Source: Streptomyces sp. NBC_00376
Lineage (GTDB): Bacteria > Actinomycetota > Actinomycetes > Streptomycetales > Streptomycetaceae
Assembly: GCF_036077095.1 (NCBI RefSeq)
Contig: NZ_CP107960.1
Coordinates: 7,192,001-7,256,000 of the forward strand
Length of the DNA stretch: 64,000 nucleotides
Reading direction: 5' to 3'
The position numbers were made by a program, and so were the translations under genes. A model generated the notes under the pieces. It was not told where the DNA came from. It was given only the letters and a program-made list of their open reading frames with translations, and ran no database searches. Shown here in pieces: positions 1 through 64,000 of this stretch. Each line of letters opens with the position of its first letter. Position 1 is the first letter of the stretch.

Positions 1-260
1 TGTGGGCGGCGGTCGACTTCTTGTCCCAGCGCACGGCCATGCCGCCGCCGTCGCCGGGGGTGTGGTAGCCGGCGATCAGGACCTGGGTGCCGTCGTCGAG
101 GGGTTTGGTGTTCAGTGCGCGCAGTGCGGCGACGGTGCCGGCGCGCAGGACGTCACCGGTGTGTGCGGGGGCGGCCTGGGCCGAGCCGGCGGCCACGGCC
201 GAACCGGCCATGACCAGACCGGCCAGACCCGAAGCCCGCAGCAGATTCCGGCGGGACGAG
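1..260 (-). repeat. Inverted near-identical repeat of 6245-6504
   Basis: Aligning the complement of 1-260 with 6245-6504 by eye gives 260 aligned bases, no gaps and three mismatches. The repeat continues beyond the left edge. It lies within the two beta-helix genes and starts just after their divergent N-terminal codons. Confidence 0.9.
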
Positions 261-289
261 GCGGAGTTGTGGTGGTGCGGAACGCTCAT
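1..289 (-). CDS. Tat-exported right-handed beta-helix protein, copy 1 (5' part only)
   Basis: Only the first ~96 codons lie in the window; the gene runs off the left edge. The start is the ATG at 289. The product opens with a short His-rich stretch, then a twin-arginine signal (SRRNLL) and hydrophobic segment ending in AQAAPAH, so Tat export is expected. Bases 1-260 match 6245-6504 of the downstream copy in inverted orientation with only three mismatches by manual alignment; the first ~9 codons differ. By analogy with that copy the mature protein should be an extracellular parallel beta-helix, a pectate lyase-like fold, but the catalytic part is outside the window. It lies downstream of the iclR-type gene on the same strand, 229 bases away. 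The family call is inherited from copy 2. Confidence 0.8.
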   Translation of the reverse strand, partial: MSVPHHHNSASSRRNLLRASGLAGLVMAGSAVAAGSAQAAPAHTGDVLRAGTVAALRALNTKPLDDGTQVLIAGYHTPGDGGGMAVRWDKKSTAAH

Positions 290-492
290 GCGGACTTCGC
301 CTTCCGAGAAGTGCGATAAGTGAGGGAGCGTTCCTGCGGGGGACTGCCATGAGGCGGATGGCTGAAAAGGTCCGGCCTTCGAGTGCTCACGGCGCGATGG
401 GCAGGCGCCGGAACCAGGCCGGAAAGGGTAAAACGCCGGTGACCATGGAATGTCACCGCGGTTGGCAGGGAACCTACGGCGGGTTAAGCCGT

Positions 493-536
493 TTGGTCAA
501 GACCCGAATCCGTCTTGGTCAAGACCCGAATCCGTC
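493..536. repeat. Perfect 22-bp tandem duplication at the end of the IclR gene
   Basis: Bases 493-514 and 515-536 are identical. The regulator's stop codon (complement of 519-521) falls in the right-hand copy, so the left copy is untranslated. The duplication probably arose by slippage and changes at most the last few residues of the protein. Confidence 0.9.
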
Positions 537-1376
537 GGATTGCGACGTGTCGGTGTCGGATGCGGCCTCGTCCGCGTCGTCGACCCAGCCGAGCGAGACG
601 CTGATCCGGCGGGCCGCGTCCCGCACCTGGCCGCCCAGCTCCTGGTAGCGCCAGGCCGGCAGGCCGAGCTTCAGACCGGTGATGGAGACGGCCCCGGCGC
701 ACACCGAACGGTCGTCGAAGACCGGCGCGCCGATGCAGATGATGCCCTCGGCGTCCTCCTCGTCGTCCAGGGCGTAGCCGACCCGGGCTATGTCGCGCAG
801 ATGCGACAGGAAGGTCGCCGGGTCGGTGATCGTGCGGGAGGTGCGCCGGGGCAGCCCGAACCGCTCGACGACCGCGGCCGCCTCGCTCTGCGGCACGGCG
901 GATAGCAGTGCCTTGCCCAGGCCCGTGCAGTGCGGCAGCTCGCGCTGCCCCATCCGCAGATCGAGCCGGACGCGCTGGTCGAGCTCGACCTGGTCCACGA
1001 CGACCGCGTGGCCGTCCTCGGGGACGGCGAGCCTGGACGCCATCCCGGTGGTCCGGGTCAGCTCGCGCAGCACCGGGTGGGCGACGCCGCGCAGGGACAC
1101 CTGGGAGCGTGCCCGGTCGCCGAGCCTGGCCAGGCTCATGCCGAGCCGGTAGCGGCGGTTCATGCCCTCGCCGTCGTCCGAGACCAGGCCGTACGCGCGC
1201 AGGGTCTGGAGCATGCCGAAGGCGGCGCTCTTGGAGATGGAGCAGGCTTGGCCGACTTCCGTGACGCTCAGGCCGTTGCCCTGTGCGGGGGCGGCGAGCG
1301 CCTCGAGGATGTCCGCTGCCCTGGCCACGCTCTTGACCCAGTACTTCGGTTCTTCTGGGGCAGCACTGTTCGTCAT
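519..1376 (-). CDS. IclR-family transcriptional regulator
   Basis: A 285-residue DNA-binding regulator of usual IclR length. Residues ~10-75 form the winged helix-turn-helix (VKSVARAADILEAL, then SISKSAAFGMLQTLRAYG). Residues ~90-270 form the GAF-like effector domain, with the family features GLGKALLS and a late conserved Cys region (EGIICIGAPVFD). The start is the ATG at 1376, which begins the IclR-typical MTNSAAPEEP-KYWVKS region; an upstream in-frame extension of 93 codons has no family similarity. It is divergent from the aminotransferase operon. A CTGTTC-N9-GAACAG site overlaps its own start codon and a second lies at the operon promoter, so it probably represses itself and the operon until an effector from the pathway binds. 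The effector is unknown. Confidence 0.92.
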   Translation of the reverse strand: MTNSAAPEEPKYWVKSVARAADILEALAAPAQGNGLSVTEVGQACSISKSAAFGMLQTLRAYGLVSDDGEGMNRRYRLGMSLARLGDRARSQVSLRGVAHPVLRELTRTTGMASRLAVPEDGHAVVVDQVELDQRVRLDLRMGQRELPHCTGLGKALLSAVPQSEAAAVVERFGLPRRTSRTITDPATFLSHLRDIARVGYALDDEEDAEGIICIGAPVFDDRSVCAGAVSITGLKLGLPAWRYQELGGQVRDAARRISVSLGWVDDADEAASDTDTSQSDGFGS

Positions 1377-1386
1377 AGCAGAACAG
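1366..1386. promoter_or_regulatory. Putative IclR operator O1 (CTGTTC-N9-GAACAG)
   Basis: The arms at 1366-1371 and 1381-1386 are perfect inverted repeats separated by nine bases, and the site spans the regulator's ATG (1374-1376). The same arms and spacing recur at 1504-1524. Its position suggests autoregulation. Confidence 0.7.
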
Positions 1387-1467
1387 CTTAGTCCCTCGAT
1401 GTGGCTCGGAAGGCGCGTTCTCTGTGAAGAAGACGCGAAAACGGGCCTTCCGGGGCCCGGAAAGGTC

Positions 1468-1496
1468 TTGACCCGCCCCGAAGCCGGACGTAATAT
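1468..1496 (+). promoter_or_regulatory. Sigma-70-type promoter of the aminotransferase operon
   Basis: TTGACC at 1468-1473 and TAATAT at 1491-1496 are separated by 17 bases, close to the housekeeping consensus. Transcription would start near 1503, at the edge of operator O2, leaving a leader of about 165 bases before the ATG at 1668. Confidence 0.75.
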
Positions 1497-1503
1497 CCAG
1501 GCA

Positions 1504-1524
1504 CTGTTCTGCTCTACAGAACAG
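1504..1524. promoter_or_regulatory. Putative IclR operator O2 (CTGTTC-N9-GAACAG)
   Basis: The arms can be read as CTGTTCTG / CAGAACAG around five central bases, or as the six-base arms of O1 with nine. The site starts directly after the -10 box, where a bound repressor would block promoter clearance. Confidence 0.75.
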
Positions 1525-1667
1525 CGTTCGGAAAATGCAAGACGCACCACCCAAGCACCACGGATCATTCCCTTCCTGCGGCGACTGCCGGGCGGATGGC
1601 GCCAGGGATTCACGGGCCGGGCAGGGCCTGTGAAGACCGACGACTCTCGACGCAAGGAGCAATCGAT

Positions 1668-3038
1668 ATGAGTTCAGGCCCGGTGGGCAACGAATCCGGA
1701 GCCCGACTCGCCGAGCGCGCCCGCCAGGTCGTACCCGGCGGCGTGAACAGCGGTCAGCGCAGCGTTCCCGGACTGACCGACCTGGTCGTCACGGGGACGG
1801 ACGGCGCACGGTTCCGTACCGCCGACGGACGCGAGTACACCGACTTCCACTCGGCGTTCGGACCGCCCCTGCTCGGCCACAACGACCCCGACGTGGCCCG
1901 GGCCACCGCGGAGGCCGGTGCCACCCTCGGCCACATGGGCGTCGGTGTCACCGAGGGCGAGGTCCTCCTCGCCGAACAGCTCACCGAGCTGATCCCCTCG
2001 ATCGAGAAGGTGCTGCTCACCAGCACCGGCAGCGAGGCCACCTTCCACGCGCTGCGCGTCTCCCGCGCCGCCACCGGCCGCCGCCTGGTCGTCAAGTTCC
2101 AGGGCTGCTACCACGGCTGGCACGACGCGGTCAGCCTCAACGTCATCTCCGCGCCCGAGAAGGTCGGCGGCCACGACCCGATCTCCACCGGCATCCTGCC
2201 CGAGGTCCTCGAAGCCACCCTCGTCCTGCCGTTCAACGACAGCGAGGCCGTCCGGCGCACCTTCGCCGAGCACGGCTCCGACATCGCCGCCGTGATCGTC
2301 GAGCCGGTCCCGCACAACGTCGGTGCGCTCCTGCCGTACCAGGAGTTCCTCACCACGTTGCGCGAGGAGACCACGAAGGCCGGCAGCGTCCTGATCTTCG
2401 ACGAGGTCATCACCGGCTTCCGTCACGACATCGGCGGCTGGCAGAAGATCTCCGGCGTCACCCCCGACCTCACCACCCTCGGCAAGGCCATCGCCAACGG
2501 CGCGCCCGTCGGCGCGATCGGCGGCCGCGCCGACCTGATGGACCTCTTCTCCACCCGCCCCGGCGCCCCCGCCTTCTTCGCCGGCACGTACAACGGCCAC
2601 CCCTCCGTCGTCGCCGCCGCCCTCGCCACCCTGCGCAAGCTCCGCGAGGAGCCCGTCCACGAGCACGTCTTCCGGCTCGGCGAGCGCGTCCGCACCGAGC
2701 TGACCGGACTGTACGAGCGCCTCGGCGTTCCCGCCGTCGTCACCGGCTACGGCTCCGTCTTCGTCAGCTACTTCATGCCGGGCGAGGCCCCCCGCACCTA
2801 CGCGGACCTGCTGAACAACGACGCCTCGCTCTTCGTCGGCTACCGCCGCAAGCTCCTGGACCACGGCCTGTTCGAGCTGCCGCTCAACCTCAAGCGCAGC
2901 CACATCAGCTACGCCCACACCGATGCCGACGTGGACCGTCTCATCGAGGGCACCGAGGCCGCGGTCAAGGCCGTGCTCGCCGACGGCGGCGCCCGCGACC
3001 TGGAGAACACCTCCACCATGGGCGGGGCGACCCGCTGA
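1668..3038 (+). CDS. Class III PLP-dependent aminotransferase (glutamate-1-semialdehyde aminomutase-like)
   Basis: A 456-residue cytosolic enzyme of fold type I. Recognisable parts are the N-terminal RQVVPGGVNSGQR motif typical of the GSA-aminomutase group, the cofactor contact CYHGWHD, the Asp-containing IFDEVITGFR, and the PLP lysine in TLGKAIANG near residue 273. The ATG at 1668 follows AAGGAG (1653-1658). It is first in an operon whose next gene overlaps by one base. Heme-type GSA aminomutase is unlikely because the neighbours are a sugar-acid-type dehydratase, an amidohydrolase and an SDR. A transaminase or aminomutase acting on a sugar- or amino-acid-derived catabolite is more plausible. 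The substrate is unknown. Confidence 0.85.
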   Translation: MSSGPVGNESGARLAERARQVVPGGVNSGQRSVPGLTDLVVTGTDGARFRTADGREYTDFHSAFGPPLLGHNDPDVARATAEAGATLGHMGVGVTEGEVLLAEQLTELIPSIEKVLLTSTGSEATFHALRVSRAATGRRLVVKFQGCYHGWHDAVSLNVISAPEKVGGHDPISTGILPEVLEATLVLPFNDSEAVRRTFAEHGSDIAAVIVEPVPHNVGALLPYQEFLTTLREETTKAGSVLIFDEVITGFRHDIGGWQKISGVTPDLTTLGKAIANGAPVGAIGGRADLMDLFSTRPGAPAFFAGTYNGHPSVVAAALATLRKLREEPVHEHVFRLGERVRTELTGLYERLGVPAVVTGYGSVFVSYFMPGEAPRTYADLLNNDASLFVGYRRKLLDHGLFELPLNLKRSHISYAHTDADVDRLIEGTEAAVKAVLADGGARDLENTSTMGGATR

Positions 3039-4225
3039 TGCTGACTGTCAACCGCACCCGCCCGGCGGGCCCCGCAGGCCGGATCACCCGCGTCGAGACC
3101 CTGATGCTCGGCACCTCCTGGCGCGACTTCGGCTACGTCCGGGTCCACACCGACGAGGGCCTGTCCGGCATCGGCGAGATCACCCACCCCTACCGCGTCC
3201 GCGAGGTCTGCGAGCTCACCGAGGCGATCGCCCGGCGCCACCTCATCGGCGCCGACCCCTTCGACATCGAGGAGCTCTGGCTCCGCGTCTACCAGGGCGA
3301 CTTCCTGCGCGGCGGCGACATGGGCGGCGTCGCCCTGTCCGGCCTCGACCAGGCCATGTACGACCTGATGGGCAAGGCGCTCGGCGTCCCCGCCTACCGG
3401 CTGACCGGCGGTGCCTGCCGCGACGACGTACGCGTCTACGCCAACGGCTGGTACACCGGCGAGCGCGAGCCCGAGACCTTCGCGGCCAAGGCCAAGGAGA
3501 CCGTGGCGAAGGGCTTCACCGCCCTCAAGTTCGACCCGTTCGGCCCCGGCCTGCACGAGCTGGAGCGCCCCGAACTGCGTCGCTCCGTCGACCTCGTGGC
3601 CGCCGTCCGCGAGGCCATCGGACCGGATGTCGACCTCTTCATCGAGGGCCACGCCCGGTTCGCCATGCCGACCGCGGCCCGGCTGGTGCGGGAGCTGGAG
3701 CCCTTCGACATCGGCTGGTTCGAGGAGCCGATGCCGTGGACCCACATCGAGCGGTACGCGGAACTGCGGCAGCGCGCCGCGTTCCCGATCTCCGGCGGTG
3801 AGCACTTCCACAACCGCTACGAGTACAAGCAGCTCTTCGCCACCAACGCGGTCGACATCATCCAGCCCGACCTCTCCATGGCCGGCGGCTTCACCGAGGT
3901 CAGGAAACTCGCCGCGATCGCCGATACCCATGGCATGCTCGTCGCGCCGCACAACTCGAACTCGCCGCTCTGCACCACCGTCTCGGTGCACGCGACGCTC
4001 GGAATCCCCAACTTCAAGATCCTCGAAACCTTCGACGGGCTCCTGGAGGACTACGTCTTCGACGCCCTCAAGGGCACCCTCCCGATCGTCGACGGCCGCA
4101 TCGGCCTGCCGACCGCCCCGGGTCTCGGTGTCGAGCTCGTCGACGAGGTCTTCGAGGAGCACCCGCCCAGCCACCGCTTCTGGAACATGTTCGCGGACGG
4201 CTGGGAGAAGCGGAACCGGACATGA
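3038..4225 (+). CDS. Mandelate racemase/muconate lactonizing enzyme family dehydratase
   Basis: A 395-residue member of the enolase superfamily: N-terminal capping domain and (beta/alpha)7-beta barrel. Metal ligands are visible as Asp/Glu in DVDLFIEGH, WFEEPMPW and ISGGEHF. The barrel also carries a KFDPFG strand, DIIQPD and PHNSNSPL. The last two look like the Asp-His dyad of the mandelate racemase subgroup, which contains acid-sugar dehydratases. The enzyme would abstract the proton alpha to a carboxylate and expel water or epimerise the centre. The stop of the upstream gene overlaps its ATG (TGATG), and its own end overlaps the next start (ATGA), so translation is coupled across three genes. 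The specific sugar acid cannot be told from sequence alone. Confidence 0.88.
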   Translation: MLTVNRTRPAGPAGRITRVETLMLGTSWRDFGYVRVHTDEGLSGIGEITHPYRVREVCELTEAIARRHLIGADPFDIEELWLRVYQGDFLRGGDMGGVALSGLDQAMYDLMGKALGVPAYRLTGGACRDDVRVYANGWYTGEREPETFAAKAKETVAKGFTALKFDPFGPGLHELERPELRRSVDLVAAVREAIGPDVDLFIEGHARFAMPTAARLVRELEPFDIGWFEEPMPWTHIERYAELRQRAAFPISGGEHFHNRYEYKQLFATNAVDIIQPDLSMAGGFTEVRKLAAIADTHGMLVAPHNSNSPLCTTVSVHATLGIPNFKILETFDGLLEDYVFDALKGTLPIVDGRIGLPTAPGLGVELVDEVFEEHPPSHRFWNMFADGWEKRNRT

Positions 4226-5067
4226 TCGTCGACGTCCACTCCCATCTCTTCCGGCACAGCCACGACTTCACCGACCCGTTCAAGTCCGACTCCGCCCGCG
4301 CCCACGCGGGCGAGGTCGACCTCACGGTGAAGTGGGAGGAGTACGCCGCCACCGCCCCCGAGGGCACCCGCACGATCGTCGTCGGCGGCAAGGCGCGGCG
4401 CAGCGGCCTCTGGGTCGACGACGACGCCGTCGCCTCGTACGCCGGAGCGCACCCCGACCGGCTCATCGGATACCTCTCGCTCGACCCCACCCAGCCCGGC
4501 TGGCAGGACGAACTCCGCTACGGCCACCAGGAACTGGGCCTGCGCGGCATCAAGCTGATGCCGATGTACGCGGGCTTCGACCCGGCGGCCGAGGAGTACG
4601 ACGAGCTGTACACGTACGCCGAACGGCACGGCCTCCCGCTCCTGGTGCACACCGGCACCACCTTCGTGTCGAGCGCACCGCTGGAGTGGGCGATGCCCCG
4701 CCACCTGGACGCGGTCGCCATCCGCCACCCGGAACTGCGGATGGTCCTCGCCCACCTCGGCCACCCCTTCGAGGGCGAGTGCATCGCGGTCATCCGCAAG
4801 CACCCGCACGTGTACGCCGACCTCAGCGCCCTGCACTACCGGCCCTTCCAGCTCTGGCACAGCCTCCGGCTGGTCCAGGACTACGGGGTCTTCCACAAGG
4901 TGCTGTTCGGCAGCGACTACCCGTTCACGACGGTCGACGACTCGGTGAAGGGGCTGCGGGAGATCGCCCGCATCCCCGGCATCCCCGGGCTGCCGCCGCT
5001 CGACGCGGACGCGGTGGAGGAGATCATCCACCGCCCGTCGCTGGACCTGCTGGGCCTGAACGGCTGA
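4222..5067 (+). CDS. Amidohydrolase family protein (COG2159-like metal hydrolase/decarboxylase)
   Basis: A 281-residue TIM-barrel enzyme. Metal ligands are seen as the HSH of VDVHSHLF at the N-terminus, His in LLVHTGTT and LAHLGHP, and the barrel-end Asp in LFGSDYPF. These are the hallmarks of the ACMSD / oxalomesaconate-hydratase / lactonase group. It overlaps the dehydratase gene by four bases, which points to the same pathway, perhaps hydrolysis of a lactone or C-C/C-N cleavage of the dehydrated acid. A strong hairpin follows at 5139-5184. Family call firm, reaction inferred. Confidence 0.85.
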   Translation: MIVDVHSHLFRHSHDFTDPFKSDSARAHAGEVDLTVKWEEYAATAPEGTRTIVVGGKARRSGLWVDDDAVASYAGAHPDRLIGYLSLDPTQPGWQDELRYGHQELGLRGIKLMPMYAGFDPAAEEYDELYTYAERHGLPLLVHTGTTFVSSAPLEWAMPRHLDAVAIRHPELRMVLAHLGHPFEGECIAVIRKHPHVYADLSALHYRPFQLWHSLRLVQDYGVFHKVLFGSDYPFTTVDDSVKGLREIARIPGIPGLPPLDADAVEEIIHRPSLDLLGLNG

Positions 5068-5138
5068 TCCGGCCGTTCCTCCGAACCTGCCGGTACGGCG
5101 CCGGGCTCATCCCCCTGTCGCCCGGTACCGACCGGCAG

Positions 5139-5184
5139 CCGGGCCGCCGCGCCACCACCCAAGTGTCCCTGCGCGGCGGCCCGG
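5139..5184 (+). terminator. Hairpin (14-bp arms) between amidohydrolase and SDR genes
   Basis: Arms 5139-5152 and 5171-5184 are perfectly complementary with an 18-base loop. There is no U-tract. It may partly terminate or process the three-gene message before the SDR gene. Confidence 0.55.
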
Positions 5185-5254
5185 ACCCCTCCGGCGATCA
5201 GGACCGGACCCGACCCACCCCTCTCCGTACCGCTCCGCCTGGAGGAACCCCGCC

Positions 5255-6094
5255 ATGACCGCAGCCGTCCCGCCCAGCGGAACCGACCGCTTCGATCTGA
5301 CCGGCCGCACCGCGGTCGTGACCGGGGCCGCCCGGGGCCTGGGGCGGTCCTTCGCCGTCGGCCTCGCGGAGGCGGGCGCCGATCTGGTCCTCGTAGACCT
5401 GCCCGGCGCCGAGGGCATCGCCGAGACCGCCGCGGCGATCGAGGCACTCGGCCGCGGCTGCCGGACGTACGGCCAGGACCTCGCGGACATCGACGCGCTG
5501 CCCGGCTTCGTGGACGCCGTACGCGCCGAGGCGGGCCCGCTGCACATCCTGGTCAACAACGCCGGCACGGCGGCGCTGGAACGCTTCAACGAGATCACCC
5601 CCGCGAGCTGGTCGCACATCATGCGGGTCAACGTCGACGCCGTCTTCTTCCTCAGCCAGCGCATCGCCGAACACATGACGGCGGACTCGGTCGCGGGCCG
5701 CATCATCACCATCACCTCGAAGAACGCCCTGGTGGCAGAGGCCGGCCTGGCCCACTACAACGCCTCCAAGGCCGCCGCCCAACTGCTCACCGAGACCCTG
5801 GCGGTCGAACTCGCCCCGCACGGCATCACCGCCAACACCCTCGCCCCCGGCATGGTCGAGACCCCCATCGACGGCGAATTCCCCTTCGACCGGGAGGCCT
5901 TCGAATCCGCGTACCGCGAGCGCATCCCGCTCGGCAGGTACGCGCGGCCCGACGAATGCGTGGGCGCGCTGCTGCTGCTCGCCTCGGACGCCGGGGCGTA
6001 CCTCACCGGGGCGCGCATCGTCGTCGACGGGGGAGTGCTGGCCGACCAGATGCCGCGGATGCGCTTCATGCCGCCGTACCGCAACACGATCTGA
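5255..6094 (+). CDS. Short-chain dehydrogenase/reductase (SDR, classical)
   Basis: A 279-residue NAD(P)-dependent oxidoreductase. It has the cofactor loop TGAARGLG, the NNAG motif, and catalytic Ser and YxxxK (ITSKNALVAEAG, then YNASK). An Asp at the end of the second strand (LVLVDLPG) favours NAD over NADP. The C-terminal DGGVLADQ segment is typical of sugar or polyol dehydrogenases. The ATG at 5255 is preceded by GGAGGA. It lies 187 bases after the amidohydrolase and probably belongs to the same IclR-controlled pathway. Confidence 0.9.
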   Translation: MTAAVPPSGTDRFDLTGRTAVVTGAARGLGRSFAVGLAEAGADLVLVDLPGAEGIAETAAAIEALGRGCRTYGQDLADIDALPGFVDAVRAEAGPLHILVNNAGTAALERFNEITPASWSHIMRVNVDAVFFLSQRIAEHMTADSVAGRIITITSKNALVAEAGLAHYNASKAAAQLLTETLAVELAPHGITANTLAPGMVETPIDGEFPFDREAFESAYRERIPLGRYARPDECVGALLLLASDAGAYLTGARIVVDGGVLADQMPRMRFMPPYRNTI

Positions 6095-6194
6095 CCGCGA
6101 CCGACCGGCAGCCGCGACAGCCGGTTCTCACCGAGCACGCATCCCATGCATTGCACGCATCGCACGCATCGACAACGCGAGGAGCGCCTCCGTC

Positions 6195-8366
6195 ATGTCC
6201 GTCAATGCTTCGTCCCCGGCTTCGTCCCCCGAGCCGTCCCCGGCCTCGTCCCGCCGGAATCTGCTGCGGGCTTCGGGTCTGGCCGGTCTGGTCATGGCCG
6301 GTTCGGCCGTGGCCGCCGGCTCGGCCCAGGCCGCCCCCGCACACACCGGTGACGTCCTGCGCGCCGATACCGTCGCCGCACTGCGCGCACTGAACACCAA
6401 ACCCCTCGACGACGGCACCCAGGTCCTGATCGCCGGCTACCGCACCCCCGGCGACGGCGGCGGCATGGCCGTGCGCTGGGACAAGAAGTCGACCGCCGCC
6501 CACAACGGCGGCACCGTCATCGCCCCGCAGAACACCAGGACCGGCCGCTGGCACCAGCTCCACACCGGCACCCTCGACTTCCGCACCTTCGGCCACTTCG
6601 ACGCCAAGACCCCCGCCGACGCCGCACTCGACGCCATGATCGCCGACAACAGCGTCCACCGCATCGAAGCCCACACCGACCTCCTGTTCACCAAACGCCA
6701 CCTCTTCGACCGTTCCAACATCGAACTCGACTTCGGCGGCCACCTCATACGCACCGAAGGCATCGAGAAGAACACCCACGACAACCCCTTCGGCGCCGTC
6801 CTCTCCTTCCGCGGCACCGTCACCGACACCACCGTCAAGCACACGCTCTCCGGCAAGGTCATCGAGCTCACCGACACCTTCCCGGTCCCCGACGCCAAGG
6901 CGTTCGAGGTCGGCCAGTGGTGGTCCGTGCAGGTGGACCCGGTCGCGGGCGGCGGCGGTGACGAACGCGAGCTGCAGAAGCTGGTCGAGATCACCGAGAT
7001 CGTCGACGCCGGGCACATCCGGATCGGCTACCTCAACGGCTGGGAGCTCGCCGAGGGACGCAGGCTCACCTGGACCCGGATCGAACCGGTCCGGTCCACC
7101 CACATCCGCAACATGGTCTTCGAGGGCGCGGGCCCCGACGAGTACACCGGCTCCCACCCCGTCAGCTTCGAGTACGCCGTGGGCTGCGACGTCTCCGGGA
7201 TCCACGCCACCGGCACCTTCTGGCCGGTCATCATGCGCCGCTGGTGCACCCGCTTCCGCACCGAGGACTGCTCCCTGAAGAACCCGCCCACCGTCGAGTA
7301 CGGCGGCGCGGGCTACCTCACCCAGCAGATCTACTGCCTGTACGGGCGGGTCGCGGACTGCACGACCAGCAATGTCCGCCACCTCAACGACCTCACCGCC
7401 TCCGCCTACTGCACCGTCGTGAACTGCCACGGCGACGGCGACGACGCGGGCGGCAACCCCTTCACGACGCACGGGCAGTACGAGCACGATCTGCTCTTCG
7501 ACGGCAACTCCGGACTGATGGACATCGCCAACTCCGGCGCACAGTGGGGTATTTCGGCGAAGCGGATCACCGTACGCAGACATGTCTGTTCCTGGTTCAC
7601 CGCCAACACCAAGATCACCGATCTGACCCTGGAGGACATCACGGTGATCGCCCGCCCCACCTTCGACCAGGCCGGTACCCTCACCGTCAACGCCGACGGC
7701 GCCCAGGTGCGCGGCTGCACGGCGAAGACCTTCGCCGTCGCCCAGCGCTCCGCCCGCTCCACCCGGCCGACCACCGTCAGCGACTGCTCCTTCGAGCCGC
7801 CCGCCGGAGCCGTCCTCGTCCAGACCCCGGTCACCGCGCCCGTGCACTTCGTGCGCTGCACGTTCAAGGGTGTCGACGGCGCGATCCTGCGCGGCGCGGG
7901 ACCCGTCCACTTCACCGACTGCACGGTCACCGGTGCCGAGAACGCGGCCCCGCTCTCGGTCGGATCGGCCGAGCTCCGGATCGACGGCGGCAGTTACGAC
8001 AACACGGGCATCGAGCTCAGTGCGGTGCGCGACCAGCGGATCACCGTCACCGGCGGCGCCCGCCTCACCGGCAGCAACAAGGCCAAGGCGCTGCTCGGCC
8101 GGGCCGCCGGCGCCGGGAAGCTGACCTGGGACATCAGCGGTCTCAGCAGCTCCGCCTCCGGCCCGGACACCGCCCATGTCCGCATCGCCGACGGCACCAA
8201 CCACTACGCGGCGACCGGCAGCCGCTTCACCGGCGGCACCCTCCACCTCGCCCCGGACGCCCTGGACTCGGTTCTGCACACCACCTGCGTGGAGGACGGC
8301 ACCGAGCGCACCGCCATGCCCGCCAACGGCGACAAGGCGCGCACGGACGGGAACCTGACCCTGTGA
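6195..8366 (+). CDS. Tat-exported right-handed beta-helix protein, copy 2 (pectate lyase-like fold)
   Basis: A 723-residue protein. The N-terminus is Ser/Pro-rich, followed by SRRNLLRASG and a hydrophobic stretch ending in AQAAPAHT, a good twin-arginine signal. The body contains many short repeated turns with DCS/DCT-type rungs (for example VSDCSF, FTDCTVTG, FVRCTFKG), the pattern of parallel beta-helices of polysaccharide lyases and tailspike-like depolymerases. The start of the mature region (LRALNTKPLDDGTQVLIAGY) resembles the head of phage/plant pectate-lyase-like proteins. No specific lyase active site could be assigned. It follows the SDR gene, so it may release the sugar-acid substrate handled by the operon. 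A second inverted copy begins at 289. Confidence 0.8.
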   Translation: MSVNASSPASSPEPSPASSRRNLLRASGLAGLVMAGSAVAAGSAQAAPAHTGDVLRADTVAALRALNTKPLDDGTQVLIAGYRTPGDGGGMAVRWDKKSTAAHNGGTVIAPQNTRTGRWHQLHTGTLDFRTFGHFDAKTPADAALDAMIADNSVHRIEAHTDLLFTKRHLFDRSNIELDFGGHLIRTEGIEKNTHDNPFGAVLSFRGTVTDTTVKHTLSGKVIELTDTFPVPDAKAFEVGQWWSVQVDPVAGGGGDERELQKLVEITEIVDAGHIRIGYLNGWELAEGRRLTWTRIEPVRSTHIRNMVFEGAGPDEYTGSHPVSFEYAVGCDVSGIHATGTFWPVIMRRWCTRFRTEDCSLKNPPTVEYGGAGYLTQQIYCLYGRVADCTTSNVRHLNDLTASAYCTVVNCHGDGDDAGGNPFTTHGQYEHDLLFDGNSGLMDIANSGAQWGISAKRITVRRHVCSWFTANTKITDLTLEDITVIARPTFDQAGTLTVNADGAQVRGCTAKTFAVAQRSARSTRPTTVSDCSFEPPAGAVLVQTPVTAPVHFVRCTFKGVDGAILRGAGPVHFTDCTVTGAENAAPLSVGSAELRIDGGSYDNTGIELSAVRDQRITVTGGARLTGSNKAKALLGRAAGAGKLTWDISGLSSSASGPDTAHVRIADGTNHYAATGSRFTGGTLHLAPDALDSVLHTTCVEDGTERTAMPANGDKARTDGNLTL

Positions 8367-9295
8367 CCGCCACGATCCGCACCGCCACCCCGGCCGACGA
8401 CCCGGCACTGGCCGCCCTGTGGCGGCGCTGCTTCGACGCCCCGCACATCGTCGACCTGCACGCCCTCGACCCGCACCGCCACCGGCACACCTTCGTCGCG
8501 CAGAACGCCGCGGGCGACGGGATCGACGCGGTCGTCGTCTACGTACCGAGGCGGATCCGTGACGCGCACGGCACCCCGCAGCGGGTCGGCGGCATCGGCA
8601 GCGTCGCCACCCGTCCCGAGGCCCGCGGCCAGGGTCTCGTGCGGCGGCTGCTGGTGGCGGCGGAGCAGACGATGACGGCCGAACAGTGTGCCTGGTCACT
8701 GCTGTTCACCGGGACGCCGGGCGTCTACCGGGGCTCGGGATGGCAGGAGTTCGGCAGTACGTACACCGAGGGGCGGCTCGCGCCCTCGCCCGCCGCCGGG
8801 ACGTTCCGGATCCGCGCCGCCACCGCGCGGGACGCCGGGGAGTTGGCCGCGCTGCACCACGCGTACAACGCGGCCCGGCCGCTCAGCTCGGTGCGGGCGG
8901 CCGAGGACTGGGCGGTGCGGGTGCCCGCCTGGTACGGCCCGGTCGAGCGCTCGCTCGTGGCGCAGGACCCGGCGTCGGGGGCGCTCGTCGGCATGCTCGT
9001 GACCCAGCACGAGGGGGAGTACCTGGAGGTGCGGGAGTTCGCCGGCACCCCGGAGTGCCTGGGCGAGCTGTACGCCGCCGCGGGCGAACGGGGCCGGGAG
9101 ACAGGGCTGAGCCGGGTCCGGGTCCGGCTCCCCGACGGCCCCGGGGTCCGGGCCGCGCTGCCGGCCCTGATGGCGGACGCCCGGCAGGTGACGGAGCACG
9201 TGGGCATGGCGCGCCCGCTGCTCGCCACCGAGGAGTCGGTGCGGGCCACGGTCACGGCGCCCGGAGCCGTCCACTGGTACGGCGACTGCTTCTAG
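8363..9295 (+). CDS. GNAT-family N-acetyltransferase (two-domain, Eis-like)
   Basis: A 310-residue protein beginning at a GTG that overlaps the beta-helix stop by four bases (GTGA). The N-terminal GNAT half shows the acetyl-CoA loop VATRPEARGQGLVRRLL (R/Q-x-x-G-x-G/A type). A second GNAT-like half follows from ~residue 145 (IRAATARDAGELAALHHAYN), with no clear second cofactor loop. The pattern resembles Eis-type acetyltransferases. Substrate unknown; the translational coupling suggests co-expression with the exported protein but not a direct functional link. Confidence 0.8.
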   Translation: MTATIRTATPADDPALAALWRRCFDAPHIVDLHALDPHRHRHTFVAQNAAGDGIDAVVVYVPRRIRDAHGTPQRVGGIGSVATRPEARGQGLVRRLLVAAEQTMTAEQCAWSLLFTGTPGVYRGSGWQEFGSTYTEGRLAPSPAAGTFRIRAATARDAGELAALHHAYNAARPLSSVRAAEDWAVRVPAWYGPVERSLVAQDPASGALVGMLVTQHEGEYLEVREFAGTPECLGELYAAAGERGRETGLSRVRVRLPDGPGVRAALPALMADARQVTEHVGMARPLLATEESVRATVTAPGAVHWYGDCF

Positions 9296-9315
9296 AGGAA
9301 GGGGACGGGGCGCTC

Positions 9316-10020
9316 TCAGCGGCAGGGAGTGAGCAGGAAGCGCCCCACAAGACCGGCCCCCGCGTCCAGGCGGCGGCGGAACTCCTCGGCGAGCAAAGGC
9401 ACGTCACGCAGCCGCCACAGCACCAGCGCCGCCGACCAGGCCGCCTCGCGGGCCCGTTCCAGACTCCACGAGCCGAACAGATGAGTGAGCGGGTCCGCCA
9501 GTTCCAGCAGGTCGGGGCCCGGCATCAGGTCCTCCCGGATCCGCTCCTCCAGCATCAGCAGGAGATCGCCCACCCGGTCGTACTCCTCCTCCAGATCGGG
9601 CGGGGCGCAGCCGAGCGTGCGGCAGGTGTCCACGACGGCGAGCGGCAGGTCGTGGCCGATGTGCGCGTTGATGCCGGACAGGGCGAACTGCAGCGGCCGT
9701 ACACCGGGACGGTGCCGGTACCGGAAGAGCGGATGCCAGCAGTCGGGCGTCCGCTCTCCCGCCGCCGAGGCGTCGACCGCCGACAGATAGCGCTCGGCGA
9801 ACCGCACATCCAGCGTCTCGGCGGCCCGCCGGTCGGGGAACGCGCCGCCGTCGATCTGCTGCCGGACGGTCTCGGTGACCGCCAGATAGATGCGGTTGAA
9901 GACCGCCACCCCGTCCTCGGCCCCGCCCACCGGCGCCCAGGCGGAACTGAACGCGCGCATCCGCTCGATCACGGAGGCGATGCCGGGGACGGAGCTGTGC
10001 AACTGCTCGAACTGCGCCAT
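9316..10020 (-). CDS. DUF5995 family protein
   Basis: A 234-residue, mostly alpha-helical protein with the features I associate with DUF5995: a WHPLFRYR segment, the His-bearing LSGINAHIGHDL, and a C-terminal GSWSLERAREAAW. The His/Asp residues around NAHIGHDL could bind metal, but no activity is known. It runs convergent to the GNAT gene with only 20 bases between them. It lies 94 bases downstream of the DUF885 gene on the same strand and is probably not part of the peptide cluster. Confidence 0.75.
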   Translation of the reverse strand: MAQFEQLHSSVPGIASVIERMRAFSSAWAPVGGAEDGVAVFNRIYLAVTETVRQQIDGGAFPDRRAAETLDVRFAERYLSAVDASAAGERTPDCWHPLFRYRHRPGVRPLQFALSGINAHIGHDLPLAVVDTCRTLGCAPPDLEEEYDRVGDLLLMLEERIREDLMPGPDLLELADPLTHLFGSWSLERAREAAWSAALVLWRLRDVPLLAEEFRRRLDAGAGLVGRFLLTPCR

Positions 10021-10114
10021 GGGGGCAGCGTCCCAGCCCCGGGGCCGGGACGACGCCGACAGGTCCGGGGTTCATCGGAACGGGCGAACGGCCGTGACAC
10101 AGCCCCCAGGTCAG

Positions 10115-11761
10115 TCAGTCACCGGTGGCGCCGGCGAGGCGGTCCGCCGCGTCGAGCTGATCCCTCAGGCCGAGCAGCTCCCAGCGCTGGAGCGCGAAGG
10201 GAGTGTTCCCCTCCCGCCACAGCCGGTCGTGGAACTCCTCCAGGCCGAAGCCGTCCCGCCCCGCCGCCTCGGCGAGCAGTTCCAGGAGTTGCAGCTTTCC
10301 CGTCTGGTAGCTCAGCCCCTGGCCCGGGTTGCCGAGGAAGAACACCGCCTCGGCCCAGGCCGTCGCCTCGTCCATCGGCACCAGTCGGCACAGCAGACCG
10401 GTGGCCTCGTCGATGGTGAGCTCGCCGAGGGCGAGACCGAGGTCGATCTCGACCCGCAGCGATCGCAGGCGCATGGCGTTGGCGATGAACTCGGTGCCGG
10501 TCGGGCTGGCGTCGCAGGCGCCCGAGAGCAGCATCAACTCCTCGTTGTAGAACGCGACCCCCTCGTTGGGCACGGAGTCGTAGAAGTGCCGGCGAGCCGG
10601 ATTCGGGTGGGCCCAGGAGAGGGCCAACTGCTGAGCGTGGACGCCCTCGTGGACGATCGCCGTCCGGGGGTCGATCGCCGCGGCCCGTTCGAAGTACGGC
10701 AGTTCCGTGTCCGAATCGGCGGGGACGTAACGTACGGCGTCCTCATGGGCGCGCGACGGCGAGGTCAGGTCGTCGGGGACGCCGAGCCAGGTCAGGGGGG
10801 CCAGGTAGGGAGGGCAGACCGCGAAGCGGTAATGGCGCAGGGACTCGGGCTGGCCCAGGAGACCGCGCTCGCGGTAGAAGCGGCGCATCTCGTGCTCCTG
10901 GGTCCGCGCCAGCGTGAGCTGCTCGGCCGCACTGTGCTGCTTCTCGGTCCCGGCGTGGCCGCGCAGCCGCTGCCGCAGAACGGCTTCCGTCGCCACGGCG
11001 CGGGTCCACTCCTGCTTGGCCTGCTCGCGCAGCCGGTCCGCACCGTACGGCAGCAGCGAGACGCGGTGCAGCAGGAACTCGACGGCCGCACGCCCCGCCG
11101 CACCCTCGGCATTGAACCCGTCGAGGGCCTCGCGCAGCCAGCCGGCGAACTCCCGGACCGCAGTGGCGGCCCGCTCGGCGGCGGCGGGCAGACCGGCCGC
11201 CTGCGCGGCCGGCAGGTACGGGACCAGTGCGCTCATCGCGGTGGTGAGCGCGCTGTCGGCGTCGGCGAGCTTGCGCAGGGCGGCCACCGCGAACGGCTTG
11301 GCCGCGGTGTCCGCCAGGTTCTCCCGCGCCTGGAGCAGCACCTGCGGCACGTGGTGCAGCAACCGGACCACAGCGTCCGTCCGTTCGGCCGTGAACGGTG
11401 TGGAGACCAGCAGCAGGTTGTAGACGGGGACCAGGCTCTGGTCGATGTAGAAACAGGGATCGCGCTGCCAGCCACGCAGCAGTTCCAGCTCCCAGTGCAC
11501 CCGGTCGAGCGCGCATCCCAGGAGGCGGAAGTCGACCTGTACGGAGACCGGTTCATCGGCGACGTCCAGGCGGCGGTGGCGCTCGTACCACTGTTCCATG
11601 CGCCGTCGGCGGTCCGCGACGGCGCCCGCCGACCAGTCGGGTGCCCAGCCGGGCGGGCGCTCCAGACGCGGCAGGTCGTCGCCGGAGTCGGGAGCGGTCG
11701 CCGCCCGCCAGTGCCAGAAATCCGCGGCGAGGAGCCGGAGTTCGTCCGGCGTTCGCGACAT
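10115..11761 (-). CDS. DUF885-family putative metallopeptidase
   Basis: A 548-residue predicted zinc-dependent hydrolase of the DUF885 group, which is mainly helical. The metal site is the HEGVHAQQ motif near residue 380 with a downstream Glu helix (PNEGVAFYNEELML). The C-terminal GLSYQTGKLQLLELL is the characteristic family signature. The start is the ATG at 11761, overlapping the DUF6002 stop by one base (TGATG); a GTG at 11764 is an alternative. It ends the four-gene leftward operon. In a peptide cluster it might trim a leader or precursor peptide or confer self-resistance; this is inference. Confidence 0.8.
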   Translation of the reverse strand: MSRTPDELRLLAADFWHWRAATAPDSGDDLPRLERPPGWAPDWSAGAVADRRRRMEQWYERHRRLDVADEPVSVQVDFRLLGCALDRVHWELELLRGWQRDPCFYIDQSLVPVYNLLLVSTPFTAERTDAVVRLLHHVPQVLLQARENLADTAAKPFAVAALRKLADADSALTTAMSALVPYLPAAQAAGLPAAAERAATAVREFAGWLREALDGFNAEGAAGRAAVEFLLHRVSLLPYGADRLREQAKQEWTRAVATEAVLRQRLRGHAGTEKQHSAAEQLTLARTQEHEMRRFYRERGLLGQPESLRHYRFAVCPPYLAPLTWLGVPDDLTSPSRAHEDAVRYVPADSDTELPYFERAAAIDPRTAIVHEGVHAQQLALSWAHPNPARRHFYDSVPNEGVAFYNEELMLLSGACDASPTGTEFIANAMRLRSLRVEIDLGLALGELTIDEATGLLCRLVPMDEATAWAEAVFFLGNPGQGLSYQTGKLQLLELLAEAAGRDGFGLEEFHDRLWREGNTPFALQRWELLGLRDQLDAADRLAGATGD

Positions 11762-13140
11762 CACGCGCGGCCGCAGAGGGCGGACGCGATGTCCTGCGGG
11801 CCGGAGATCTCGGTGAAGTGCTCCAGTGGCTGGTAGTCGGACGTGGAGTAGGCACCCGATCCGTGCACGACGATGTCCTTTCCGGTGCCGCCGATCAGGC
11901 CGCGGTCGACGGCGTTCATCACTCCGGTCAGGGCCATGACCAGTGACTGCTCACGCAGCGCCGCGGGGTCCGCGGGCAGTGCGCAGCCGGTGCCGGAGAG
12001 CCGGTCCCGCAGCCCTTCGTAGCGCTCCCGGCACTCCTCGCCGGAGACCACGATGCCGTTGCCGCCGTACCGGCGGATCAGCTCGTTCATGGCGGGCGAG
12101 GTGACCGGACGGTGGGTGTAGAAGGTCGGGTCGAGCACCTCGCCGGGGTCGGCGGTGACCTGGGGGAAGCGCGGGTCGGCGGACTGGTGGTACAGACCGT
12201 CCCTGAGCTCGTAGGCGGGCATGCCGTCGCGGCTGAAGTCGCCGTGCGCCAGGTTCAGCACCATGTCCGGGGTGCCCAGGTGCTGGACGAGCAGGCTCTC
12301 CGGCCGGGCGCTCTCGTCGGCCAGCCCGGCCCGCTCCAGTGCGGCGCGGCCCTCGTGGTAGCCGAGCAGGCCGAAGGCGCTGGACACGGCGTGCGCGTGG
12401 ACCCGGCCGGCCCCGCCGTCCGGGAGGGCCCGCTGCTCGAAGAAGGCCCGTGCGGTGTCGGCGACCAGGTAGTTGGACAGTTCCAGGGAGTACCAGAGGC
12501 GGGTGTCGAGGTGCTTGGACGCCTCGGTGGCGTACATGTCGACGAACTCCCGGCCGACGGCCTTGACCTGCTCGGACTCCTGTCCGGTGTAGAGGAACAT
12601 CGGGTTCAGCGCGCGCAGCGTCGGGTCCTGCGACAGCCGGCTGTCGCGCAGCTTCGACCGGCAGGAGGCCGGGGCGACGATGACCACGCGCAGCTGTTCC
12701 GGCGTGACCAGACCGGCGTCGATGGCACGCAGTACCGCGTCGCGCAGTGCGGTGCCCTTGTTGGCCGACGTCGGGGAGAAGATCGTGACGCTCTCGTCGT
12801 AGCGGCGGATGTACTCGACCGCGCGCGCCACCATCAGCAGCGACGGGAATGTCTTGGTGGTGCCCGTGCCGGGGTTGCCGGTCAGGTCCATCAGGTGCAG
12901 GCGGTGCTCGCCGTAGCCGCCCAGCTCGTGCCACTCGACGGTGGCGGCGGCGAAGAAGCGCCGCAGGTCGTCGTCGAGCTCGGGCAGCCGGAAGCCGGGC
13001 TTGAACGAGGCGGCGTCGTCGCGTGCCGGACCGATGTCGCCGACGATCCCCCCGATCGCCCGTCCGACCTGGGCGTAGTGGTCGAGAATGAGGTTGGCCG
13101 ACCGTGCGGAAGCGGACCCGTCGAAGCTGGTCACGGACAT
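11761..13140 (-). CDS. DUF6002 family protein, threonine-synthase-like fold suspected
   Basis: A 459-residue protein matching the actinomycete DUF6002 group often seen in natural-product clusters. Several segments read like a degenerate fold-type II PLP enzyme. GNPGTGTTKTF could hold the cofactor lysine, IFSPTSANKGTALRDAV resembles the phosphate-binding SxN loop, and IVVSGEECRERYEGL resembles threonine-synthase VSDEE helices. These resemblances are by eye and not proof. Its stop overlaps the DUF885 start and its own ATG lies 42 bases after the oxidoreductase gene. It probably forms or modifies an unusual amino-acid precursor together with the adjoining oxidoreductase and monooxygenase. Confidence 0.65.
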   Translation of the reverse strand: MSVTSFDGSASARSANLILDHYAQVGRAIGGIVGDIGPARDDAASFKPGFRLPELDDDLRRFFAAATVEWHELGGYGEHRLHLMDLTGNPGTGTTKTFPSLLMVARAVEYIRRYDESVTIFSPTSANKGTALRDAVLRAIDAGLVTPEQLRVVIVAPASCRSKLRDSRLSQDPTLRALNPMFLYTGQESEQVKAVGREFVDMYATEASKHLDTRLWYSLELSNYLVADTARAFFEQRALPDGGAGRVHAHAVSSAFGLLGYHEGRAALERAGLADESARPESLLVQHLGTPDMVLNLAHGDFSRDGMPAYELRDGLYHQSADPRFPQVTADPGEVLDPTFYTHRPVTSPAMNELIRRYGGNGIVVSGEECRERYEGLRDRLSGTGCALPADPAALREQSLVMALTGVMNAVDRGLIGGTGKDIVVHGSGAYSTSDYQPLEHFTEISGPQDIASALCGRA

Positions 13141-13182
13141 GCTGGCTCCTAGGTAGGTGGTGAGGGCTCTGAGGGGCGGCCC

Positions 13183-14283
13183 TCAGGCGCGGTCGCGCAG
13201 GCGGTCCCGGAAGGCGGCCAGGCAGTGGGCGGCCTCCTCCAGGTCGGTGACGGGGAATCCGCCGGACAGCTCGGAGGGAAGGTCACCGGGTGCGGTGCGG
13301 GTGAAGTGGACGCGGCCGTCCTCGATGACGACGCCGTCGTGGCGGGCGGCGTGCTCGTTGTACGCGACGGCCTCGGCGCGGCTCACCTGCTCCGGCAGGT
13401 TCAGCTCGACGCGCGGGGTGGGGCCGTCGGCCGTGATCCGTACCGGGTAGCCGCCGGGCAGGCCCAGCGGGCCGGGCAGGTTCGCCCGGACCTCGTGCCC
13501 CGCGAGCAGTTCGGTCAGCAGCCGGGCGGCGACGAATCCGGTGACGTGGTTGAGCTCTGCGCGGGAGGCCGCGCGCTGCTGTCCGAGCAGGCCGGCGACC
13601 CCGGGGACGGGCTCCCCGTCGACCCAGGCGCGGACCTCCTCGACGCCGGGCGGCGGGGAGTGCAGGTGCAGGTGGTGGGCCAGGACCTGCAGCCGGTGCC
13701 GCTGGGGGAGGGCGAGGGCCTCCTGGAGACCGGTGGCGGTGAGTGCCACGTTGCCGATCCCGCACAGCGGGGCGATGCCGAGGCCGGCCAGGGCCGGGTT
13801 CACGGCGTCGGGGAAGCAGCCGTTGAGCAGCCATCCCGAGGGGTGGTGCTCGGCGAGTGCCCGGCCCGTCTCTCGCGCGAACACCGCCTGGAGCGGCAGG
13901 GTCAGCCCGAAGCCGGCACGCTGGATCAGCGCGGTCCAGGCCGACGGGGCGCTGATCCGCTCCCAGGGCGACTGGAGGGAGGCCGCGACCAGGACGGCCG
14001 CGGGGCGGGCCTCGGCGAGGGCTTCGGCAAGTGCTCCGGCGGCGGCCGGGTCGACGGTCACCGGCCGGAAGGCGACCGCGGGCGGGCTGTCGCCCGTGCC
14101 GATCGCGCGGGCGCCGCTGATCCAGCAGATCTCGGCGGTCTTCACCGGGTCGCGGCCCAGCACCAGGACCTGGACGGGCCGGGTGCCCGCGGCGAGCGCG
14201 TAACAGACCGCGCGGGCCAGCCCGCCGGTTCCGATGACGGCGACGGTCGGCCCGTGCGGCGACGTTTCCCCCTGGGCCGGCAT
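13183..14283 (-). CDS. Rossmann-fold NAD(P)-binding oxidoreductase
   Basis: A 366-residue protein with a clear N-terminal dinucleotide site: hydrophobic strand VAVIGTGGLARAVCYALAAG, then VLVLGRDP. The middle and C-terminal parts (LNGCFPDAVNPALAGLGI, CGIGNVALTATGLQEAL) resemble saccharopine dehydrogenase/homoserine dehydrogenase-like proteins loosely; I cannot name the family. Its ATG overlaps the monooxygenase stop by one base (TGATG), so the two are co-translated. A reductase or dehydrogenase acting on a hydroxylated amino-acid intermediate is the simplest guess. Confidence 0.65.
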   Translation of the reverse strand: MPAQGETSPHGPTVAVIGTGGLARAVCYALAAGTRPVQVLVLGRDPVKTAEICWISGARAIGTGDSPPAVAFRPVTVDPAAAGALAEALAEARPAAVLVAASLQSPWERISAPSAWTALIQRAGFGLTLPLQAVFARETGRALAEHHPSGWLLNGCFPDAVNPALAGLGIAPLCGIGNVALTATGLQEALALPQRHRLQVLAHHLHLHSPPPGVEEVRAWVDGEPVPGVAGLLGQQRAASRAELNHVTGFVAARLLTELLAGHEVRANLPGPLGLPGGYPVRITADGPTPRVELNLPEQVSRAEAVAYNEHAARHDGVVIEDGRVHFTRTAPGDLPSELSGGFPVTDLEEAAHCLAAFRDRLRDRA

Positions 14284-15326
14284 CAGGCGGTACAGGCCAG
14301 GCGGAGCTGGTCCAGGTGCTTGAGACCGTCGAGGACATCGGAGTTGGGCAGTCCGAAGTCGATCAGGCAGGCCATTTCGTCCACCCCGGTTCCGCGCAGT
14401 CGCTCGACGACGCGCTGTGCCTTGGACACGCTGCCGAGCAGGCCGCTCTCGTTGAAGTACCGCTCGAAGGCGCGCTCGACGAGGAAGTCGGTATCGGCCG
14501 AGCGCATGGCCGACGGGTCGAGCTTGAGGGCGGCGACGCTGCGGGAGCCCACGAACAGGTCGAGGGAGCTGCGCAGGTAGTCGGAGAGCGGGCCCCGGAC
14601 CTGCTCGCGGATCGCGTCCTCGTCATCGCCGAGGAAGGTGTGCACCATCAGGGCCACATGGCCGCGGCCGCCGCCGGTGGCCTCACGGAACGCGGCGCGG
14701 TACTCCTCGATCTTGCCGCGCAGTTCGTCGGGGTCCTGCCCCAGGAGATGCGTGAGCAGTCCGGCACCGATCTGCCCCGCGCGCCGGAAGGTGTCCACGT
14801 CTCCGCTGCTGGTGATCCAGACCGGAAGCTCGGGCTGGACGGGCGGCGGGAACACCTTCACCTCGGTGGGGTCGCCGGCCCCGTCGAGTACGTACAGCGG
14901 CTCGCCGCGCCACAGTCGGCGGACCTCCTGGGTGTACTCGAACATCAGGTCCTTGCGCCGCGGATAGTTGTCGGGCGTGAAGGCGAAGTCGATGGCGCTC
15001 CAGCCGGAGGCGAAGGAGACACCGACCCGGCCGCGGGAGAGGTTGTCGACCACGGACCACTCCTCGGCGATGCGGGCCGGCTCGTGGGTCGGGGCCACGA
15101 CGCTGCCGGCCCGGATCCCGATCCGCTCCGTCATGGCGGCGACGGCCGCGCCGGTCACCGCCGGGTTCGGGTAGAGCCCACCGAATTGATGGAAGTGGCG
15201 TTCCGGTGTCCATACCGCTGAGAAGTCGTGTGTGTCGGCGAACCGCGCACCTTCACGGAGTAACTCGTAGCGGTCCTGTTCGCTTCCGGCACTATCGGCA
15301 GAGAAATAGAAGAGGCTGAAGTCCAT
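14283..15326 (-). CDS. MupA/Atu3671-type FMN-dependent luciferase-like monooxygenase
   Basis: A 347-residue luciferase-like (LLM) flavin monooxygenase of the natural-product type, often found free-standing or inside NRPS/PKS proteins. The hallmarks are MDFSLFYFSAD at the start, AVWTPERHFHQFGGLYPNP, VVAPTHEPARIAEEW and SRGRVGVSFASGW. The start is the ATG at 15326, preceded by AAGGAA; a 30-codon upstream in-frame extension lacks family similarity. It heads the leftward operon, 299 bases from the divergent methyltransferase gene. Expected chemistry is FMNH2/O2 oxidation (N- or C-hydroxylation) of a free or carrier-bound amino acid. Confidence 0.88.
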   Translation of the reverse strand: MDFSLFYFSADSAGSEQDRYELLREGARFADTHDFSAVWTPERHFHQFGGLYPNPAVTGAAVAAMTERIGIRAGSVVAPTHEPARIAEEWSVVDNLSRGRVGVSFASGWSAIDFAFTPDNYPRRKDLMFEYTQEVRRLWRGEPLYVLDGAGDPTEVKVFPPPVQPELPVWITSSGDVDTFRRAGQIGAGLLTHLLGQDPDELRGKIEEYRAAFREATGGGRGHVALMVHTFLGDDEDAIREQVRGPLSDYLRSSLDLFVGSRSVAALKLDPSAMRSADTDFLVERAFERYFNESGLLGSVSKAQRVVERLRGTGVDEMACLIDFGLPNSDVLDGLKHLDQLRLACTA

Positions 15327-15372
15327 TAGGCCGTTCCTTGCGACTGTGCCGCTGCGGGGCGGATGCGGGACA

Positions 15373-15389
15373 TTCTCCGTAACGGAGAA
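15373..15389. promoter_or_regulatory. Palindromic operator candidate TTCTCCGTAACGGAGAA
   Basis: Perfect 8-base arms around one central A, located 47-63 bases upstream of the monooxygenase start. No cluster-specific regulator gene is encoded in the window, so the cognate protein would be encoded elsewhere. Confidence 0.5.
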
Positions 15390-15544
15390 AGATCTTGGCG
15401 TAGTTCGTAGTGGCACGTCAAGGGGTTTCCGGCGATGGTTCCAAATGGGTGTAAACGGGTGAAGGGGGACGTACGGGCCGAAGTGGAAATGAATTAACCG
15501 TTCCGTTTGCGCGGTGGGCGTATGCCGGTGCCACAGGTCGATGC

Positions 15545-15573
15545 TTGACAGGGCTTCTGGCCCGAAGTAACAC
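15545..15573 (+). promoter_or_regulatory. Promoter candidate for the rightward biosynthetic operon
   Basis: TTGACA at 15545-15550, 17-base spacer, TAACAC at 15568-15573. The -35 is consensus and the -10 is imperfect. The predicted start near 15580 gives a leader of ~45 bases before the TTG at 15626. Confidence 0.5.
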
Positions 15574-15625
15574 TGGGCCCACGTTTATTTCGACTTCGTG
15601 AAAGCTTGAGTAACTGGGGGCGAGC

Positions 15626-17158
15626 TTGAGTGGGGATGGTCGTATAGGCCGGGGGAGTCGCACCCGCTTAGGGTTTGATCCTCGGAACATTAGATCCGCT
15701 CTCTTACGGCATGCGGGCGTCGCGAAGGTGGCCATTGCGGAAGAGCCGGACGGTGGGGGCGGGCAACGCCTTCAGGTATCGGTGGTCCCGGCCGAACGCG
15801 CACTGCAGAAGATGCGCAGATCCGTTCAGGAGCGTCGCCTCGACGAGTGGCGCATGATTTACGGTTCGGTCTATGAGGCTCAGCCGGATTCTCAGGAATT
15901 CGGTGAGAACTTCTCGGAATGGACCAGCAGTTACGACCGGCAGCCCATAGCCCGCACGGAGATGGAGGAGTGGCGTGCCGGTACGGTCGACACCATTCTG
16001 GGGATGCGGCCCCGCCGGGTCCTTGAGATGGGCGCCGGCTCCGGGCTGATCCTCTCCCGGGTGGCACCCCGGTGCGAGAGCTACTGGGCCACCGACCTCA
16101 GCCGCGACGCGGTGGACATCCTGGCCCGTGCCGTCGGGAGAAACCCGCAGCTCAGCGGCGTGGTCGAACTGAGGAACCAGCCGGCGCACGATTTCACTGG
16201 CCTCCCGTCCGGCTACTTCGACACCGTCGTCCTCAATTCGGTCATCCAGTACTTTCCCGACGCCGACTACCTCGCCGATGTGATCGAGGGCGCTCTCGCC
16301 GCCCTTGCCCCCGGCGGGTTCATCCTGCTGGGCGACGTCAGGAACCGCCGACTGCGGCACAGCCTGTACGCCGCCGCCGAGCTCTACCGGTCCGGCCCCG
16401 GCGCCACCGCCGAGAGCGTCCGGCGCGCCATGGAACAGCAGCTGCTGAAGGAGCGCGAGCTCCTCCTGGACCCGGAGTTCTTCACCGGATTGCCGGCCCG
16501 GTTCGAGGATGTTTCCCTGGTCGATGTCCGGCTGCGCCGTGGAATCCATCACAATGAACTGACCCGCTATCGATACGATGTGCTCATCGGCCGCGGTCCG
16601 GCCCGGGCGCTCCCACTCGATAATTCGGTCCGGCCGACGTGGGGAGCGGAGATCGGCAGTATCGCCGAACTGGAAAATTTCCTCACCCGGGAGAATCCCG
16701 CCCTGCTGCGCCTGAACGGCATACCCAATGCGCGGGTCAGGAGCGAGACCGGTGCCCTACGGGCTCTCGAAGAGGGCGCGTCCATGAGTTCTGTCATGGA
16801 AATACTGCGCGATACCCGTGCACCGGGATCCGGGCTCGACCCAGAAGAATGTCATACGCTGGGAAAGCGCCTCGGATATGCTGTGCGGACAACCTGGTCG
16901 GCCGGAAACGCAGATGGTGACTTCGATGTCGCTTTCGCTCTTCCTTCCCGTATTCCAGCGGACACGTATTTCTCCCTGAGCCCCTCCGCTGCCGGTTCCG
17001 CGTCTTCTTCCGAGCAGAGTGCCTCTGTCCTCGACAGCGAGAGCACCGCCATATACGCGGCATCGCTCCAGGCATATCTGGCGAAGATGTTCGAGAACAT
17101 CCCGCTTCCCCAGACCACGTTTGTGATAACGGAGGAAATTCCTGATGACCGGGGCTGA
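15626..17158 (+). CDS. Free-standing methyltransferase embedded in a partial adenylation subdomain
   Basis: 510 residues. Residues ~16-55 (GFDPRNIRSALLRHAGVAKV) read like the region just after core A8 of an NRPS A domain. A complete SAM-dependent methyltransferase follows, with LEMGAGSGL near residue 132, ATDLSRDAV and DTVVLNSVIQYF; its entry DEWRMIYGSVYE is typical of methyltransferases inserted in A domains. The last ~35 residues (LQAYLAKMFENIPLPQTTFV) look like a decayed A9/A10 tail without the NGK lysine. It therefore looks like the detached insertion of an interrupted A domain and probably N-methylates a carrier-bound residue in trans. The start is a TTG after a G-rich ribosome site. Codons 15 and 27 are TTA, suggesting bldA control. 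It overlaps mbtH by 14 bases. Confidence 0.78.
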   Translation: MSGDGRIGRGSRTRLGFDPRNIRSALLRHAGVAKVAIAEEPDGGGGQRLQVSVVPAERALQKMRRSVQERRLDEWRMIYGSVYEAQPDSQEFGENFSEWTSSYDRQPIARTEMEEWRAGTVDTILGMRPRRVLEMGAGSGLILSRVAPRCESYWATDLSRDAVDILARAVGRNPQLSGVVELRNQPAHDFTGLPSGYFDTVVLNSVIQYFPDADYLADVIEGALAALAPGGFILLGDVRNRRLRHSLYAAAELYRSGPGATAESVRRAMEQQLLKERELLLDPEFFTGLPARFEDVSLVDVRLRRGIHHNELTRYRYDVLIGRGPARALPLDNSVRPTWGAEIGSIAELENFLTRENPALLRLNGIPNARVRSETGALRALEEGASMSSVMEILRDTRAPGSGLDPEECHTLGKRLGYAVRTTWSAGNADGDFDVAFALPSRIPADTYFSLSPSAAGSASSSEQSASVLDSESTAIYAASLQAYLAKMFENIPLPQTTFVITEEIPDDRG

Positions 17159-17336
17159 TTACCGAGTGGTCGTGAACCACGAGCAGCAGTACAGCATCTG
17201 GCCCGTCGACCGGGAACTCGCACCGGGCTGGTCCGACGAAGGCACGCACGGCACCAAGGACGAGTGCCTCGCCCACATCGGCGAGATCTGGACCGACCTG
17301 CGCCCGTTGAGCCTCGTCAGGCAGATGGGCGAGTGA
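17145..17336 (+). CDS. MbtH-like protein
   Basis: A 63-residue NRPS accessory protein that binds A domains and helps their folding or activity. The signature is present: YSIWPVDRELAPGW, then CLAHIGEIWTDLRPLS. The ATG at 17145 follows GGAGGA inside the 3' end of the methyltransferase gene, so the two are translationally coupled. The partner could be the A-T protein, either multi-domain NRPS, or the partial A domain in the preceding protein. Confidence 0.95.
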   Translation: MTGADYRVVVNHEQQYSIWPVDRELAPGWSDEGTHGTKDECLAHIGEIWTDLRPLSLVRQMGE

Positions 17337-17394
17337 CGCCGGCCGGTGCCGGACGACCTGACATCAGTGGGCTTTCAGAAGTGGGAGCACGGCT

Positions 17395-18717
17395 TTGGCA
17401 TCAGTGACGGACATCGGATTTCGGCCGAGCAGTTTCAAGAAGGCGTTGGCGGAGGTTGCGTTCGCCCACGAGCAGGTTCCCTTCTTTGCCGGACACCTCG
17501 ATGAGGCGGGCATCAGCCTGGCGGACGTTCGGACAGCGGACGACTTTCGCCGGATTCCGACCACGCAGAAGATCGATTACCGGCGGAACTTTCCCCAGGG
17601 CGTACTCGCCCGGGGCAAGACACTCAGAGATCCGCTGACCTTGAAGAGCCAGAGCTCCGGTACCGGTGGTGAGCGGCTGACCACGATCACCCATACCTAC
17701 GCGCTGGCCGAACGCATGCGGGCGACCCTCCTGGCCAACAAGGTGCTGGGGGAGGCCCTGGCACGGTGCCGCTCGCACCGCCCGATCCGCTACGCGGCAC
17801 CGAACTGCTCGGACGTCGAATGCGCGACCCCGTTCACCACGATCCAGGACCGCACGCTCCCGGACGGGACGCTGGTCCTGCCGGTGTCGCACGATGTGCT
17901 CGCCACCCCCGACCAGCTGGTGCAGCAGGCCATCGACGAGACCGAGGAGTTCGATCCGCACTGGTTCTACGCGGATGCGACCCACCTGGCCTTCCTGGTA
18001 CGCCAGTTGAAGGCCCGCGGGCTCAAGCCGCCGCAGGTCTCGGCCGTCGCCCTGACCTACACCCTGGTCACCGGTGTCGCACGCCGCCAGCTCCAGGAGT
18101 TCTTCGGCGCCGACATGCCGATGGCGGAGATCGTTTCGATGACCGAACTCGGCTGGGTGGCCATCGAGTGCCCGGTCGGGCGCATGCACGTCAACAACCG
18201 GACCTTCTTCGCCGAGTTCCTGGTGGACGGCCGGCCCGCCGGGCCGGGCGAGCGCGCCGAGCTCGTCGCCACCAGCCTCGGCGACCGGATCTCCCCGCAC
18301 CTGCGCTACCGCACCGGCGACATCTACTCGCTCGGCGAGCAGCCGTGCGTCTGCGGCAGCGACCTGCCGCAGGCCACCCACGAGGGCCGGCTGACCACCA
18401 TGATCAAGGTGGTCAAGGACGGCGCCCCGGCCCTGATCAGCCCCCGGGACGTGGACCGCGCCGTCGGCGCCGACCTGACCATCGACGTGTACCAGCTGCG
18501 TCAACCGGCAAGCGGGGAAATGGAGTTCCGCTACATCCCCAGCGCCGGGGCGCGGGTCGACGAGAAGGCGCTGCGCGAGCGCCTCCTGGACATGCTGGGC
18601 ACGACGACCTCGCTCGCGATCGAGTCGGTGACGTACATTCCGGCGGCCCGCACGGGCAAATTCGCCTCCTGCGTCTCAGAGGTCACTCAGCCGGCTTCCA
18701 ACGGGGGAGAGCAATGA
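17395..18717 (+). CDS. PaaK-like AMP-forming adenylate ligase
   Basis: A 440-residue member of the phenylacetate-CoA-ligase branch of adenylate-forming enzymes. Visible motifs are the P-loop SSGTGGERLTT, MTELGW as the A5-like segment, RYRTGDIYSL with the ribose-binding Asp, and the Cys-rich CVCGSDLPQATHEGR of the PaaK group. A C-terminal swinging domain ends in RTGKFASCV, where Lys is the likely catalytic residue. The TTG at 17395 has GGGAG at fitting distance; a GTG at 17404 is the alternative. It overlaps the SufS-like gene (ATGA). It would activate a carboxylate for transfer to a carrier protein or amine; substrate unknown. Confidence 0.8.
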   Translation: MASVTDIGFRPSSFKKALAEVAFAHEQVPFFAGHLDEAGISLADVRTADDFRRIPTTQKIDYRRNFPQGVLARGKTLRDPLTLKSQSSGTGGERLTTITHTYALAERMRATLLANKVLGEALARCRSHRPIRYAAPNCSDVECATPFTTIQDRTLPDGTLVLPVSHDVLATPDQLVQQAIDETEEFDPHWFYADATHLAFLVRQLKARGLKPPQVSAVALTYTLVTGVARRQLQEFFGADMPMAEIVSMTELGWVAIECPVGRMHVNNRTFFAEFLVDGRPAGPGERAELVATSLGDRISPHLRYRTGDIYSLGEQPCVCGSDLPQATHEGRLTTMIKVVKDGAPALISPRDVDRAVGADLTIDVYQLRQPASGEMEFRYIPSAGARVDEKALRERLLDMLGTTTSLAIESVTYIPAARTGKFASCVSEVTQPASNGGEQ

Positions 18718-19931
18718 GCATTGAGCCCACGCCTGCCGAGCGATGTCGTGACGACTTCCCGCTCCTTCGGCAGACCATCGACGGCCGGCGCATCGTCTAC
18801 CTGGACAGCGCCGCCACCAGCCTGACGCCCCGCCAGGTCACGGACGAGATGGTCCGCTATTACCACGAGGTCGGCGCGAACATCCACCGCGGCAAGCACT
18901 TCCTCTCCGAGCAGGCCTCGGACGACTACGAAGCCGCCCGGACCCGTACCGCCCAGTTCACCGGCTTCCTCAGCAGCGAGGTCGTCTTCACGGCCAACAC
19001 CACCGCGTCGATCAACACGGTGGCCTCGGGCCTCGGACTGACCCGTGACGACATCGTTCTCGTCCCGTTCGACGCCCACCACTCGGCCCTGCTGCCGTGG
19101 CGGCGGGTGGCCGACGTACGTGCCATCCCCGTCGACCGCTCCGGGGCCGTCGACCTCGGCCGGTACGCCGAACTCCTGCGGGCCCGCCCCGCCGTCGTCG
19201 TACTCACCCACTGCTCGAACGTCTCCGGTGTCTACGCACCCGTCGCCGAGATGGCGGCGATGGCCAAGGAGGCCGGCGCGCTCACCGTCGTCGACGCGGC
19301 GCAGTCCGCCGGGCACCGCCGGATCGGCGGCGAGAACATCGACTTCCTGGCCTTCTCCGGGCACAAGATGCTAGGCCCGACCGGCATCGGCGTGCTCTGC
19401 GGACGCCATGAGCACCTCCAGAAGCTGCGCCCGACCGCCCTGGGCGGGGGAGTCGTCGACTGGGTGGACGCCGAGAGCCACACGATCCGCAAGGTCCCGC
19501 ACTCTCTGGAGGCCGGCACCCCCGCCATTGCCGAGGCCTACGGACTGCACGCCGCCATCGACTACCTGAGCGGCATCGGCTTCGACGAACTCGCCCGGCA
19601 CGACGCCGAACTCGCCGATGCCATGCTGTGCGAGACACTCAAACGTCCCCACCTGCGCATACTCGGCCCGAGCGAGCCGGCCGACCGCGCCGCGATCCTG
19701 AGCTTCGCCATCGACGGCGTCCACAACCTCAAGGAGATCGCGAAGATCCTCAGCGACTCCTACGGGGTGCTGTGCCGCACCGGCCACCTGTGCGCCCAGC
19801 CCTTCGTCGACCGGTTCACCGACGACGAGGTGCTCCGCGTCTCCGGATATCTCTACAACGACAGGGATGACATCGACGTGCTGTTCGCCGCCCTGGACGA
19901 CGTCCTCGACTACGTGCGGGGGCAGCGATGA
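18714..19931 (+). CDS. SufS-like class V PLP enzyme (cysteine desulfurase family)
   Basis: 405 residues. The PLP lysine is K218 in FSGHKMLGPTGIG, preceded by VVDAAQSAGH. The SufS-type active-site cysteine is kept at C360 in RTGHLCAQP, so sulfur mobilisation is possible. Its place between an adenylate-forming enzyme and an NRPS A-T protein, overlapping both by four bases, suggests a dedicated role: a sulfur donor, a cysteine/selenocysteine lyase-like C-S cleavage, or an aminotransferase-like reaction on the activated precursor. No SufE/SufU partner is adjacent. Family firm, role inferred. Confidence 0.85.
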   Translation: MSIEPTPAERCRDDFPLLRQTIDGRRIVYLDSAATSLTPRQVTDEMVRYYHEVGANIHRGKHFLSEQASDDYEAARTRTAQFTGFLSSEVVFTANTTASINTVASGLGLTRDDIVLVPFDAHHSALLPWRRVADVRAIPVDRSGAVDLGRYAELLRARPAVVVLTHCSNVSGVYAPVAEMAAMAKEAGALTVVDAAQSAGHRRIGGENIDFLAFSGHKMLGPTGIGVLCGRHEHLQKLRPTALGGGVVDWVDAESHTIRKVPHSLEAGTPAIAEAYGLHAAIDYLSGIGFDELARHDAELADAMLCETLKRPHLRILGPSEPADRAAILSFAIDGVHNLKEIAKILSDSYGVLCRTGHLCAQPFVDRFTDDEVLRVSGYLYNDRDDIDVLFAALDDVLDYVRGQR

Positions 19932-21703
19932 GCGGATCCGTCCTGGACCAGATACGCAGGACCATCGCCGAATCCCCCGGGAGCACGGCGATCGAGGGCC
20001 CGGCAGGCGCCCTCGACTACGCCGGTTTCGGCCTCCGGGCCGAAGCGCTCGCCGCCCGGCTGCGCGCCCACGGCGTCGCCACCGGAGCACCGGTCGCCGT
20101 CCTGGCGAGCCCTTCCCAGGAAGGCGTCATCGCGCTCGTCGCCGTCGCGATGGCCGGAGCCGCGTACGTACCGCTGTGCCCCTCACTGCCCGGAGACCGG
20201 CTGCGCGCCATGGTCGAGGACTCCGGCGCGCGGCTGCTGGTGCACACCGGGGCCACCGCCCCGCTCGCCACGCTCGGCGTTCCGGCCCTGCCCGTGCTCG
20301 ACGACTCCGCGCACGACACGTCGCAGCCCCCGGTTCCCGTTCCGGCCGAATCCCCGGTCTCGGTGATCTACACCTCCGGCTCCACCGGCCGGCCCAAGGG
20401 CGTACTGATCCCGCACCGGGCCCTGGCCAACCGCGTCGCCTGGGGCCAGCGGGTCTACCCGCTCGGCGCCGGGGACCGCGTCCTGCACCACACCCGCTAC
20501 ATCTACGACTTCTCCGCGTGGGAGGTCTTCGCCACCCTCTCCCACGGCGCCACCCTGGTCGCCCCGGAGCTCGCCAACTACCCGGACTTCCACGAGCTGG
20601 CCGAATCGCTGGGGCGGCTCCGGATCACCCACGCGCACTTCGTGCCGTCCGTGCTCGCCGGCGTGACCGGGCGTGAGGCCTTCGCCGGCTGCGACACGCT
20701 CTCCGTCCTCTTCTCCGGCGGCGAGACCCTCACCAACGACCTGGCACAGCGGGTGCGTTCACTCTCGGACGCCACCCTCTACAACCAGTACGGCCCCACC
20801 GAGACCTGCGTCGACTCGACGTTCCACCGTTACGAGGCGGACGAAGCGGCCGGCTCCGTACCCATCGGCACGTCGATCGACGACACCCGGCTGTACGTGC
20901 TCGACGAGGCACTCGCCCCGGTGCCGGACGGCACCGAGGGGGAGCTCTACGTATCCGGTCCGGGCGTGGCGACCGGATACCTCGGACGGCCCGGCCTCAC
21001 CGCCGAACGGTTCCTGCCCGATCCGTATCGCGGCGAGGCGGGCGCGCGCATGTACCGCACCGGCGACCTCGTCGTACGGCGCGGGGACGGAGCCCTGGAG
21101 TTCCGCGGCCGTGCGGACCTCCAGGTGAACCTGCGCGGCATCCGGGTCGAACTCGAAGAGGTCGAGAGCGTCCTGGCCCTGGACGACGACGTCGTCGCCG
21201 CGGTCGCCGCGGTCGTCGGCGACGACAGCCCGGCGCTCGTCGCGATGGTCTTCGCGGCGGAGGGCGCGGTGGTCGACCCGGCCAAGGTCCGCGGGGCCGC
21301 CCAGCGCCGGCTGCCCGCCGCCCTCGTGCCGGACCAGGTCTTCCTGGGCGAGCGCCCGCCGCTCCTGCCCAGCGGCAAGACCGACCGGGCCGCCGTCCGC
21401 GAACTCGTCCTGCGCGAACGCGGGGCCAGGAGCGCCCGGCGCGAGGAACCCGCCACGGCCGAGGACGGCGTCGAACCGTTCATCACCGGGCTCTGGCGCA
21501 CCTACCTGGACGTCGACGGGTTCGGGCCGGACGAGAGCTTCTTCGAGCTCGGCGGGCACTCGCTGCTCGCCGTCGAGATGGTCAGCGAGGTCGGCGAGCA
21601 CCTGGGCATCGAGGTGTCCCTGGGCGAGTTCTTCGAGGAGCCGACCGTCAGGACCGTGGTCGCCCTGGCGACTTCGGCGCTGGGGGAGAAGACGGCGGAC
21701 TGA
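19928..21703 (+). CDS. NRPS loading didomain A-T
   Basis: 591 residues. The A domain spans ~15-490: A3 YTSGSTGRPKG, A5 NQYGPTE, A7 MYRTGDL, A8 RGIRVELEEVE and A10 LPSGKTDR with the catalytic Lys. A carrier domain follows, with the phosphopantetheine Ser in FFELGGHSLL near residue 544. There is no condensation domain, so it is the likely initiation module or an in-trans loader. My manual specificity-pocket reading is D-F-W-H-F-G-Q-V-D-K, which I cannot match to a known residue. Start overlaps the preceding stop by four bases. Confidence 0.92.
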   Translation: MSGSVLDQIRRTIAESPGSTAIEGPAGALDYAGFGLRAEALAARLRAHGVATGAPVAVLASPSQEGVIALVAVAMAGAAYVPLCPSLPGDRLRAMVEDSGARLLVHTGATAPLATLGVPALPVLDDSAHDTSQPPVPVPAESPVSVIYTSGSTGRPKGVLIPHRALANRVAWGQRVYPLGAGDRVLHHTRYIYDFSAWEVFATLSHGATLVAPELANYPDFHELAESLGRLRITHAHFVPSVLAGVTGREAFAGCDTLSVLFSGGETLTNDLAQRVRSLSDATLYNQYGPTETCVDSTFHRYEADEAAGSVPIGTSIDDTRLYVLDEALAPVPDGTEGELYVSGPGVATGYLGRPGLTAERFLPDPYRGEAGARMYRTGDLVVRRGDGALEFRGRADLQVNLRGIRVELEEVESVLALDDDVVAAVAAVVGDDSPALVAMVFAAEGAVVDPAKVRGAAQRRLPAALVPDQVFLGERPPLLPSGKTDRAAVRELVLRERGARSARREEPATAEDGVEPFITGLWRTYLDVDGFGPDESFFELGGHSLLAVEMVSEVGEHLGIEVSLGEFFEEPTVRTVVALATSALGEKTAD

Positions 21704-21723
21704 GCCCGTCCGCCCCACCCCGG

Positions 21724-21746
21724 CGGCCCGTCCCGAGGACGGGCCG
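21724..21746 (+). terminator. Strong hairpin inside the NRPS operon
   Basis: 10-base perfect arms (21724-21733, 21737-21746) with a 3-base loop, no U-tract, in the 81-base gap between the A-T gene and the next NRPS gene. It may attenuate or stabilise the message; a full stop is unlikely given the operon logic. Confidence 0.5.
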
Positions 21747-21784
21747 GGCCGGTCCATCAGCGCACGACGAAAGGAGCCCTGGCC

Positions 21785-24700
21785 ATGTCCCAGGACCGCG
21801 ACGCACTCTTTCTGCAGTTGCTCCGCAGCCGCGGGCTCGACCGGCCCAGTGACGCGCCGATCGAAAAGTCCGCGAGGAGCGAGAGCCGGCTCTCCCTCGC
21901 GCAGGAACGGATGTGGTTCCTGGAACAGCTGCACCCCGAGCAGCCCACCTACCATGTGCCACTCGCCCTCCGCCTGAGCGGCGCGCTGGACGCGGAGGTG
22001 CTGCGCGCCGCGCTGGGCGACGTCGTCGCGCGACACGCGGCGCTGCGGTCGGTGTTCCCCTCGGTGGCCGGGCGCCCGCGCCAAGTGATCCGCGACGACG
22101 CGGAGTTGCCGTGGACCGTGGTGGACGTGGCGGGGCTGGGCGAAGAGGACGTACTGGCCCGGGCGGAGGAGGAGTCGCGCACCTCCTTCGACCTGGCGAA
22201 GGGGCCGCTCGTGCGGGCCTGCCTGCTGCGCTCGGCTGCGGACGACCACGTCCTGGTCGTGACCTTCCACCACATCGTCTTCGACGGCTGGTCGGTGGGC
22301 GTGTTCACCCGCGAGCTGTCGGAGTACTTCGCGGCCCGCACCGAGGGCCGCCTGCCTGCCCTCGCCGAACTCCCCATCCAGTTCGGGGACTTCGCCGAGT
22401 GGCAGCGCGACTGGCTGGACGGCGACGTCCTCCGGGAGCTGATCGACCACTGGCGGCAGGCCCTGGACGGCGCGCCGCCCGTCCTCGAACTGCCCGCCGA
22501 CCGACCCCGCCCGGCCGTGGAGACCCACCGGGGCACCCACGAGCTGGTGGCCGTGCCCGCCGACCTCGTCAGCGGGCTCCGGGAGGTGTGCGCCCGCGAG
22601 GACGTGACCCTGTTCATGGTCCTGCTGGCCGCCTTCGACGTACTCCTCGCCCGCTACAGCGGCCAGGAGGACATCGTCGTCGGCACCCCGATCGCCAACC
22701 GCAACCGCGCCGAGATCGAGCCGCTGATCGGCTTCTTCGTCAACACCCTCGTACTGCGTACCGACATCGGCGGCGACCCCACCGTCAGCGAACTGCTGAG
22801 CCGGGTCCGGACCAGTGCGATCAGCGCGTACGCCAACGAGAACCTGCCGTTCGCCCGGCTGGTGGAGGAGCTGCGCCCGGAGCGCGACCTCAGCCGCTCC
22901 CCGCTGGTCCAGGTCATGTTCGCCCTGGCCAACACCCCCGAGCAGGACCCGGAGCTGACCGGACTCACCGTCCGGCCGCTCTCGGTCGAGCCGGGCGTCG
23001 CCAAGTTCGACCTGTCCGCGTTCCTGCGGGAGGAGGGCGACGAGGTCGTCGGCGGTCTGGAGTACGCCACCGACCTCTTCGACCGCGAGACGGTGCTGCG
23101 GTTCTGGGACCACTACCTGATGCTGCTGCGGTCCCTGGCCGACGCCGAGCCGGGCGCGCGGACCTCCTCCCTCGCGCTGATCCCGGACGGCGAGCGGCGC
23201 CTGCTGACCGAGGGCTGGAACGCCACCGAGCGCACCTGGCCCGGCGCCCCCGAGACCCTGCACGGGCTGTTCGAGGCCCAGGCCGCCCGTACTCCGGACG
23301 CCACCGCCGTCGTCCACGGCGAGGTCGGTCTCACCTACCGGGAGCTCGACGCCGCCGCGAACCGGCTCGCCCGCCGACTGTCCGAGCGGGGCGTGGGCCC
23401 CGAGTCCGTCGTCGGCCTGTACTGCGACCGCGGCCCCGAGCTGATCACCGCCCTGCTGGCCGTCCTCAAGGCCGGTGCGGCCTATCTCCCGCTCGACCCC
23501 GCCCAGCCGCAGCCGCGCCTCGCACACATGCTGCGCGACTCCGGCACCCGCCTCGTCCTCACCCAGGACCGGCTCGCCGCGCAACTCCCCGAGGACGCGG
23601 CCACGTTGAGCGTCGACCGGAGGGACGACGGTCCGTCGCCGACGGCGGCCCCCGCCGACACGGCGGGCGCCGGCTCCCTCGCGTACGTCATCTACACCTC
23701 CGGGTCCACCGGTGTGCCCAAGGGCGTCGCGATCGAGCACCGGGCCGTCGTCAACCTCATCCAGGGCCTCTGCGACGACATCGGCCTCGGCCCCGGGGAC
23801 CGGCTGCTCGCCGTCACCACCCCTGCCTTCGACATCGCCGCGCTCGAACTGCTCGGCCCGCTCGCCCGCGGGGCGACCGTCGTACTAGCCGACCGCGAGA
23901 CCGTCTCGGACGGCCGCCTCCTCGGCCCCTTCATCACCGCCTGCGGCGCCACCGTCATGCAGGCGACGCCCTCGCTGTGGCGGATGCTCCTGGACAGCGG
24001 CTGGGCCGGCGACCCGAAGGTGCGGGTGCTGTGCGGCGGCGAGGCCCTGCCACCGGAACTGCTGGACCGGCTGCTACCGCTCGTCGCCGGGGTGCACAAC
24101 GTCTACGGGCCGACCGAGACCACGGTGTGGTCCCTGGCCACCGCCCTGGACCGGTCCTGTGGCGGTGGTGCCACCGTCCCGATCGGCCGGCCCCTCGCCA
24201 ACACCCGGGCCTACGTCGTCGACCGGGCCATGGAGCTCGTTCCCCTCGGCGTGCCCGGCGAACTCTGCATCGGCGGCCGGGGCGTCGCCCGCGGCTACGT
24301 CGGCCTGCCCGCCCTGACCGCCGAGCGCTTCGTGCCGGACCCGTACGGCGGCGACGGCGGCAGGCTCTACCGGACCGGCGACATCGTGCGGTACCGCCCG
24401 GACGGCCGCATGGAGTTCCTCGGCCGCTCCGACCACCAGGTCAAGCTGCGCGGCTTCCGGATCGAGCTCAACGAGATCCAGAACGTGCTGCTCCAGCACC
24501 CCGAGGTCGACAGCGCCGTCGCGGTGCTGCGCGAGGACCGGCCCGGCGACGCCCGGATCATCGGCTACATCACGGCCCACGAGCCCGAGCTCCGCACGGC
24601 CGGGCTGCGCCAGTGGCTGGCCGAACGGCTGCCCGAGTACATGGTCCCCGCACTGCTGGTCCAGCTCGACGCACTGCCCCAGACCGCCAACGGCAAGATC

Positions 24701-26377
24701 GACCGGAACGCGCTGCCCGTCCCCGGCGAGCAGCGCTCCGGCTCCGACGACGCCTACGTCGCACCCCGCTCCGACCAGGAGCAGAAGCTCGTCGACCTGT
24801 TCGCCGACGTCCTGGACCTGCCCGCACAGCGGATCGGCGTCCATGACGACTTCTTCGCACTCGGCGGACAGTCGCTGCTCGCCGTCGCGCTGATCTCCCG
24901 GGTCTGCTCCGCCTTCGGGGTCGACCTGCCGCTGAGCGCCCTGTTCACCGCGCGCACCGTCGCCGCGTTCCTGCCCGTCGTGCTGGCCGGCCGGCCCGTG
25001 GAGAGTGCGGGCGCCGACAGCCCCGACGAGTTCGACTTCTTCGCCATTCCGCGCGCCCCGCGCGACGCTCCGCTGCCACTGGCCATCGCCCAGGAACGCC
25101 TGTGGTTCTTCGAGAAGCTGCGCCCCGGCACGGCCGCGTACAACGAGCCGCTGGTCCTGCGCCTGGGCGGCGCGCTCGACGCCGGGCTGCTGCGCGGCGC
25201 GGTGGAGGACGTCGTCGCCCGGCACGAGGCGCTGCGCTCCACGTTCCCCTCCGTGGGAGGCAGGCCCCGCCAGGTGGTCGACGAGGCCTTCGCCCTCCCG
25301 TGGTCCGTGGTGGACATGCCGGGCGCGGACCGTCAGGCGCTGATCGCCCGCGCCGAACAGGAGACCCGCGCCCCCTTCGACCTGGCGAAGGGCCCGCTGG
25401 TGCGGGCCTGTCTGCTCCGGGTCGCGCCGCAGGACCACGTCCTGGTCCTGACGATCCACCATGCCGTGTTCGACGGCTGGTCGCTCGGGATACTCCTGCG
25501 TGAGCTCGAGGAGTGCTTCGCGGCCCGCACCGAGGGCCGCGGTCCGAAGCTCCCCGACCTTCCGGTGCAGTACGGGGACTACGCCGTATGGCAGCGGGAG
25601 TGGCTCGCCGACGGGGTGCTGGAGGACCTGGCCGACTACTGGCGCGAGACGCTCGAAGGCGCGCCGCCGGTCCTGGAGCTGCCCGCCGACCACCCCCGCC
25701 CCGCCGTCCAGTCGCACCGGGGCGTGCACGAGGCCACCGTGCTGCCCGCGGACCTCACCGAGGGGCTGCGGGAGCTGTGCAAGCGGGAGGAGGTCACCAT
25801 GTTCATGGTCCTGCTGACCGCCTTCAAGATCCTGCTCGCCCGCTACAGCGGCCAGGAGGACGTGGTCGTCGGCACCCCGGTCGCCAACCGCAACCGCGTC
25901 GAGATCGAGTCGCTCATCGGCTTCTTCGTCAACACCCTCGTGCTGCGCACCGACTTGAGCGGCGACCCCTCGGTCCTCGACGTCCTGGACCGGGTGCGTG
26001 ACACGGCGATCGGCGCGTACGCCAACCAGGACATGCCGTACGCGGAGCTCGTCAAGGAACTGCGGCCGCCGCGCGACCCCAGCCGTTCCCCGCTCGTCCA
26101 GGTCATGTTCGCCCTGGCCAACACCCCCGACCACGAACCGGAGCTGACCGGGCTCACCGTCGACCAGTTCGACGCCGAACAGGGCGTGGCCCGCTTCGAC
26201 CTGTCACTGCTCGTCAAGGAGCGGGACGACGTGATCGCCGTGGCACTGGAGTACTGCACGGACCTCTTCGAACCGGCCACGGCCAGGCGTCTGCTGGCCG
26301 ACTACACCCAGGTGATCGTGGAGATGCTGCGGGCCCCGGACGCACCTCTCTCCCAGCTGAACGGAATCTCGCGGTGA
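21785..26377 (+). CDS. NRPS C-A(Gly)-T-C
   Basis: 1,530 residues. C1 (~35-470) has HHIVFDGWS near residue 162. The A domain (~490-975) has all cores ([44 protein letters not shown]). A carrier domain with FFALGGQSLL near 1020 is followed by C2 (~1090-1520) with HHAVFDGWS near 1224. My manual pocket code D-I-L-Q-L-G-V-V-W-K fits the known glycine signature (DILQLG-type), so this module should add Gly. The protein ends with a C domain whose A domain is on the next gene; the GTG of that gene overlaps the stop by four bases. ATG preceded by AAAGGAG. Confidence 0.93.
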   Translation: MSQDRDALFLQLLRSRGLDRPSDAPIEKSARSESRLSLAQERMWFLEQLHPEQPTYHVPLALRLSGALDAEVLRAALGDVVARHAALRSVFPSVAGRPRQVIRDDAELPWTVVDVAGLGEEDVLARAEEESRTSFDLAKGPLVRACLLRSAADDHVLVVTFHHIVFDGWSVGVFTRELSEYFAARTEGRLPALAELPIQFGDFAEWQRDWLDGDVLRELIDHWRQALDGAPPVLELPADRPRPAVETHRGTHELVAVPADLVSGLREVCAREDVTLFMVLLAAFDVLLARYSGQEDIVVGTPIANRNRAEIEPLIGFFVNTLVLRTDIGGDPTVSELLSRVRTSAISAYANENLPFARLVEELRPERDLSRSPLVQVMFALANTPEQDPELTGLTVRPLSVEPGVAKFDLSAFLREEGDEVVGGLEYATDLFDRETVLRFWDHYLMLLRSLADAEPGARTSSLALIPDGERRLLTEGWNATERTWPGAPETLHGLFEAQAARTPDATAVVHGEVGLTYRELDAAANRLARRLSERGVGPESVVGLYCDRGPELITALLAVLKAGAAYLPLDPAQPQPRLAHMLRDSGTRLVLTQDRLAAQLPEDAATLSVDRRDDGPSPTAAPADTAGAGSLAYVIYTSGSTGVPKGVAIEHRAVVNLIQGLCDDIGLGPGDRLLAVTTPAFDIAALELLGPLARGATVVLADRETVSDGRLLGPFITACGATVMQATPSLWRMLLDSGWAGDPKVRVLCGGEALPPELLDRLLPLVAGVHNVYGPTETTVWSLATALDRSCGGGATVPIGRPLANTRAYVVDRAMELVPLGVPGELCIGGRGVARGYVGLPALTAERFVPDPYGGDGGRLYRTGDIVRYRPDGRMEFLGRSDHQVKLRGFRIELNEIQNVLLQHPEVDSAVAVLREDRPGDARIIGYITAHEPELRTAGLRQWLAERLPEYMVPALLVQLDALPQTANGKIDRNALPVPGEQRSGSDDAYVAPRSDQEQKLVDLFADVLDLPAQRIGVHDDFFALGGQSLLAVALISRVCSAFGVDLPLSALFTARTVAAFLPVVLAGRPVESAGADSPDEFDFFAIPRAPRDAPLPLAIAQERLWFFEKLRPGTAAYNEPLVLRLGGALDAGLLRGAVEDVVARHEALRSTFPSVGGRPRQVVDEAFALPWSVVDMPGADRQALIARAEQETRAPFDLAKGPLVRACLLRVAPQDHVLVLTIHHAVFDGWSLGILLRELEECFAARTEGRGPKLPDLPVQYGDYAVWQREWLADGVLEDLADYWRETLEGAPPVLELPADHPRPAVQSHRGVHEATVLPADLTEGLRELCKREEVTMFMVLLTAFKILLARYSGQEDVVVGTPVANRNRVEIESLIGFFVNTLVLRTDLSGDPSVLDVLDRVRDTAIGAYANQDMPYAELVKELRPPRDPSRSPLVQVMFALANTPDHEPELTGLTVDQFDAEQGVARFDLSLLVKERDDVIAVALEYCTDLFEPATARRLLADYTQVIVEMLRAPDAPLSQLNGISR

Positions 26378-29300
26378 CCGACGAACGCCCCGCCGCCGGC
26401 TGTCTGCACGAACTCTTCGAGCGCCAGGCCGACCGCACGCCCGACTCCGTCGCCGTCATCTGCGACGACGAGAAGCTCACCTACCGGGAACTGGAGCAAC
26501 GCGCCAACCGGCTGGCCCACCGGCTGCGCCGACAGGGCATGGGCCGGGAGGACGTCGTCGGTCTGTGCCTGGAACGGTCGCTGGACCTGGTCGTCGCGAT
26601 GCTCGGCGTCCTCAAGGCCGGGGCCGCCTACCTGCCGGTCGATCCGCTGCTCACGCCCGCCGACCGGGCCGCCTTCGTGTTCGCGGACGCCGGGGCACGG
26701 CTCGTGGTGACCCGGCAGGGCCTCGCCGAGGGCCTGCACGCACCGGCCGTGATCTTCATGGACCAGGACGAGCCGCGACCGGCCGACGAACCCGCCGACC
26801 GGTGCGCCGGCGACGCGCTGCCCGGTTCCCTCGCATACCTGATCTACACCTCGGGGTCCACCGGCGTCCCGAAGGGTGTGATGGTGACCCACGAGGCGAT
26901 CGTCAACCAGGTGGGCTGGATCACCACCGAGCTGCTGGCCGGGCACCCGGTCCGATTCCTGCAGGGCGTCTCCGCGGCGTTCGACGCGGCGATGATCGAC
27001 CTGTACGCCCCGCTGGCGAACGGCGGTGCCGTGGTCATGGCACCGCCCGACCTGACCGCGGCCGGACTCGAACTGCGGGACCTGCTGATCGCCCACCGGG
27101 TCGAGGCGGTCAACCTCACCCCGCAGGTGGTCTCCACCCTGCTGGAGACCGGGCAGTTCGACGGCACCGCGATGCGGTGGATCCTCACCGGCGGCGAGGT
27201 GCTGCGCGACGAACTCGTCCTGCGGTGCCGCGAGATGCTGCCCGGCGTCGCGTTCCACAACGTGTACGGACCCACCGAGGCCACGGTCAACGCCACCTCG
27301 TACGCGGCCGACCGCCCGGTCGACGGGCCGTCCGTGCCCATCGGGGAGCCGATCACCAACGTACGGACCTACGTGGTCGACGAGGAGCTGCGCCGGGTGG
27401 CCCCCGGCGGCCGCGGCGAGCTGCTGATCGGCGGCACCGGACTCGCCCGGGGATACGCGGGCCACCCCGCCCTCACCGCCGAGCGCTTCGTGCCCGATCC
27501 GTTCAGCGGCGAGACGGGCGCGCGCCTGTACCGCACCGGGGACCTGGTCCACCTGCGCGCGGACGGCGCCATCGAGTACGAGGGCCGCCTGGACCGGCAG
27601 GTGAAGATCCGGGGCTACCGCATCGAGCTCGGCGAGATCGAGCACGCCCTGACCCGGCTGCCGTACATCGATGAGGCAGCGGTCGTCGCACACGGCGACG
27701 CGGGCACGGCACGGCTGATCGCCCATGTCACCACCGACGGCACACCGGTACGGGCCGAGGAGATCAGGACGGCGCTCGCCGGCCGGCTGCCCGCCTACAT
27801 GATCCCCGCGACGGTGGTGACCCTCGACGCCATGCCGCGGCATCCGGGCATCGGCAAGATCGACCGTGACCGTCTGCCCGCCCCCGGCGCCGCCCCGGAC
27901 AGGCCGGCGGACGGGAACCGGACCGGCTTCGCGGACCCGGCCCATGAGCGGCCCGCCGCACTGGTCGCCGAACTCCTGGACATCGAGGACATCGGACCGG
28001 ACGACGACTTCTTCGCCCTCGGCGGCCACTCCCTCCTGGCGATGCGGCTGGCCGCCCGCATCCGCAGCGAGTTCGGTGCCGAGATCACACCGCGCACGGT
28101 GCTGGAGACCCCCCGCGTCGGGGACCTCGCGGCCCTCGTCCACTCCGCCGGCACCGCCGCCACGCACCCCGTCCTGCCGCGTACCGGCACCGGGCCGGTG
28201 CCCCTGACGGCCAACCAGGAACGGCTGTGGTTCCTGGACCAGCTCCAGCCCGAAAGCCCCGCCTACCGCCTGCCCCTGACGATCCGGCTGCGCGGCGAAC
28301 TGGACCCGGAGGCGCTGCGCACGGCCCTGTCGGAGATCGTCGCGCGGCACGAGGCCCTGCGGACCGTGTTCCCGGCGGTGGACGGCACCGCGCACCAGGT
28401 CGTCACCGCCCCGGCCCCGGTGCCGCTGCCCGTCGAGGACGTACCGGAGCTGGACGAGGCGGAGCTGCGCCGCCGGGTGGACGCGGCCGTCCTCGTCCCC
28501 ATCGACCTGGCCGAAGGCCCGCTGCTGCGCGCCCAGTTGCTCCGGACCGGTGCCAGCGAGCACGTACTGCTGCTCACCGTCCACCACATCGTCTTCGACA
28601 GCTGGTCGGTGCGCATCCTGGTCCAGGAGCTCGCACACCTCTATGCGGGCGGCGCGGCGCTGCCCGCACTGCCCGTGCAATGCGCCGACCACGCCCTGTG
28701 GGAAGCGGACCGGCAGGGTTCCGCCCAGGTCGCCGCCCAGCTCGACCACTGGCGCGAGCGGCTCGCCGGAGTTCCCCCGCTGCTGGATCTCCCCACGGAC
28801 CGGCCGCGGCCCGCCGAGCCCGGCTTCCACGGCCGGGACGAGGAATTCGTCCTGCCGCCCGAACTGGTCGGCCGGCTGCGGGAGATCTGCCGCTCCGAGG
28901 GGCTGACCCTGTTCATGGTCCTGCTCGCCGGCTTCGAGCTCCTGCTCGCCCGGTACACCGGACAGAACGACCTGGTGGTCGGCACCCCGGTGGCGCACCG
29001 TTCGCGCAGCGAACTGGACCCTCTCATCGGGTTCTACGTCAACACCCTGGTCCTGCGCGCCGACCTGACCGGCAGCCCGACGGCCCGTTCCTTCCTCGCC
29101 CGGGTCAAGGAGGGCTGCCTGGACGCGTACGAGCACCAGGACGTCCCCTTCGACCGGCTGGTGGAGGAACTGCAGCCGGAACGGGACCTCGGCCGCAGCC
29201 CCCTGTTCCAGGTGATGTTCGACTTCGAGAGCTTCCCCGCCTCATCGGCGCAGGGCGGCGGACTGACCCTCGACGTGCTCGACATCCGCCCCCGGACAGC

Positions 29301-31377
29301 CCGCTTCGACCTCACCCTCGACATCAAGGAGGAAGGGGACGAGGTCAGGGGCGCGCTCAACTACAGCACCGACCTGTTCGACGCCGCGACCGCCCGCCGA
29401 ATGGCCGGGCACTACGTCCGCCTCCTCACGGCGCTGGCCGACGACATCGACGCGCCGCTGCCGGAACTGGACATGCTCGGCACCGCCGAACGCGAACAGC
29501 TCCTGGTGGAGTGGAACGCCGAGGACCTCGACCTGTCCGAGGAGAAGTGCGTACACGAGCTGTTCGAGGAGCAGGCCGACCGGACGCCGGAGGCGGTCGC
29601 CGTGGTCTGCGGGGCGGACACGCTGACCTTCCGGGAGCTCGAGGAACGCGCCAACCGGGTGGCCGGCCGGCTGATCGGGCTCGGAACCGGACCCGAGACC
29701 GTCGTCGCGCTCTGCCTGGAGCGGTCGGTGGAGATGATCGTGGGCCTCCTCGCCGTGCTCAAGGCGGGTGGCGCCTATCTGCCGCTGGACCCGTCGCTGC
29801 CGACCGACCGGCTGAGCTTCATGCTCAAGGATGCGAAGGCCACCGCCGTCCTGACCCAGGCCCGGCACGAGGGCCGGTTCGCCGGCCACTGCCCCGAGCT
29901 GCGCCTGGACGCCGACGAGCACTTCACGGCGTACCCGCCCACGCGCCCCGCCCCCCGCGGCACCCCCGACCGGCTGCTGTACGTGATCTACACCTCGGGT
30001 TCCACCGGTACCCCCAAGGGCGTCGCCATGGGCCACCGCGCCCAGACCCGGATGTTCCGCGCCCTGGGCACGCTGCTGGGCCGGGACGGCGAACCGCCGC
30101 GCCGGGTGACGATGAACGCGCCGGTGTTCTTCGACGGTTCGGTGCAGCAGCTGGGCTGGATGTTCCGCGGCGCCACGCTGGTCATCGTCCCGGACGAGGT
30201 CCGTGAGGACCCGGACCGCTTCGTGGAACTGCTCGCCCGCGAGCACATCGACATCCTCGACTGCACGCCGTCCCACGCCGAGCTGCTCGTCCTCGCCGAC
30301 GGCCTCGGCCGGGTCCCGCACCCGATGCGGGTGATCGTCGCGGGCGAGGCGGTCTCCGAGAGCCTGTGGCGCAGCCTCGCCGCCGGCCCCTGGCGGGCGT
30401 ACAACGTGTACGGACCCACCGAGACGAACAACGTCACCGGCCGCCTCGTCACCGGCGACGGACCGCCCACCATCGGCCGCCCGCTGGCCGGCTGCCCGGT
30501 GTACGTCGTCGACGAGGCGCTGCGTCCCGTCCCGGTCGGCGTCGCCGGGGAGCTGCTCCTCGGCGGGCAGGCCCTCGCCCGCGGCTACCTGGCACGCCCG
30601 GGGCAGACGGCCGAGAAGTTCGTTCCGGACACCCTCAGCGGTGCCGTGGGCGGACGGCTCTACCGCACCGGCGACCAGGTACGCAGGCTCCCGGACGGGG
30701 AGCTGCTCTTCCTCGGCCGAGGCGACCACCAGGTCAAACTGCGGGGCTTCCGGGTGGAGCTCGGCGAGGTGCAGGCCGCCCTGGCCCGCCTGCCGGGCGT
30801 GACCGGCTGCGCGGTCCTCGTACGCGAGGACGTGCCCGGCGACAAGCGCCTGGTGGGCTACTACACCCCCGCGGACGCCGCGCCGTCCGAGGAGGACCTG
30901 CTGCGCGAGCTGCACACCTGGCTGCCCGACTACATGGTTCCGTCCGCGCTGGTCGCCCTGGACGCCCTGCCCCTGACCGTCAACGGCAAGGTCGACAACC
31001 GGGCGCTGCCCGCCCCCGCGGACACCGGGACCGGCACCGCGGCCGGCGGCCCGCCGCCCGGCGACGCCCTGGAGGAGCTGCTCGTCACGCTCTGGACCGA
31101 AGTGCTCTCGCCGGCCCGCCCGGTCGGCACCCGGGACAGCTTCTTCGCCCTCGGCGGCCACTCCCTGCTCGCGGCCCGGCTCCTCGTCCGGATCAACCGC
31201 CTGCTCGCGGTGACCCTGCCGCTGAGGGCGCTGTACTCCGACCCCACCCCCAGCGGTGTGGCGTCCGCGCTGGAGGAACTCGCCCCGCGCGGCTACTTGA
31301 AGGGGCGGGCGGCGGCGGCGCTGGAGATCCTGCGCATGTCGGACGAAGAGGTGCGGCTCCTGCTGACAACCGAGTGA
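26374..31377 (+). CDS. NRPS A-T-C-A-T
   Basis: 1,667 residues. A1 ~10-500 ([32 protein letters not shown]10 is GIGKIDR rather than NGK, but Lys is kept). T1 has [10 protein letters not shown] near 550. C ~600-1030 has HHIVFDSWS, with Ser replacing the usual Gly. A2 ~1055-1545, T2 near 1595, then a ~45-residue tail. Manual pocket readings are D-A-I-N-L-G-V-V-N-K for A1 and D-G-Q-D-I-A-V-N-V-K for A2; neither is a confident match, and the A2 FFDGSVQQ region resembles Glu/Gln-type domains only distantly. There is no thioesterase or reductase domain, so chain release must occur in trans. One of these A domains is a candidate for beta-alanine, because panD is next. Confidence 0.92.
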
Positions 31378-31426
31378 CACGGCCCAACCCCATGGAAACC
31401 GCAGTGAATTCGAGAGGACGCCCGCC

Positions 31427-31846
31427 TTGTTCCGGACGATGCTGAAGTCGAAGATCCACAGAGCCACGGTCACCCAGTGCGACCTGAACTACGTCGGCTC
31501 GCTCACCATCGACGCCGACCTCATGGACGCCGCCGACCTGCTGCCCGGCGAACTCATCCACCTGGTCGACATCAACAACGGAAGCCGCCTGGAGACGTAC
31601 GTCATCGAGGGCGAGCGCGGCAGCGGCGTCATCGGGGTCAACGGCGCGGCGGCCCGGCTCGTGCAGAAGGGCGACCTCGTCATCATCATCTCGTACGCCC
31701 AGGTCACGGACGAGGAAGCCCGCTCGATGAAGCCCAGCGTGGTCTTCGTGGACGCCGACAACCGGGTCGACTCCCTCGAACCGTCCCTGTCCGGGGTGCC
31801 CGAGGGCCACGGTCTGACAGCGGGCGACGTTGTGGAGAGTCGGTGA
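31427..31846 (+). CDS. panD: Aspartate 1-decarboxylase
   Basis: A 139-residue pyruvoyl-dependent decarboxylase giving beta-alanine from L-aspartate. The N-terminus [16 protein letters not shown] and the self-cleavage site Gly24-Ser25 in YVGSLT are intact, as is [10 protein letters not shown]. The start is the TTG at 31427 (family proteins begin M-x-R-T-M-L-K), preceded by GAGAGGA. Lying directly after the last NRPS gene and overlapping the next gene (GTGA), it is likely a cluster-dedicated copy supplying beta-alanine to the peptide rather than to coenzyme A. Confidence 0.93.
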
Positions 31847-32994
31847 TCCCACACTCCTGGCGGTACGTCTGGAACAACGGCGGCGGTCCGCTCGTCCGGG
31901 CGGCCCGGGGCGCGGCCGAGGCGCTGGCCCGGCCCCGGCTCACCCTCTCGGTGCCGCAGGGCCGCGGGCCGGTGCTGGCGTACGCGGGCCTGGAGCACGA
32001 GCTGACGTACGTACTGCCCTTCCTGGAGCAGCGGCGCGGAACCCCCTCGGTCCGCACCCGGACCGGCACCTCCTGGGCGGAACTGGCGGACGGCCGGGCC
32101 GCCGCGAAGACGGACATCCTCGCCGTCGGCCACCACCGGCGCAGGGTGCCCGCCCAACTGCCGCGGCACAGCCTGCTGCTGCCGTTCAGGATCACGCTGA
32201 CCGTGCCCCTGGACGCCTCGGACGACCCCGCTGCCGCCGTGCTCCGGCGGATCTCCCGCAAGGCCCGCCAGCAGCACGCCCGTGAACTGCGCTCCCGGGT
32301 CCGCACCCTCGAAGTCTCGCGGGACGAGGCCGACTTCGACTCCTTCTACGACCACATGCACCTGCCGACCATGGGCCGCCGGCACGGCGACGCCGCCCGC
32401 TCGGAGGCCAAGGAGAGCGCCCGGACGTGCATCTTCCGGCACGGCGCGATGTTCTTCCTGTGCGAGTCCGGCCGCCGGGTCGCCGGCATGCTCTGCCGGC
32501 TGGAGGGGCGCACCCTGGTCATCCGCCTCGCCGGGGTCGACGGCGGCTCGGAGGAGGCGTACCGCTCCGGCACCTACATGGCGCTGTTCATCCTGATCCT
32601 CCAGTGGGCCGCCGAGCACGGCTTCACCCGGGTCGACCTGTCCGGGGGCGAGCCGTTCCTCAGCAAGGGCACCTTCCAGTTCAAGCGGAAGATGCACCCG
32701 CACGTCTCCCTGCCGCCCAACCACTTCCGCGACCGGCGGCTGCTGGTGCGGGTCCTGCGCGACAGCCCCGAGGTGCGCGACTTCCTGGTCGCCAACCCCA
32801 TGCTCACCCTCGACGAGGGCGGCGCACTCCAGGCCGTCCACTTCCACGACGACGAGCGGCCGCCACGGCTCGACCTGCGCTGGCAGTGCCCCGGTGTCGA
32901 CGGCCAGCGCCTCGTCCATCTCGACGCCTTCCTGACCGGGCTGCCGGCCCGGCAGAGCGGCCACGTACTCAAACGCAGCGAAGGGGCTCTGTGA
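31843..32994 (+). CDS. FemAB/BioF2-like GNAT-fold acyltransferase
   Basis: 383 residues from a GTG overlapping the panD stop by four bases. The C-terminal half carries the GNAT/FemAB-like features [35 protein letters not shown], a Tyr-bearing helix ([17 protein letters not shown]) and the late motif FQFKRKMHP typical of this group. Such enzymes transfer acyl or aminoacyl groups to amines (cellulose-biosynthesis/CelD-like and peptidoglycan-bridge-like proteins). In this cluster it may acylate the peptide or a precursor. Its stop overlaps the asnB start (TGATG). Family moderate, substrate unknown. Confidence 0.7.
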
Positions 32995-34814
32995 TGTGCG
33001 GCATTACCGGCTGGATCGACTTCACCCGGAATCTCGGTCTCGAGCGCACGACCCTGGAGGCCATGACCGGCTCGATGCACCGGCGCGGCCCCGACGACTC
33101 CGGCATCTGGCTCGGCCCCCATGTGGCCCTGGGCCACCGCCGGCTCGCGGTCGTCGACCCGGCGGGCGGCGCCCAGCCCATGGAGACACAGCGCCGGGGC
33201 TCCGACGCGCCCGTCGTGCTGACGTACAGCGGCGAGCTCTACAACTTCCGCGAGCTGCGGGCCGAACTGACCGGCCGCAACCACCGCTTCCGCACCTCCT
33301 CCGACACCGAGGTCGTGCTGCACGCCTATCTGGAGTGGGGGGCCGGCTTCGTGGACCGGCTCCAGGGCATCTACGCGTTCGCCATCTGGGACGCCTGGCG
33401 CGAGGAGCTGATCCTCGTCCGCGACCGGCTCGGTGTGAAGCCGCTCTACTACCACGCCTACCAGGGCGGGCTGCTCTTCGGCTCCGAGCCCAAGGCGATC
33501 CTCGCCAACCCGCTCTTCACCGCCCGCACCAGCGAGGCGAAGCTGCCCATCCTGTTCAACCCGCGCCTGGCCATGCCCTGGGAGACGCCGTTCACGGACA
33601 TGAGGCAGGTCCAGCCGGGCCACCTCGTGCGCGTCGACCGCTCCGGGGCGCACGAGACCCCGTACTGGCGGCTGGTCAGCCGTGAGCACCGGGACGACTA
33701 CCCCACCACCGTGAGCCGGGTGCGCGAGATCCTGGAGGATGTCGTCGCCCACCAGATGGTGGCCGACGTACCGCTGTGCTCCCTGCTCTCCGGCGGTCTG
33801 GACTCCAGCGCCATCACCGCGCTCGCCGCCCGCAACCGACCGGACGCGCTGCGCTCGTACTCGGTCGACTTCGAGGGCGCCGAGGAGGACTTCCGCGCCA
33901 CCGCCCTGCGCCCCGAACGGGACACCCCCTTCGCGCTGGCCGCCGCCCGCCACCTGGGCGTCGACCACACGATGGTGACGCTGGACCCGGCGGTCCTGCC
34001 CGACTACGTGCCCGCCACGCTGGCGGCACGCGACATGCCCAGCCTCGGTCAGTTCGACACCTCCATGTACCTGCTCTTCCAGGAGATCCGGAAGACCTCG
34101 ACGGTCGCCCTGTCCGGCGAAGCGGGCGACGAGGTGTTCGGCGGCTACCCGTGGTTCTTCGACCGCGCGAGCGTCTTCGGCGACACCTTCCCCTGGCTCG
34201 GCAATGCGCCCAGGCTCACCGACTGCCTCGCCCCCGACGTGACCGCGCGGATCCGCCCGCAGGACGACGAGCAGGACCGCTACCGCACCCTGCTGTCCCG
34301 GGTGCCGAGGCTCCCGGGGGAGTCGGGCCTGGAGGCGCGGATGCGAGAGGTCCTCCACCTGAGCCTGCAGGGCCCGCTGCTCTACCTCCTGGACCGCAAG
34401 GACCGGATGAGCATGGCCGTCGGCCTGGAGGTGCGGGTCCCGTTCTGCGACCACACGCTCCTGGAATACGTATGGAACGTCCCGTGGAAGATGAAGGTCT
34501 CCGACGGGCGGGAGAAGAGTCTGCTGCGGTCCGCCACCGAGGACCTGCTGCCGCAGTCGGTGCTGATGCGGCGCAAGAGCGGCTACCCGGCGACCTTCGC
34601 CCCGGCCCACGCCGAGGCACAGCGTGCCGCCCTCGACGCGCTCGTGGCGGACCGCGATTCACCCCTGGCCGGAATGCTGGACGGTGCCAAGGTGCGCGAA
34701 CTCGCCTACGGGGACACCAAGATGCTGACCATGGCCGACAACCTGCACTTCCTGCTGCCACTCATCGAGGTCGACCGGTGGCTGCGTACGTACAACGTCT
34801 CGTTCACCGACTGA
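32994..34814 (+). CDS. asnB: Asparagine synthetase B-like amidotransferase, complete
   Basis: 606 residues. The N-terminal Ntn glutaminase domain starts MCGITGW, so Cys becomes N-terminal after Met removal. It keeps GELYNFREL (Glu) and SSDTE (Asp), although the usual Asn before GE is Ser. The synthetase domain has the PP-loop SGGLDSS near residue 267, SGEAGDEVFGGY, RDR/KDRMSMAVGLEVRVPFCDH and GREKSLLR. It should take ammonia from glutamine and amidate a carboxylate through acyl-AMP, either making Asn or a terminal amide of the peptide. A paralogue lacking the Cys lies at 37799. Confidence 0.9.
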   Translation: MCGITGWIDFTRNLGLERTTLEAMTGSMHRRGPDDSGIWLGPHVALGHRRLAVVDPAGGAQPMETQRRGSDAPVVLTYSGELYNFRELRAELTGRNHRFRTSSDTEVVLHAYLEWGAGFVDRLQGIYAFAIWDAWREELILVRDRLGVKPLYYHAYQGGLLFGSEPKAILANPLFTARTSEAKLPILFNPRLAMPWETPFTDMRQVQPGHLVRVDRSGAHETPYWRLVSREHRDDYPTTVSRVREILEDVVAHQMVADVPLCSLLSGGLDSSAITALAARNRPDALRSYSVDFEGAEEDFRATALRPERDTPFALAAARHLGVDHTMVTLDPAVLPDYVPATLAARDMPSLGQFDTSMYLLFQEIRKTSTVALSGEAGDEVFGGYPWFFDRASVFGDTFPWLGNAPRLTDCLAPDVTARIRPQDDEQDRYRTLLSRVPRLPGESGLEARMREVLHLSLQGPLLYLLDRKDRMSMAVGLEVRVPFCDHTLLEYVWNVPWKMKVSDGREKSLLRSATEDLLPQSVLMRRKSGYPATFAPAHAEAQRAALDALVADRDSPLAGMLDGAKVRELAYGDTKMLTMADNLHFLLPLIEVDRWLRTYNVSFTD

Positions 34815-34836
34815 CCATCCACCTGGAGCCACTGCA

Positions 34837-36105
34837 GTGCAAGAAGAGAAGAGCATCGAACCCGCCCACCCGCCGCTGACCCGGCAGGGCAACTTCGTGA
34901 AGCTCTGGACCGGACAGTCTGCGGCGCTCATCGGTTACGAGATCAGCGAGATGGCGCTCCCGCTCCTGGCCATCCTGGTCCTGGAGACCGACGCGGGGGA
35001 ACTCGGCATCATCGGCGCGGCCCGCTGGCTGCCGTTCCTGCTGTTCTCGCTGTGGGCCGGTGTCTGGATCGAACGGCGCCGGCGGATACCCGTGATGATC
35101 GCGGCGGACCTGACCCGCGCGGCGCTGATGATCGCCGTGGTGTCGCTCGCGCTGACGGACCTGCTGACGCTGCCGATACTGATCGCCGCGGTCTTCCTGC
35201 TCGGCGCGGGCACGGTGATGTTCGACATCAGCTACACCACTGTGCTCCCCAGCGTCGTACCGCAGGAACAGCTGGTGAAGGCCAACGGATGGCTGCAGGC
35301 ATCGGGTTCGGTGGCCCAGGTCGGCGGACCCGGCTTCGCCGGTGTGCTCGTGCAGTGGCTGACCGCGCCGGTCACCCTGCTCGGACAGGCGCTCAGCTTC
35401 CTCGTCTCGGGCGGCTGCCTGGCCGCGATCCGGATCGACGAGAAGGTTCCCGAGCAGCCCGAGCACAGGCCCAACGGCCTCACCTCCCTCAAGGAGGGGC
35501 TCGTCATGGCCTTCGGAGATCCGGTGCTGCGCTCGCTGGTGGGCATCGGAGCGCTCTTCAACATGTTCAGCCAGTGGGTCGTGGCCATGTTCCCGCTGTT
35601 CGCCATCCGGGAGATCGGCCTGAGCGCCGGAACGATGGGCGCCGTCGTCTCCGCCGCCGCGGTCGGCGGACTCGTGGGCTCGATGACCGTGGGCCGGCTG
35701 AGCGAGCGCATCGGACCGGGGCGCGTGATCATCGCCTCCTCGGTGATCGCCTCGATCCCGTTCGCGCTGGTCGCGTTCAGCCCGGAGCGCCACGCCATCG
35801 CGATTCCCTGGCTCATCGCGTGCTTCGCGGTCGCCGGGTACGGCTGGACCATCGGCGGCATCATGATCACCAGCGTCCGGCAGGCCTACACCCCCAGGGC
35901 CTTCCTGGCACGGGTGAACGCGACGTACCGCTTCCTGGGCTACGGGCTGGTGTCGGTCGGCGTCTTCGCCGGCGGTCTGCTCGGCGAGGCGGCCAGCCTG
36001 CGCACCACCCTTCTCGTCGGCGCGATCGGGTCCATGACCGCCATGGTCTGGAGCATTCTGTCGCCGCTGCGCGGCCTGCGGAAGATGCCCGCCCAGGAGG
36101 CGTGA
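34837..36105 (+). CDS. MFS exporter (EntS-like)
   Basis: A 422-residue membrane protein with ~12 hydrophobic segments and the EntS/major-facilitator features: an early NFVKLWTGQSAALIG stretch, the basic loop WIERRRRIP between TM2 and TM3, and VVPQEQLVKANGWLQ, typical of EntS-type efflux carriers. Starts at a GTG after CTGGAG. Its position inside the biosynthetic operon makes it the likely exporter of, or resistance pump for, the peptide. Confidence 0.88.
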   Translation: MQEEKSIEPAHPPLTRQGNFVKLWTGQSAALIGYEISEMALPLLAILVLETDAGELGIIGAARWLPFLLFSLWAGVWIERRRRIPVMIAADLTRAALMIAVVSLALTDLLTLPILIAAVFLLGAGTVMFDISYTTVLPSVVPQEQLVKANGWLQASGSVAQVGGPGFAGVLVQWLTAPVTLLGQALSFLVSGGCLAAIRIDEKVPEQPEHRPNGLTSLKEGLVMAFGDPVLRSLVGIGALFNMFSQWVVAMFPLFAIREIGLSAGTMGAVVSAAAVGGLVGSMTVGRLSERIGPGRVIIASSVIASIPFALVAFSPERHAIAIPWLIACFAVAGYGWTIGGIMITSVRQAYTPRAFLARVNATYRFLGYGLVSVGVFAGGLLGEAASLRTTLLVGAIGSMTAMVWSILSPLRGLRKMPAQEA

Positions 36106-36123
36106 CCCGCGCGGCGCCGGGTC

Positions 36124-36149
36124 GCCCGCAAGCCCTGCCCGCAAGCCCT
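36124..36149. repeat. 13-bp perfect tandem repeat
   Basis: 36124-36136 is repeated exactly at 36137-36149 in the 82-base gap between the exporter and the methyltransferase. No function is apparent. Confidence 0.8.
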
Positions 36150-36187
36150 TGCCACGGACGCACAGGAACTCGGAGGAACGAGGAACA

Positions 36188-36973
36188 ATGAGCTCGGACA
36201 TGATTGCGGCATTCGCCCTGGAGGCGGAGGTCTACGACGTACTGCCCTTCCGCGTCGACCAGCCCGACGTGGGGTTCTTCGTCGACCTGGCGAAGGAGGC
36301 CGGGGGCCCGGTCCTCGAACTCGCCTGCGGCACCGGCCGGATCACCCTGCCTCTCGCCCGTGCGGCGGGCGAGGCGGTCGGCCTCGACCTGGCCCCAGCG
36401 ATGCTCGGCCGGGCGCGGGCCAAGGCCAAGGACGAGGGCCTCGAGGCAGCCGTGTCGTTCATCGAGGGCGACATGTGCACGGCGCGCCTGGACCGGGAGT
36501 TCCCGCTCGTGATGATGGGCGGCCAGCCGCTGTTCTTCCTCAAGGACGACGACGCGCTGAGCGCGGCTCTGGAGACCGTCCGCGCCCATGTCGCCCCCGG
36601 CGGCCGCTGGGCGGCGGGCGTGCCCGTACTGCGGGCACCGGCCGCGGCGGACATGCAGAACAGGCTCCACTTCACCTGCGAGGTGCGCCACCCGGTCACC
36701 GGGCAGCGAGTGGCGATCTGGGACGCGTCCAGCATCGACGAGGTCCGGCAGATCGCCACCCGGCGACGGATCACGGAGACGCTCGACGAAGAAGGCCTGG
36801 TGCTGGAGCGGCGGCACTCCACGCAGACGCTCTACTACCGCCACCCCGCCGAACTGCGCCGGCTGATCGAGCAGGCGGGCTTCCGTCTGGAGCGCACCTA
36901 CGGCGGCTACGACAAGCGGCCCTTCGGGTCGGCCTCCAACCACCTCATCTGGGTCGCGACCAAGGAGGACTGA
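36188..36973 (+). CDS. Class I SAM-dependent methyltransferase
   Basis: 261 residues. Motif I is VLELACGTGRITLPLA, followed by VGLDLAPAML and an acidic FIEGDMCTARL; the catalytic-face segment is PLVMMGGQPLFFL. The C-terminal lid contains RHSTQTLYYRHPAELRRLIEQAGF, common in N- or O-methyltransferases of secondary metabolism. ATG at 36188 preceded by a GA-rich ribosome site; an upstream in-frame ATG at 36149 is less likely because the family starts near here. Probably tailors the peptide. Confidence 0.85.
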   Translation: MSSDMIAAFALEAEVYDVLPFRVDQPDVGFFVDLAKEAGGPVLELACGTGRITLPLARAAGEAVGLDLAPAMLGRARAKAKDEGLEAAVSFIEGDMCTARLDREFPLVMMGGQPLFFLKDDDALSAALETVRAHVAPGGRWAAGVPVLRAPAAADMQNRLHFTCEVRHPVTGQRVAIWDASSIDEVRQIATRRRITETLDEEGLVLERRHSTQTLYYRHPAELRRLIEQAGFRLERTYGGYDKRPFGSASNHLIWVATKED

Positions 36974-37017
36974 GTTCCCGCGCGTTCTGCTCCACCCCCT
37001 CAACGGAAGGTACCGAA

Positions 37018-37761
37018 ATGACCGCACCGACCGAACTGAACGGACCCGCCGCGGCCGTCGTGGGCGACGGCATACAGGCGTCCAACGCCGGCTGGAACTT
37101 CGCGGGCGAAGCGAGCAAGAACTTCGACGGCCATGTCTCCAAGAGCGTTCCGCTGTACGACACCGGCCACGAACTCGTCGAGCGGCTCTCCGACTTCTTC
37201 GTCGGCCCCGACAGCACCGTCTACGACCTGGGCTGCTCCACCGGCAGCCTCACCGAGCGTCTCGCCCGCAGGCACGCGCACAAGTCGCCGCGCATCATCG
37301 GCGTCGACTGCGAGCAGGACATGGTGACCATCGCGCGGCGCAAGTGCCGCGACATCGACAGCATCGAGATCCAGCACCAGGACCTCTCCCAGGTCACCTG
37401 GGAGAAGGCGGACCTCGTCGTCATGTACTACACGCTGCAGTTCGTGCCGCCCAAGTACCGCCAGACGGTGGTCGACGAGATCTATCAGGCCCTCAACTGG
37501 GGCGGCGCACTCCTGATGTTCGAGAAGGTCCGCGGCCCCGACGCCCGCTTCCAGGACGTGATGACCCAGCTCTACACCGAGTACAAACTCGAACAGGGCT
37601 ACACCCCGGACGACATCGTCGGCAAGAGCCGCAGCCTCAAGCGGGTCCTTGAGCCGTTCTCCACGCAGGGCAACCTCGATCTGCTCTCCCGGGCCGGATT
37701 CGTCGATGTGATGACCGTCCAGAAGTACGTCTGCTTCGAGGGATTCCTGGCGCTCAAGTGA
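37018..37761 (+). CDS. CmoA-like SAM-binding protein (carboxy-SAM synthase relative)
   Basis: 247 residues. Several blocks match the layout of CmoA as I remember the E. coli sequence: NFDGHVSKSVPLYDTG, VYDLGCSTGSLT, MYYTLQFV...RQ..VDEIYQALNWGGALLMFEK, the GYTPDDIVGKSRSL block, and a C-terminal YVCFEGFLALK. In CmoA the KRSMLENV motif supplies an Arg that recognises the carboxyl of Cx-SAM; here it reads KSRSLKRV, so that Arg is shifted by one position. The protein could make or use carboxy-SAM or be an ordinary methyltransferase of this fold. ATG preceded by GGAAGG. Finding such a protein in a peptide cluster is unusual. Confidence 0.78.
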   Translation: MTAPTELNGPAAAVVGDGIQASNAGWNFAGEASKNFDGHVSKSVPLYDTGHELVERLSDFFVGPDSTVYDLGCSTGSLTERLARRHAHKSPRIIGVDCEQDMVTIARRKCRDIDSIEIQHQDLSQVTWEKADLVVMYYTLQFVPPKYRQTVVDEIYQALNWGGALLMFEKVRGPDARFQDVMTQLYTEYKLEQGYTPDDIVGKSRSLKRVLEPFSTQGNLDLLSRAGFVDVMTVQKYVCFEGFLALK

Positions 37762-37798
37762 CGCACGGCCCCTTTTTCGACACTGCTGAAGGAATCAG

Positions 37799-39640
37799 AT
37801 GAGCGGCATCACCGGCTGGGTGGACTTCACCCGCGACCTCACCGCCGAGGACGGCACCGTCCGGCGGATGACACAGAGTCTGACCCACCGCGGTCCCGAC
37901 GGCTCCGGCCACTGGACCACCGGCCATGCGGCGCTCGGCCGGACCCGGCTCGCAGCCGCCGACCCGGGCGGGAGCGGCGAAGTGACCGTCGTCGCCGAGG
38001 ACGGCGCCGAGCTGGTGGCGGGCGTCTGCACCGGGACCGTCTTCAACGCCGGAGACCTGCGGGCCGAACTGAGGGGCCGCGGGCACCGGCTGCGCACCGA
38101 GGGCACCGCCGAACTGCTGGCCCGGGCCTACCTGGAGTGGGGCGAGTCGTTCGTCGACCGTCTGGTCGGCATGTACGCCGTCGCGCTCTGGGACCTGCGC
38201 ACCGAGGAACTGCTGCTGGTCCGCGACCGGATGGGGGTGGAGCCGCTCTACTACCACAGGGGTGCCTCCTTCCTGGTCTTCGGGTCCGAGCCCAAGGCGG
38301 TCTTCGAGCAAGGGCGGTTGGAGCGGCGGCTCACCGCCGACGGGCTCCGGGAGATCATCTCCTCCGGCAAGACCCCCGGCCACGCCATCATGGACGGCCT
38401 GCACGAGCTGCGCCCCGGTCATCTGCTGCGCATCGGCCGGGACGGCGTCCGGACCCGCCGCTACTGGCAGTTGACCGCCGTGGAGCACGGCGACGACCTG
38501 GACACCACCGTCCGTACCGTGCGCGAGCTGCTCGTCGACGCCGTCGGAGAGCAGCTGGTGGCCGACGGCCCGGTCTGCTCGCTGCTCTCCGGCGGACTGG
38601 ACTCCAGTACGCTCACCGCGCTGGCCTCCTCCTGGTCAGCCGAGCAGGGCCGGGGCCCCTTCTCCACGTTCTCCGTGGACTTCGTCGGGTACGCCGACCA
38701 CTTCCGCGCCAGCCACATGCGGGCCACACCCGACGGACCGTTCATCCGGGACGTCGTGGACCACTGCGGAACCGAGCACGCCACCCTGGTGCTCGACAGC
38801 TCCAGCCTGACCGACGCCGACGCCCGCGCGGGCGTCCTGCGGGCGATGGACCTGCCCATGGGCATGGGCGACCTCAGCACCTCCGGATACCTGCTCTTCC
38901 GGGCGGTCCGCGAACACAGCGCGGTGGTCCTCTCCGGCGAGTCCGCCGACGAACTCTTCGGCGGGTACAGCTGGTTCCAGGACCCCGCCGTCGTCGAGGC
39001 CGACACCTTCCCGTGGCTGGCCCGGCACTCCGAGGACGACGCCTCCGGAGCGGGCCTGATGGACCCCTCCCTCTACGCCGAGCTGGACATCACCGGTTAC
39101 CACGCCCGCCGCTACGAGGAGGCCCTGTCCGAGGTGCCCGTCCTGGCGGGGGAGAGCCGCCCGGAGCGGCGGATGCGCGAGATCACCTACCTCAACCTCA
39201 CGCGCTTCTCCCAGATCCTGCTCGACCGGCGGGACCGCATGAGCATGGCCGCCGGACTCCAGGTCCGCGTCCCGTTCTGCGACCACCGGCTCGTCGAGTA
39301 CGTCTACAACGTGCCGTGGAAGTTCAAGTCCTTCGACGGGCACGAGAAGAGCCTGCTGCGGGCCGCCGCCCGCGATCTGCTGCCGGGCACGGTGCTCGGC
39401 CGGCGCAAGAGCCACTTCCCGCGCACCCAGGATCCCGCCTACGACGCCTCGGTCATCGCCGAGTTCGGCAAGATCGCCGGACGGCCGGACGCGCCGCTCA
39501 CCGCGCTGCTCAACCCGGCGGCGGTCGCGGAGCTCGGCGCCGAAGGACCGGACTCCCTCGCGGGGGGACGCATCGTTCTGGAGGGTCTCGTCGAGATCAA
39601 CAACTGGCTCGAAACCTACGATGTCGCTCTCGACGTCTGA
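37799..39640 (+). CDS. AsnB-like ATP-dependent amide synthetase lacking the glutaminase site
   Basis: 613 residues, paralogous to the asnB at 32994. The protein begins MSGITGW: the N-terminal Cys nucleophile is Ser. The NGE-type loop is CTGTVFN and the Asp-bearing segment is EGTAEL, so several glutaminase residues are lost together. The synthetase half is intact (SGGLDSS near residue 264, SGESADELFGGY, RDRMSMAAGLQVRVPFCDH, GHEKSLLR). This is the pattern of beta-lactam synthetase and lasso-cyclase-like AsnB homologues, which adenylate a carboxylate and couple it to an amine rather than to ammonia. It could form an amide, a lactam or a macrocycle and release the chain. Its 3' end overlaps the thioesterase gene by 20 bases. 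Confidence 0.85.
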   Translation: MSGITGWVDFTRDLTAEDGTVRRMTQSLTHRGPDGSGHWTTGHAALGRTRLAAADPGGSGEVTVVAEDGAELVAGVCTGTVFNAGDLRAELRGRGHRLRTEGTAELLARAYLEWGESFVDRLVGMYAVALWDLRTEELLLVRDRMGVEPLYYHRGASFLVFGSEPKAVFEQGRLERRLTADGLREIISSGKTPGHAIMDGLHELRPGHLLRIGRDGVRTRRYWQLTAVEHGDDLDTTVRTVRELLVDAVGEQLVADGPVCSLLSGGLDSSTLTALASSWSAEQGRGPFSTFSVDFVGYADHFRASHMRATPDGPFIRDVVDHCGTEHATLVLDSSSLTDADARAGVLRAMDLPMGMGDLSTSGYLLFRAVREHSAVVLSGESADELFGGYSWFQDPAVVEADTFPWLARHSEDDASGAGLMDPSLYAELDITGYHARRYEEALSEVPVLAGESRPERRMREITYLNLTRFSQILLDRRDRMSMAAGLQVRVPFCDHRLVEYVYNVPWKFKSFDGHEKSLLRAAARDLLPGTVLGRRKSHFPRTQDPAYDASVIAEFGKIAGRPDAPLTALLNPAAVAELGAEGPDSLAGGRIVLEGLVEINNWLETYDVALDV

Positions 39641-40376
39641 CGCGCCCGAGGAGACCTCGCTGGTCGTGGCGCTCCCTGCGGGCGGCGGGGGCGCGGGCAT
39701 GTTCGCCCAGCTGCGCAAGGCCCTGCCCGCCGGCACCGGACTGGTGGTTCCCGACCTGCCGGGCCGGGGCCGCCGCACGCGGGCGCCGCGCGAACTCACC
39801 GTGCCCGGCCTCTCAGCCGAGCTGGCGGCCGAACTCGAACCGCGCATCGCCGGGCGCCCGTACGCCGTGTTCGCGACCTGTTTCAGCACCATCGTGGGGC
39901 TGGAACTCGTCTGGCAGCTCCTGGAACGAGGCCTTCCGCCGACCCGCGCGCTGCTGGTCTCGGGCCGGCAGCCGCCCGACGTGGCCCCGCCCTTCGAAGC
40001 CCTGGACAAGCTCTCGGACGAAGAGGTCCTCGGCGGGATGCGCCGCTTCTGGCCGTCGGAACTCGACTGGGAGTCCATGCCCAAGGCCCTGCACGACATC
40101 CTGCTCCGCCAGACGCGCCGCGACAACGAGCTCGGCGTCGGGTACGTGTACGAACCCCGCGGCCCGCTTCCCGTGCCGGTCATCGCCTACCAGGGCATGG
40201 ACGATCCGGGGGTGACCGTCCCGGAACTATCGGACTGGGGCGCGCACACCTCGGTCTCCTTCACGCTCCGTGTCGTTCCGGGGGGCCACTACTTCTACAT
40301 GACCCACACCGACCGGCTGGCCGGGGAGCTCGGCGCGCTCCTGGCCGGGCGTGCCGAGGACGACCCGGTGTCCTGA
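39621..40376 (+). CDS. Type II thioesterase (alpha/beta-hydrolase) with Cys in the nucleophile position
   Basis: 251 residues of the RifR/SrfAD-like family, which hydrolyse stalled or mis-primed acyl groups from carrier domains. The core reads LPAGGGGAGMF, PDLPGRGRR and, at the nucleophile elbow, FATCFSTIVG in place of the usual GHSMG, so Ser is replaced by Cys. The acidic residue (GMDDPGV) and the catalytic His (VPGGHYFY) are present. The ATG at 39621 lies inside the end of the preceding gene. As the only thioesterase in the cluster, it might proofread or assist release. Confidence 0.85.
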   Translation: MSLSTSDAPEETSLVVALPAGGGGAGMFAQLRKALPAGTGLVVPDLPGRGRRTRAPRELTVPGLSAELAAELEPRIAGRPYAVFATCFSTIVGLELVWQLLERGLPPTRALLVSGRQPPDVAPPFEALDKLSDEEVLGGMRRFWPSELDWESMPKALHDILLRQTRRDNELGVGYVYEPRGPLPVPVIAYQGMDDPGVTVPELSDWGAHTSVSFTLRVVPGGHYFYMTHTDRLAGELGALLAGRAEDDPVS

Positions 40377-40377
40377 G

Positions 40378-40410
40378 CGTGCCGGCCCGGTCCCGGACCG
40401 GGCCGGCACG
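40378..40410. terminator. Bidirectional terminator closing the peptide cluster
   Basis: 16-base perfect arms (40378-40393, 40395-40410) around one base, so in practice a long stem with a tight loop. It lies between the convergent thioesterase and lipoprotein genes. Confidence 0.75.
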
Positions 40411-40411
40411 A

Positions 40412-41302
40412 CTACTTGGCCAGCTTGCCGTTGGGCCGCACCGTGAACCAAGTGCCGTTCACACCCTGGCCGTTGGTGTCACCGGGCTGCTCGTCGCCGG
40501 TGTACCAGTAGAGCGGCCAGCAGTCGATGCTGAGCTGCTTCGTGCCGTCGGGGCGGGTGTACGGGGTGAGCAGCTTCGGGTCGATGCCCTTGATGTCCTT
40601 CTTGTCGACGAGCCCGGCGGGCTTCCACTTCTCCAGGCAGGCGCCCTTGCAGTTGGACTTCATCGGCCAGGCGGTGTCCTTGGTGAAGCGGTAGAGCGTG
40701 CGCCCCTTGCCGTCGCGGATGATCGTGCCGCGCTCCTCGTCGTCGACCGTGGACAGAGCGGGCAGGTCCTTCGGCTCGCTCGGGGCCTCCTGCGCCGATG
40801 CCTTCGCCTTCGTGCCGTCGGGTGCGGCCGAGAACCAGGTGCCGCCGACGCCCTGCCCGCGGGTCTGCCGGGGCGCCGTGTCCTGCGCGTAGCGGTACAG
40901 CGGCCATCCCGCGAGCGTCAGCTGACTCGTGCCGTCCGCGCGCTTCACCGAGCCGAGCAGCCCGGGGTCCACGCCGCGGCCCGCCTTCGCACCGTCGGCG
41001 AGCACCGGCGGCCAGGCCTTGGCGCAGTCGCCCGCGCAGTTGGAAGCGGGCGGCTTCGCCGTGTCCTTGTCGAAGCGGTACAGGGTGAAGCCCGCGCCGT
41101 CCGTCACGACCGGGCCCAGCTGCTTGCTCTGCCAGACGCTGAGGCGGCCCGCCTGCGAGGGCTGCGCACCGTTGCCCGTCGAGGCGGCGCGCCCGGCGGA
41201 TCCGGTGGTGGTCGCCGCCGTGCCCTGGGAGCTAGTGCAGGCCGCCGTCAGCATGACCGCGGCGATGGTGAATACGACCGGGACGTAGGTGAATTTACGC
41301 AT
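40412..41302 (-). CDS. SCO0930-type lipoprotein with two secreted repeats (COG4315-like)
   Basis: 296 residues. A signal peptide with lipobox LTAAC indicates membrane anchoring outside the cell. After a Ser/Thr/Gly linker come two copies of the secreted repeat: GFTLYRFDKDT...NCAGDCAKAWPP...WPLYRYAQD...GVGGTWF, and GRTLYRFTKDT...NCKGACLEKWKP...WPLYWYTGD...GVNGTWF. Each has a paired-cysteine motif (C-x3-C). Function unknown; the fold resembles that of periplasmic proteins linked to redox or envelope roles. A SigL-type promoter candidate lies at 41468-41496, leaving a ~160-base leader that contains a strong hairpin. A smaller relative is at 55594. Confidence 0.85.
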   Translation of the reverse strand: MRKFTYVPVVFTIAAVMLTAACTSSQGTAATTTGSAGRAASTGNGAQPSQAGRLSVWQSKQLGPVVTDGAGFTLYRFDKDTAKPPASNCAGDCAKAWPPVLADGAKAGRGVDPGLLGSVKRADGTSQLTLAGWPLYRYAQDTAPRQTRGQGVGGTWFSAAPDGTKAKASAQEAPSEPKDLPALSTVDDEERGTIIRDGKGRTLYRFTKDTAWPMKSNCKGACLEKWKPAGLVDKKDIKGIDPKLLTPYTRPDGTKQLSIDCWPLYWYTGDEQPGDTNGQGVNGTWFTVRPNGKLAK

Positions 41303-41379
41303 GGGTATCCCTCTTTCGGAAATCTTGGGGAATTTGCTTTTCGCTGAAGTGCTAAGTGCTGAAGTACTGAAGTAATGGC

Positions 41380-41422
41380 CCGCCCCGGCAGCAGGGGAGG
41401 AGTCGGCCGACTGCCGGGGCGG
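41380..41422 (-). terminator. 12-bp-arm hairpin in the lipoprotein leader / after the LysM gene
   Basis: Arms 41380-41391 and 41411-41422 are perfectly complementary with a 19-base loop. It could end the LysM-gene transcript, but it also falls downstream of the lipoprotein promoter candidate, so it may act as an attenuator or mRNA stabiliser. Confidence 0.55.
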
Positions 41423-41467
41423 AGTTTCTGGTCCCGGAATTCCTTCTGGCCGGTCACTGTCACTGTG

Positions 41468-41496
41468 AGAACGGCCGCTGTGGCAGGGTGGTTCAA
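41468..41496 (-). promoter_or_regulatory. SigL-type ECF promoter P1 (lipoprotein 40412-41302)
   Basis: On the minus strand TTGAACC (41496-41490), 16 bases after GAACC, then CGTTCT (41473-41468). Same geometry as seven other sites in the locus. Confidence 0.7.
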
Positions 41497-41530
41497 TTCC
41501 CGGGAAGTTCTTTTTCCGGGTCGCGAGCGG

Positions 41531-43108
41531 TCAGACCCGCCCGGTGCCCGCCCCCGCCAACGTCTGCGTGGGAACGACCACCCGCAGACCTAGTACGCCC
41601 AGGTCGACGCTGCCGTCGTTCTCCGCGTACCACCGCCAGTGCGCCCCCGGTACGTCGCCCACCGTCAGCACGATCCACCCGCCGCCCTCCGACCCGGTGA
41701 GGTCCGCGAGCGTTCGCGCCTCCTCGGCGGTCGGCGCGTCCTGGAGGACGACGAAGCCGGTGACCTCGCCCGTACGGGCGGCGCCACGCACCAGGCCGAC
41801 GCCCAGTTCCTCGGCGGAGTTGAGGATCTCCTCGGGGGCCTTGCCCGTCACCTCCGACACGGAGCGGACCCGGACCAGACCGTTGAGGCCGGGCAGGGCG
41901 CTCGCGCCCGGGTCCACCGACACCACCACCGTGCTCTGCCGCGGCAGTTCGAGCAGCCCGCGCACCAGCGCCGCCACGGTGTCCTGGGCGACGACGAGGT
42001 CACCGCTGACGCTCAGCGCGCCGTTGATCTGCCCGAGGTCCACCATGACCTGCGCGCCCCGCTCGCTCACCCCGATCCGGGCGAGGTGTGGCAGTGCGAG
42101 CGTCACTTCGGCCGCCGGATCGCCCTCGATGACGGAGGGCAGTCCGGTGCGCTCCCAGCGATTCGGTTCGAGCGCGGTCCACGGCGCGGGTGCCGTGTGT
42201 GCCCCCGACACCGACGCGAGCAGCTTCGTGGGTTCGGCGAGGACGCTGTAGACCCGTACCGGGCGCTCCGCCTCCGCCGCGTCGGCGGGGATCAGTTCGC
42301 GCAGCGCCTGCCGCACCACCGCCGGCGTACGGGTGTCCGCCGCGAGCCGCCGCGCGAGCGCGCCCCGCCGACGCCGCCGCAGCGCGAGCGCCAGGCCGCG
42401 CGGCAGCCGCGGCCGCAGCACCCGGGCGGCCCGCGCGATCCCGGAGCCGGTGGCGCGCACGGCCCGGCCGATCGGGCGCCGCGCGACGATCACCACGGTC
42501 AGTGCGGTGACGCCGGCAACACCCCCGATCAGCCAGGGCGACCCGAGCCGGTCGCCCAGCCCGGCGAACGGTCCCGAGCCCCGGCCGGCCGCGGCGCGGG
42601 GCGCGGGGGAGGCGCTCCGTGCGGGGGGCTTCGCCGCATCGGCGTTCTCCTCGGGCAGGACACCGAACTCCACGCCGGACCCGTCCGCGTCCTCCGGCAG
42701 GATCAGCGGGAAGCCCGGGGTCAGCTGGTCGGGACTCACGAAAGCCGAACCGTCCGGCAGCTGGCGCCCGCTGTTGAGGACCAGGATCTCCTCGAACCGG
42801 TCGCCGTCGCCGAGGGTGCGCTGTGCGATCCCGAACAGCGTCTCCTGCTCGCCGCCGTTCTCCTGCGCGGACCTGACCACGTAGTACTTCGTCACCTCAT
42901 CGGCCCGCAGCACCCGGAAGGGCTGCGCCTGCACGGCTGCCGGAACCGGTGCGGAGGCCGGAGCCCGTACCGGCCCCAGAGCCTGCGCGGGTGCGGGCAG
43001 CGCCAGCCAGGCGACGGCCACCAGACCGCACACCGCCGTCACCCGTGCCGTCGTGCGCCACGGCGCCGGCCGCCGCGCTTCGTTCGTCGTCCTCGGGGCG
43101 TCGCGCAT
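41531..43108 (-). CDS. LysM-like single-span membrane protein
   Basis: 525 residues. An N-terminal hydrophobic signal (TAVCGLVAVAWLALPAPAQA) is followed by a LysM-like external region (TLFGIAQRTLGDGDRFEEIL, LNSGRQLPDG, LTPGFPLILPED) and a Pro/Ala-rich linker. A transmembrane span SPWLIGGVAGVTALTVVIVA lies near residues 190-210, followed by an Arg-rich stop-transfer segment and a ~300-residue cytoplasmic part without a family I recognise. It may tie the secretion locus to the cell wall. Divergent from the giant gene; back-to-back SigL-type promoters lie in the 159-base gap. Confidence 0.78.
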   Translation of the reverse strand: MRDAPRTTNEARRPAPWRTTARVTAVCGLVAVAWLALPAPAQALGPVRAPASAPVPAAVQAQPFRVLRADEVTKYYVVRSAQENGGEQETLFGIAQRTLGDGDRFEEILVLNSGRQLPDGSAFVSPDQLTPGFPLILPEDADGSGVEFGVLPEENADAAKPPARSASPAPRAAAGRGSGPFAGLGDRLGSPWLIGGVAGVTALTVVIVARRPIGRAVRATGSGIARAARVLRPRLPRGLALALRRRRRGALARRLAADTRTPAVVRQALRELIPADAAEAERPVRVYSVLAEPTKLLASVSGAHTAPAPWTALEPNRWERTGLPSVIEGDPAAEVTLALPHLARIGVSERGAQVMVDLGQINGALSVSGDLVVAQDTVAALVRGLLELPRQSTVVVSVDPGASALPGLNGLVRVRSVSEVTGKAPEEILNSAEELGVGLVRGAARTGEVTGFVVLQDAPTAEEARTLADLTGSEGGGWIVLTVGDVPGAHWRWYAENDGSVDLGVLGLRVVVPTQTLAGAGTGRV

Positions 43109-43167
43109 CTTTCTCGTCCTCCTCCGTACGGGGCCTGGTGACGCGCACTGCTGATTGCGTCGGCCGT

Positions 43168-43196
43168 CACACGCGTGGAGCCCCGGGTCGGTTCAA
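43168..43196 (-). promoter_or_regulatory. SigL-type ECF promoter P2 (LysM-protein gene)
   Basis: Minus strand TTGAACC (43196-43190), 16-base gap after GAACC, CGTGTG (43173-43168). Predicted start ~55 bases before the ATG at 43108. Its -35 forms an inverted pair with that of P3 (GGTTCAACGAGCTGAACC). Confidence 0.8.
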
Positions 43197-43201
43197 CGAG
43201 C

Positions 43202-43229
43202 TGAACCGAAACGCCGACCACCCCGTTAG
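43202..43229 (+). promoter_or_regulatory. SigL-type ECF promoter P3 (giant repeat-protein gene)
   Basis: TGAACC (43202-43207), 16 bases, CGTTAG (43224-43229); predicted start ~32 bases before the ATG at 43268. Confidence 0.8.
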
Positions 43230-43267
43230 GAGGTGCCGAACGGGCTTGTAGCCGGGAGGAGTTGGAG

Positions 43268-46200
43268 ATGGCGCGTCGGCATGCCACGGGCTGGGAGGTG
43301 CTCGGGTTCGGGGAGGACCCGACCCCCGGGAACCCGGAGGCGATCAGAACACTGGCCAAGACCTATCAGGAGCTGAGCGAAGGGGCGGGCGAGGCGGTCG
43401 AGCTGCTGCGCGACGACGGGGCGCTGCGCCGCGGCAAGGGCCAGGCGATGGACGCCCTGAAGACGCGCATCACCAAGGACCTGCCGGGGCTCCTGGAGAA
43501 GACCAGGGACTCCTTCCGTACCGCCGCGGGCGCCTACGACGAGTACGCGAACACCCTGACGAGCGCCCAGGACCTGCTGGACCGGGCCATCGACCAGGGC
43601 CAGGAGGTCGCCGCCGCCGCGAAGACGGAGGTCCCGGCCCTCGCGGCGGACGCCACCCCGGAGCAGGCCGAGACCCACCAGACGCAGCAGGGCGAGGTGA
43701 ACGCCGCGAAGGAGGCGCTGTCCGCCGCCGAGGAGCTCGGCCGCATGGCGCAGCGGATACGCGAGGAGGGGTCCGACAGGGCCACGATCGTCCTCGACGA
43801 CGCCGCCGAACAGGCCATCCCCGCAAGGGACTTCGTGAAGGCGTTCGGTGACTTCCTCGCGGACAACCCGCTGGTGGAGATCATCGCCGGTGTCATCATC
43901 GGCATCGTCGCCGTGTTCTTCCCGGTCGTGGGTCTCATCCTGGGCGCGATCCTGTTCGCGGTGTCGGTGATCCGGATGGTGTCGCAGGGCAAGATCGACG
44001 CCGGTGAGATCATCATCGGCCTGCTCACCCTCGTACCCGGTGGAGTGCTGCTCGGCGGGCTCGGGAAGATCGTCGGGGCGGCCGGCAAGCTGGCGAAGTT
44101 CGCGCCGTTCCTGGCCAAGGTGGGCAAGGGCGTCGGGACCGCTTCGGGGGCGGTCTCGGCGGCCCTGAAGAACTCGACGTTCGTCCGCAAGATCATCGAC
44201 CCGCTGTCCAAGGGACTCGTGGGTCTCAAGGCGTCCCCCGGTCTGGCCCTCGGCGCCAAGTTCGCGATCGACGTGACCACCGAGTTCTCCCTCGGCTTCC
44301 TGGCGAGCGGGATCACGGCGGTGATCGACGGGAAGAAGTTCGACGCGGCCTCGGCCGCCAAGGGCGCCGCGCTCGGTGCCGCCACGGCCGGTGCCTTCAC
44401 CCTGTTCGGCGGGACGAAGTTCGCCACCAGCATCAAGGACGCCTTCACCACCAAGGGCAAGTTCAAGAGCAACATCGACAAGGCGTTCTCCGTGAACAGC
44501 CTCGGTGTCGTCGACGGCAAGTTCAAACCCGGCAACGTCCTGTTCTCCGAGACCAAGGGCGCGCAGAAGACCGGCTTCCACGGCATCAACGGCACGACCA
44601 AGTCGGACCCCGCCACGGGCGAGGTCAAGACGAAGGTCACGACCCCGGACGGCGCGAAGACCGAGACGAAGATCACCCCGCCCGGTCCCAAGGCCGACCA
44701 GGTCGAGGCCCCCGACGACCTGCCCTTCGGAGTCCCGGGGCCCGAGACGTCGACGACCACCACGACACCGGACGGGTTCACGTCGAAGACCGCGAACGGC
44801 ACGAACACCATCAAGAGCCCGGACGGGGACGTCATCACCTCGAACGGCAACACGACGACGATCAGCACCCCGATTCAGGGCCCGACCACGAAGGAGCAGA
44901 TCCTCGGCGGGCTCGGAGGCGAGTTCGCGCCCGCGCAGTCGGAGAAGCCCGCGCTCTCCACGGAGCTGGGCCCGAACGGCGGCTTCACGACCTCGGGACC
45001 GTTCGGCGAGGTCTCCAAGGGGCCGGACGGCACCACGACGTTCAGCTCGCCCGGCGGTGACGGCGGTGGTCCCACGCCGGAGTTCACCGTGAACAACAAC
45101 ACGATCTCCACCCCGAACGGCCTCACCCTGACCGACAACGGCGGCTCCACGACGGTGGGTGGTGGCGGGCTCACCACGGACAACCAGAACGGTGTCAACT
45201 CGGTCTTCAACGGCCCCCCGGCGGGCCAGCCGGTGGTGACCCACAACCCCGCCGACGGCAACGTCGACATCAACTTCGGCAACACCACGCTCAACGGCAA
45301 CACGGGGAACCCCGGGGGTGGATTCGCCCTGCCGGACGGCACGCAGGCCAACGTCGGCAACAACGGCGACGTGAGCGTCGTCAACGGAGACGGCGGCGGC
45401 CAGAACGTCAACCTGCCCCCGGCCAACGCGGGCGGCCCGGTCACCTTCACCGACACCAACGTCAGCACCAGCATCCCTCCGGCCGGCGGCGCCACCATCG
45501 CCACGCCGGGCGGCCCCGCCACCACGCTCGACCACACCGGGTTCACGGTGAACACCGGCGGCCCCACCCCCGACACGGTGCAGTTCAACGGGCCGGGGAA
45601 CTCGCTCGACGTGACGCCGCCCGGCGGTCAGCCGCAGGTCTCGGTCGGCCCGGACGGCTCCATCACCACCGGCAACATCAACACCGACGGGGGTGGCGGC
45701 GGTACGGCCACCGGCGGCGGGGGGAACGTGGCGTTCTCGCCGACCGACATCAAGTTCAGCACGCCCGACGGCGGGACGATCGCCGTCAACCCGCAGGGCC
45801 AGTTCGACCTGAACCCCTCCGGCGCCCAGCCGCCGGTCACCGTCAACCCGAACGGGGACATCGCGGTGGGCCCGTCCGGCGCGGCCCCGGTCACCTTCAA
45901 CGGCCCCGACGGCACCGCCGTCACCACCAAGCCCGGCGGCGGCCTCGACGTGACACCGCCCGGCGGTCACCCACAGGTCTCGGCCGGCCCGGACGGCGGC
46001 GTCTCCGTCAACGGCATCACCACGGACGGCAACGGCGGCGGCACGGCCACCGGCCCCGGCGGCCAGGTCGACTTCTCGCCGCTCGACATCAAGTTCAGCG
46101 CCCCGGACGGCACGACGTTCACCATCAACCCCAACGGCAAGTTCCACGTCGACGGGATCAGCCACGGCGCGGACGGCGTCACCATCGGCGGCTCGACCAC

Positions 46201-49200
46201 GGTCGGCAAAGACGGCTCGGCGAGCATCGCCCACGGTGACCAGCAGATCAACGTCGGCGCCGACGGCACCATCACGGCCAACGACGCGCAGGGCAACCCG
46301 GTCCCGCCGGCCGTGCCGCAGCCGACCCCCGGAAATCCGGTGAACGCGGGCAACACCACCATCTCCGTGGACAACGGCGGCGGCCACTCGGTCACCGTCC
46401 ACGGCCAGAACGGCACCACGGTGACGGTCGGCGGCAACGGCACCACGACCGTCAACCATGGCCCGATCCAGGCGAGCCACGGCCCGAACGGCATCAGCGG
46501 CAGCGTGGGCACCGGCCATCCGATCCAGGCCAGCCAGGGCCCGAACGGCGTCACGACCGTCAGTCAGAACGGTACGTCGGTGAGTACGGGCGGAAACGGC
46601 CCGACCACGGTCGGTCCGCAGGGCGGGCCCGCCTCGGTCACCGTAAAACCGCCCACGGGCCAGGACCCCGCCCAGGTCACCACCGCCGATGGCAGTACCA
46701 CCAGCGTCCACGGCGACGGCACCGTCACCAAGTCGGCGCCCGCGGGAGCCGGCAGCCAGACGGTCAACACGGGCGGTCCTGGCAACACCACGGTGACGGT
46801 CGGCGACAACGGCACCACGACCGTCAGCAACGGCCCGATCCAGGCGAGTCACGGCCCGGACGGCATCAGCGGCAGCGTGGGCACCGTCAACCCGGTCCAG
46901 GTCGGCCAGGGCCCGGACGGCGTGACGACCGTCAGTCAGAACGGTACGTCGGTGAGTACGGGCGGAAACGGCCCGACCACGGTCGGTCCGCAGGGCGGGC
47001 CCGCCTCGGTCACCGTCAACCCGGCCGACGGAGCCAACCCGACGCAGGTCACCACCTCAGGCGGCAGCAACACCACCCTGACGGGGAACGGCGCCCAGAC
47101 GGACGTCAACGGCACCAACACCGCGAACAGCACGATCAACAACGACGGCACCATCAGCAACAACGCGCCGGCGGGCCCCAACAGCACGGTCACCACCGGA
47201 CCGAACGGCACCACCGCCGCCGACAACAACGGCAACTTCGGCGTGGACAACACCGGCACCGTCACCAACGGCCCGGTCACCATCACCGCCAACACCGACG
47301 CCGCCAACAACCCCGTGGCCACCTTCACCGACACCGGAGCCGGCGGTGCGCAGGCCGATGTCGGCACCAACGGCGTCAGCACCCAGGGCGTCGACACCAC
47401 GGTCGACCCGGGCGGCGATGTCACCGTCACCCACCACCAGACACCCGGCGGTCCGCCCACGACCGTCAACTCGGGCGCGGACGGCACGATCACCACACAG
47501 ACCCCCGACGGGGCCGAGGCGAAGGTGCCGCCACGCCCGAACCCCGCAGGCGGCGGACCTGCGCCCGCACCGGCCCCCAGCACGATCACCAACAACAACG
47601 GCGCCACCCTCTCGACGGACGGGCAGACCACCGCATTCACCAACGACGGGTTCACGACCACCATCGGCAACGACGGCACCGGCCCGGCCACCACGACACT
47701 CCACCACGACTCCGGCGTCAGCCACACCGTCGACAACAACGGCCAGGCCACGGTCAACAACTCGCCGAGCGGCGCCGGCATCACCGGCACCAACACCCAG
47801 GTGACGGTGAACACCCCGCAGCAGGAGGGCTGGGGCCTGTTCGGCTCACCGGAGATGACGGGCGGTCAGAACACCCTGTCCAACGGCCCGGACGGCCCCA
47901 CGATCACCACGCAGGGTGCCGACCCGGTCCACGAGCCCGGCAGCACCGTCGTGCACGGCCCGAACGCGGGCGGACCCGAGGGCGAGTTCTCCGTCACGTA
48001 CGGACCGGCCACCGGCACCTTCGCGCCCGGCGGCGTCACCGGTCTCGGCCCCTCCGGCACCCACGTCGACCCGGCCACCAACCTTCCCGTCGACACGGCG
48101 GGCAACCCCATCGGCAACAACCCCGGCGACACCACCATCAGCACCGTCACCGGCGACGGCAACAGCGGCATCACCGTGCCCACGCCCGGGGGCGGCCCCG
48201 TCGTGCACCACGACGGCTTCTACGGCGGCAACACCGGCGTCGACACCAACAACAGCACCCTCGGCAAGAGCCCCGGCGACGTGGAGAACGCCGGTACGCC
48301 GGGCCAGAAGTCCGACATCCTGGACGGCCCGCACAACCCCTTCAACCGCGACCCCGCGCCGGGCCCCGAGACCTTTACGGTGGGCGGCAACGGCGGCGGG
48401 CCCTCCGTGGACGTCCCGGTCGGCGGCAAGGGTGACTCCACCGTCCACAACGGCCCGTTCGACGTGAAGGCCAACGGCGACGGCTCCTTCGACGTGTCCG
48501 TGTCCGGTAGCAACCAGCCCGGTGACAAGGTCACCGTCGGACCGGACGGCACCCTCACCGGGCCCGGCGTGGTTCCGGAAGCGCAACCCGGAGCAGGACA
48601 GGAGGGGCCCGCCAGGCCCCCGCAGGTCACGTTCAGTAATAACACCACCGTTACCGGCGGACCGGGCGCGGCGCCCGTCGTCACCCCCGACGGCGGCGGC
48701 GCCACCACCACCTTCGCCAACGGCGCCGCCACCACCACCGACCAGGCGGGCAACGTCACCATCACGCAGAACCCCGACGGCAGCGCCACGTTCAGTAACA
48801 CCGCGGGCGGCGAGAACACCACGTTCACCGTCACCAAGGACGGCGTGGAAGGCACCGTCACCACGACTGACAACAACGGCAACCAGACCACGTTCGACGT
48901 CTTGGTCAACAACAACGGCTCCGTGCAGGTGAAGGACGCCAACGGCAAGACCCTCACCGAGGTCGACGCGAACGGCTCCTTCAACGAGCAGCACACCCCG
49001 ATCCACGACTACCACGCTTACGCGGGTGGCCCCACATCCGTAACCGAGCTCCACGAATACGGCTACGAGGCCCTCACCAGCATCCTCAAGGGCGCCGTCG
49101 GCCAAGCCGTCAGCGTCGGCTACGAGGTGGGCGCCAACGGCGCCGACGCGCAGACCACCCTGGAGAACGCGGGCATCAAACTCGGCTACGGCGTAGGCAA

Positions 49201-49360
49201 TTCCCTGGCCGGCAAGAAGGTCGAGAACGACCACGGATTCAAGACCAAGGGACCCGAGGTACCCCTTGCCTCGCTTCCCACGAAAACCATCGGAGCCGTC
49301 AACTCCAACCAGGACACCGAATTGGCGAATCCACCGGAAGAAGCCCCCATCAAGGTCTGA
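43268..49360 (+). CDS. Giant WXG100/LXG-headed protein with NG-rich repeat region
   Basis: 2,030 residues. The first ~190 residues are helical and coiled (NPEAIRTLAKTYQELSEGAG...), like the heads of type VII-secreted LXG/polymorphic-toxin proteins. At ~200-265 lie hydrophobic segments (LVEIIAGVIIGIVAVFFPVVGL and a following one), with further Ala/Gly-rich hydrophobic stretches to ~370. From ~450 to ~1,900 the chain is composed of short beta-strand/NG-turn repeats rich in Gly, Asn, Thr, Asp, Pro and poor in charge, suggesting a long beta-solenoid. The last ~130 residues are less repetitive (HDYHAYAGGP...GYEALTSILKGAVGQ) and could be the effector. The ATG at 43268 is 7 bases after GGAGGA; a TTG at 43262 is too close. 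Secretion by the neighbouring EccC-like ATPase is inferred. Confidence 0.8.
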   Translation: MARRHATGWEVLGFGEDPTPGNPEAIRTLAKTYQELSEGAGEAVELLRDDGALRRGKGQAMDALKTRITKDLPGLLEKTRDSFRTAAGAYDEYANTLTSAQDLLDRAIDQGQEVAAAAKTEVPALAADATPEQAETHQTQQGEVNAAKEALSAAEELGRMAQRIREEGSDRATIVLDDAAEQAIPARDFVKAFGDFLADNPLVEIIAGVIIGIVAVFFPVVGLILGAILFAVSVIRMVSQGKIDAGEIIIGLLTLVPGGVLLGGLGKIVGAAGKLAKFAPFLAKVGKGVGTASGAVSAALKNSTFVRKIIDPLSKGLVGLKASPGLALGAKFAIDVTTEFSLGFLASGITAVIDGKKFDAASAAKGAALGAATAGAFTLFGGTKFATSIKDAFTTKGKFKSNIDKAFSVNSLGVVDGKFKPGNVLFSETKGAQKTGFHGINGTTKSDPATGEVKTKVTTPDGAKTETKITPPGPKADQVEAPDDLPFGVPGPETSTTTTTPDGFTSKTANGTNTIKSPDGDVITSNGNTTTISTPIQGPTTKEQILGGLGGEFAPAQSEKPALSTELGPNGGFTTSGPFGEVSKGPDGTTTFSSPGGDGGGPTPEFTVNNNTISTPNGLTLTDNGGSTTVGGGGLTTDNQNGVNSVFNGPPAGQPVVTHNPADGNVDINFGNTTLNGNTGNPGGGFALPDGTQANVGNNGDVSVVNGDGGGQNVNLPPANAGGPVTFTDTNVSTSIPPAGGATIATPGGPATTLDHTGFTVNTGGPTPDTVQFNGPGNSLDVTPPGGQPQVSVGPDGSITTGNINTDGGGGGTATGGGGNVAFSPTDIKFSTPDGGTIAVNPQGQFDLNPSGAQPPVTVNPNGDIAVGPSGAAPVTFNGPDGTAVTTKPGGGLDVTPPGGHPQVSAGPDGGVSVNGITTDGNGGGTATGPGGQVDFSPLDIKFSAPDGTTFTINPNGKFHVDGISHGADGVTIGGSTTVGKDGSASIAHGDQQINVGADGTITANDAQGNPVPPAVPQPTPGNPVNAGNTTISVDNGGGHSVTVHGQNGTTVTVGGNGTTTVNHGPIQASHGPNGISGSVGTGHPIQASQGPNGVTTVSQNGTSVSTGGNGPTTVGPQGGPASVTVKPPTGQDPAQVTTADGSTTSVHGDGTVTKSAPAGAGSQTVNTGGPGNTTVTVGDNGTTTVSNGPIQASHGPDGISGSVGTVNPVQVGQGPDGVTTVSQNGTSVSTGGNGPTTVGPQGGPASVTVNPADGANPTQVTTSGGSNTTLTGNGAQTDVNGTNTANSTINNDGTISNNAPAGPNSTVTTGPNGTTAADNNGNFGVDNTGTVTNGPVTITANTDAANNPVATFTDTGAGGAQADVGTNGVSTQGVDTTVDPGGDVTVTHHQTPGGPPTTVNSGADGTITTQTPDGAEAKVPPRPNPAGGGPAPAPAPSTITNNNGATLSTDGQTTAFTNDGFTTTIGNDGTGPATTTLHHDSGVSHTVDNNGQATVNNSPSGAGITGTNTQVTVNTPQQEGWGLFGSPEMTGGQNTLSNGPDGPTITTQGADPVHEPGSTVVHGPNAGGPEGEFSVTYGPATGTFAPGGVTGLGPSGTHVDPATNLPVDTAGNPIGNNPGDTTISTVTGDGNSGITVPTPGGGPVVHHDGFYGGNTGVDTNNSTLGKSPGDVENAGTPGQKSDILDGPHNPFNRDPAPGPETFTVGGNGGGPSVDVPVGGKGDSTVHNGPFDVKANGDGSFDVSVSGSNQPGDKVTVGPDGTLTGPGVVPEAQPGAGQEGPARPPQVTFSNNTTVTGGPGAAPVVTPDGGGATTTFANGAATTTDQAGNVTITQNPDGSATFSNTAGGENTTFTVTKDGVEGTVTTTDNNGNQTTFDVLVNNNGSVQVKDANGKTLTEVDANGSFNEQHTPIHDYHAYAGGPTSVTELHEYGYEALTSILKGAVGQAVSVGYEVGANGADAQTTLENAGIKLGYGVGNSLAGKKVENDHGFKTKGPEVPLASLPTKTIGAVNSNQDTELANPPEEAPIKV
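46553..47016 (+). repeat. Long direct repeats within the giant gene
   Basis: A 92-base exact repeat (46553-46644 and 46925-47016) lies within a larger imperfect unit of 372 bases (124 codons). Weaker related units lie on both sides, so the region expands or contracts by recombination. Codon identity over 92 bases indicates a recent event. Confidence 0.9.
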
Positions 49361-49385
49361 ACCGAATGACCGCACCCGTCGTGTG
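49358..49385 (+). promoter_or_regulatory. SigL-type ECF promoter P4 (WXG100 gene)
   Basis: TGAACC (49358-49363) starts on the stop codon of the giant gene; 16 bases later CGTGTG (49380-49385). Gives the small secreted protein its own strong transcript, start near 49392. Confidence 0.75.
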
Positions 49386-49458
49386 TAGGGCGCTGGTCCA
49401 CGAAACGGTCCATGAAACACCCATCCGCACCACCGACTTGGAAAAGGGAGACATTCCG

Positions 49459-49755
49459 ATGGCCGATTACATCGTGAACGACGAGAAGACCGGCGCCGCC
49501 GCCACGCAGACCATGAACGAGTACGAGATCGCGGTCGCCCAGCTCAACAAGATCAAGGCCGACCTGGACGCGCTCACCGCCGACGGCTACAACACCCCGT
49601 CGGCGAGGAACGACTTCCAGCCCTTCGTGCAGGAGTACACGGACAACTACGGCAAGGTCACCGAAGGTCTCACGGGCATCTCCGAGTACATCAAGAAGTA
49701 CGGCGAGGGCATGACCCAGTTCGACTCCGAGATGGGTTCCAGCCTCCGCAAGTGA
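49459..49755 (+). CDS. WXG100-like small protein (EsxA/ESAT-6 type) with atypical turn
   Basis: 98 residues predicted to form a helical hairpin: helix TMNEYEIAVAQLNKIKADLDAL, turn DGYNTPSA, helix ARNDFQPFVQEYTDNYGKV. The Trp-x-Gly turn of the family is absent and is replaced by GYNTPS. The C-terminus FDSEMGSSLRK matches that of the protein at 55135. ATG at 49459 follows AAGGGAG. It lies between the giant protein and the EccC-like ATPase, the usual place for a type VII substrate, and has its own promoter. Confidence 0.82.
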   Translation: MADYIVNDEKTGAAATQTMNEYEIAVAQLNKIKADLDALTADGYNTPSARNDFQPFVQEYTDNYGKVTEGLTGISEYIKKYGEGMTQFDSEMGSSLRK

Positions 49756-49769
49756 CCCCGCCCGGACGT

Positions 49770-49806
49770 CGGCCGGGCCGGTCCACTCTCCGGTCCGGCC
49801 CGGCCG
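49770..49806 (+). terminator. Hairpin between WXG100 and EccC genes
   Basis: 12-base perfect arms (49770-49781, 49795-49806), 13-base loop. It probably terminates most WXG100 transcripts, with read-through into the ATPase gene, which has no promoter of its own that I could find. Confidence 0.6.
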
Positions 49807-49862
49807 GCTGTCCCGCACCCCTGGCAACCCCTGGTGATCCCCGTGCCCAAGGAGCACTGACG

Positions 49863-52800
49863 ATGCGTCTGACCGTCACCGCCGTCGACCCGGAGCAGGG
49901 TCAGACCGCGGACATCATGATCGAGACCGACCCCGAGGCCCCCGCGGGCGAACTCGCCGAGCAACTGCACCGGCGGCTGCGCGGCGGCACACCGAAAGCA
50001 CCGCCCGTTCTGTACCACGGGGCCACCCCGCTCCCCGCCGACCAGCCGATGGCCGCCGCCGCCCTGCGCTCCGGCAGCCTGCTGTCCCTGGACGCTCCCG
50101 CGCCCGAGGCGGGCCCGGAGCCGGACGGCGTCGTGGAACTGCGCGGCGTCGGCGGCGCCGACGCGGGAGTGGTGTTCCGGCTGCCGCCCGGCGACTACGA
50201 GATCGGCTCCGCCGCGTCCTGCCGCATCCAGCTCCGCGCCGAAGGGCTCGCGAAGACCGCGGCGCGCCTGAAGGTGCACGCCGACGCCACCGCGACCGTA
50301 CGTTCCGTCGACCAGGACGGCGTCACCCGGGACGGCACCGGGGCGCGGGACTGGACCCCATGGCCGCTCGGCGGCGTCCTCACCATCGGCCCGGCCCTGC
50401 TCGAACTGGCCACGCCCTCCGTGCCCGACGCCGCCCTCCAGCCCTCCGACGACGGCGTGGGGCTCGACTACAACCGGCCGCCCCGGCTGCTGCCCCCGCC
50501 CGTCAACAACCGCTTCCAGCTCCCCGTGCCGCCCGGAAAACCCATCCGCAACAAGCTCCAGCTCGTGATGATCTTCGCACCGCTGATGATGGCCGGCGTC
50601 TCGTTCGTCATCTTCAACAACCCCAGGTTCCTGGTCTTCGGTGTCCTCTCCCCAGTCGTCGCCCTCATCTCCCAGTTCTCCAACAAGCGCCGGGGCAAGG
50701 AGAGTTACGAGGACCAGCTCAAGGAGTACGAGGAGAAGAAGGCCGCACTGGAACAGGACGTGGACGAGGCGGTGCTCGCCGAACAGCACGCCCGGCGCCT
50801 CGCCGCCCCGGACCCGGCGTCGGCCCTCCTGATCGCCACCGGCCCGCGTCAGCGGCTCTGGGAGCGCCGCTGGCGCGACAGCGACTTCCTGCTGATGCGG
50901 CTCGGCGTCGCCGACCGTCCCGCCTACGTGGAGCTCCAGGACCCCGCCGAGCCGGAACACCGCCGCAGGGTCGACCGCACCACGCACGCCGTGCCCGTGA
51001 CCGTGCCGCTGCGCTCCTGCGGCGTCATGGGCGTCGCCGGCGGCGCCACCGCCGAGCCGCTGGTGCGCTGGCTGATCGCCCAGGCCGCCGTCCTGCACAG
51101 CCCCTCCGACCTGCGGATCTGCGTACTGTCCGGCACCGGCGGCGCGGACCGCTGGTCCTGGGTGCACTGGCTGCCGCACTGCGCGCCCCTCGGCGAGGAC
51201 ACCATCTCCCTGGTCGGCGCGAGCGCCGAGTCCGTGGGCCGCCGCATCGCCGAACTCACCGCCGTGGTCGCCGCCCGGCAGGCGGCCGGCGACCGGGCAC
51301 CGCGCGGCGGCGCCGCGGGCGAGCCCGACGTCCTGGTCGTCCTCGACGGCGCCCGGAGACTGCGCTCCCTGCCCGGCGTCATCCAGATCCTCCGCGACGG
51401 ACCGGCCGTCGGCGTGTACGCGCTGTGCGTGGACGACGAGGCCCGGCTCCTGCCCGAGGAGTGCCGCGCCGTGGCCGTGGCCGGGCCGAAGTGGCTGCGC
51501 GCCGAGCAGGACAGCGCCGACCCCGTCGACGAGGTCCGCATGGACGCGCCGACCCGGTCCTGGTGCGTGGGCGTGGCCCGCGCGCTCGCGCCGATCCGCG
51601 ACGTGGGCGACGACGCCGACGAGAACCTGCTGCCCGCCTCCGCCCGGCTCCTGGACGTACTCGGTCTCGAACCGCCCACCCCCGACGCCGTCGCCGCGCG
51701 ATGGGTGATCGCCGCCCGCAGCACCCGCGCCGTGCTCGGCGAGGGCGTGGATGGTCCGTTCGCCGTCGACCTGGCCGCCGACGGGCCGCACGGCCTGATC
51801 GCGGGCACCACCGGATCCGGCAAGTCCGAACTGCTCCAGTCCCTCGTGGCGAGCCTCGCCGTCGCCAACCGGCCGGACGAGCTGAACTTCGTCCTCGTCG
51901 ACTACAAGGGCGGCAGCGCCTTCGCCGAGTGCGAGGACCTGCCGCACACCGTCGGCATGGTCACCGACCTGGACACCCACCTCGTGGAGCGGGCCCTGGT
52001 GTCCCTCGGCGCCGAACTGAAGCGACGCGAGCACATCCTCGCGGAGGCCGGGGCCAAGGACATCGACGACTACACCGACAAACGCACCCGCCATCCCGAA
52101 CTCGCCCCCATGGCCCGGCTCGTCCTCGTCATCGACGAGTTCGCGTCGATGGTGCGCGAACTCCCCGACTTCGTCTCCGGACTCGTCAACATCGCCCAGC
52201 GGGGCCGCTCCCTCGGCATCCACCTGATCCTCGCCACCCAGCGGCCCTCCGGCGCGGTCACCGCCGACATCCGCGCCAACACCAACCTGCGGATCGCGCT
52301 GCGCACCACCGACACCGGAGAGAGCCGCGACATCATCGACGCCCCCGACTCAGGGCAGCTCTCGCCCCGCACTCCCGGCCGCGCCCACGCCAGGCTCGGC
52401 CACGCGGCGCTGCTGCCGTTCCAGACCGGTCGGATCGGCGGCCGCCGCCTCGACGCCTCGAACACGGACGAGGACCGCCCGGCGCCGGTGCTCACCGAAC
52501 TCCACTGGGAGGCCCTCGGCGCCCCGATACCGAGGCCGGAGGTGCAGGAGGACACCTTCCAGCCGGTCACCGACCTGTCGGTCCTGGTCGAGGCGGTACG
52601 CGACGCGGCCACCCAGCTCTCCGTACCGCCCGCCCGGCGCCCCTGGCTGCCCCCGTTGCCCGGCGTCCTCACTCTCGCCGACCTGCCCGCGCGGCCCGAG
52701 GCGGCCGAGGACGGGCGGCTCACCCCGGTGGCGTACGGCCTCGTGGACGTGCCCACCGAGCAGGCGCAGCGTCAACTCGCCTTCGATCTCGACGAGATGG

Positions 52801-54269
52801 GCCATCTGTACATCATCGGCTCGCCGCGCAGCGGCCGCTCGCAGGCGCTACGGACCCTCGCCGCCGCCCTCACCGGCGCGCACCGCTGCGCCGACGTCCA
52901 CCTGTACGGACTCGACTGCGGCAACGGCGCCCTCCAGGCCCTCGGCGGACTCCCGCACTGCGGGGCCGTGGTGGACCGGGGCCAGGTCGAGCGGGTGACC
53001 CGCCTCCTGAACCGCCTGGTCGCCGAGGTCGGGCGGCGCCGTGAACTTCTCGGCAGGCGGGGCGTCGCCGACCTCACCGAGCTGCGCCGCGTCCTGCCCG
53101 AGACGGAGCGGCCCCCGCACATCCTGCTGCTCGTCGACCGGTTCGAGGCGTTCGAGCGGGACTTCGCCAACTACGACCAGGGCAGCCTGATGGACGCCAT
53201 GACCCTGCTGATGCGCGAGGGCGCGAGCGTCGGCCTGCACCTGGTCATGACCGGCGACCGCATCCTCGGTCAGAACCGGTTCTCCTCCACCACCGAGGAC
53301 AAGCTGGTCCTGCGCCTCAACGACCGCACCGACTACTCCATGGTGGGCCTCCACTCCCGCGACGTCCCCGAGGATCTCCCGGCCGGTCGCGGTGTCCTCG
53401 CCAAGGACACCAACAGCGCTCAGATCGCATTGATCCCGGGCGGCGACGGCGGCGACGGCAGCGCCCGCACCGACGCCACCGGCGCGGGCCAGGCCCTGGC
53501 ACTCGGCGTACTCGCCGAACGGGTCGGGGAACGCGACGCCGAGGTGCCCACCGAGCGCAGGCCGTTCCGCGTGGACGTCCTGCCAGACGAGCTGGACTTC
53601 GCGGACGCCCTCGCCCGCAGGCCGCACACCGTCTCCCCGCTGTGGGCGATGGTCGGCGTCGGAGGCGACGAACTCGCCGCCATCGGCACCGACTTGTCGC
53701 AGGTGCCGTCCTTCGTGGTCGCCGGCCCGCCGAGGTCGGGCCGCAGCACGGTGCTGCTCACCATGGCGAAGTCGCTGACCGCGGCCGGCACGAAGATCGT
53801 GGCGATCGCGCCGCGCAACTCGCCGCTGCGCCACCTCGCCGGACAGCCCGGCGTCGTGGAGGTCTTCACCGACGCCGACGTCGCGGTCGCCGACTTCCGC
53901 GCCGCACTCGGCAAGGTGGACAGCCCCGCCGGAGCCATCCTCGTCGACGATGCCGAGATGATGATCAACTCCGAGCTGGACACCGACTTCGTCGCGCTCG
54001 CCCGCGGCAGCGCCGGGGACGGCTGGGGCCTGATCATGGCCGGCAACAACGAGGCGCTGCTCGGCGGCATCGGCGGCTGGCAGGCCGCCGTACGCCGCAA
54101 CCGCTGCGGCGCCCTGCTCGCGCCCCGGCTGATGGGCGACGGCGAACTCGTCGGCGCCCGTCTGCCACGCGGCCTGATGGGACAGGACAGCGAACCCGGC
54201 CGCGCCCACCTGCAGCTCGGCGACGGCCGCTTCACCACGGTCCGCGTGCCCGCGACGACGGTGGACTGA
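49863..54269 (+). CDS. FHA-FtsK/SpoIIIE-type secretion ATPase (EccC/EssC-like)
   Basis: 1,468 residues. It starts with a ubiquitin-like stretch (~1-80), then an FHA-like domain ~95-185 (GDYEIGSAASCRIQL). Two transmembrane segments lie at ~230-272 (QLVMIFAPLMMAGVSFVIF, FLVFGVLSPVVALISQF). Three ATPase domains follow. D1 has Walker A GTTGSGKSE near 647 and Walker B LVLVIDEFA near 755. D2 has GSPRSGRS near 985 and D3 GPPRSGRS near 1287; in both the Walker Lys is Arg, so D2/D3 are likely regulatory or substrate-binding. FHA at the N-terminus is the EssC arrangement. It is the motor of a type VII-like system, but no EccB, EccD, EccE or mycosin gene is in the window. ATG after AAGGAG. Confidence 0.92.
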   Translation: MRLTVTAVDPEQGQTADIMIETDPEAPAGELAEQLHRRLRGGTPKAPPVLYHGATPLPADQPMAAAALRSGSLLSLDAPAPEAGPEPDGVVELRGVGGADAGVVFRLPPGDYEIGSAASCRIQLRAEGLAKTAARLKVHADATATVRSVDQDGVTRDGTGARDWTPWPLGGVLTIGPALLELATPSVPDAALQPSDDGVGLDYNRPPRLLPPPVNNRFQLPVPPGKPIRNKLQLVMIFAPLMMAGVSFVIFNNPRFLVFGVLSPVVALISQFSNKRRGKESYEDQLKEYEEKKAALEQDVDEAVLAEQHARRLAAPDPASALLIATGPRQRLWERRWRDSDFLLMRLGVADRPAYVELQDPAEPEHRRRVDRTTHAVPVTVPLRSCGVMGVAGGATAEPLVRWLIAQAAVLHSPSDLRICVLSGTGGADRWSWVHWLPHCAPLGEDTISLVGASAESVGRRIAELTAVVAARQAAGDRAPRGGAAGEPDVLVVLDGARRLRSLPGVIQILRDGPAVGVYALCVDDEARLLPEECRAVAVAGPKWLRAEQDSADPVDEVRMDAPTRSWCVGVARALAPIRDVGDDADENLLPASARLLDVLGLEPPTPDAVAARWVIAARSTRAVLGEGVDGPFAVDLAADGPHGLIAGTTGSGKSELLQSLVASLAVANRPDELNFVLVDYKGGSAFAECEDLPHTVGMVTDLDTHLVERALVSLGAELKRREHILAEAGAKDIDDYTDKRTRHPELAPMARLVLVIDEFASMVRELPDFVSGLVNIAQRGRSLGIHLILATQRPSGAVTADIRANTNLRIALRTTDTGESRDIIDAPDSGQLSPRTPGRAHARLGHAALLPFQTGRIGGRRLDASNTDEDRPAPVLTELHWEALGAPIPRPEVQEDTFQPVTDLSVLVEAVRDAATQLSVPPARRPWLPPLPGVLTLADLPARPEAAEDGRLTPVAYGLVDVPTEQAQRQLAFDLDEMGHLYIIGSPRSGRSQALRTLAAALTGAHRCADVHLYGLDCGNGALQALGGLPHCGAVVDRGQVERVTRLLNRLVAEVGRRRELLGRRGVADLTELRRVLPETERPPHILLLVDRFEAFERDFANYDQGSLMDAMTLLMREGASVGLHLVMTGDRILGQNRFSSTTEDKLVLRLNDRTDYSMVGLHSRDVPEDLPAGRGVLAKDTNSAQIALIPGGDGGDGSARTDATGAGQALALGVLAERVGERDAEVPTERRPFRVDVLPDELDFADALARRPHTVSPLWAMVGVGGDELAAIGTDLSQVPSFVVAGPPRSGRSTVLLTMAKSLTAAGTKIVAIAPRNSPLRHLAGQPGVVEVFTDADVAVADFRAALGKVDSPAGAILVDDAEMMINSELDTDFVALARGSAGDGWGLIMAGNNEALLGGIGGWQAAVRRNRCGALLAPRLMGDGELVGARLPRGLMGQDSEPGRAHLQLGDGRFTTVRVPATTVD

Positions 54270-54340
54270 CCGACCGCGCGGCGTACGGCACCACAGAGCA
54301 AGGCGAGAAGGCCTACGCTCCCGTCCGGTCACCGGGGGAG

Positions 54341-54413
54341 CGGAGGCCTTCCGGCCTCCGGCACACGCGAAGAAGAGGGCCCGGCCGTTCCTCCCAGGAA
54401 CGGCCGGGCCCTC
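54341..54413. terminator. Twin hairpins between convergent EccC and downstream genes
   Basis: A small hairpin (arms 54341-54348/54353-54360, 4-base loop) is followed by a very strong one with 18-base perfect arms (54375-54392/54396-54413) and a 3-base loop. Serves both strands. Confidence 0.85.
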
Positions 54414-54430
54414 CGCGAGGCCGGCGCCGG

Positions 54431-55057
54431 TCAGGTGGTCGCCGCGCCGACGGCCACCGGCTCCTTGTCGCCGAAGGCGAACGTCGACGTGATGGCGTCG
54501 AAGAGGTCGTTCAGCGGCTCGGCGAGCGGGATGTTCGGGCTGAAGCAGGTGATGATCAGGACCCGCTCGCCACCGGGGACCGGCACGAACGTGTGCGTCA
54601 CCACCATCTTGTACGAGACACCGTCGGCGATCTCCGTCTCCTCGATGCCGGCCATCCGGCCGACCGGACCGACGCCCGGCAGCGTCGCCGTCGTGAGGGT
54701 CCGGGTGGTGTTCTCGCGGCGGCGGCCCCCGGTGGCCGAGAACTGCTCGGCGATGCCCTTGGCGGAGAAGTCCTCACCGGGCGGCGGCGTCACGCTGAAC
54801 ACCATGAGCCCGGCCATCAGCAGGCCGTCCTCGTACATGGCGGTGGTGCCCGCCGCATAGACGGCGCCGCGCCTGCGGGCGCCCTCCATGATGCGCCGCG
54901 CGCTGCGGAACGTGTGGTTGATGGCGTCCCGGGTCTCCTTCTGCGGGGCGTGCCGCAGCATCTCGGCACGGCGCTCGGCGAGCGTGTCGCCGTGCAGGTC
55001 GTACTCCGTCCAGTTCTCCGGGATGGCGATCCCGAAGGTGTGCGAACCAGTGGTCAT
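54431..55057 (-). CDS. Hypothetical type VII-locus protein, possibly PsbP/MOG1-like fold
   Basis: 208 residues from the ATG at 55057; longer in-frame starts upstream read through a GC-rich gap and are unlikely. No signal peptide or membrane span. The C-terminal part (TLPGVGPVGRMAGIEETEI, YKMVVTHTFVPVPGGERVLIITCFSPN, LNDLFDAITSTFAF) resembles the two-layer sheet proteins of the PsbP/MOG1/LpqN type, but this is only an impression. It sits downstream of the small WXG100-like gene and may be its chaperone or a substrate adaptor, like EspG in mycobacteria. Confidence 0.6.
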   Translation of the reverse strand: MTTGSHTFGIAIPENWTEYDLHGDTLAERRAEMLRHAPQKETRDAINHTFRSARRIMEGARRRGAVYAAGTTAMYEDGLLMAGLMVFSVTPPPGEDFSAKGIAEQFSATGGRRRENTTRTLTTATLPGVGPVGRMAGIEETEIADGVSYKMVVTHTFVPVPGGERVLIITCFSPNIPLAEPLNDLFDAITSTFAFGDKEPVAVGAATT

Positions 55058-55075
55058 GGGACCGTGCTCCTCAGT

Positions 55076-55107
55076 TCGTTTCGGGCCGGGCTCGTTTCGG
55101 GCCGGGC
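55076..55107. repeat. 16-bp perfect tandem repeat
   Basis: 55076-55091 repeats exactly at 55092-55107 in the 77-base gap between the two minus-strand genes. No function apparent. Confidence 0.8.
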
Positions 55108-55134
55108 CGATGGGGGATCGATCAGGCCGTCGTC

Positions 55135-55467
55135 CTAGGACGGCCGGGTGCCACTCCCGGCGGGTGTCGCGTCGCCGCCACCGCCCTGCCCGCCGCTTTC
55201 CTTCAGCGAAGAGCCCATCTTGGTGTCGAAGTCGTCGAAGGCCTTCACGATGGCCTCGCAGGCGTCCTTGAGGTCCTTGCTGTTCCGCTTGACCTGCACG
55301 CGCCCGTCCTTCCACTGCTCGTCGAAGTTGGTGCCGGGGCGCACCAGTGGCGGGCCGACGTCCTCGGGGGCGTAGCCCGAGGGCCGGGTGTCGATGAGAT
55401 CCATCACCCGGCCCAGGAGTTCACCGAGACGTTGCACCTCGTCTCCCGGCATCTCGATCTCGGCCAA
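55135..55467 (-). CDS. WXG100-like protein 2
   Basis: 110 residues. Two helices flank a Pro-rich middle (YAPEDVGPPLVRPGTNFDEQW); a W-x-x-G (WKDG) occurs near the middle instead of W-x-G. The second helix ends FDTKMGSSLKE, matching the C-terminus of the 98-residue protein at 49459, followed by a Gly/Ser/Pro tail. Start at the ATG with SigL-type promoter P5 ~50 bases upstream. Likely partner or co-substrate of the EccC-like ATPase. Confidence 0.7.
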   Translation of the reverse strand: MAEIEMPGDEVQRLGELLGRVMDLIDTRPSGYAPEDVGPPLVRPGTNFDEQWKDGRVQVKRNSKDLKDACEAIVKAFDDFDTKMGSSLKESGGQGGGGDATPAGSGTRPS

Positions 55468-55517
55468 GGCTCCTCCCTCGTACGCGTCGTCCGGCGGGCA
55501 GGTCCCGCCCCGCTCCA

Positions 55518-55546
55518 GGAACGACGGCGGACGCGGGACGGTTCAA
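55518..55546 (-). promoter_or_regulatory. SigL-type ECF promoter P5 (WXG100-like 2)
   Basis: Minus strand TTGAACC (55546-55540), 16 bases, CGTTCC (55523-55518). Confidence 0.78.
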
Positions 55547-55593
55547 CGGCCCGCCGGATCAAGGGCGTACGGGCGTCGGGGCCGCAGGGAGGG

Positions 55594-56064
55594 TCACGCG
55601 GCCTTGCGGACGAGCTTGCCGTCGGGTGCCACGGCGAACCACTCGCCGTCCAGGCCCTGCCCGTTGACGTCACCGGGCGCCATGTCACCGACGTAGTAGT
55701 ACAGCGGCCAGTCCCCGTACGTGACGTGGACGGCACCCCCGGACTGCTTCGCCTCGCGCAGCAGCGACTTCCTGACGCCCCGGCCCGCGGTGGCGGGTAC
55801 GGGGCTGGTCAGCGCGGGCCATACGGCGATGCACTCCGCGTCGCAGTTGCTCGCGGCGTCCTTGTCCTTGGTGAAGGCGTACAGGGTGCGGCCCTTGCCG
55901 TCGACCAGGATGGAGCCGAGCCCGACGTCCGCCACGGTGACCTCGGTGCCGGGCGCGGCCTTGACCGGCCTCCTGCCGTCGTCGGTGTCGCCGTCGCTCC
56001 CGGCCCCGCAGGCGACAAGTCCCAGGGCCAGCGGGATCGCGAAAAGAGCCTTGCGTGCACGCAT
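55594..56064 (-). CDS. Small SCO0930-type lipoprotein, one secreted repeat
   Basis: 156 residues from the ATG at 56064. Lipobox LGLVACG, then a single secreted repeat: GRTLYAFTKDKD, NCDAECIAVWPAL with the C-x3-C pair, YGDWPLYYYVGD and GLDGEWFAVAPDGK. It corresponds to one unit of the two-repeat lipoprotein at 40412, so related lipoproteins bracket the secretion genes. Promoter P6 lies ~50 bases upstream and diverges from P7. Confidence 0.85.
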   Translation of the reverse strand: MRARKALFAIPLALGLVACGAGSDGDTDDGRRPVKAAPGTEVTVADVGLGSILVDGKGRTLYAFTKDKDAASNCDAECIAVWPALTSPVPATAGRGVRKSLLREAKQSGGAVHVTYGDWPLYYYVGDMAPGDVNGQGLDGEWFAVAPDGKLVRKAA

Positions 56065-56118
56065 GGTGATGACCTCTCTCGTACGTCGTGAAACGCGAGG
56101 GGGTGAGTTCCCCGTGCC

Positions 56119-56147
56119 CACACGTGCTCCCTGCGCATCGGGTTCAG
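56119..56147 (-). promoter_or_regulatory. SigL-type ECF promoter P6 (small lipoprotein)
   Basis: Minus strand CTGAACC (56147-56141), 16 bases, CGTGTG (56124-56119). Confidence 0.75.
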
Positions 56148-56203
56148 TGCGCATCCGCCCCCTTCAGCGCTTCGGCCCCCGACAGCCCGGTTCGCGGGCG
56201 GCG

Positions 56204-56232
56204 TTGAACCGCTCGGGCCGTTCGTCCGTTCG
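56204..56232 (+). promoter_or_regulatory. SigL-type ECF promoter P7 (CHRD gene)
   Basis: TTGAACC (56204-56210), 16 bases, CGTTCG (56227-56232); predicted start ~46 bases before the ATG at 56284. Confidence 0.8.
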
Positions 56233-56283
56233 TCGACGCGAAGGGCCCCGACTGGAAGCCCCACTCCCGGAAGGACGAAAGAC

Positions 56284-57222
56284 ATGCGCAGGCTCACTGT
56301 TGCGGCGGCCGCCGCCGTGCTCCTCGCCGGTCTCACCGGTTTCGCCGGTACGAGTCCGGCGCTGGCCGAGGACGGCCCCGACGCCGGGGGCTCCCGTGGC
56401 ACCGGGGTCTCAGCGGCCACCGCCGAAGCGGCGCAGGCACCGGCCGTCTCCCTGATCGCCCGGCTCACCGGCGACCAGGACGGGCCCACCGCGGGCGACC
56501 AGGACGGCAAGGCCGTCGTGCTCGTCAAGGTCAAGGGCGACCGCGTCACCTTCGCCCTCACCTGGAACGGCATCGGCAGGCCGACGCGCGGCCACCTCCA
56601 CCGGGGCCGGCCCGGCAGCGACGGCGGGGTGAAGGCCGCGCTGTTCGGCACGGCCATGCCCGCCTCGGTCAACTCCGCCGCCGGGCAGACCTCGATGTCC
56701 TCCGCCGCGCTCGCCCGACAACTGCGCACCGACCCCGGCGGCTTCTACATCGACCTGCACTCCGAGGAGTTCCCTGGTGGCGCGGTGCGCGGCCGGCTCC
56801 GGCTCCTGGAGAAACCGGTGAACCCGCTCAGCATCATCAGGGGCGGCAAGCTGCGCGCGCTCGCGGACGGCGGCCAGGAGGTCCCGGCCGACGACCCCGG
56901 CAAGGCGGGCGACCCGGACGGGCACAGCACCACGTTCCTGCACCCGAGGACGGACCGCGTCGACTACTCCATGGCCTGGGTGAACATCGGGGCGCCGCTG
57001 GCCGGACACATCCACGAGGGGGTGCTCGGCGAGAACGGCGACGTACGGCTCCCGCTGTTCGTCACTCCCGTACCGAAGAACGTCTTCGCGATCTCCGGCA
57101 GCGTCAGCGTCCCCGACGCCGAGGTCATCGCACGCCTCAAGGGGAGCCCGACCGGCTTCTACTCCAACCTGCACACCCGGGAGTTCCCCGACGGCGCCGT
57201 ACGAGGGCAGTTGTTCCGCTGA
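56284..57222 (+). CDS. Secreted two-CHRD-domain protein
   Basis: 312 residues. A signal peptide ends near SPALAE. Two CHRD (chordin-like) domains follow. The first has HLHRGRPGSDG and LHSEEFPGGAVRGRL, the second GHIHEGVLGENG and LHTREFPDGAVRGQLF; the paired His/Asp and EFP-GGAVRG motifs are diagnostic. These secreted domains are of unknown biochemical role in bacteria. Under SigL-type promoter P7, divergent from the lipoprotein, so co-regulated with the secretion genes. Confidence 0.88.
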   Translation: MRRLTVAAAAAVLLAGLTGFAGTSPALAEDGPDAGGSRGTGVSAATAEAAQAPAVSLIARLTGDQDGPTAGDQDGKAVVLVKVKGDRVTFALTWNGIGRPTRGHLHRGRPGSDGGVKAALFGTAMPASVNSAAGQTSMSSAALARQLRTDPGGFYIDLHSEEFPGGAVRGRLRLLEKPVNPLSIIRGGKLRALADGGQEVPADDPGKAGDPDGHSTTFLHPRTDRVDYSMAWVNIGAPLAGHIHEGVLGENGDVRLPLFVTPVPKNVFAISGSVSVPDAEVIARLKGSPTGFYSNLHTREFPDGAVRGQLFR

Positions 57223-57266
57223 CGTTCACCGGCAAGGGGGTGACGGAGGTTTCGCGGGCGGCCTGT

Positions 57267-57284
57267 GGGCAATCTTGATTGCCC
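57267..57284. promoter_or_regulatory. Palindrome upstream of the DUF1996 gene
   Basis: GGGCAATC and GATTGCCC around TT; arms of 8 bases. It lies 26 bases before the GTG start; either an operator or a weak terminator of the CHRD transcript. Confidence 0.45.
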
Positions 57285-57309
57285 CGGCCCCTGGTGACAC
57301 CCTGCTTCC

Positions 57310-58308
57310 GTGCGGATCAAGCTGCCCTTCCCCAACTCCCCTCTGTTCTGGGGGATTCTGCCCGTGACGCTCGGGCTGATCGTGCTCCTGGGCGTCATGA
57401 CGTTCGGCGCCGACAGGGCCGCCACGGTGTCCGGCGCACCCGCCGACGACAAGTACGTGGAGATCGGGACCGTTGTGCCGGCCCGGGCGCCCGCGGCCGG
57501 ACCCGACGCGTCCACCGGCTCGTACACCGTCGACTGCGGCCGCAACGAACAGGGCCACTACAACATGGACAACGTCGTGACCTCCCCGGGCGTCGTGAAC
57601 GGCGCCCACCACACCCACGACTACGTCGGCAATCTCTCCACCGACGCCCTGTCCACCGACCGGAGTCTGGCCGCCGCCGACACCACCTGCGCGGGCGGCG
57701 ACCGGTCCACGTACTACTGGCCGGTGCTGCGCCGCCTCGACCGCACCGGCGATGCCCACAAGGCAGGCGTCGGCGCCCACGGCAACACCGGTGAGGTCGT
57801 CACCGCCTCCTCGGTGCGGGTGGAGTTCCGCGGCAACCCGGTCAGCTCGGTCGTCGGCATGCCCCGCTTCCTGCGGCTGGTCACGGGCGACCCGGTCGCG
57901 GCCACCACGGACAGCGGGAACGCCCGTGCGCAGTGGGGCTGTTCCGGCTACCCGGACCGGTTCACCCGGAACTACGCACGCTGCCCGCAGGGCAGCGGAC
58001 CGACCCGCACCTTGGACTTCCCGAGCTGCTGGAACGGCCTCGCCACCGACAGCCCCGACCACCGTACGCACGCACAGTTCCCCGCCGCCGACGGCACCTG
58101 CCCGCGGGCCACGTTCCCCGTGCCGCAACTGCGCGTCACCCTCACCTATGAACTCCCGGAGGGCACGCCGTTCGCCGTCGACTCCTTCCCGGAGCAACTG
58201 CGCGATCCGATCACCGACCACGCGATGTTCGTGAACGTGATGACCGGGGATCGCATGGCGGAGCTGGTGCGCTGCATCAACGAGGACCGGCAGTGCAAGG
58301 CCGGGTGA
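57310..58308 (+). CDS. DUF1996 domain-containing exported protein
   Basis: 332 residues from a GTG. An N-terminal hydrophobic helix (LFWGILPVTLGLIVLLGVMTF) acts as signal or anchor. The DUF1996 domain follows, with DCGRNEQGHYNMDNVV, the HHTHDYVGN histidine cluster, STYYWPVL, and late Cys-containing CWNGLATDSPDHRTHAQFP and CP-motifs. Such proteins are extracellular and of unknown function; their His cluster suggests metal binding. No SigL-type site is seen directly upstream, so read-through from P7 is likely. Confidence 0.85.
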   Translation: MRIKLPFPNSPLFWGILPVTLGLIVLLGVMTFGADRAATVSGAPADDKYVEIGTVVPARAPAAGPDASTGSYTVDCGRNEQGHYNMDNVVTSPGVVNGAHHTHDYVGNLSTDALSTDRSLAAADTTCAGGDRSTYYWPVLRRLDRTGDAHKAGVGAHGNTGEVVTASSVRVEFRGNPVSSVVGMPRFLRLVTGDPVAATTDSGNARAQWGCSGYPDRFTRNYARCPQGSGPTRTLDFPSCWNGLATDSPDHRTHAQFPAADGTCPRATFPVPQLRVTLTYELPEGTPFAVDSFPEQLRDPITDHAMFVNVMTGDRMAELVRCINEDRQCKAG

Positions 58309-58365
58309 CCAGGACCCCTCGCATGCCCCCGGCCGACCTGTGATTCAGCTCACATCCGTCCGGGA

Positions 58366-58394
58366 TTGAACCGGCCCGGCCCGCCGTCCGTGTT
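58366..58394 (+). promoter_or_regulatory. SigL-type ECF promoter P8 (sigma factor gene itself)
   Basis: TTGAACC (58366-58372), 16 bases, CGTGTT (58389-58394), ~30 bases before the ATG: expected positive autoregulation. Confidence 0.8.
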
Positions 58395-58429
58395 CAGCGC
58401 ATCGGCCCAGGAGAGGACGGAGAAGATGG

Positions 58430-59002
58430 ATGGCGGCATTGTGGTCCCGCAGCCGGCAGAGACAGGACACCGGTGACGAGGCGCTGATCCGGTCCCTCTA
58501 CGAGGAACACGGCAGAGCCCTGCTCGCGTACGCGCAACGCCTGACCGGCGATCGCAGCGCCGCCGAGGACGTGGTCCAGGAAACCCTGATCCGGGCCTGG
58601 AAACACCCGGACGCGCTGGTCAACGGCAAGGGCTCGGTACGTGGCTGGCTGCTCACCGTGGCCCGCAACATCATCACGGACCGGTACCGGGCCAAGGCTG
58701 CGCGCCCCACGGAGGTCGCCGAGTCGGTGACCACCCAGCCCGTCGAGCAGGACCACGCGGACGCCGTGGTCGACTCGATGGTCGTCATGGAGGCGCTCGA
58801 CCGGCTCTCCCCGGACCACCGGGACGTGCTCATGGAAATCTACTTCCAGGGCAGGAGCGTCGCCGAGGCGGCGAACAGGCTCGGGATACCACCCGGGACG
58901 GTCAAGTCCCGGTCACACTATGCGTTGAAGGCCCTGCGGGACATGTACGCGGACAGACCGAAGGCAGTGAAGCTGGTGGCGTTGAAGGGGGTGGCGGTGT
59001 GA
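58430..59002 (+). CDS. ECF RNA polymerase sigma factor, SigL/SigK type (ECF19)
   Basis: 190 residues. Region 2: EEHGRALLAYAQRLTGDRSAAEDVVQETLIRAWKHP, with the VRGWLLTVARNIITDRYRA promoter-melting segment. Region 4: LDRLSPDHRDVLMEIYFQGRSVAEAANRLGIPPGTVKSRSHYALKALRDM, typical of the SigL/SigK group, without C-terminal extra domain. The following anti-sigma gene overlaps by four bases (GTGTGA). Eight sites resembling the mycobacterial SigL consensus TGAACC-N16-CGT lie in front of nearby units, including its own gene. It probably senses envelope or redox state through the anti-sigma factor. Confidence 0.92.
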   Translation: MAALWSRSRQRQDTGDEALIRSLYEEHGRALLAYAQRLTGDRSAAEDVVQETLIRAWKHPDALVNGKGSVRGWLLTVARNIITDRYRAKAARPTEVAESVTTQPVEQDHADAVVDSMVVMEALDRLSPDHRDVLMEIYFQGRSVAEAANRLGIPPGTVKSRSHYALKALRDMYADRPKAVKLVALKGVAV

Positions 59003-59715
59003 GCACCAGGGAACATGACAGCGAACTGCTCGGCGCCTACGTCCTCGGCGCGCTCGATGAGCAGGAGGTGCGAACCGTCGACGAACACATGGCGTCGTGC
59101 CAGGAGTGCCGCGACGAACTGGACGGGCTGCGGGACATGGAGTCCGCGCTCGGCGAAGTACCCCCGGAGGCTTTCCTCGACGGGCCCCCGGAAGGCGGTG
59201 ACCTGCTGCTCCAGCGCACGCTGAGGCAGGTCCGCAACGAGCGCGCCGGGCAGACGCTGCGGCGAAGAGCGGTCCTGGGCGCGGTTGCGGCGGTCGCGGC
59301 GGCAGCCGTCCTCGGCGGCGGCGTCCTGATCGGCCAGAACACCGGCGAACGCACCCATGAGGCGACACCCCCGGTCCCCTCGGTCACGGCGACCGCGCCA
59401 CCCGCTCAGCCGGGCGGCATGAAGGTCGTCGAGGGCCGCAGCCCCTCGACCGGCAGCGAGATGAGGCTCCGGGTGACCCCGGCCGTCGACTGGATCCGCC
59501 TCAACGCCTCGGTCACGGGCATCCCGGCGGGCGAGCGCTGCCGTGTGGTGGTCGTCGCGAAGGACGGCAGCCGCGAGATCGCGGGCAGCTGGCTCGTCGC
59601 CGACGAGAAGAAGGGTGCCAACCTCGACGGCTCGGCGGCCGTCCCCATGGACGACGTACAGAAGGTCGTGATCGAGAACGACAAGGGCAAGGAGTACGTG
59701 TCCGCCGACGTCTGA
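58999..59715 (+). CDS. Zinc-type membrane anti-sigma factor (RslA/RskA-like)
   Basis: 238 residues from a GTG overlapping the sigma stop. N-terminal ZAS domain: ELLGAYVLGALDEQE, then the HMASCQEC zinc motif (H-x3-C-x2-C). One transmembrane span lies near residues 89-111 (AVLGAVAAVAAAAVLGGGVL). The C-terminal extracytoplasmic anti-sigma-K domain contains VEGRSPSTGSEMRLRV and GSWLVADEKKGANLDGSAAVP. It should hold the sigma factor at the membrane; release would follow cleavage or zinc loss by oxidation, as described for RslA. Confidence 0.93.
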   Translation: MSTREHDSELLGAYVLGALDEQEVRTVDEHMASCQECRDELDGLRDMESALGEVPPEAFLDGPPEGGDLLLQRTLRQVRNERAGQTLRRRAVLGAVAAVAAAAVLGGGVLIGQNTGERTHEATPPVPSVTATAPPAQPGGMKVVEGRSPSTGSEMRLRVTPAVDWIRLNASVTGIPAGERCRVVVVAKDGSREIAGSWLVADEKKGANLDGSAAVPMDDVQKVVIENDKGKEYVSADV

Positions 59716-59780
59716 ACCCCGCGGGCCCGGACGTGGACCACGACCTGCCGGGTGGCGTACGGATCGGTGTGGCGAACAGA

Positions 59781-59817
59781 TCAGTGAGGCCGTTCCCCGT
59801 CGGAGCGGCCTCACTGA
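59781..59817. terminator. Terminator between the anti-sigma and permease genes
   Basis: 12-base perfect arms (59781-59792, 59806-59817), partly extendable inside the 13-base loop; lies between convergent genes. Confidence 0.75.
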
Positions 59818-59832
59818 CGGCGGCGCCTGCGA

Positions 59833-61218
59833 TCACGATCCGCCCGGCACGCCTCGGTCGTACCCCACATTGTCCGGTTCGAGGAGCGGCGGCTCGTCCG
59901 CCATGTGGGCGGGAGCCATGACGCGCAGCGCGTGGTAGCCGATGAGGACGATCAGCGTCCCCAACGCGATGCCGCTGAGCTGGAAGTTGTCCGTGAGCTT
60001 CAGGCTCACATTGCCGATGCCGACGATGAGACCCGCGGCCACCGGCACCAGGTGCAGGGGGTTGGAGAGGTCGACCCGGGAACGGACCCAGATCTGGGCG
60101 CCCAGCAGGCCGATCATGCCGTAGAGGATGACCGTGATGCCGCCGAGGACACCGCCGGGAATGGCGGCCACGACGGCACCGAACTTGGGGCAGAGCCCGA
60201 ACAGGATCGCGAAGCCCGCCGCGCACCAGTAGGCGGCGGTCGAGTAGACACGTGTGGCGGCCATGACACCGATGTTCTCGGCGTACGTGGTGGTCGCGGG
60301 GCCGCCCACGGACGTCGACAGCACGGTCGCCGCACCGTCGGCCATGATCGCCGTACCGAGCCGGTCGTCGAGCGGTTCGCCCGTCATCTCACCGACCGCC
60401 TTGACGTGTCCCGCGTTCTCGGCGACGAGGGCGATGACGACGGGCAGGGCGACCAGAACGGCCGAGAGCGAGAAGCTCGGGGCATGCAGGTCGGGAAGGC
60501 CGATCCAGTCCGCCTTGGACACGCCCGAGAGGTCCAGGCGCCAGTGGTCGACCGCCTCGGCGCCGCCCGCGGGGGAGTGGATCTTGCCGAACGCGCGGTC
60601 GAAGACCCATGAGGCGACGTACCCGAAGGCCAGCCCGAGGAAGATCGCGATACGGGACCAGAAGCCGCGCAGCACGACCAGGGCGAAACCCGTGAACAGC
60701 ATGGTCAGAAGCGCTGTCCACTGGTCCTGGGGCCAGTAGGTGCCGGCGGTGACCGGCGCCAGGTTGAACCCGATCAGCATGACCACCGCACCCGTGACCA
60801 CCGGAGGCAGTACCGCGTGGATGACGCGGGCCCCGAGAGCCCGGACGACCGCCCCGCACAGGAAGAGGACCGCGCCGACGACGAGCAGGGCGCCGGTGAG
60901 GGTCGCCGCGTCACCCCCCTGTGTGCTGATGACGGCGGCGACACCGATGAACGAGAGGCTGCTGCCCAGGTAGCTGGGGATGTGGCCCCGGGTGATCAGC
61001 AGGAAGAGAATGGTGGCCACGCCGGAGGCCATCACGGCGAGGTTGGGGTCGAGCCCCATCAGGACGGGGGCGACGAAGCAGGCTCCGATCATGGAGACCA
61101 CGTGCTGCGCGCCGAGACCGACCGTGCGCCCCCAGGTGAGCCGCTCGTCCGGCCTCACGACCTCACCCGGTGCGAGGCTCTTGCCGTCGCCGTGCAGCTT
61201 CCAGCCGAAGCCCGCCAT
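59833..61218 (-). CDS. NCS2-family nucleobase permease (UraA/xanthine-uracil type)
   Basis: 461 residues with ~14 hydrophobic segments. Family signatures are GLGAQHVVSMIGACFVAP, the middle acidic motif ALVAENAGHVKAVGEMTG (Glu involved in substrate/proton binding) and SVGGPATTTYAENIGVMAATRVYS. It imports uracil or a purine base with protons. The ATG at 61218 begins MAGFGWKLHGDG. No purine or other riboswitch was recognised upstream. Not part of the sigma locus: convergent and separated by a terminator. Confidence 0.93.
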   Translation of the reverse strand: MAGFGWKLHGDGKSLAPGEVVRPDERLTWGRTVGLGAQHVVSMIGACFVAPVLMGLDPNLAVMASGVATILFLLITRGHIPSYLGSSLSFIGVAAVISTQGGDAATLTGALLVVGAVLFLCGAVVRALGARVIHAVLPPVVTGAVVMLIGFNLAPVTAGTYWPQDQWTALLTMLFTGFALVVLRGFWSRIAIFLGLAFGYVASWVFDRAFGKIHSPAGGAEAVDHWRLDLSGVSKADWIGLPDLHAPSFSLSAVLVALPVVIALVAENAGHVKAVGEMTGEPLDDRLGTAIMADGAATVLSTSVGGPATTTYAENIGVMAATRVYSTAAYWCAAGFAILFGLCPKFGAVVAAIPGGVLGGITVILYGMIGLLGAQIWVRSRVDLSNPLHLVPVAAGLIVGIGNVSLKLTDNFQLSGIALGTLIVLIGYHALRVMAPAHMADEPPLLEPDNVGYDRGVPGGS

Positions 61219-61533
61219 GGTCTTGCTCCTCGATGTGTTGCTGGGGTGGTGCCGAGATCCGCCGGCCGGACCGGGGCCCGATGGCTGCTCGATGACTAGC
61301 GGAACACGCAGTTCCGGCGCATGCCGACAGGACGGGCCATGAGGGTGGGGATCCGACCCGCGTCGTCGTGCTCCGCGGCCCTGAGGGCTGCGTCGCCGCC
61401 GCGGAAATGAGCAGCGTCATGCTAATGCCCGGCCGCGGAGTGTTCGCGGCCGGGCCGGGCGTCCTGAGCACGGACGACGCAGGTGAGGCGGGGGACCGGG
61501 AGCGACGCACCGGCCGTCCGCCGGTGCGAGGGA
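61219..61533. other. 315-base gap without a gene
   Basis: Contains the leader of the permease gene and, near 61427-61455, a hairpin that fits as terminator of the MFS gene. I saw no ORF with coding bias, riboswitch or tRNA here. Confidence 0.6.
61427..61455 (-). terminator. Terminator of the MFS gene
   Basis: 11-base perfect arms (61427-61437, 61445-61455), 7-base loop, ~80 bases beyond the MFS stop. Confidence 0.65.
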
Positions 61534-62766
61534 TCAGGGACGCTGCTCGACGGCCGCCGCGCTCGGGGCGCCGGCGTCCGAGGGCGACACCGGCCTGCGG
61601 TCGCCCGCCCGCAGTACCCCGGCCCCCAGCACCAGGCCGAACGCCAGGACCGTCACCAGGCCGAACGACACGACCAGCGAGGTCGCCTCGGCCAGCGAGC
61701 CGATCGCGGACGGGGCGATCAGCCCGGAGGTGTACGTGATGGTGGCGACACCCGCGATCGCCTGGCTCGGGTTCGGCCCGCTGCGCCCGGCCGCCGCGAA
61801 GGCGAGCGGGACGACCACGGCCACACCGAGCCCGAGGAACCCGAAGCCGCACATCGCCAGGACCGCGTTCGGCGAGGCGACCACGAGCAGTCCGCCGACC
61901 GTCGCGAGGACACCGCCGAACCGTACGGTCCTGACCGCGCCGAAGCGGTCGACGACCTTGTCACCGGCGATCCGGGCGACCGCCATGGTCAGCGCGAACG
62001 CCGTCGTGGACGCCGCGGCGAGCCCGGCGGAGGTGTCCATGATGTCCCGGAGATAGACCGCCGACCAGTCCAGACTGGCGCCCTCCGCGAAAACCGCGCA
62101 GAAGCCCACCGCGCCGATGATCAGCGCCGACCTCGGCGGCAGCGTGAAGCGCGGCGGCGGCTCCTCGTCCGGTTCGCTGCGCAGATCCAGTACGCCCCGG
62201 CAGGCGATCAGGCCGAGCGCGGTGAGCACGAGGGCGGCCAGTGTGTGATGCAGCCGGGCGTCGGTGCCCAGATGCGCGGCCACCGTGCCCGCCGCCGAAC
62301 CGATCAGGGCGCCCACGCTCCACATCCCGTGCAGCCCGGACATGATCGACTTGTCGAGGCGGTTCTCCACCTCGACGCCGAGGGCGTTCATCGCCACGTC
62401 CGACATGCCGGCCGATGCCCCGTACACGAAGAGCGCGGCGCACAGCGTCAGCAGGTTGGGTGCCAGCGCGGGCAGGACCAGCGCCAGTGTCCACAGGGCG
62501 AGCAGCCCGCGCAGTGCGGTTCTCGCGCCGAAGCGATGGCTGATCGCGCCGGCCAGCGGCATCGCGAGCGAGGCGCCGATCGCCGGGAAGGCGAGAGCCA
62601 GGCCCAGTTGACCGGCGCTGACCCCGGCGTGGTCCTGGATCCAGGGCACCCGGGTGGCGAAGCTGCCGGTCACCGCGCCGTGCACGGTGAAGACCGCGGC
62701 GACGGCGAACCTGGCCCGCCTCACCTGCGCCATGCCGAAGTCCGCGTCTGTGGAATCCGCTGTCAT
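61534..62766 (-). CDS. MFS transporter (YbjJ-like)
   Basis: 410 residues with 12 hydrophobic segments. N-terminal RFAVAAVFTVHGAVTGSFATRVPWIQD, LGLALAFPAIGASLAMPLAGAISHRFGARTALRG and GMSDVAMNALGVEVE are typical of the YbjJ/sugar-like MFS branch paired with ROK regulators in streptomycetes. Start at 62766; an internal ATG twelve codons later is the alternative. Divergent from the ROK gene with a palindrome between; the substrate may be a sugar or derivative sensed by that regulator. Confidence 0.88.
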   Translation of the reverse strand: MTADSTDADFGMAQVRRARFAVAAVFTVHGAVTGSFATRVPWIQDHAGVSAGQLGLALAFPAIGASLAMPLAGAISHRFGARTALRGLLALWTLALVLPALAPNLLTLCAALFVYGASAGMSDVAMNALGVEVENRLDKSIMSGLHGMWSVGALIGSAAGTVAAHLGTDARLHHTLAALVLTALGLIACRGVLDLRSEPDEEPPPRFTLPPRSALIIGAVGFCAVFAEGASLDWSAVYLRDIMDTSAGLAAASTTAFALTMAVARIAGDKVVDRFGAVRTVRFGGVLATVGGLLVVASPNAVLAMCGFGFLGLGVAVVVPLAFAAAGRSGPNPSQAIAGVATITYTSGLIAPSAIGSLAEATSLVVSFGLVTVLAFGLVLGAGVLRAGDRRPVSPSDAGAPSAAAVEQRP

Positions 62767-62853
62767 ACCGCCGTGCCCTCCCCTGAAAGATTCTCTCGGA
62801 ATCCGCTGTCCCCGGTGGTCCCGGTGCCCGTCTCCACGGTGCGCGCAGTAAAC

Positions 62854-62874
62854 TATCAGGAACCCTGCCTGATA
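62854..62874. promoter_or_regulatory. Operator candidate TATCAGG-N7-CCTGATA
   Basis: Perfect 7-base arms, 62854-62860 and 62868-62874, in the MFS/ROK divergent gap; an A+T-rich island in the sequence. Probable binding site of the ROK regulator. Confidence 0.65.
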
Positions 62875-62939
62875 AATAGTGCGCCGGTGCGTCCACTACG
62901 TCAGCGATCAGTACGTCAGCGATCTGGAAGGATCCCGGC

Positions 62940-64000
62940 ATGCCCGCATCACCGAGCACCGCACGGGCCATCAACGACCGGCTCGCCCTGCGACTGCTCC
63001 AGCAGGACGGCCCGCTGACGGCCACGCAGCTGAAGACCCTGACCGGCCTCTCCCGGCCCACCGTCGCCGACCTCGTCGAGCGCCTGCAGGGAGCCGGTCT
63101 GATCCGGGTCGTCGGCGAGGCCGGTGCCGAGCGCCGCGGCCCCAACGCCCGGCTGTACGGGATCGCCGCCGACCGCGCCCACCTCGCCGCACTCGACGTA
63201 CGCACCGGCAGCGTCGCCGTGGTCGTCGCCGACCTCCTCGGCTCCACGCTCGCCGAGGCGACCCTGCCCATCGGCAGCGACACCGGCACCGAGGCCGCAG
63301 CCGAACAGGCCGCCGCACTCCTGGAGCGCACCGCGCGCGAGGCCGGCGCCGGTCCGCTGCACAGGGTCGGCATCGGCGCACCCGGGCTGATCGACCCGGT
63401 CACCGGCGAGCTGCGCGACACCAGCGGACTGCCCGCCTGGCACCGGCGGCTGGTGCGGGTACTCCAGCAGCGGCTGCCCGCGACCGTGCTGGTCGAGAAC
63501 GAGACCAATCTCGCCGCCGTCGCCGAGCACCGCGGCGGCGCGGCCGCCGACCACGACACCTTCGTGCTCTTCTGGCTCGGCCACGGTGTCGGCGCCGCCG
63601 TCATGCTGGACGGGAAGCTCCGCCGGGGAGCCTCCGGCGGAGCGGGCGAGATCGGCTTCCTGCCGGTGCCCGGCACGGCCGGTGCACCCTCGGCGCTCAA
63701 CTGCGACGGCGGCTTCCACTCCCTGGTCGGCTCCGCCCCGGTCTGCGAACTGGCCGCCGCCCACGGCATCGCCGTGCCCCCGGGCGCGGCCGAGGGCGAC
63801 AAGGAACCGGGGGCCGCGTCGGCCGTGCGGGCCGCGCTGGCGGGCGAGGGGGACGGTGAGGGGTTCCTGGACGCGCTGGCCGGCCGTCTCGCGCTCGGCG
63901 CCGCCGCCATCGCCGCCGTCCTCGACCCGGGCTGCGTGCTGCTGGCGGGCGAGGTCGGCCACGCGGGCGGCGACGCGCTCGCGGCACGGGTCGAGGAGCG
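62940..64000 (+). CDS. ROK-family transcriptional regulator (3' end cut by window)
   Basis: 353 residues readable from the ATG at 62940 (preceded by GGAAGGATC), open to the edge. Residues ~10-65 form a MarR-like winged helix (ALRLLQQDGPLTATQLKTLTGLSRPTVADLVERL). The ROK domain shows GIGAPGLIDPVTGEL, VENETNLAAVAEH and GHGVGAAVMLDGKLRRGASGGAGEIG. The CxCGxxGC zinc motif expected after the last segment is absent (only one Cys in LNCDGGFHSL), as in some regulator-only ROK proteins. Likely represses the divergent MFS gene and itself in response to a sugar ligand. Confidence 0.88.
   Translation, partial: MPASPSTARAINDRLALRLLQQDGPLTATQLKTLTGLSRPTVADLVERLQGAGLIRVVGEAGAERRGPNARLYGIAADRAHLAALDVRTGSVAVVVADLLGSTLAEATLPIGSDTGTEAAAEQAAALLERTAREAGAGPLHRVGIGAPGLIDPVTGELRDTSGLPAWHRRLVRVLQQRLPATVLVENETNLAAVAEHRGGAAADHDTFVLFWLGHGVGAAVMLDGKLRRGASGGAGEIGFLPVPGTAGAPSALNCDGGFHSLVGSAPVCELAAAHGIAVPPGAAEGDKEPGAASAVRAALAGEGDGEGFLDALAGRLALGAAAIAAVLDPGCVLLAGEVGHAGGDALAARVEE

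Follow-up and report, generated by a model that had tools for sequence, protein, structure and literature searches.

Within the window, by which we mean the whole stretch of 64,000 nucleotides that was analysed, lies a group of genes whose sequences we read as a type VII-like locus, with an EssC/EccC-like ATPase, WXG100-like proteins, a giant repeat protein, a LysM-like protein and a protein of putative Mog1/PsbP fold. A SCO0930 family lipoprotein of 296 aa (40412..41302, minus strand; NF040526, 383.9 bits against a cut-off of 275) adjoins a 525-aa membrane protein with two hydrophobic segments (41531..43108, minus strand), called LysM-like by the preliminary description and by eye, with no Pfam match. 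The giant gene (43268..49360, plus strand) encodes a Gly/Thr/Asn-rich repeat protein of 2030 aa with an N-terminal T7SS_signal domain (PF21725, 27.3 bits, cut-off 27) and with hydrophobic segments near residues 205-223 and 248-266. It is followed on the same strand by wxgA (49459..49755), for a WXG100-like protein of 98 aa, and by the ATPase gene (49863..54269). On the minus strand lie the genes for a 208-aa protein (54431..55057), for the WXG100-like small protein wxgB of 110 aa (55135..55467) and for the 156-aa Lipoprotein_15 lipoprotein lipo15 (55594..56064; PF03640, 81.8 bits). The plus strand then carries genes for a CHRD-domain secreted protein (56284..57222; PF07452, 147.2 bits), a DUF1996 protein (57310..58308; PF09362, 76.5 bits), an ECF sigma factor of 190 aa (58430..59002, with an in-frame ATG at 58430) and a membrane anti-sigma factor (58999..59715) with an N-terminal zf-HC2 domain (PF13490, 30.4 bits, cut-off 22.2) and one hydrophobic segment.

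The type VII features differ in strength. The ATPase combines FtsK/SpoIIIE domains (PF01580, 207.6 bits) with two hydrophobic segments, as a membrane ATPase of the EccC/EssC kind does, and its N terminus is FHA-like, with a Yop-YscD_cpl score of 27 bits that lies under the cut-off of 33.2. The score of wxgA for PF06013 is 22.5 bits, under the cut-off of 27.3, and this family was matched in 7 of 14 homologs; wxgB, which has no Pfam match, was named from its size, position and sequence. EccB is not present in the locus, the two EccB family matches of the genome being outside the window (C1:7385169 and C1:2393208), and a Pfam scan named no EccD, EccE, MycP, EsaA, EssA or EssB among the locus genes. 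The predicted fold of the 208-aa protein is equally close to PsbP, LpqN, Mog1 and EagR.

Eight promoter-like sites with the pattern TGAACC-N16-CGT(G/T), listed with the same strands and positions in the preliminary description, were all recovered by a pattern scan of the window, and the spacer is 16 in every one although 15 to 17 was allowed. Candidate promoters ending in CGTT head the SCO0930 family gene (41470..41495, minus strand), the giant gene (43202..43227, plus strand), wxgB with the 208-aa gene (55520..55545, minus strand) and the CHRD-DUF1996 pair (56205..56230, plus strand). Those ending in CGTG head the LysM-like gene (43170..43195, minus strand), wxgA with the ATPase gene (49358..49383, plus strand), lipo15 (56121..56146, minus strand) and the sigma gene (58367..58392, plus strand), the last being a candidate autoregulatory promoter. 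The wxgA site overlaps the end of the giant gene, its initial TGA being the stop codon of that gene. The eight sites head eight transcription units, while genes internal to an operon have no site. The earlier claim that the sites lie in intergenic DNA or at gene ends and face start codons also held: a mechanical rule based on GC3 placed 8 of 8 in promoter position, though this rule is rough, having missed wxgB and taken the next ORF for the wxgB site, and having used an internal start for lipo15. Between the CGTK box and the presumed start codon lie 37 to 167 nt.

Conservation of the sites was assessed in nine Streptomyces loci, here termed lineage I, which include near relatives (L031, L032, L033, L034 and L037, and also L035 with L036) and amount to about four independent lineages. 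An N16 site heads the CHRD, sigL, lipo15 and wxgA genes in 9 of 9 loci each, the giant gene in 7 of 7, the LysM-like and SCO0930 family genes in 6 of 7 each and wxgB in 6 of 9; the seventh LysM-like gene has an N17 site, and in L038 a single mismatch affects the SCO0930 site. Genes that do not head a unit have no site (ATPase, 0/9; DUF1996, 0/8; 208-aa gene, 0/9; anti-sigma, 0/9). The sites are mostly kept before the same genes across the nine loci and travel with these genes on rearrangement. In L039, for example, sigL and the anti-sigma gene sit between wxgB and lipo15, and every unit keeps its own site. The wxgB site is absent in L035, L036 and L038. In L038 wxgB abuts or overlaps lipo15, but fusion of wxgB to lipo15 fails to explain the missing site because a gap of about 80 bp separates the two genes in L035 and L036.

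The local sigma factor is SigL-type. It consists of regions 2 and 4 only (PF04542 and PF04545), and its length fits the size of SigL-type ECF factors (about 180-190 aa). Its best solved relative is SigL of Mycobacterium tuberculosis (Mtb), with 137 bits versus 57 for the next, and its score of 222.9 bits exceeds the curated cut-off (202) of NF007227 (PRK09645), a model that we take to represent the SigL group. The preliminary description had regarded the last site as the sigma gene's own promoter, and relatives bear this out: TGAACC-N16-CGTG precedes the sigma gene in 9 of 9 loci of the local clade and in 16 of 18 loci of the nearest clade, whose sigmas are 69-77% identical to the local one and beside which secretion genes were not seen within about 10 kb. 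No site was found within 300 bp at eight more distant loci (L063-L070), which are the eight best among a larger number of remote SigL-like matches, or at the three SigL-like paralog loci of the genome itself (L089-L091). In the sigma tree, lineage I did not come out as one clade, a long-branch paralog lying next to it, and the fork that unites it with the nearest clade has weak support (70/95).

In other Streptomyces the secretion locus has a second lineage, which uses TGAACC-N17-CGTGT and is associated with a separate SigL-type sigma. The lineage II sigmas form their own clade (support 100/100), and the linked promoters shift together to N17: there are 61 N16 sites versus 1 N17 in lineage I and 18 N17 versus 1 N16 in lineage II, the latter counted with L131 left out and L147 added. 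These N17 sites face lipoprotein-like genes in 7 of 11 lineage II loci, with CGTA as the second box in L131. Most unit heads except those of the giant and lipoprotein genes have no site, and the figure for lipoprotein heads (3 of 10) is an undercount, as matches starting past query residue 120 were dropped. In L136 and L138 the secretion genes are present and the site is absent. The 208-aa protein was matched in 85 of 392 genomes, in 73 of them by weaker matches only, and the examination for sites covered the other 12, of which 4 belong to lineage I and 8 to lineage II; S. clavuligerus and others also have homologs of this protein. The lineage II plasmids H6, H7 and H8 look alike. A tentative reading, to which we give somewhat less than an even chance, is that two SigL-type sigma lineages have each become coupled to this type VII-like locus and have diverged in preferred spacer (16 versus 17) with their promoters shifting in concert, and so form portable, mutually insulated sigma-promoter cassettes on chromosomes and large linear plasmids.

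One alternative is that the sites are ECF promoters with several readers, the local sigma being just one of them beside a SigL-like paralog or a different ECF sigma, for instance SigU. The genome encodes three further SigL-like sigmas (42, 50 and 52% identical to the local one), beside one of which TGAACC-N16-CGTG precedes a short orphan anti-sigma-like ORF, and the SCO0930 lipoprotein of S. coelicolor is in the SigU regulon list in an excerpt of PMC6295645. We consider such shared or foreign control unlikely, since the motif precedes the sigma gene in the local and nearest clades and does not do so in the eight distant loci and three paralog loci examined, and since the spacer of lineage II changes together with the sigma clade.

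Less probable still, at a few chances in a hundred, is that TGAACC is the operator of a DNA-binding repressor or activator, with CGT there by coincidence. On this view the divergent pair at 43190-43207 is an inverted repeat: its -35 boxes, at 43195 on the minus strand and 43202 on the plus strand, lie 6 bp apart and read GGTTCA-N6-TGAACC, and a gap of 6 or 7 bp is kept in L032, L033, L035, L036, L037 and L038. However, most sites are single, and 19 bp separate the two divergent boxes in L039. When upstream TGAACC-CGTK pairs were collected with any spacer from 10 to 23, moreover, the spacer was 16 in 61 of 70, while the bases within it vary (L035, L038 and L039 show 0.44-0.54 identity with the window). 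The box identities of 1.0 in this comparison follow from selection for exact matches, an effect of which the counts at gene heads are free.

A genome-wide motif search, as suggested in the preliminary description, found 44 copies of the spacer-16 pattern in 10.04 Mb, with 8 of the 44 inside these 17 kb; a reversed control pattern gave 7 copies. From the frequency of the 36 sites elsewhere, 0.06 would be expected in 16.9 kb (Poisson P for at least 8, 4e-15), and dinucleotide shuffles of the window gave a mean of 0.64 matches and a maximum of 4, with at least 8 in 0 of 100. By the GC3-based rule, which overlooked a short ORF behind outside site L004, 6 of the 36 outside sites are in promoter position, 17 are inside ORFs and 13 are other. 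The motif is thus not equally frequent in such positions elsewhere (8/8 versus 6/36; Fisher p = 1.7e-5). Between 16 and 43 sites are present in each of six genomes that gave no SigL-like match at E 1e-30, numbers similar to those of other genomes; we therefore rejected the genome-wide count as evidence and take the signal to lie in clustering and placement. Background probably accounts for the majority of the 36 sites outside the locus, four of which (L001, L002, L003 and L105) are identical copies, perhaps of a repeated element. The promoter-like outside sites are L009, L011, L015, L016, L027 and L029; by eye, L016 is associated with a small secreted-protein-like ORF and L027 with an acetyl-CoA-synthetase-like ORF, and the short ORF downstream of L004 is anti-sigma-like. 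Regulon membership is claimed for none of these seven. A coincidental cluster arising from the composition of a GC-rich genome, for which the 36 further sites and the similar totals of the six genomes might be cited, is refuted by density, placement and the retention of sites before orthologous unit heads in species that have diverged, and merits practically no credence.

We conclude that the eight sites are very probably promoters of the local SigL-type sigma and constitute one autoregulated regulon controlling the type VII-like locus. The single SigL-type regulon proposed in the preliminary description is supported by the SigL-type sigma, the sites at every unit head, the fact that these are largely conserved between species and the motif before the sigma gene. 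The DNA itself shows the sites and where they lie, that they are conserved and that they are linked to SigL-type sigmas. As for mechanism, the co-transcribed membrane anti-sigma, with its zf-HC2 zinc domain, would hold the sigma at rest until an envelope or thiol-redox signal frees it. The freed sigma would then transcribe its own operon and seven other units, encoding the lipoprotein, the LysM-like protein, the giant protein, a WXG100-like protein with the ATPase, a WXG100-like protein with the putative Mog1/PsbP-fold protein, Lipoprotein_15 and CHRD-DUF1996. A type VII-like apparatus may thereby be deployed in step with its giant substrate and with further proteins of the cell surface. We infer from this arrangement that transcription starts from the sites, that such a signal acts and that the giant protein is secreted. 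The regulon offers a concrete, testable proposal for a type VII-like locus of Streptomyces that is uncharacterised and without EccB, and it points to the switch by which this locus would be turned on for study. The concerted shift from 16 to 17 would amount to a natural experiment on how an ECF sigma measures the distance between -35 and -10.

The -35 of Mtb SigL is TGAACC, and this sigma is of one family with the local sigma. In passages of PMC6372665, its -10 begins with CGTG, as here, and a SigL-dependent promoter lies on its own gene, like the candidate autoregulatory site here, and its targets include secreted or membrane proteins (from the title of Hahn 2005, cited there). The predicted targets of the local sigma are a type VII-like locus and SCO0930, CHRD and DUF1996 proteins, and half of the sites have CGTT. 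As to the likeness to SigL promoters noted in the preliminary description, CGTG is found in the -10 of the Mtb SigL scaffold, whereas 4 of the 8 locus sites have T instead of G at -11, the G that Mtb SigL prefers most strongly and that 3 of 4 characterised Mtb promoters carry (excerpts of PMC6372665). Asp60 of Mtb SigL sets this preference (same excerpts), and the corresponding residue of the local sigma is Asn. We did not retain Asn as an explanation of the CGTG/CGTT mix, because nearest-clade sigmas also have Asn and aligned lineage II sigmas have Ser or Ala yet their sites are CGTGT. The Mtb anti-sigma RslA, like the one here, is a membrane protein with a zinc-binding N-terminal domain (PMC2877774, in part).

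In Streptomyces, SCO0942 of S. coelicolor and S. lividans is named SigL, and its deletion strain shows increased tolerance to what the paper terms "sulfate-oxidizing stress" (PMC6295645, in excerpt). A gene called sigL, not necessarily this one, is controlled by SigB (extract of PMC9205884). The literature searched yielded no paper that describes a Streptomyces type VII locus under a SigL-type sigma. EagR chaperones such as SciW share about 10% identity with the 208-aa protein and belong to a different secretion system, type VI. A precedent for ECF control of type VII secretion is mycobacterial SigM, an ECF sigma that activates the ESX-4 locus (PMC10117145, in part). That system involves another sigma and an ESX locus, whereas the locus here is without EccB and contains the sigma gene itself; SigL-type control of it would widen ECF control of type VII secretion past mycobacterial SigM.

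The preliminary description placed eight TGAACC-N16-CGT(G/T) sites under one SigL-type sigma factor. All eight are present in the window, where dinucleotide shuffles average 0.64 and never reach 8, and the same pattern search finds no TGAACC-CGTK version (CGTK being CGTG or CGTT) with a spacer of 15 or 17. Genome-wide (10.04 Mb) there are 44 TGAACC-N16-CGTK sites, and they cluster: 8 of the 44 lie within 16.9 kb, where the density of the other 36 predicts 0.06 (P = 4e-15). The claim that the sites occupy promoter positions also held: one mechanical rule, applied to all, puts 8/8 locus sites in such positions versus 6 of the 36 outside the locus, of which 17 fall inside ORFs and 13 elsewhere. 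The motif is also found, at the site position, as four identical 26-bp copies elsewhere in the genome (L001, L002, L003, L105), perhaps within a repeated mobile element.

A SCO0930-family lipoprotein gene (at 40412) and the anti-sigma gene (to 59715) bound the locus, which comprises eight units, each headed by one of the eight sites. The genes for the SCO0930-family lipoprotein, the LysM-like protein, the giant repeat protein and Lipoprotein_15 each have their own site; a single site serves one WXG100-like protein with the ATPase, the other with a 208-aa protein (54431-55057, minus strand), CHRD with DUF1996, and sigma with anti-sigma. The likely start codons lie 37-167 nt beyond the CGTK boxes, taking the sigma start as 58430. 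The LysM-like and giant genes are divergent, with 6 bp between their -35 boxes, and the first bases of the -35 box of wxgA, a WXG100-like gene, are the stop codon of the giant gene. For the 208-aa protein a Mog1/PsbP-like fold is predicted, which resembles the EagR chaperones (SciW) and DcrB; the protein could serve the hydrophobic part of the giant protein. Upstream of the locus, 19928-40376 resembles by eye a nonribosomal peptide synthetase cluster (large multidomain ORFs, a transporter, a methyltransferase and a thioesterase-like ORF); this stretch has no TGAACC-N15-17-CGTK match.

A genome scan recovered ten such loci (lineage I), one from Nonomuraea (ATPase identity 42%) and nine from Streptomyces (77-96%), the latter representing about four independent lineages. 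In these nine loci an N16 site lies upstream of CHRD, sigL, lipo15 and wxgA (9/9 each), giant (7/7), LysM (6/7, the remaining one with spacer 17), SCO0930 (6/7) and wxgB (6/9), and none precedes the internal genes: ATPase (0/9), DUF1996 (0/8), 208-aa gene (0/9) and anti-sigma (0/9). A control with a reversed -35 and the same gene-head count gave 1 match. L039 has the sigma operon between wxgB and lipo15, yet no unit there lacks a site of its own. The wxgB site is absent in L038, where wxgB abuts lipo15, and in L035 and L036, though ~80 bp separate the two genes; the L038 SCO0930 gene has a site with one mismatch. In the Nonomuraea stretch the CGTK form is absent, and a single TGAACC-N16-CGTA site is present. 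S. atratus NBC_00041 carries the complete locus, eight N16 sites included, close to one end of a linear plasmid of 898 kb (L128, NZ_CP108284.1 13856-34598), whereas the genome of the window has it on the 8.9-Mb contig.

The motif appears to go with the sigma. Among 199 genomes of the genus, including its own, the sigma is at least 89% identical in 4 and 69-77% in 18. The DNA surrounding these 18, up to 20 kb each (10-11 kb for two), shows no ATPase, giant, LysM-like, WXG100-like or 208-aa gene, save one weak ATPase-like match (L084); TGAACC-N16-CGTG lies upstream of the sigma gene in 16 of the 18, and three have a further site upstream of a SCO0930-like gene. No site lies within 300 bp of the sigma in the best eight of a longer list of distant SigL-like loci (L063-L070) or at three own-genome paralogs (L089-L091). 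Near one paralog, an orphan anti-sigma-like ORF of 66 aa, convergent with the paralog gene, has TGAACC-N16-CGTG upstream (L090 2067-2268, near position 854890 of G000:C1), and a near-identical 26-mer occurs in another genome, G075.

A sister locus (lineage II), reached through matches to the 208-aa protein and located in part on large linear Streptomyces plasmids, has the same core genes, with the ATPase 53-54% identical where complete. The spacer differs. Counting all locus DNA on both strands for spacers of 6 to 30, with near relatives inflating both lineages' counts, lineage I gives 61 with 16, 1 with 17 and at most 9 for any other, and lineage II gives 18 with 17, 1 with 16 and at most 4 for any other; restricted to CGTGT, the counts are 30 (N16) to 1 (N17) and 17 (N17) to 0 (N16), respectively. 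Of 9 lineage II loci, 7 have an N17 site upstream of the giant gene, and 7 of 11 have one directed at a SCO0930-like gene (CGTA in one of the seven). Against this pattern, L136 and L138 have the secretion genes and no site. NBC_01450 has none within 5 kb of its sigma, and its secretion locus has a single N17 site, upstream of the gene in the wxgB position.

Lineage II has its own SigL-type sigma clade (support 100/100), found in 5 of 11 regions (L129, L134/L140, L135, L137/L141, L139). On six plasmid records a match at 37-39% identity covers at least 95% of the 208-aa protein. Five of the six also carry, on the same record, a sigma matching the lineage II query at 54-61%, and of these five sigmas the tree includes just that of NBC_01340; on the remaining record, NBC_01455, the ATPase gene is truncated and giant and wxgA have no match. 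The sigma match is not exclusive: the query matches 16 plasmid records, of which 3 are S. atratus plasmids of lineage I and 8 lack a 208-aa match. In NBC_00055 the sigma is ~58 kb from the locus; 473 bp upstream of the sigma, where a BTAD regulator gene ends, there is an N17-CGTGT site. Lineage II sigma genes come after a large regulator gene (L143 1650-5516, L129 5030-8711, L140 3646-7257). The one in L143 is annotated as BTAD, those in L129 and L140 are similar to it by eye, and L143 has no annotated anti-sigma gene beside the sigma; this suggests a different mode of control.

The closest solved relative of the local sigma is SigL of Mycobacterium tuberculosis (137 bits; next sigma 57), and the protein scores above the cut-off of NF007227/PRK09645. 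One strand of the Mtb SigL promoter scaffold reads CGTGTCAG (PMC6372665). The strongest specificity reported there is for G at -11, present in 3 of 4 characterised Mtb promoters (PMC6372665), whereas the eight locus sites split between G (4/8) and T (4/8). The local sigma has Asn at the position equivalent to Asp60 of Mtb SigL. We considered this residue as the cause of the CGTG/CGTT mix and set the idea aside: aligned lineage II sigmas have Ser or Ala and yet go with CGTGT sites, so the two kinds of site are not told apart by this residue.

A zf-HC2 domain and a single hydrophobic segment mark the anti-sigma. Most likely, this membrane protein would sense envelope or thiol-redox state and then free the sigma, which would amplify its own expression and switch on the whole locus. 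A redox step is suggested by the zinc domain together with the redox-sensitive RslA of Mtb (PMC2877774). The listing of S. coelicolor SCO0930 within the SigU regulon (PMC6295645) is a complication for this mechanism. A search covering few subscription journals found no description of the SigL link, the locus or the spacer shift. The kind of control is itself already known, since SigM controls ESX-4 (PMC10117145), a case of type VII secretion under an ECF sigma factor.
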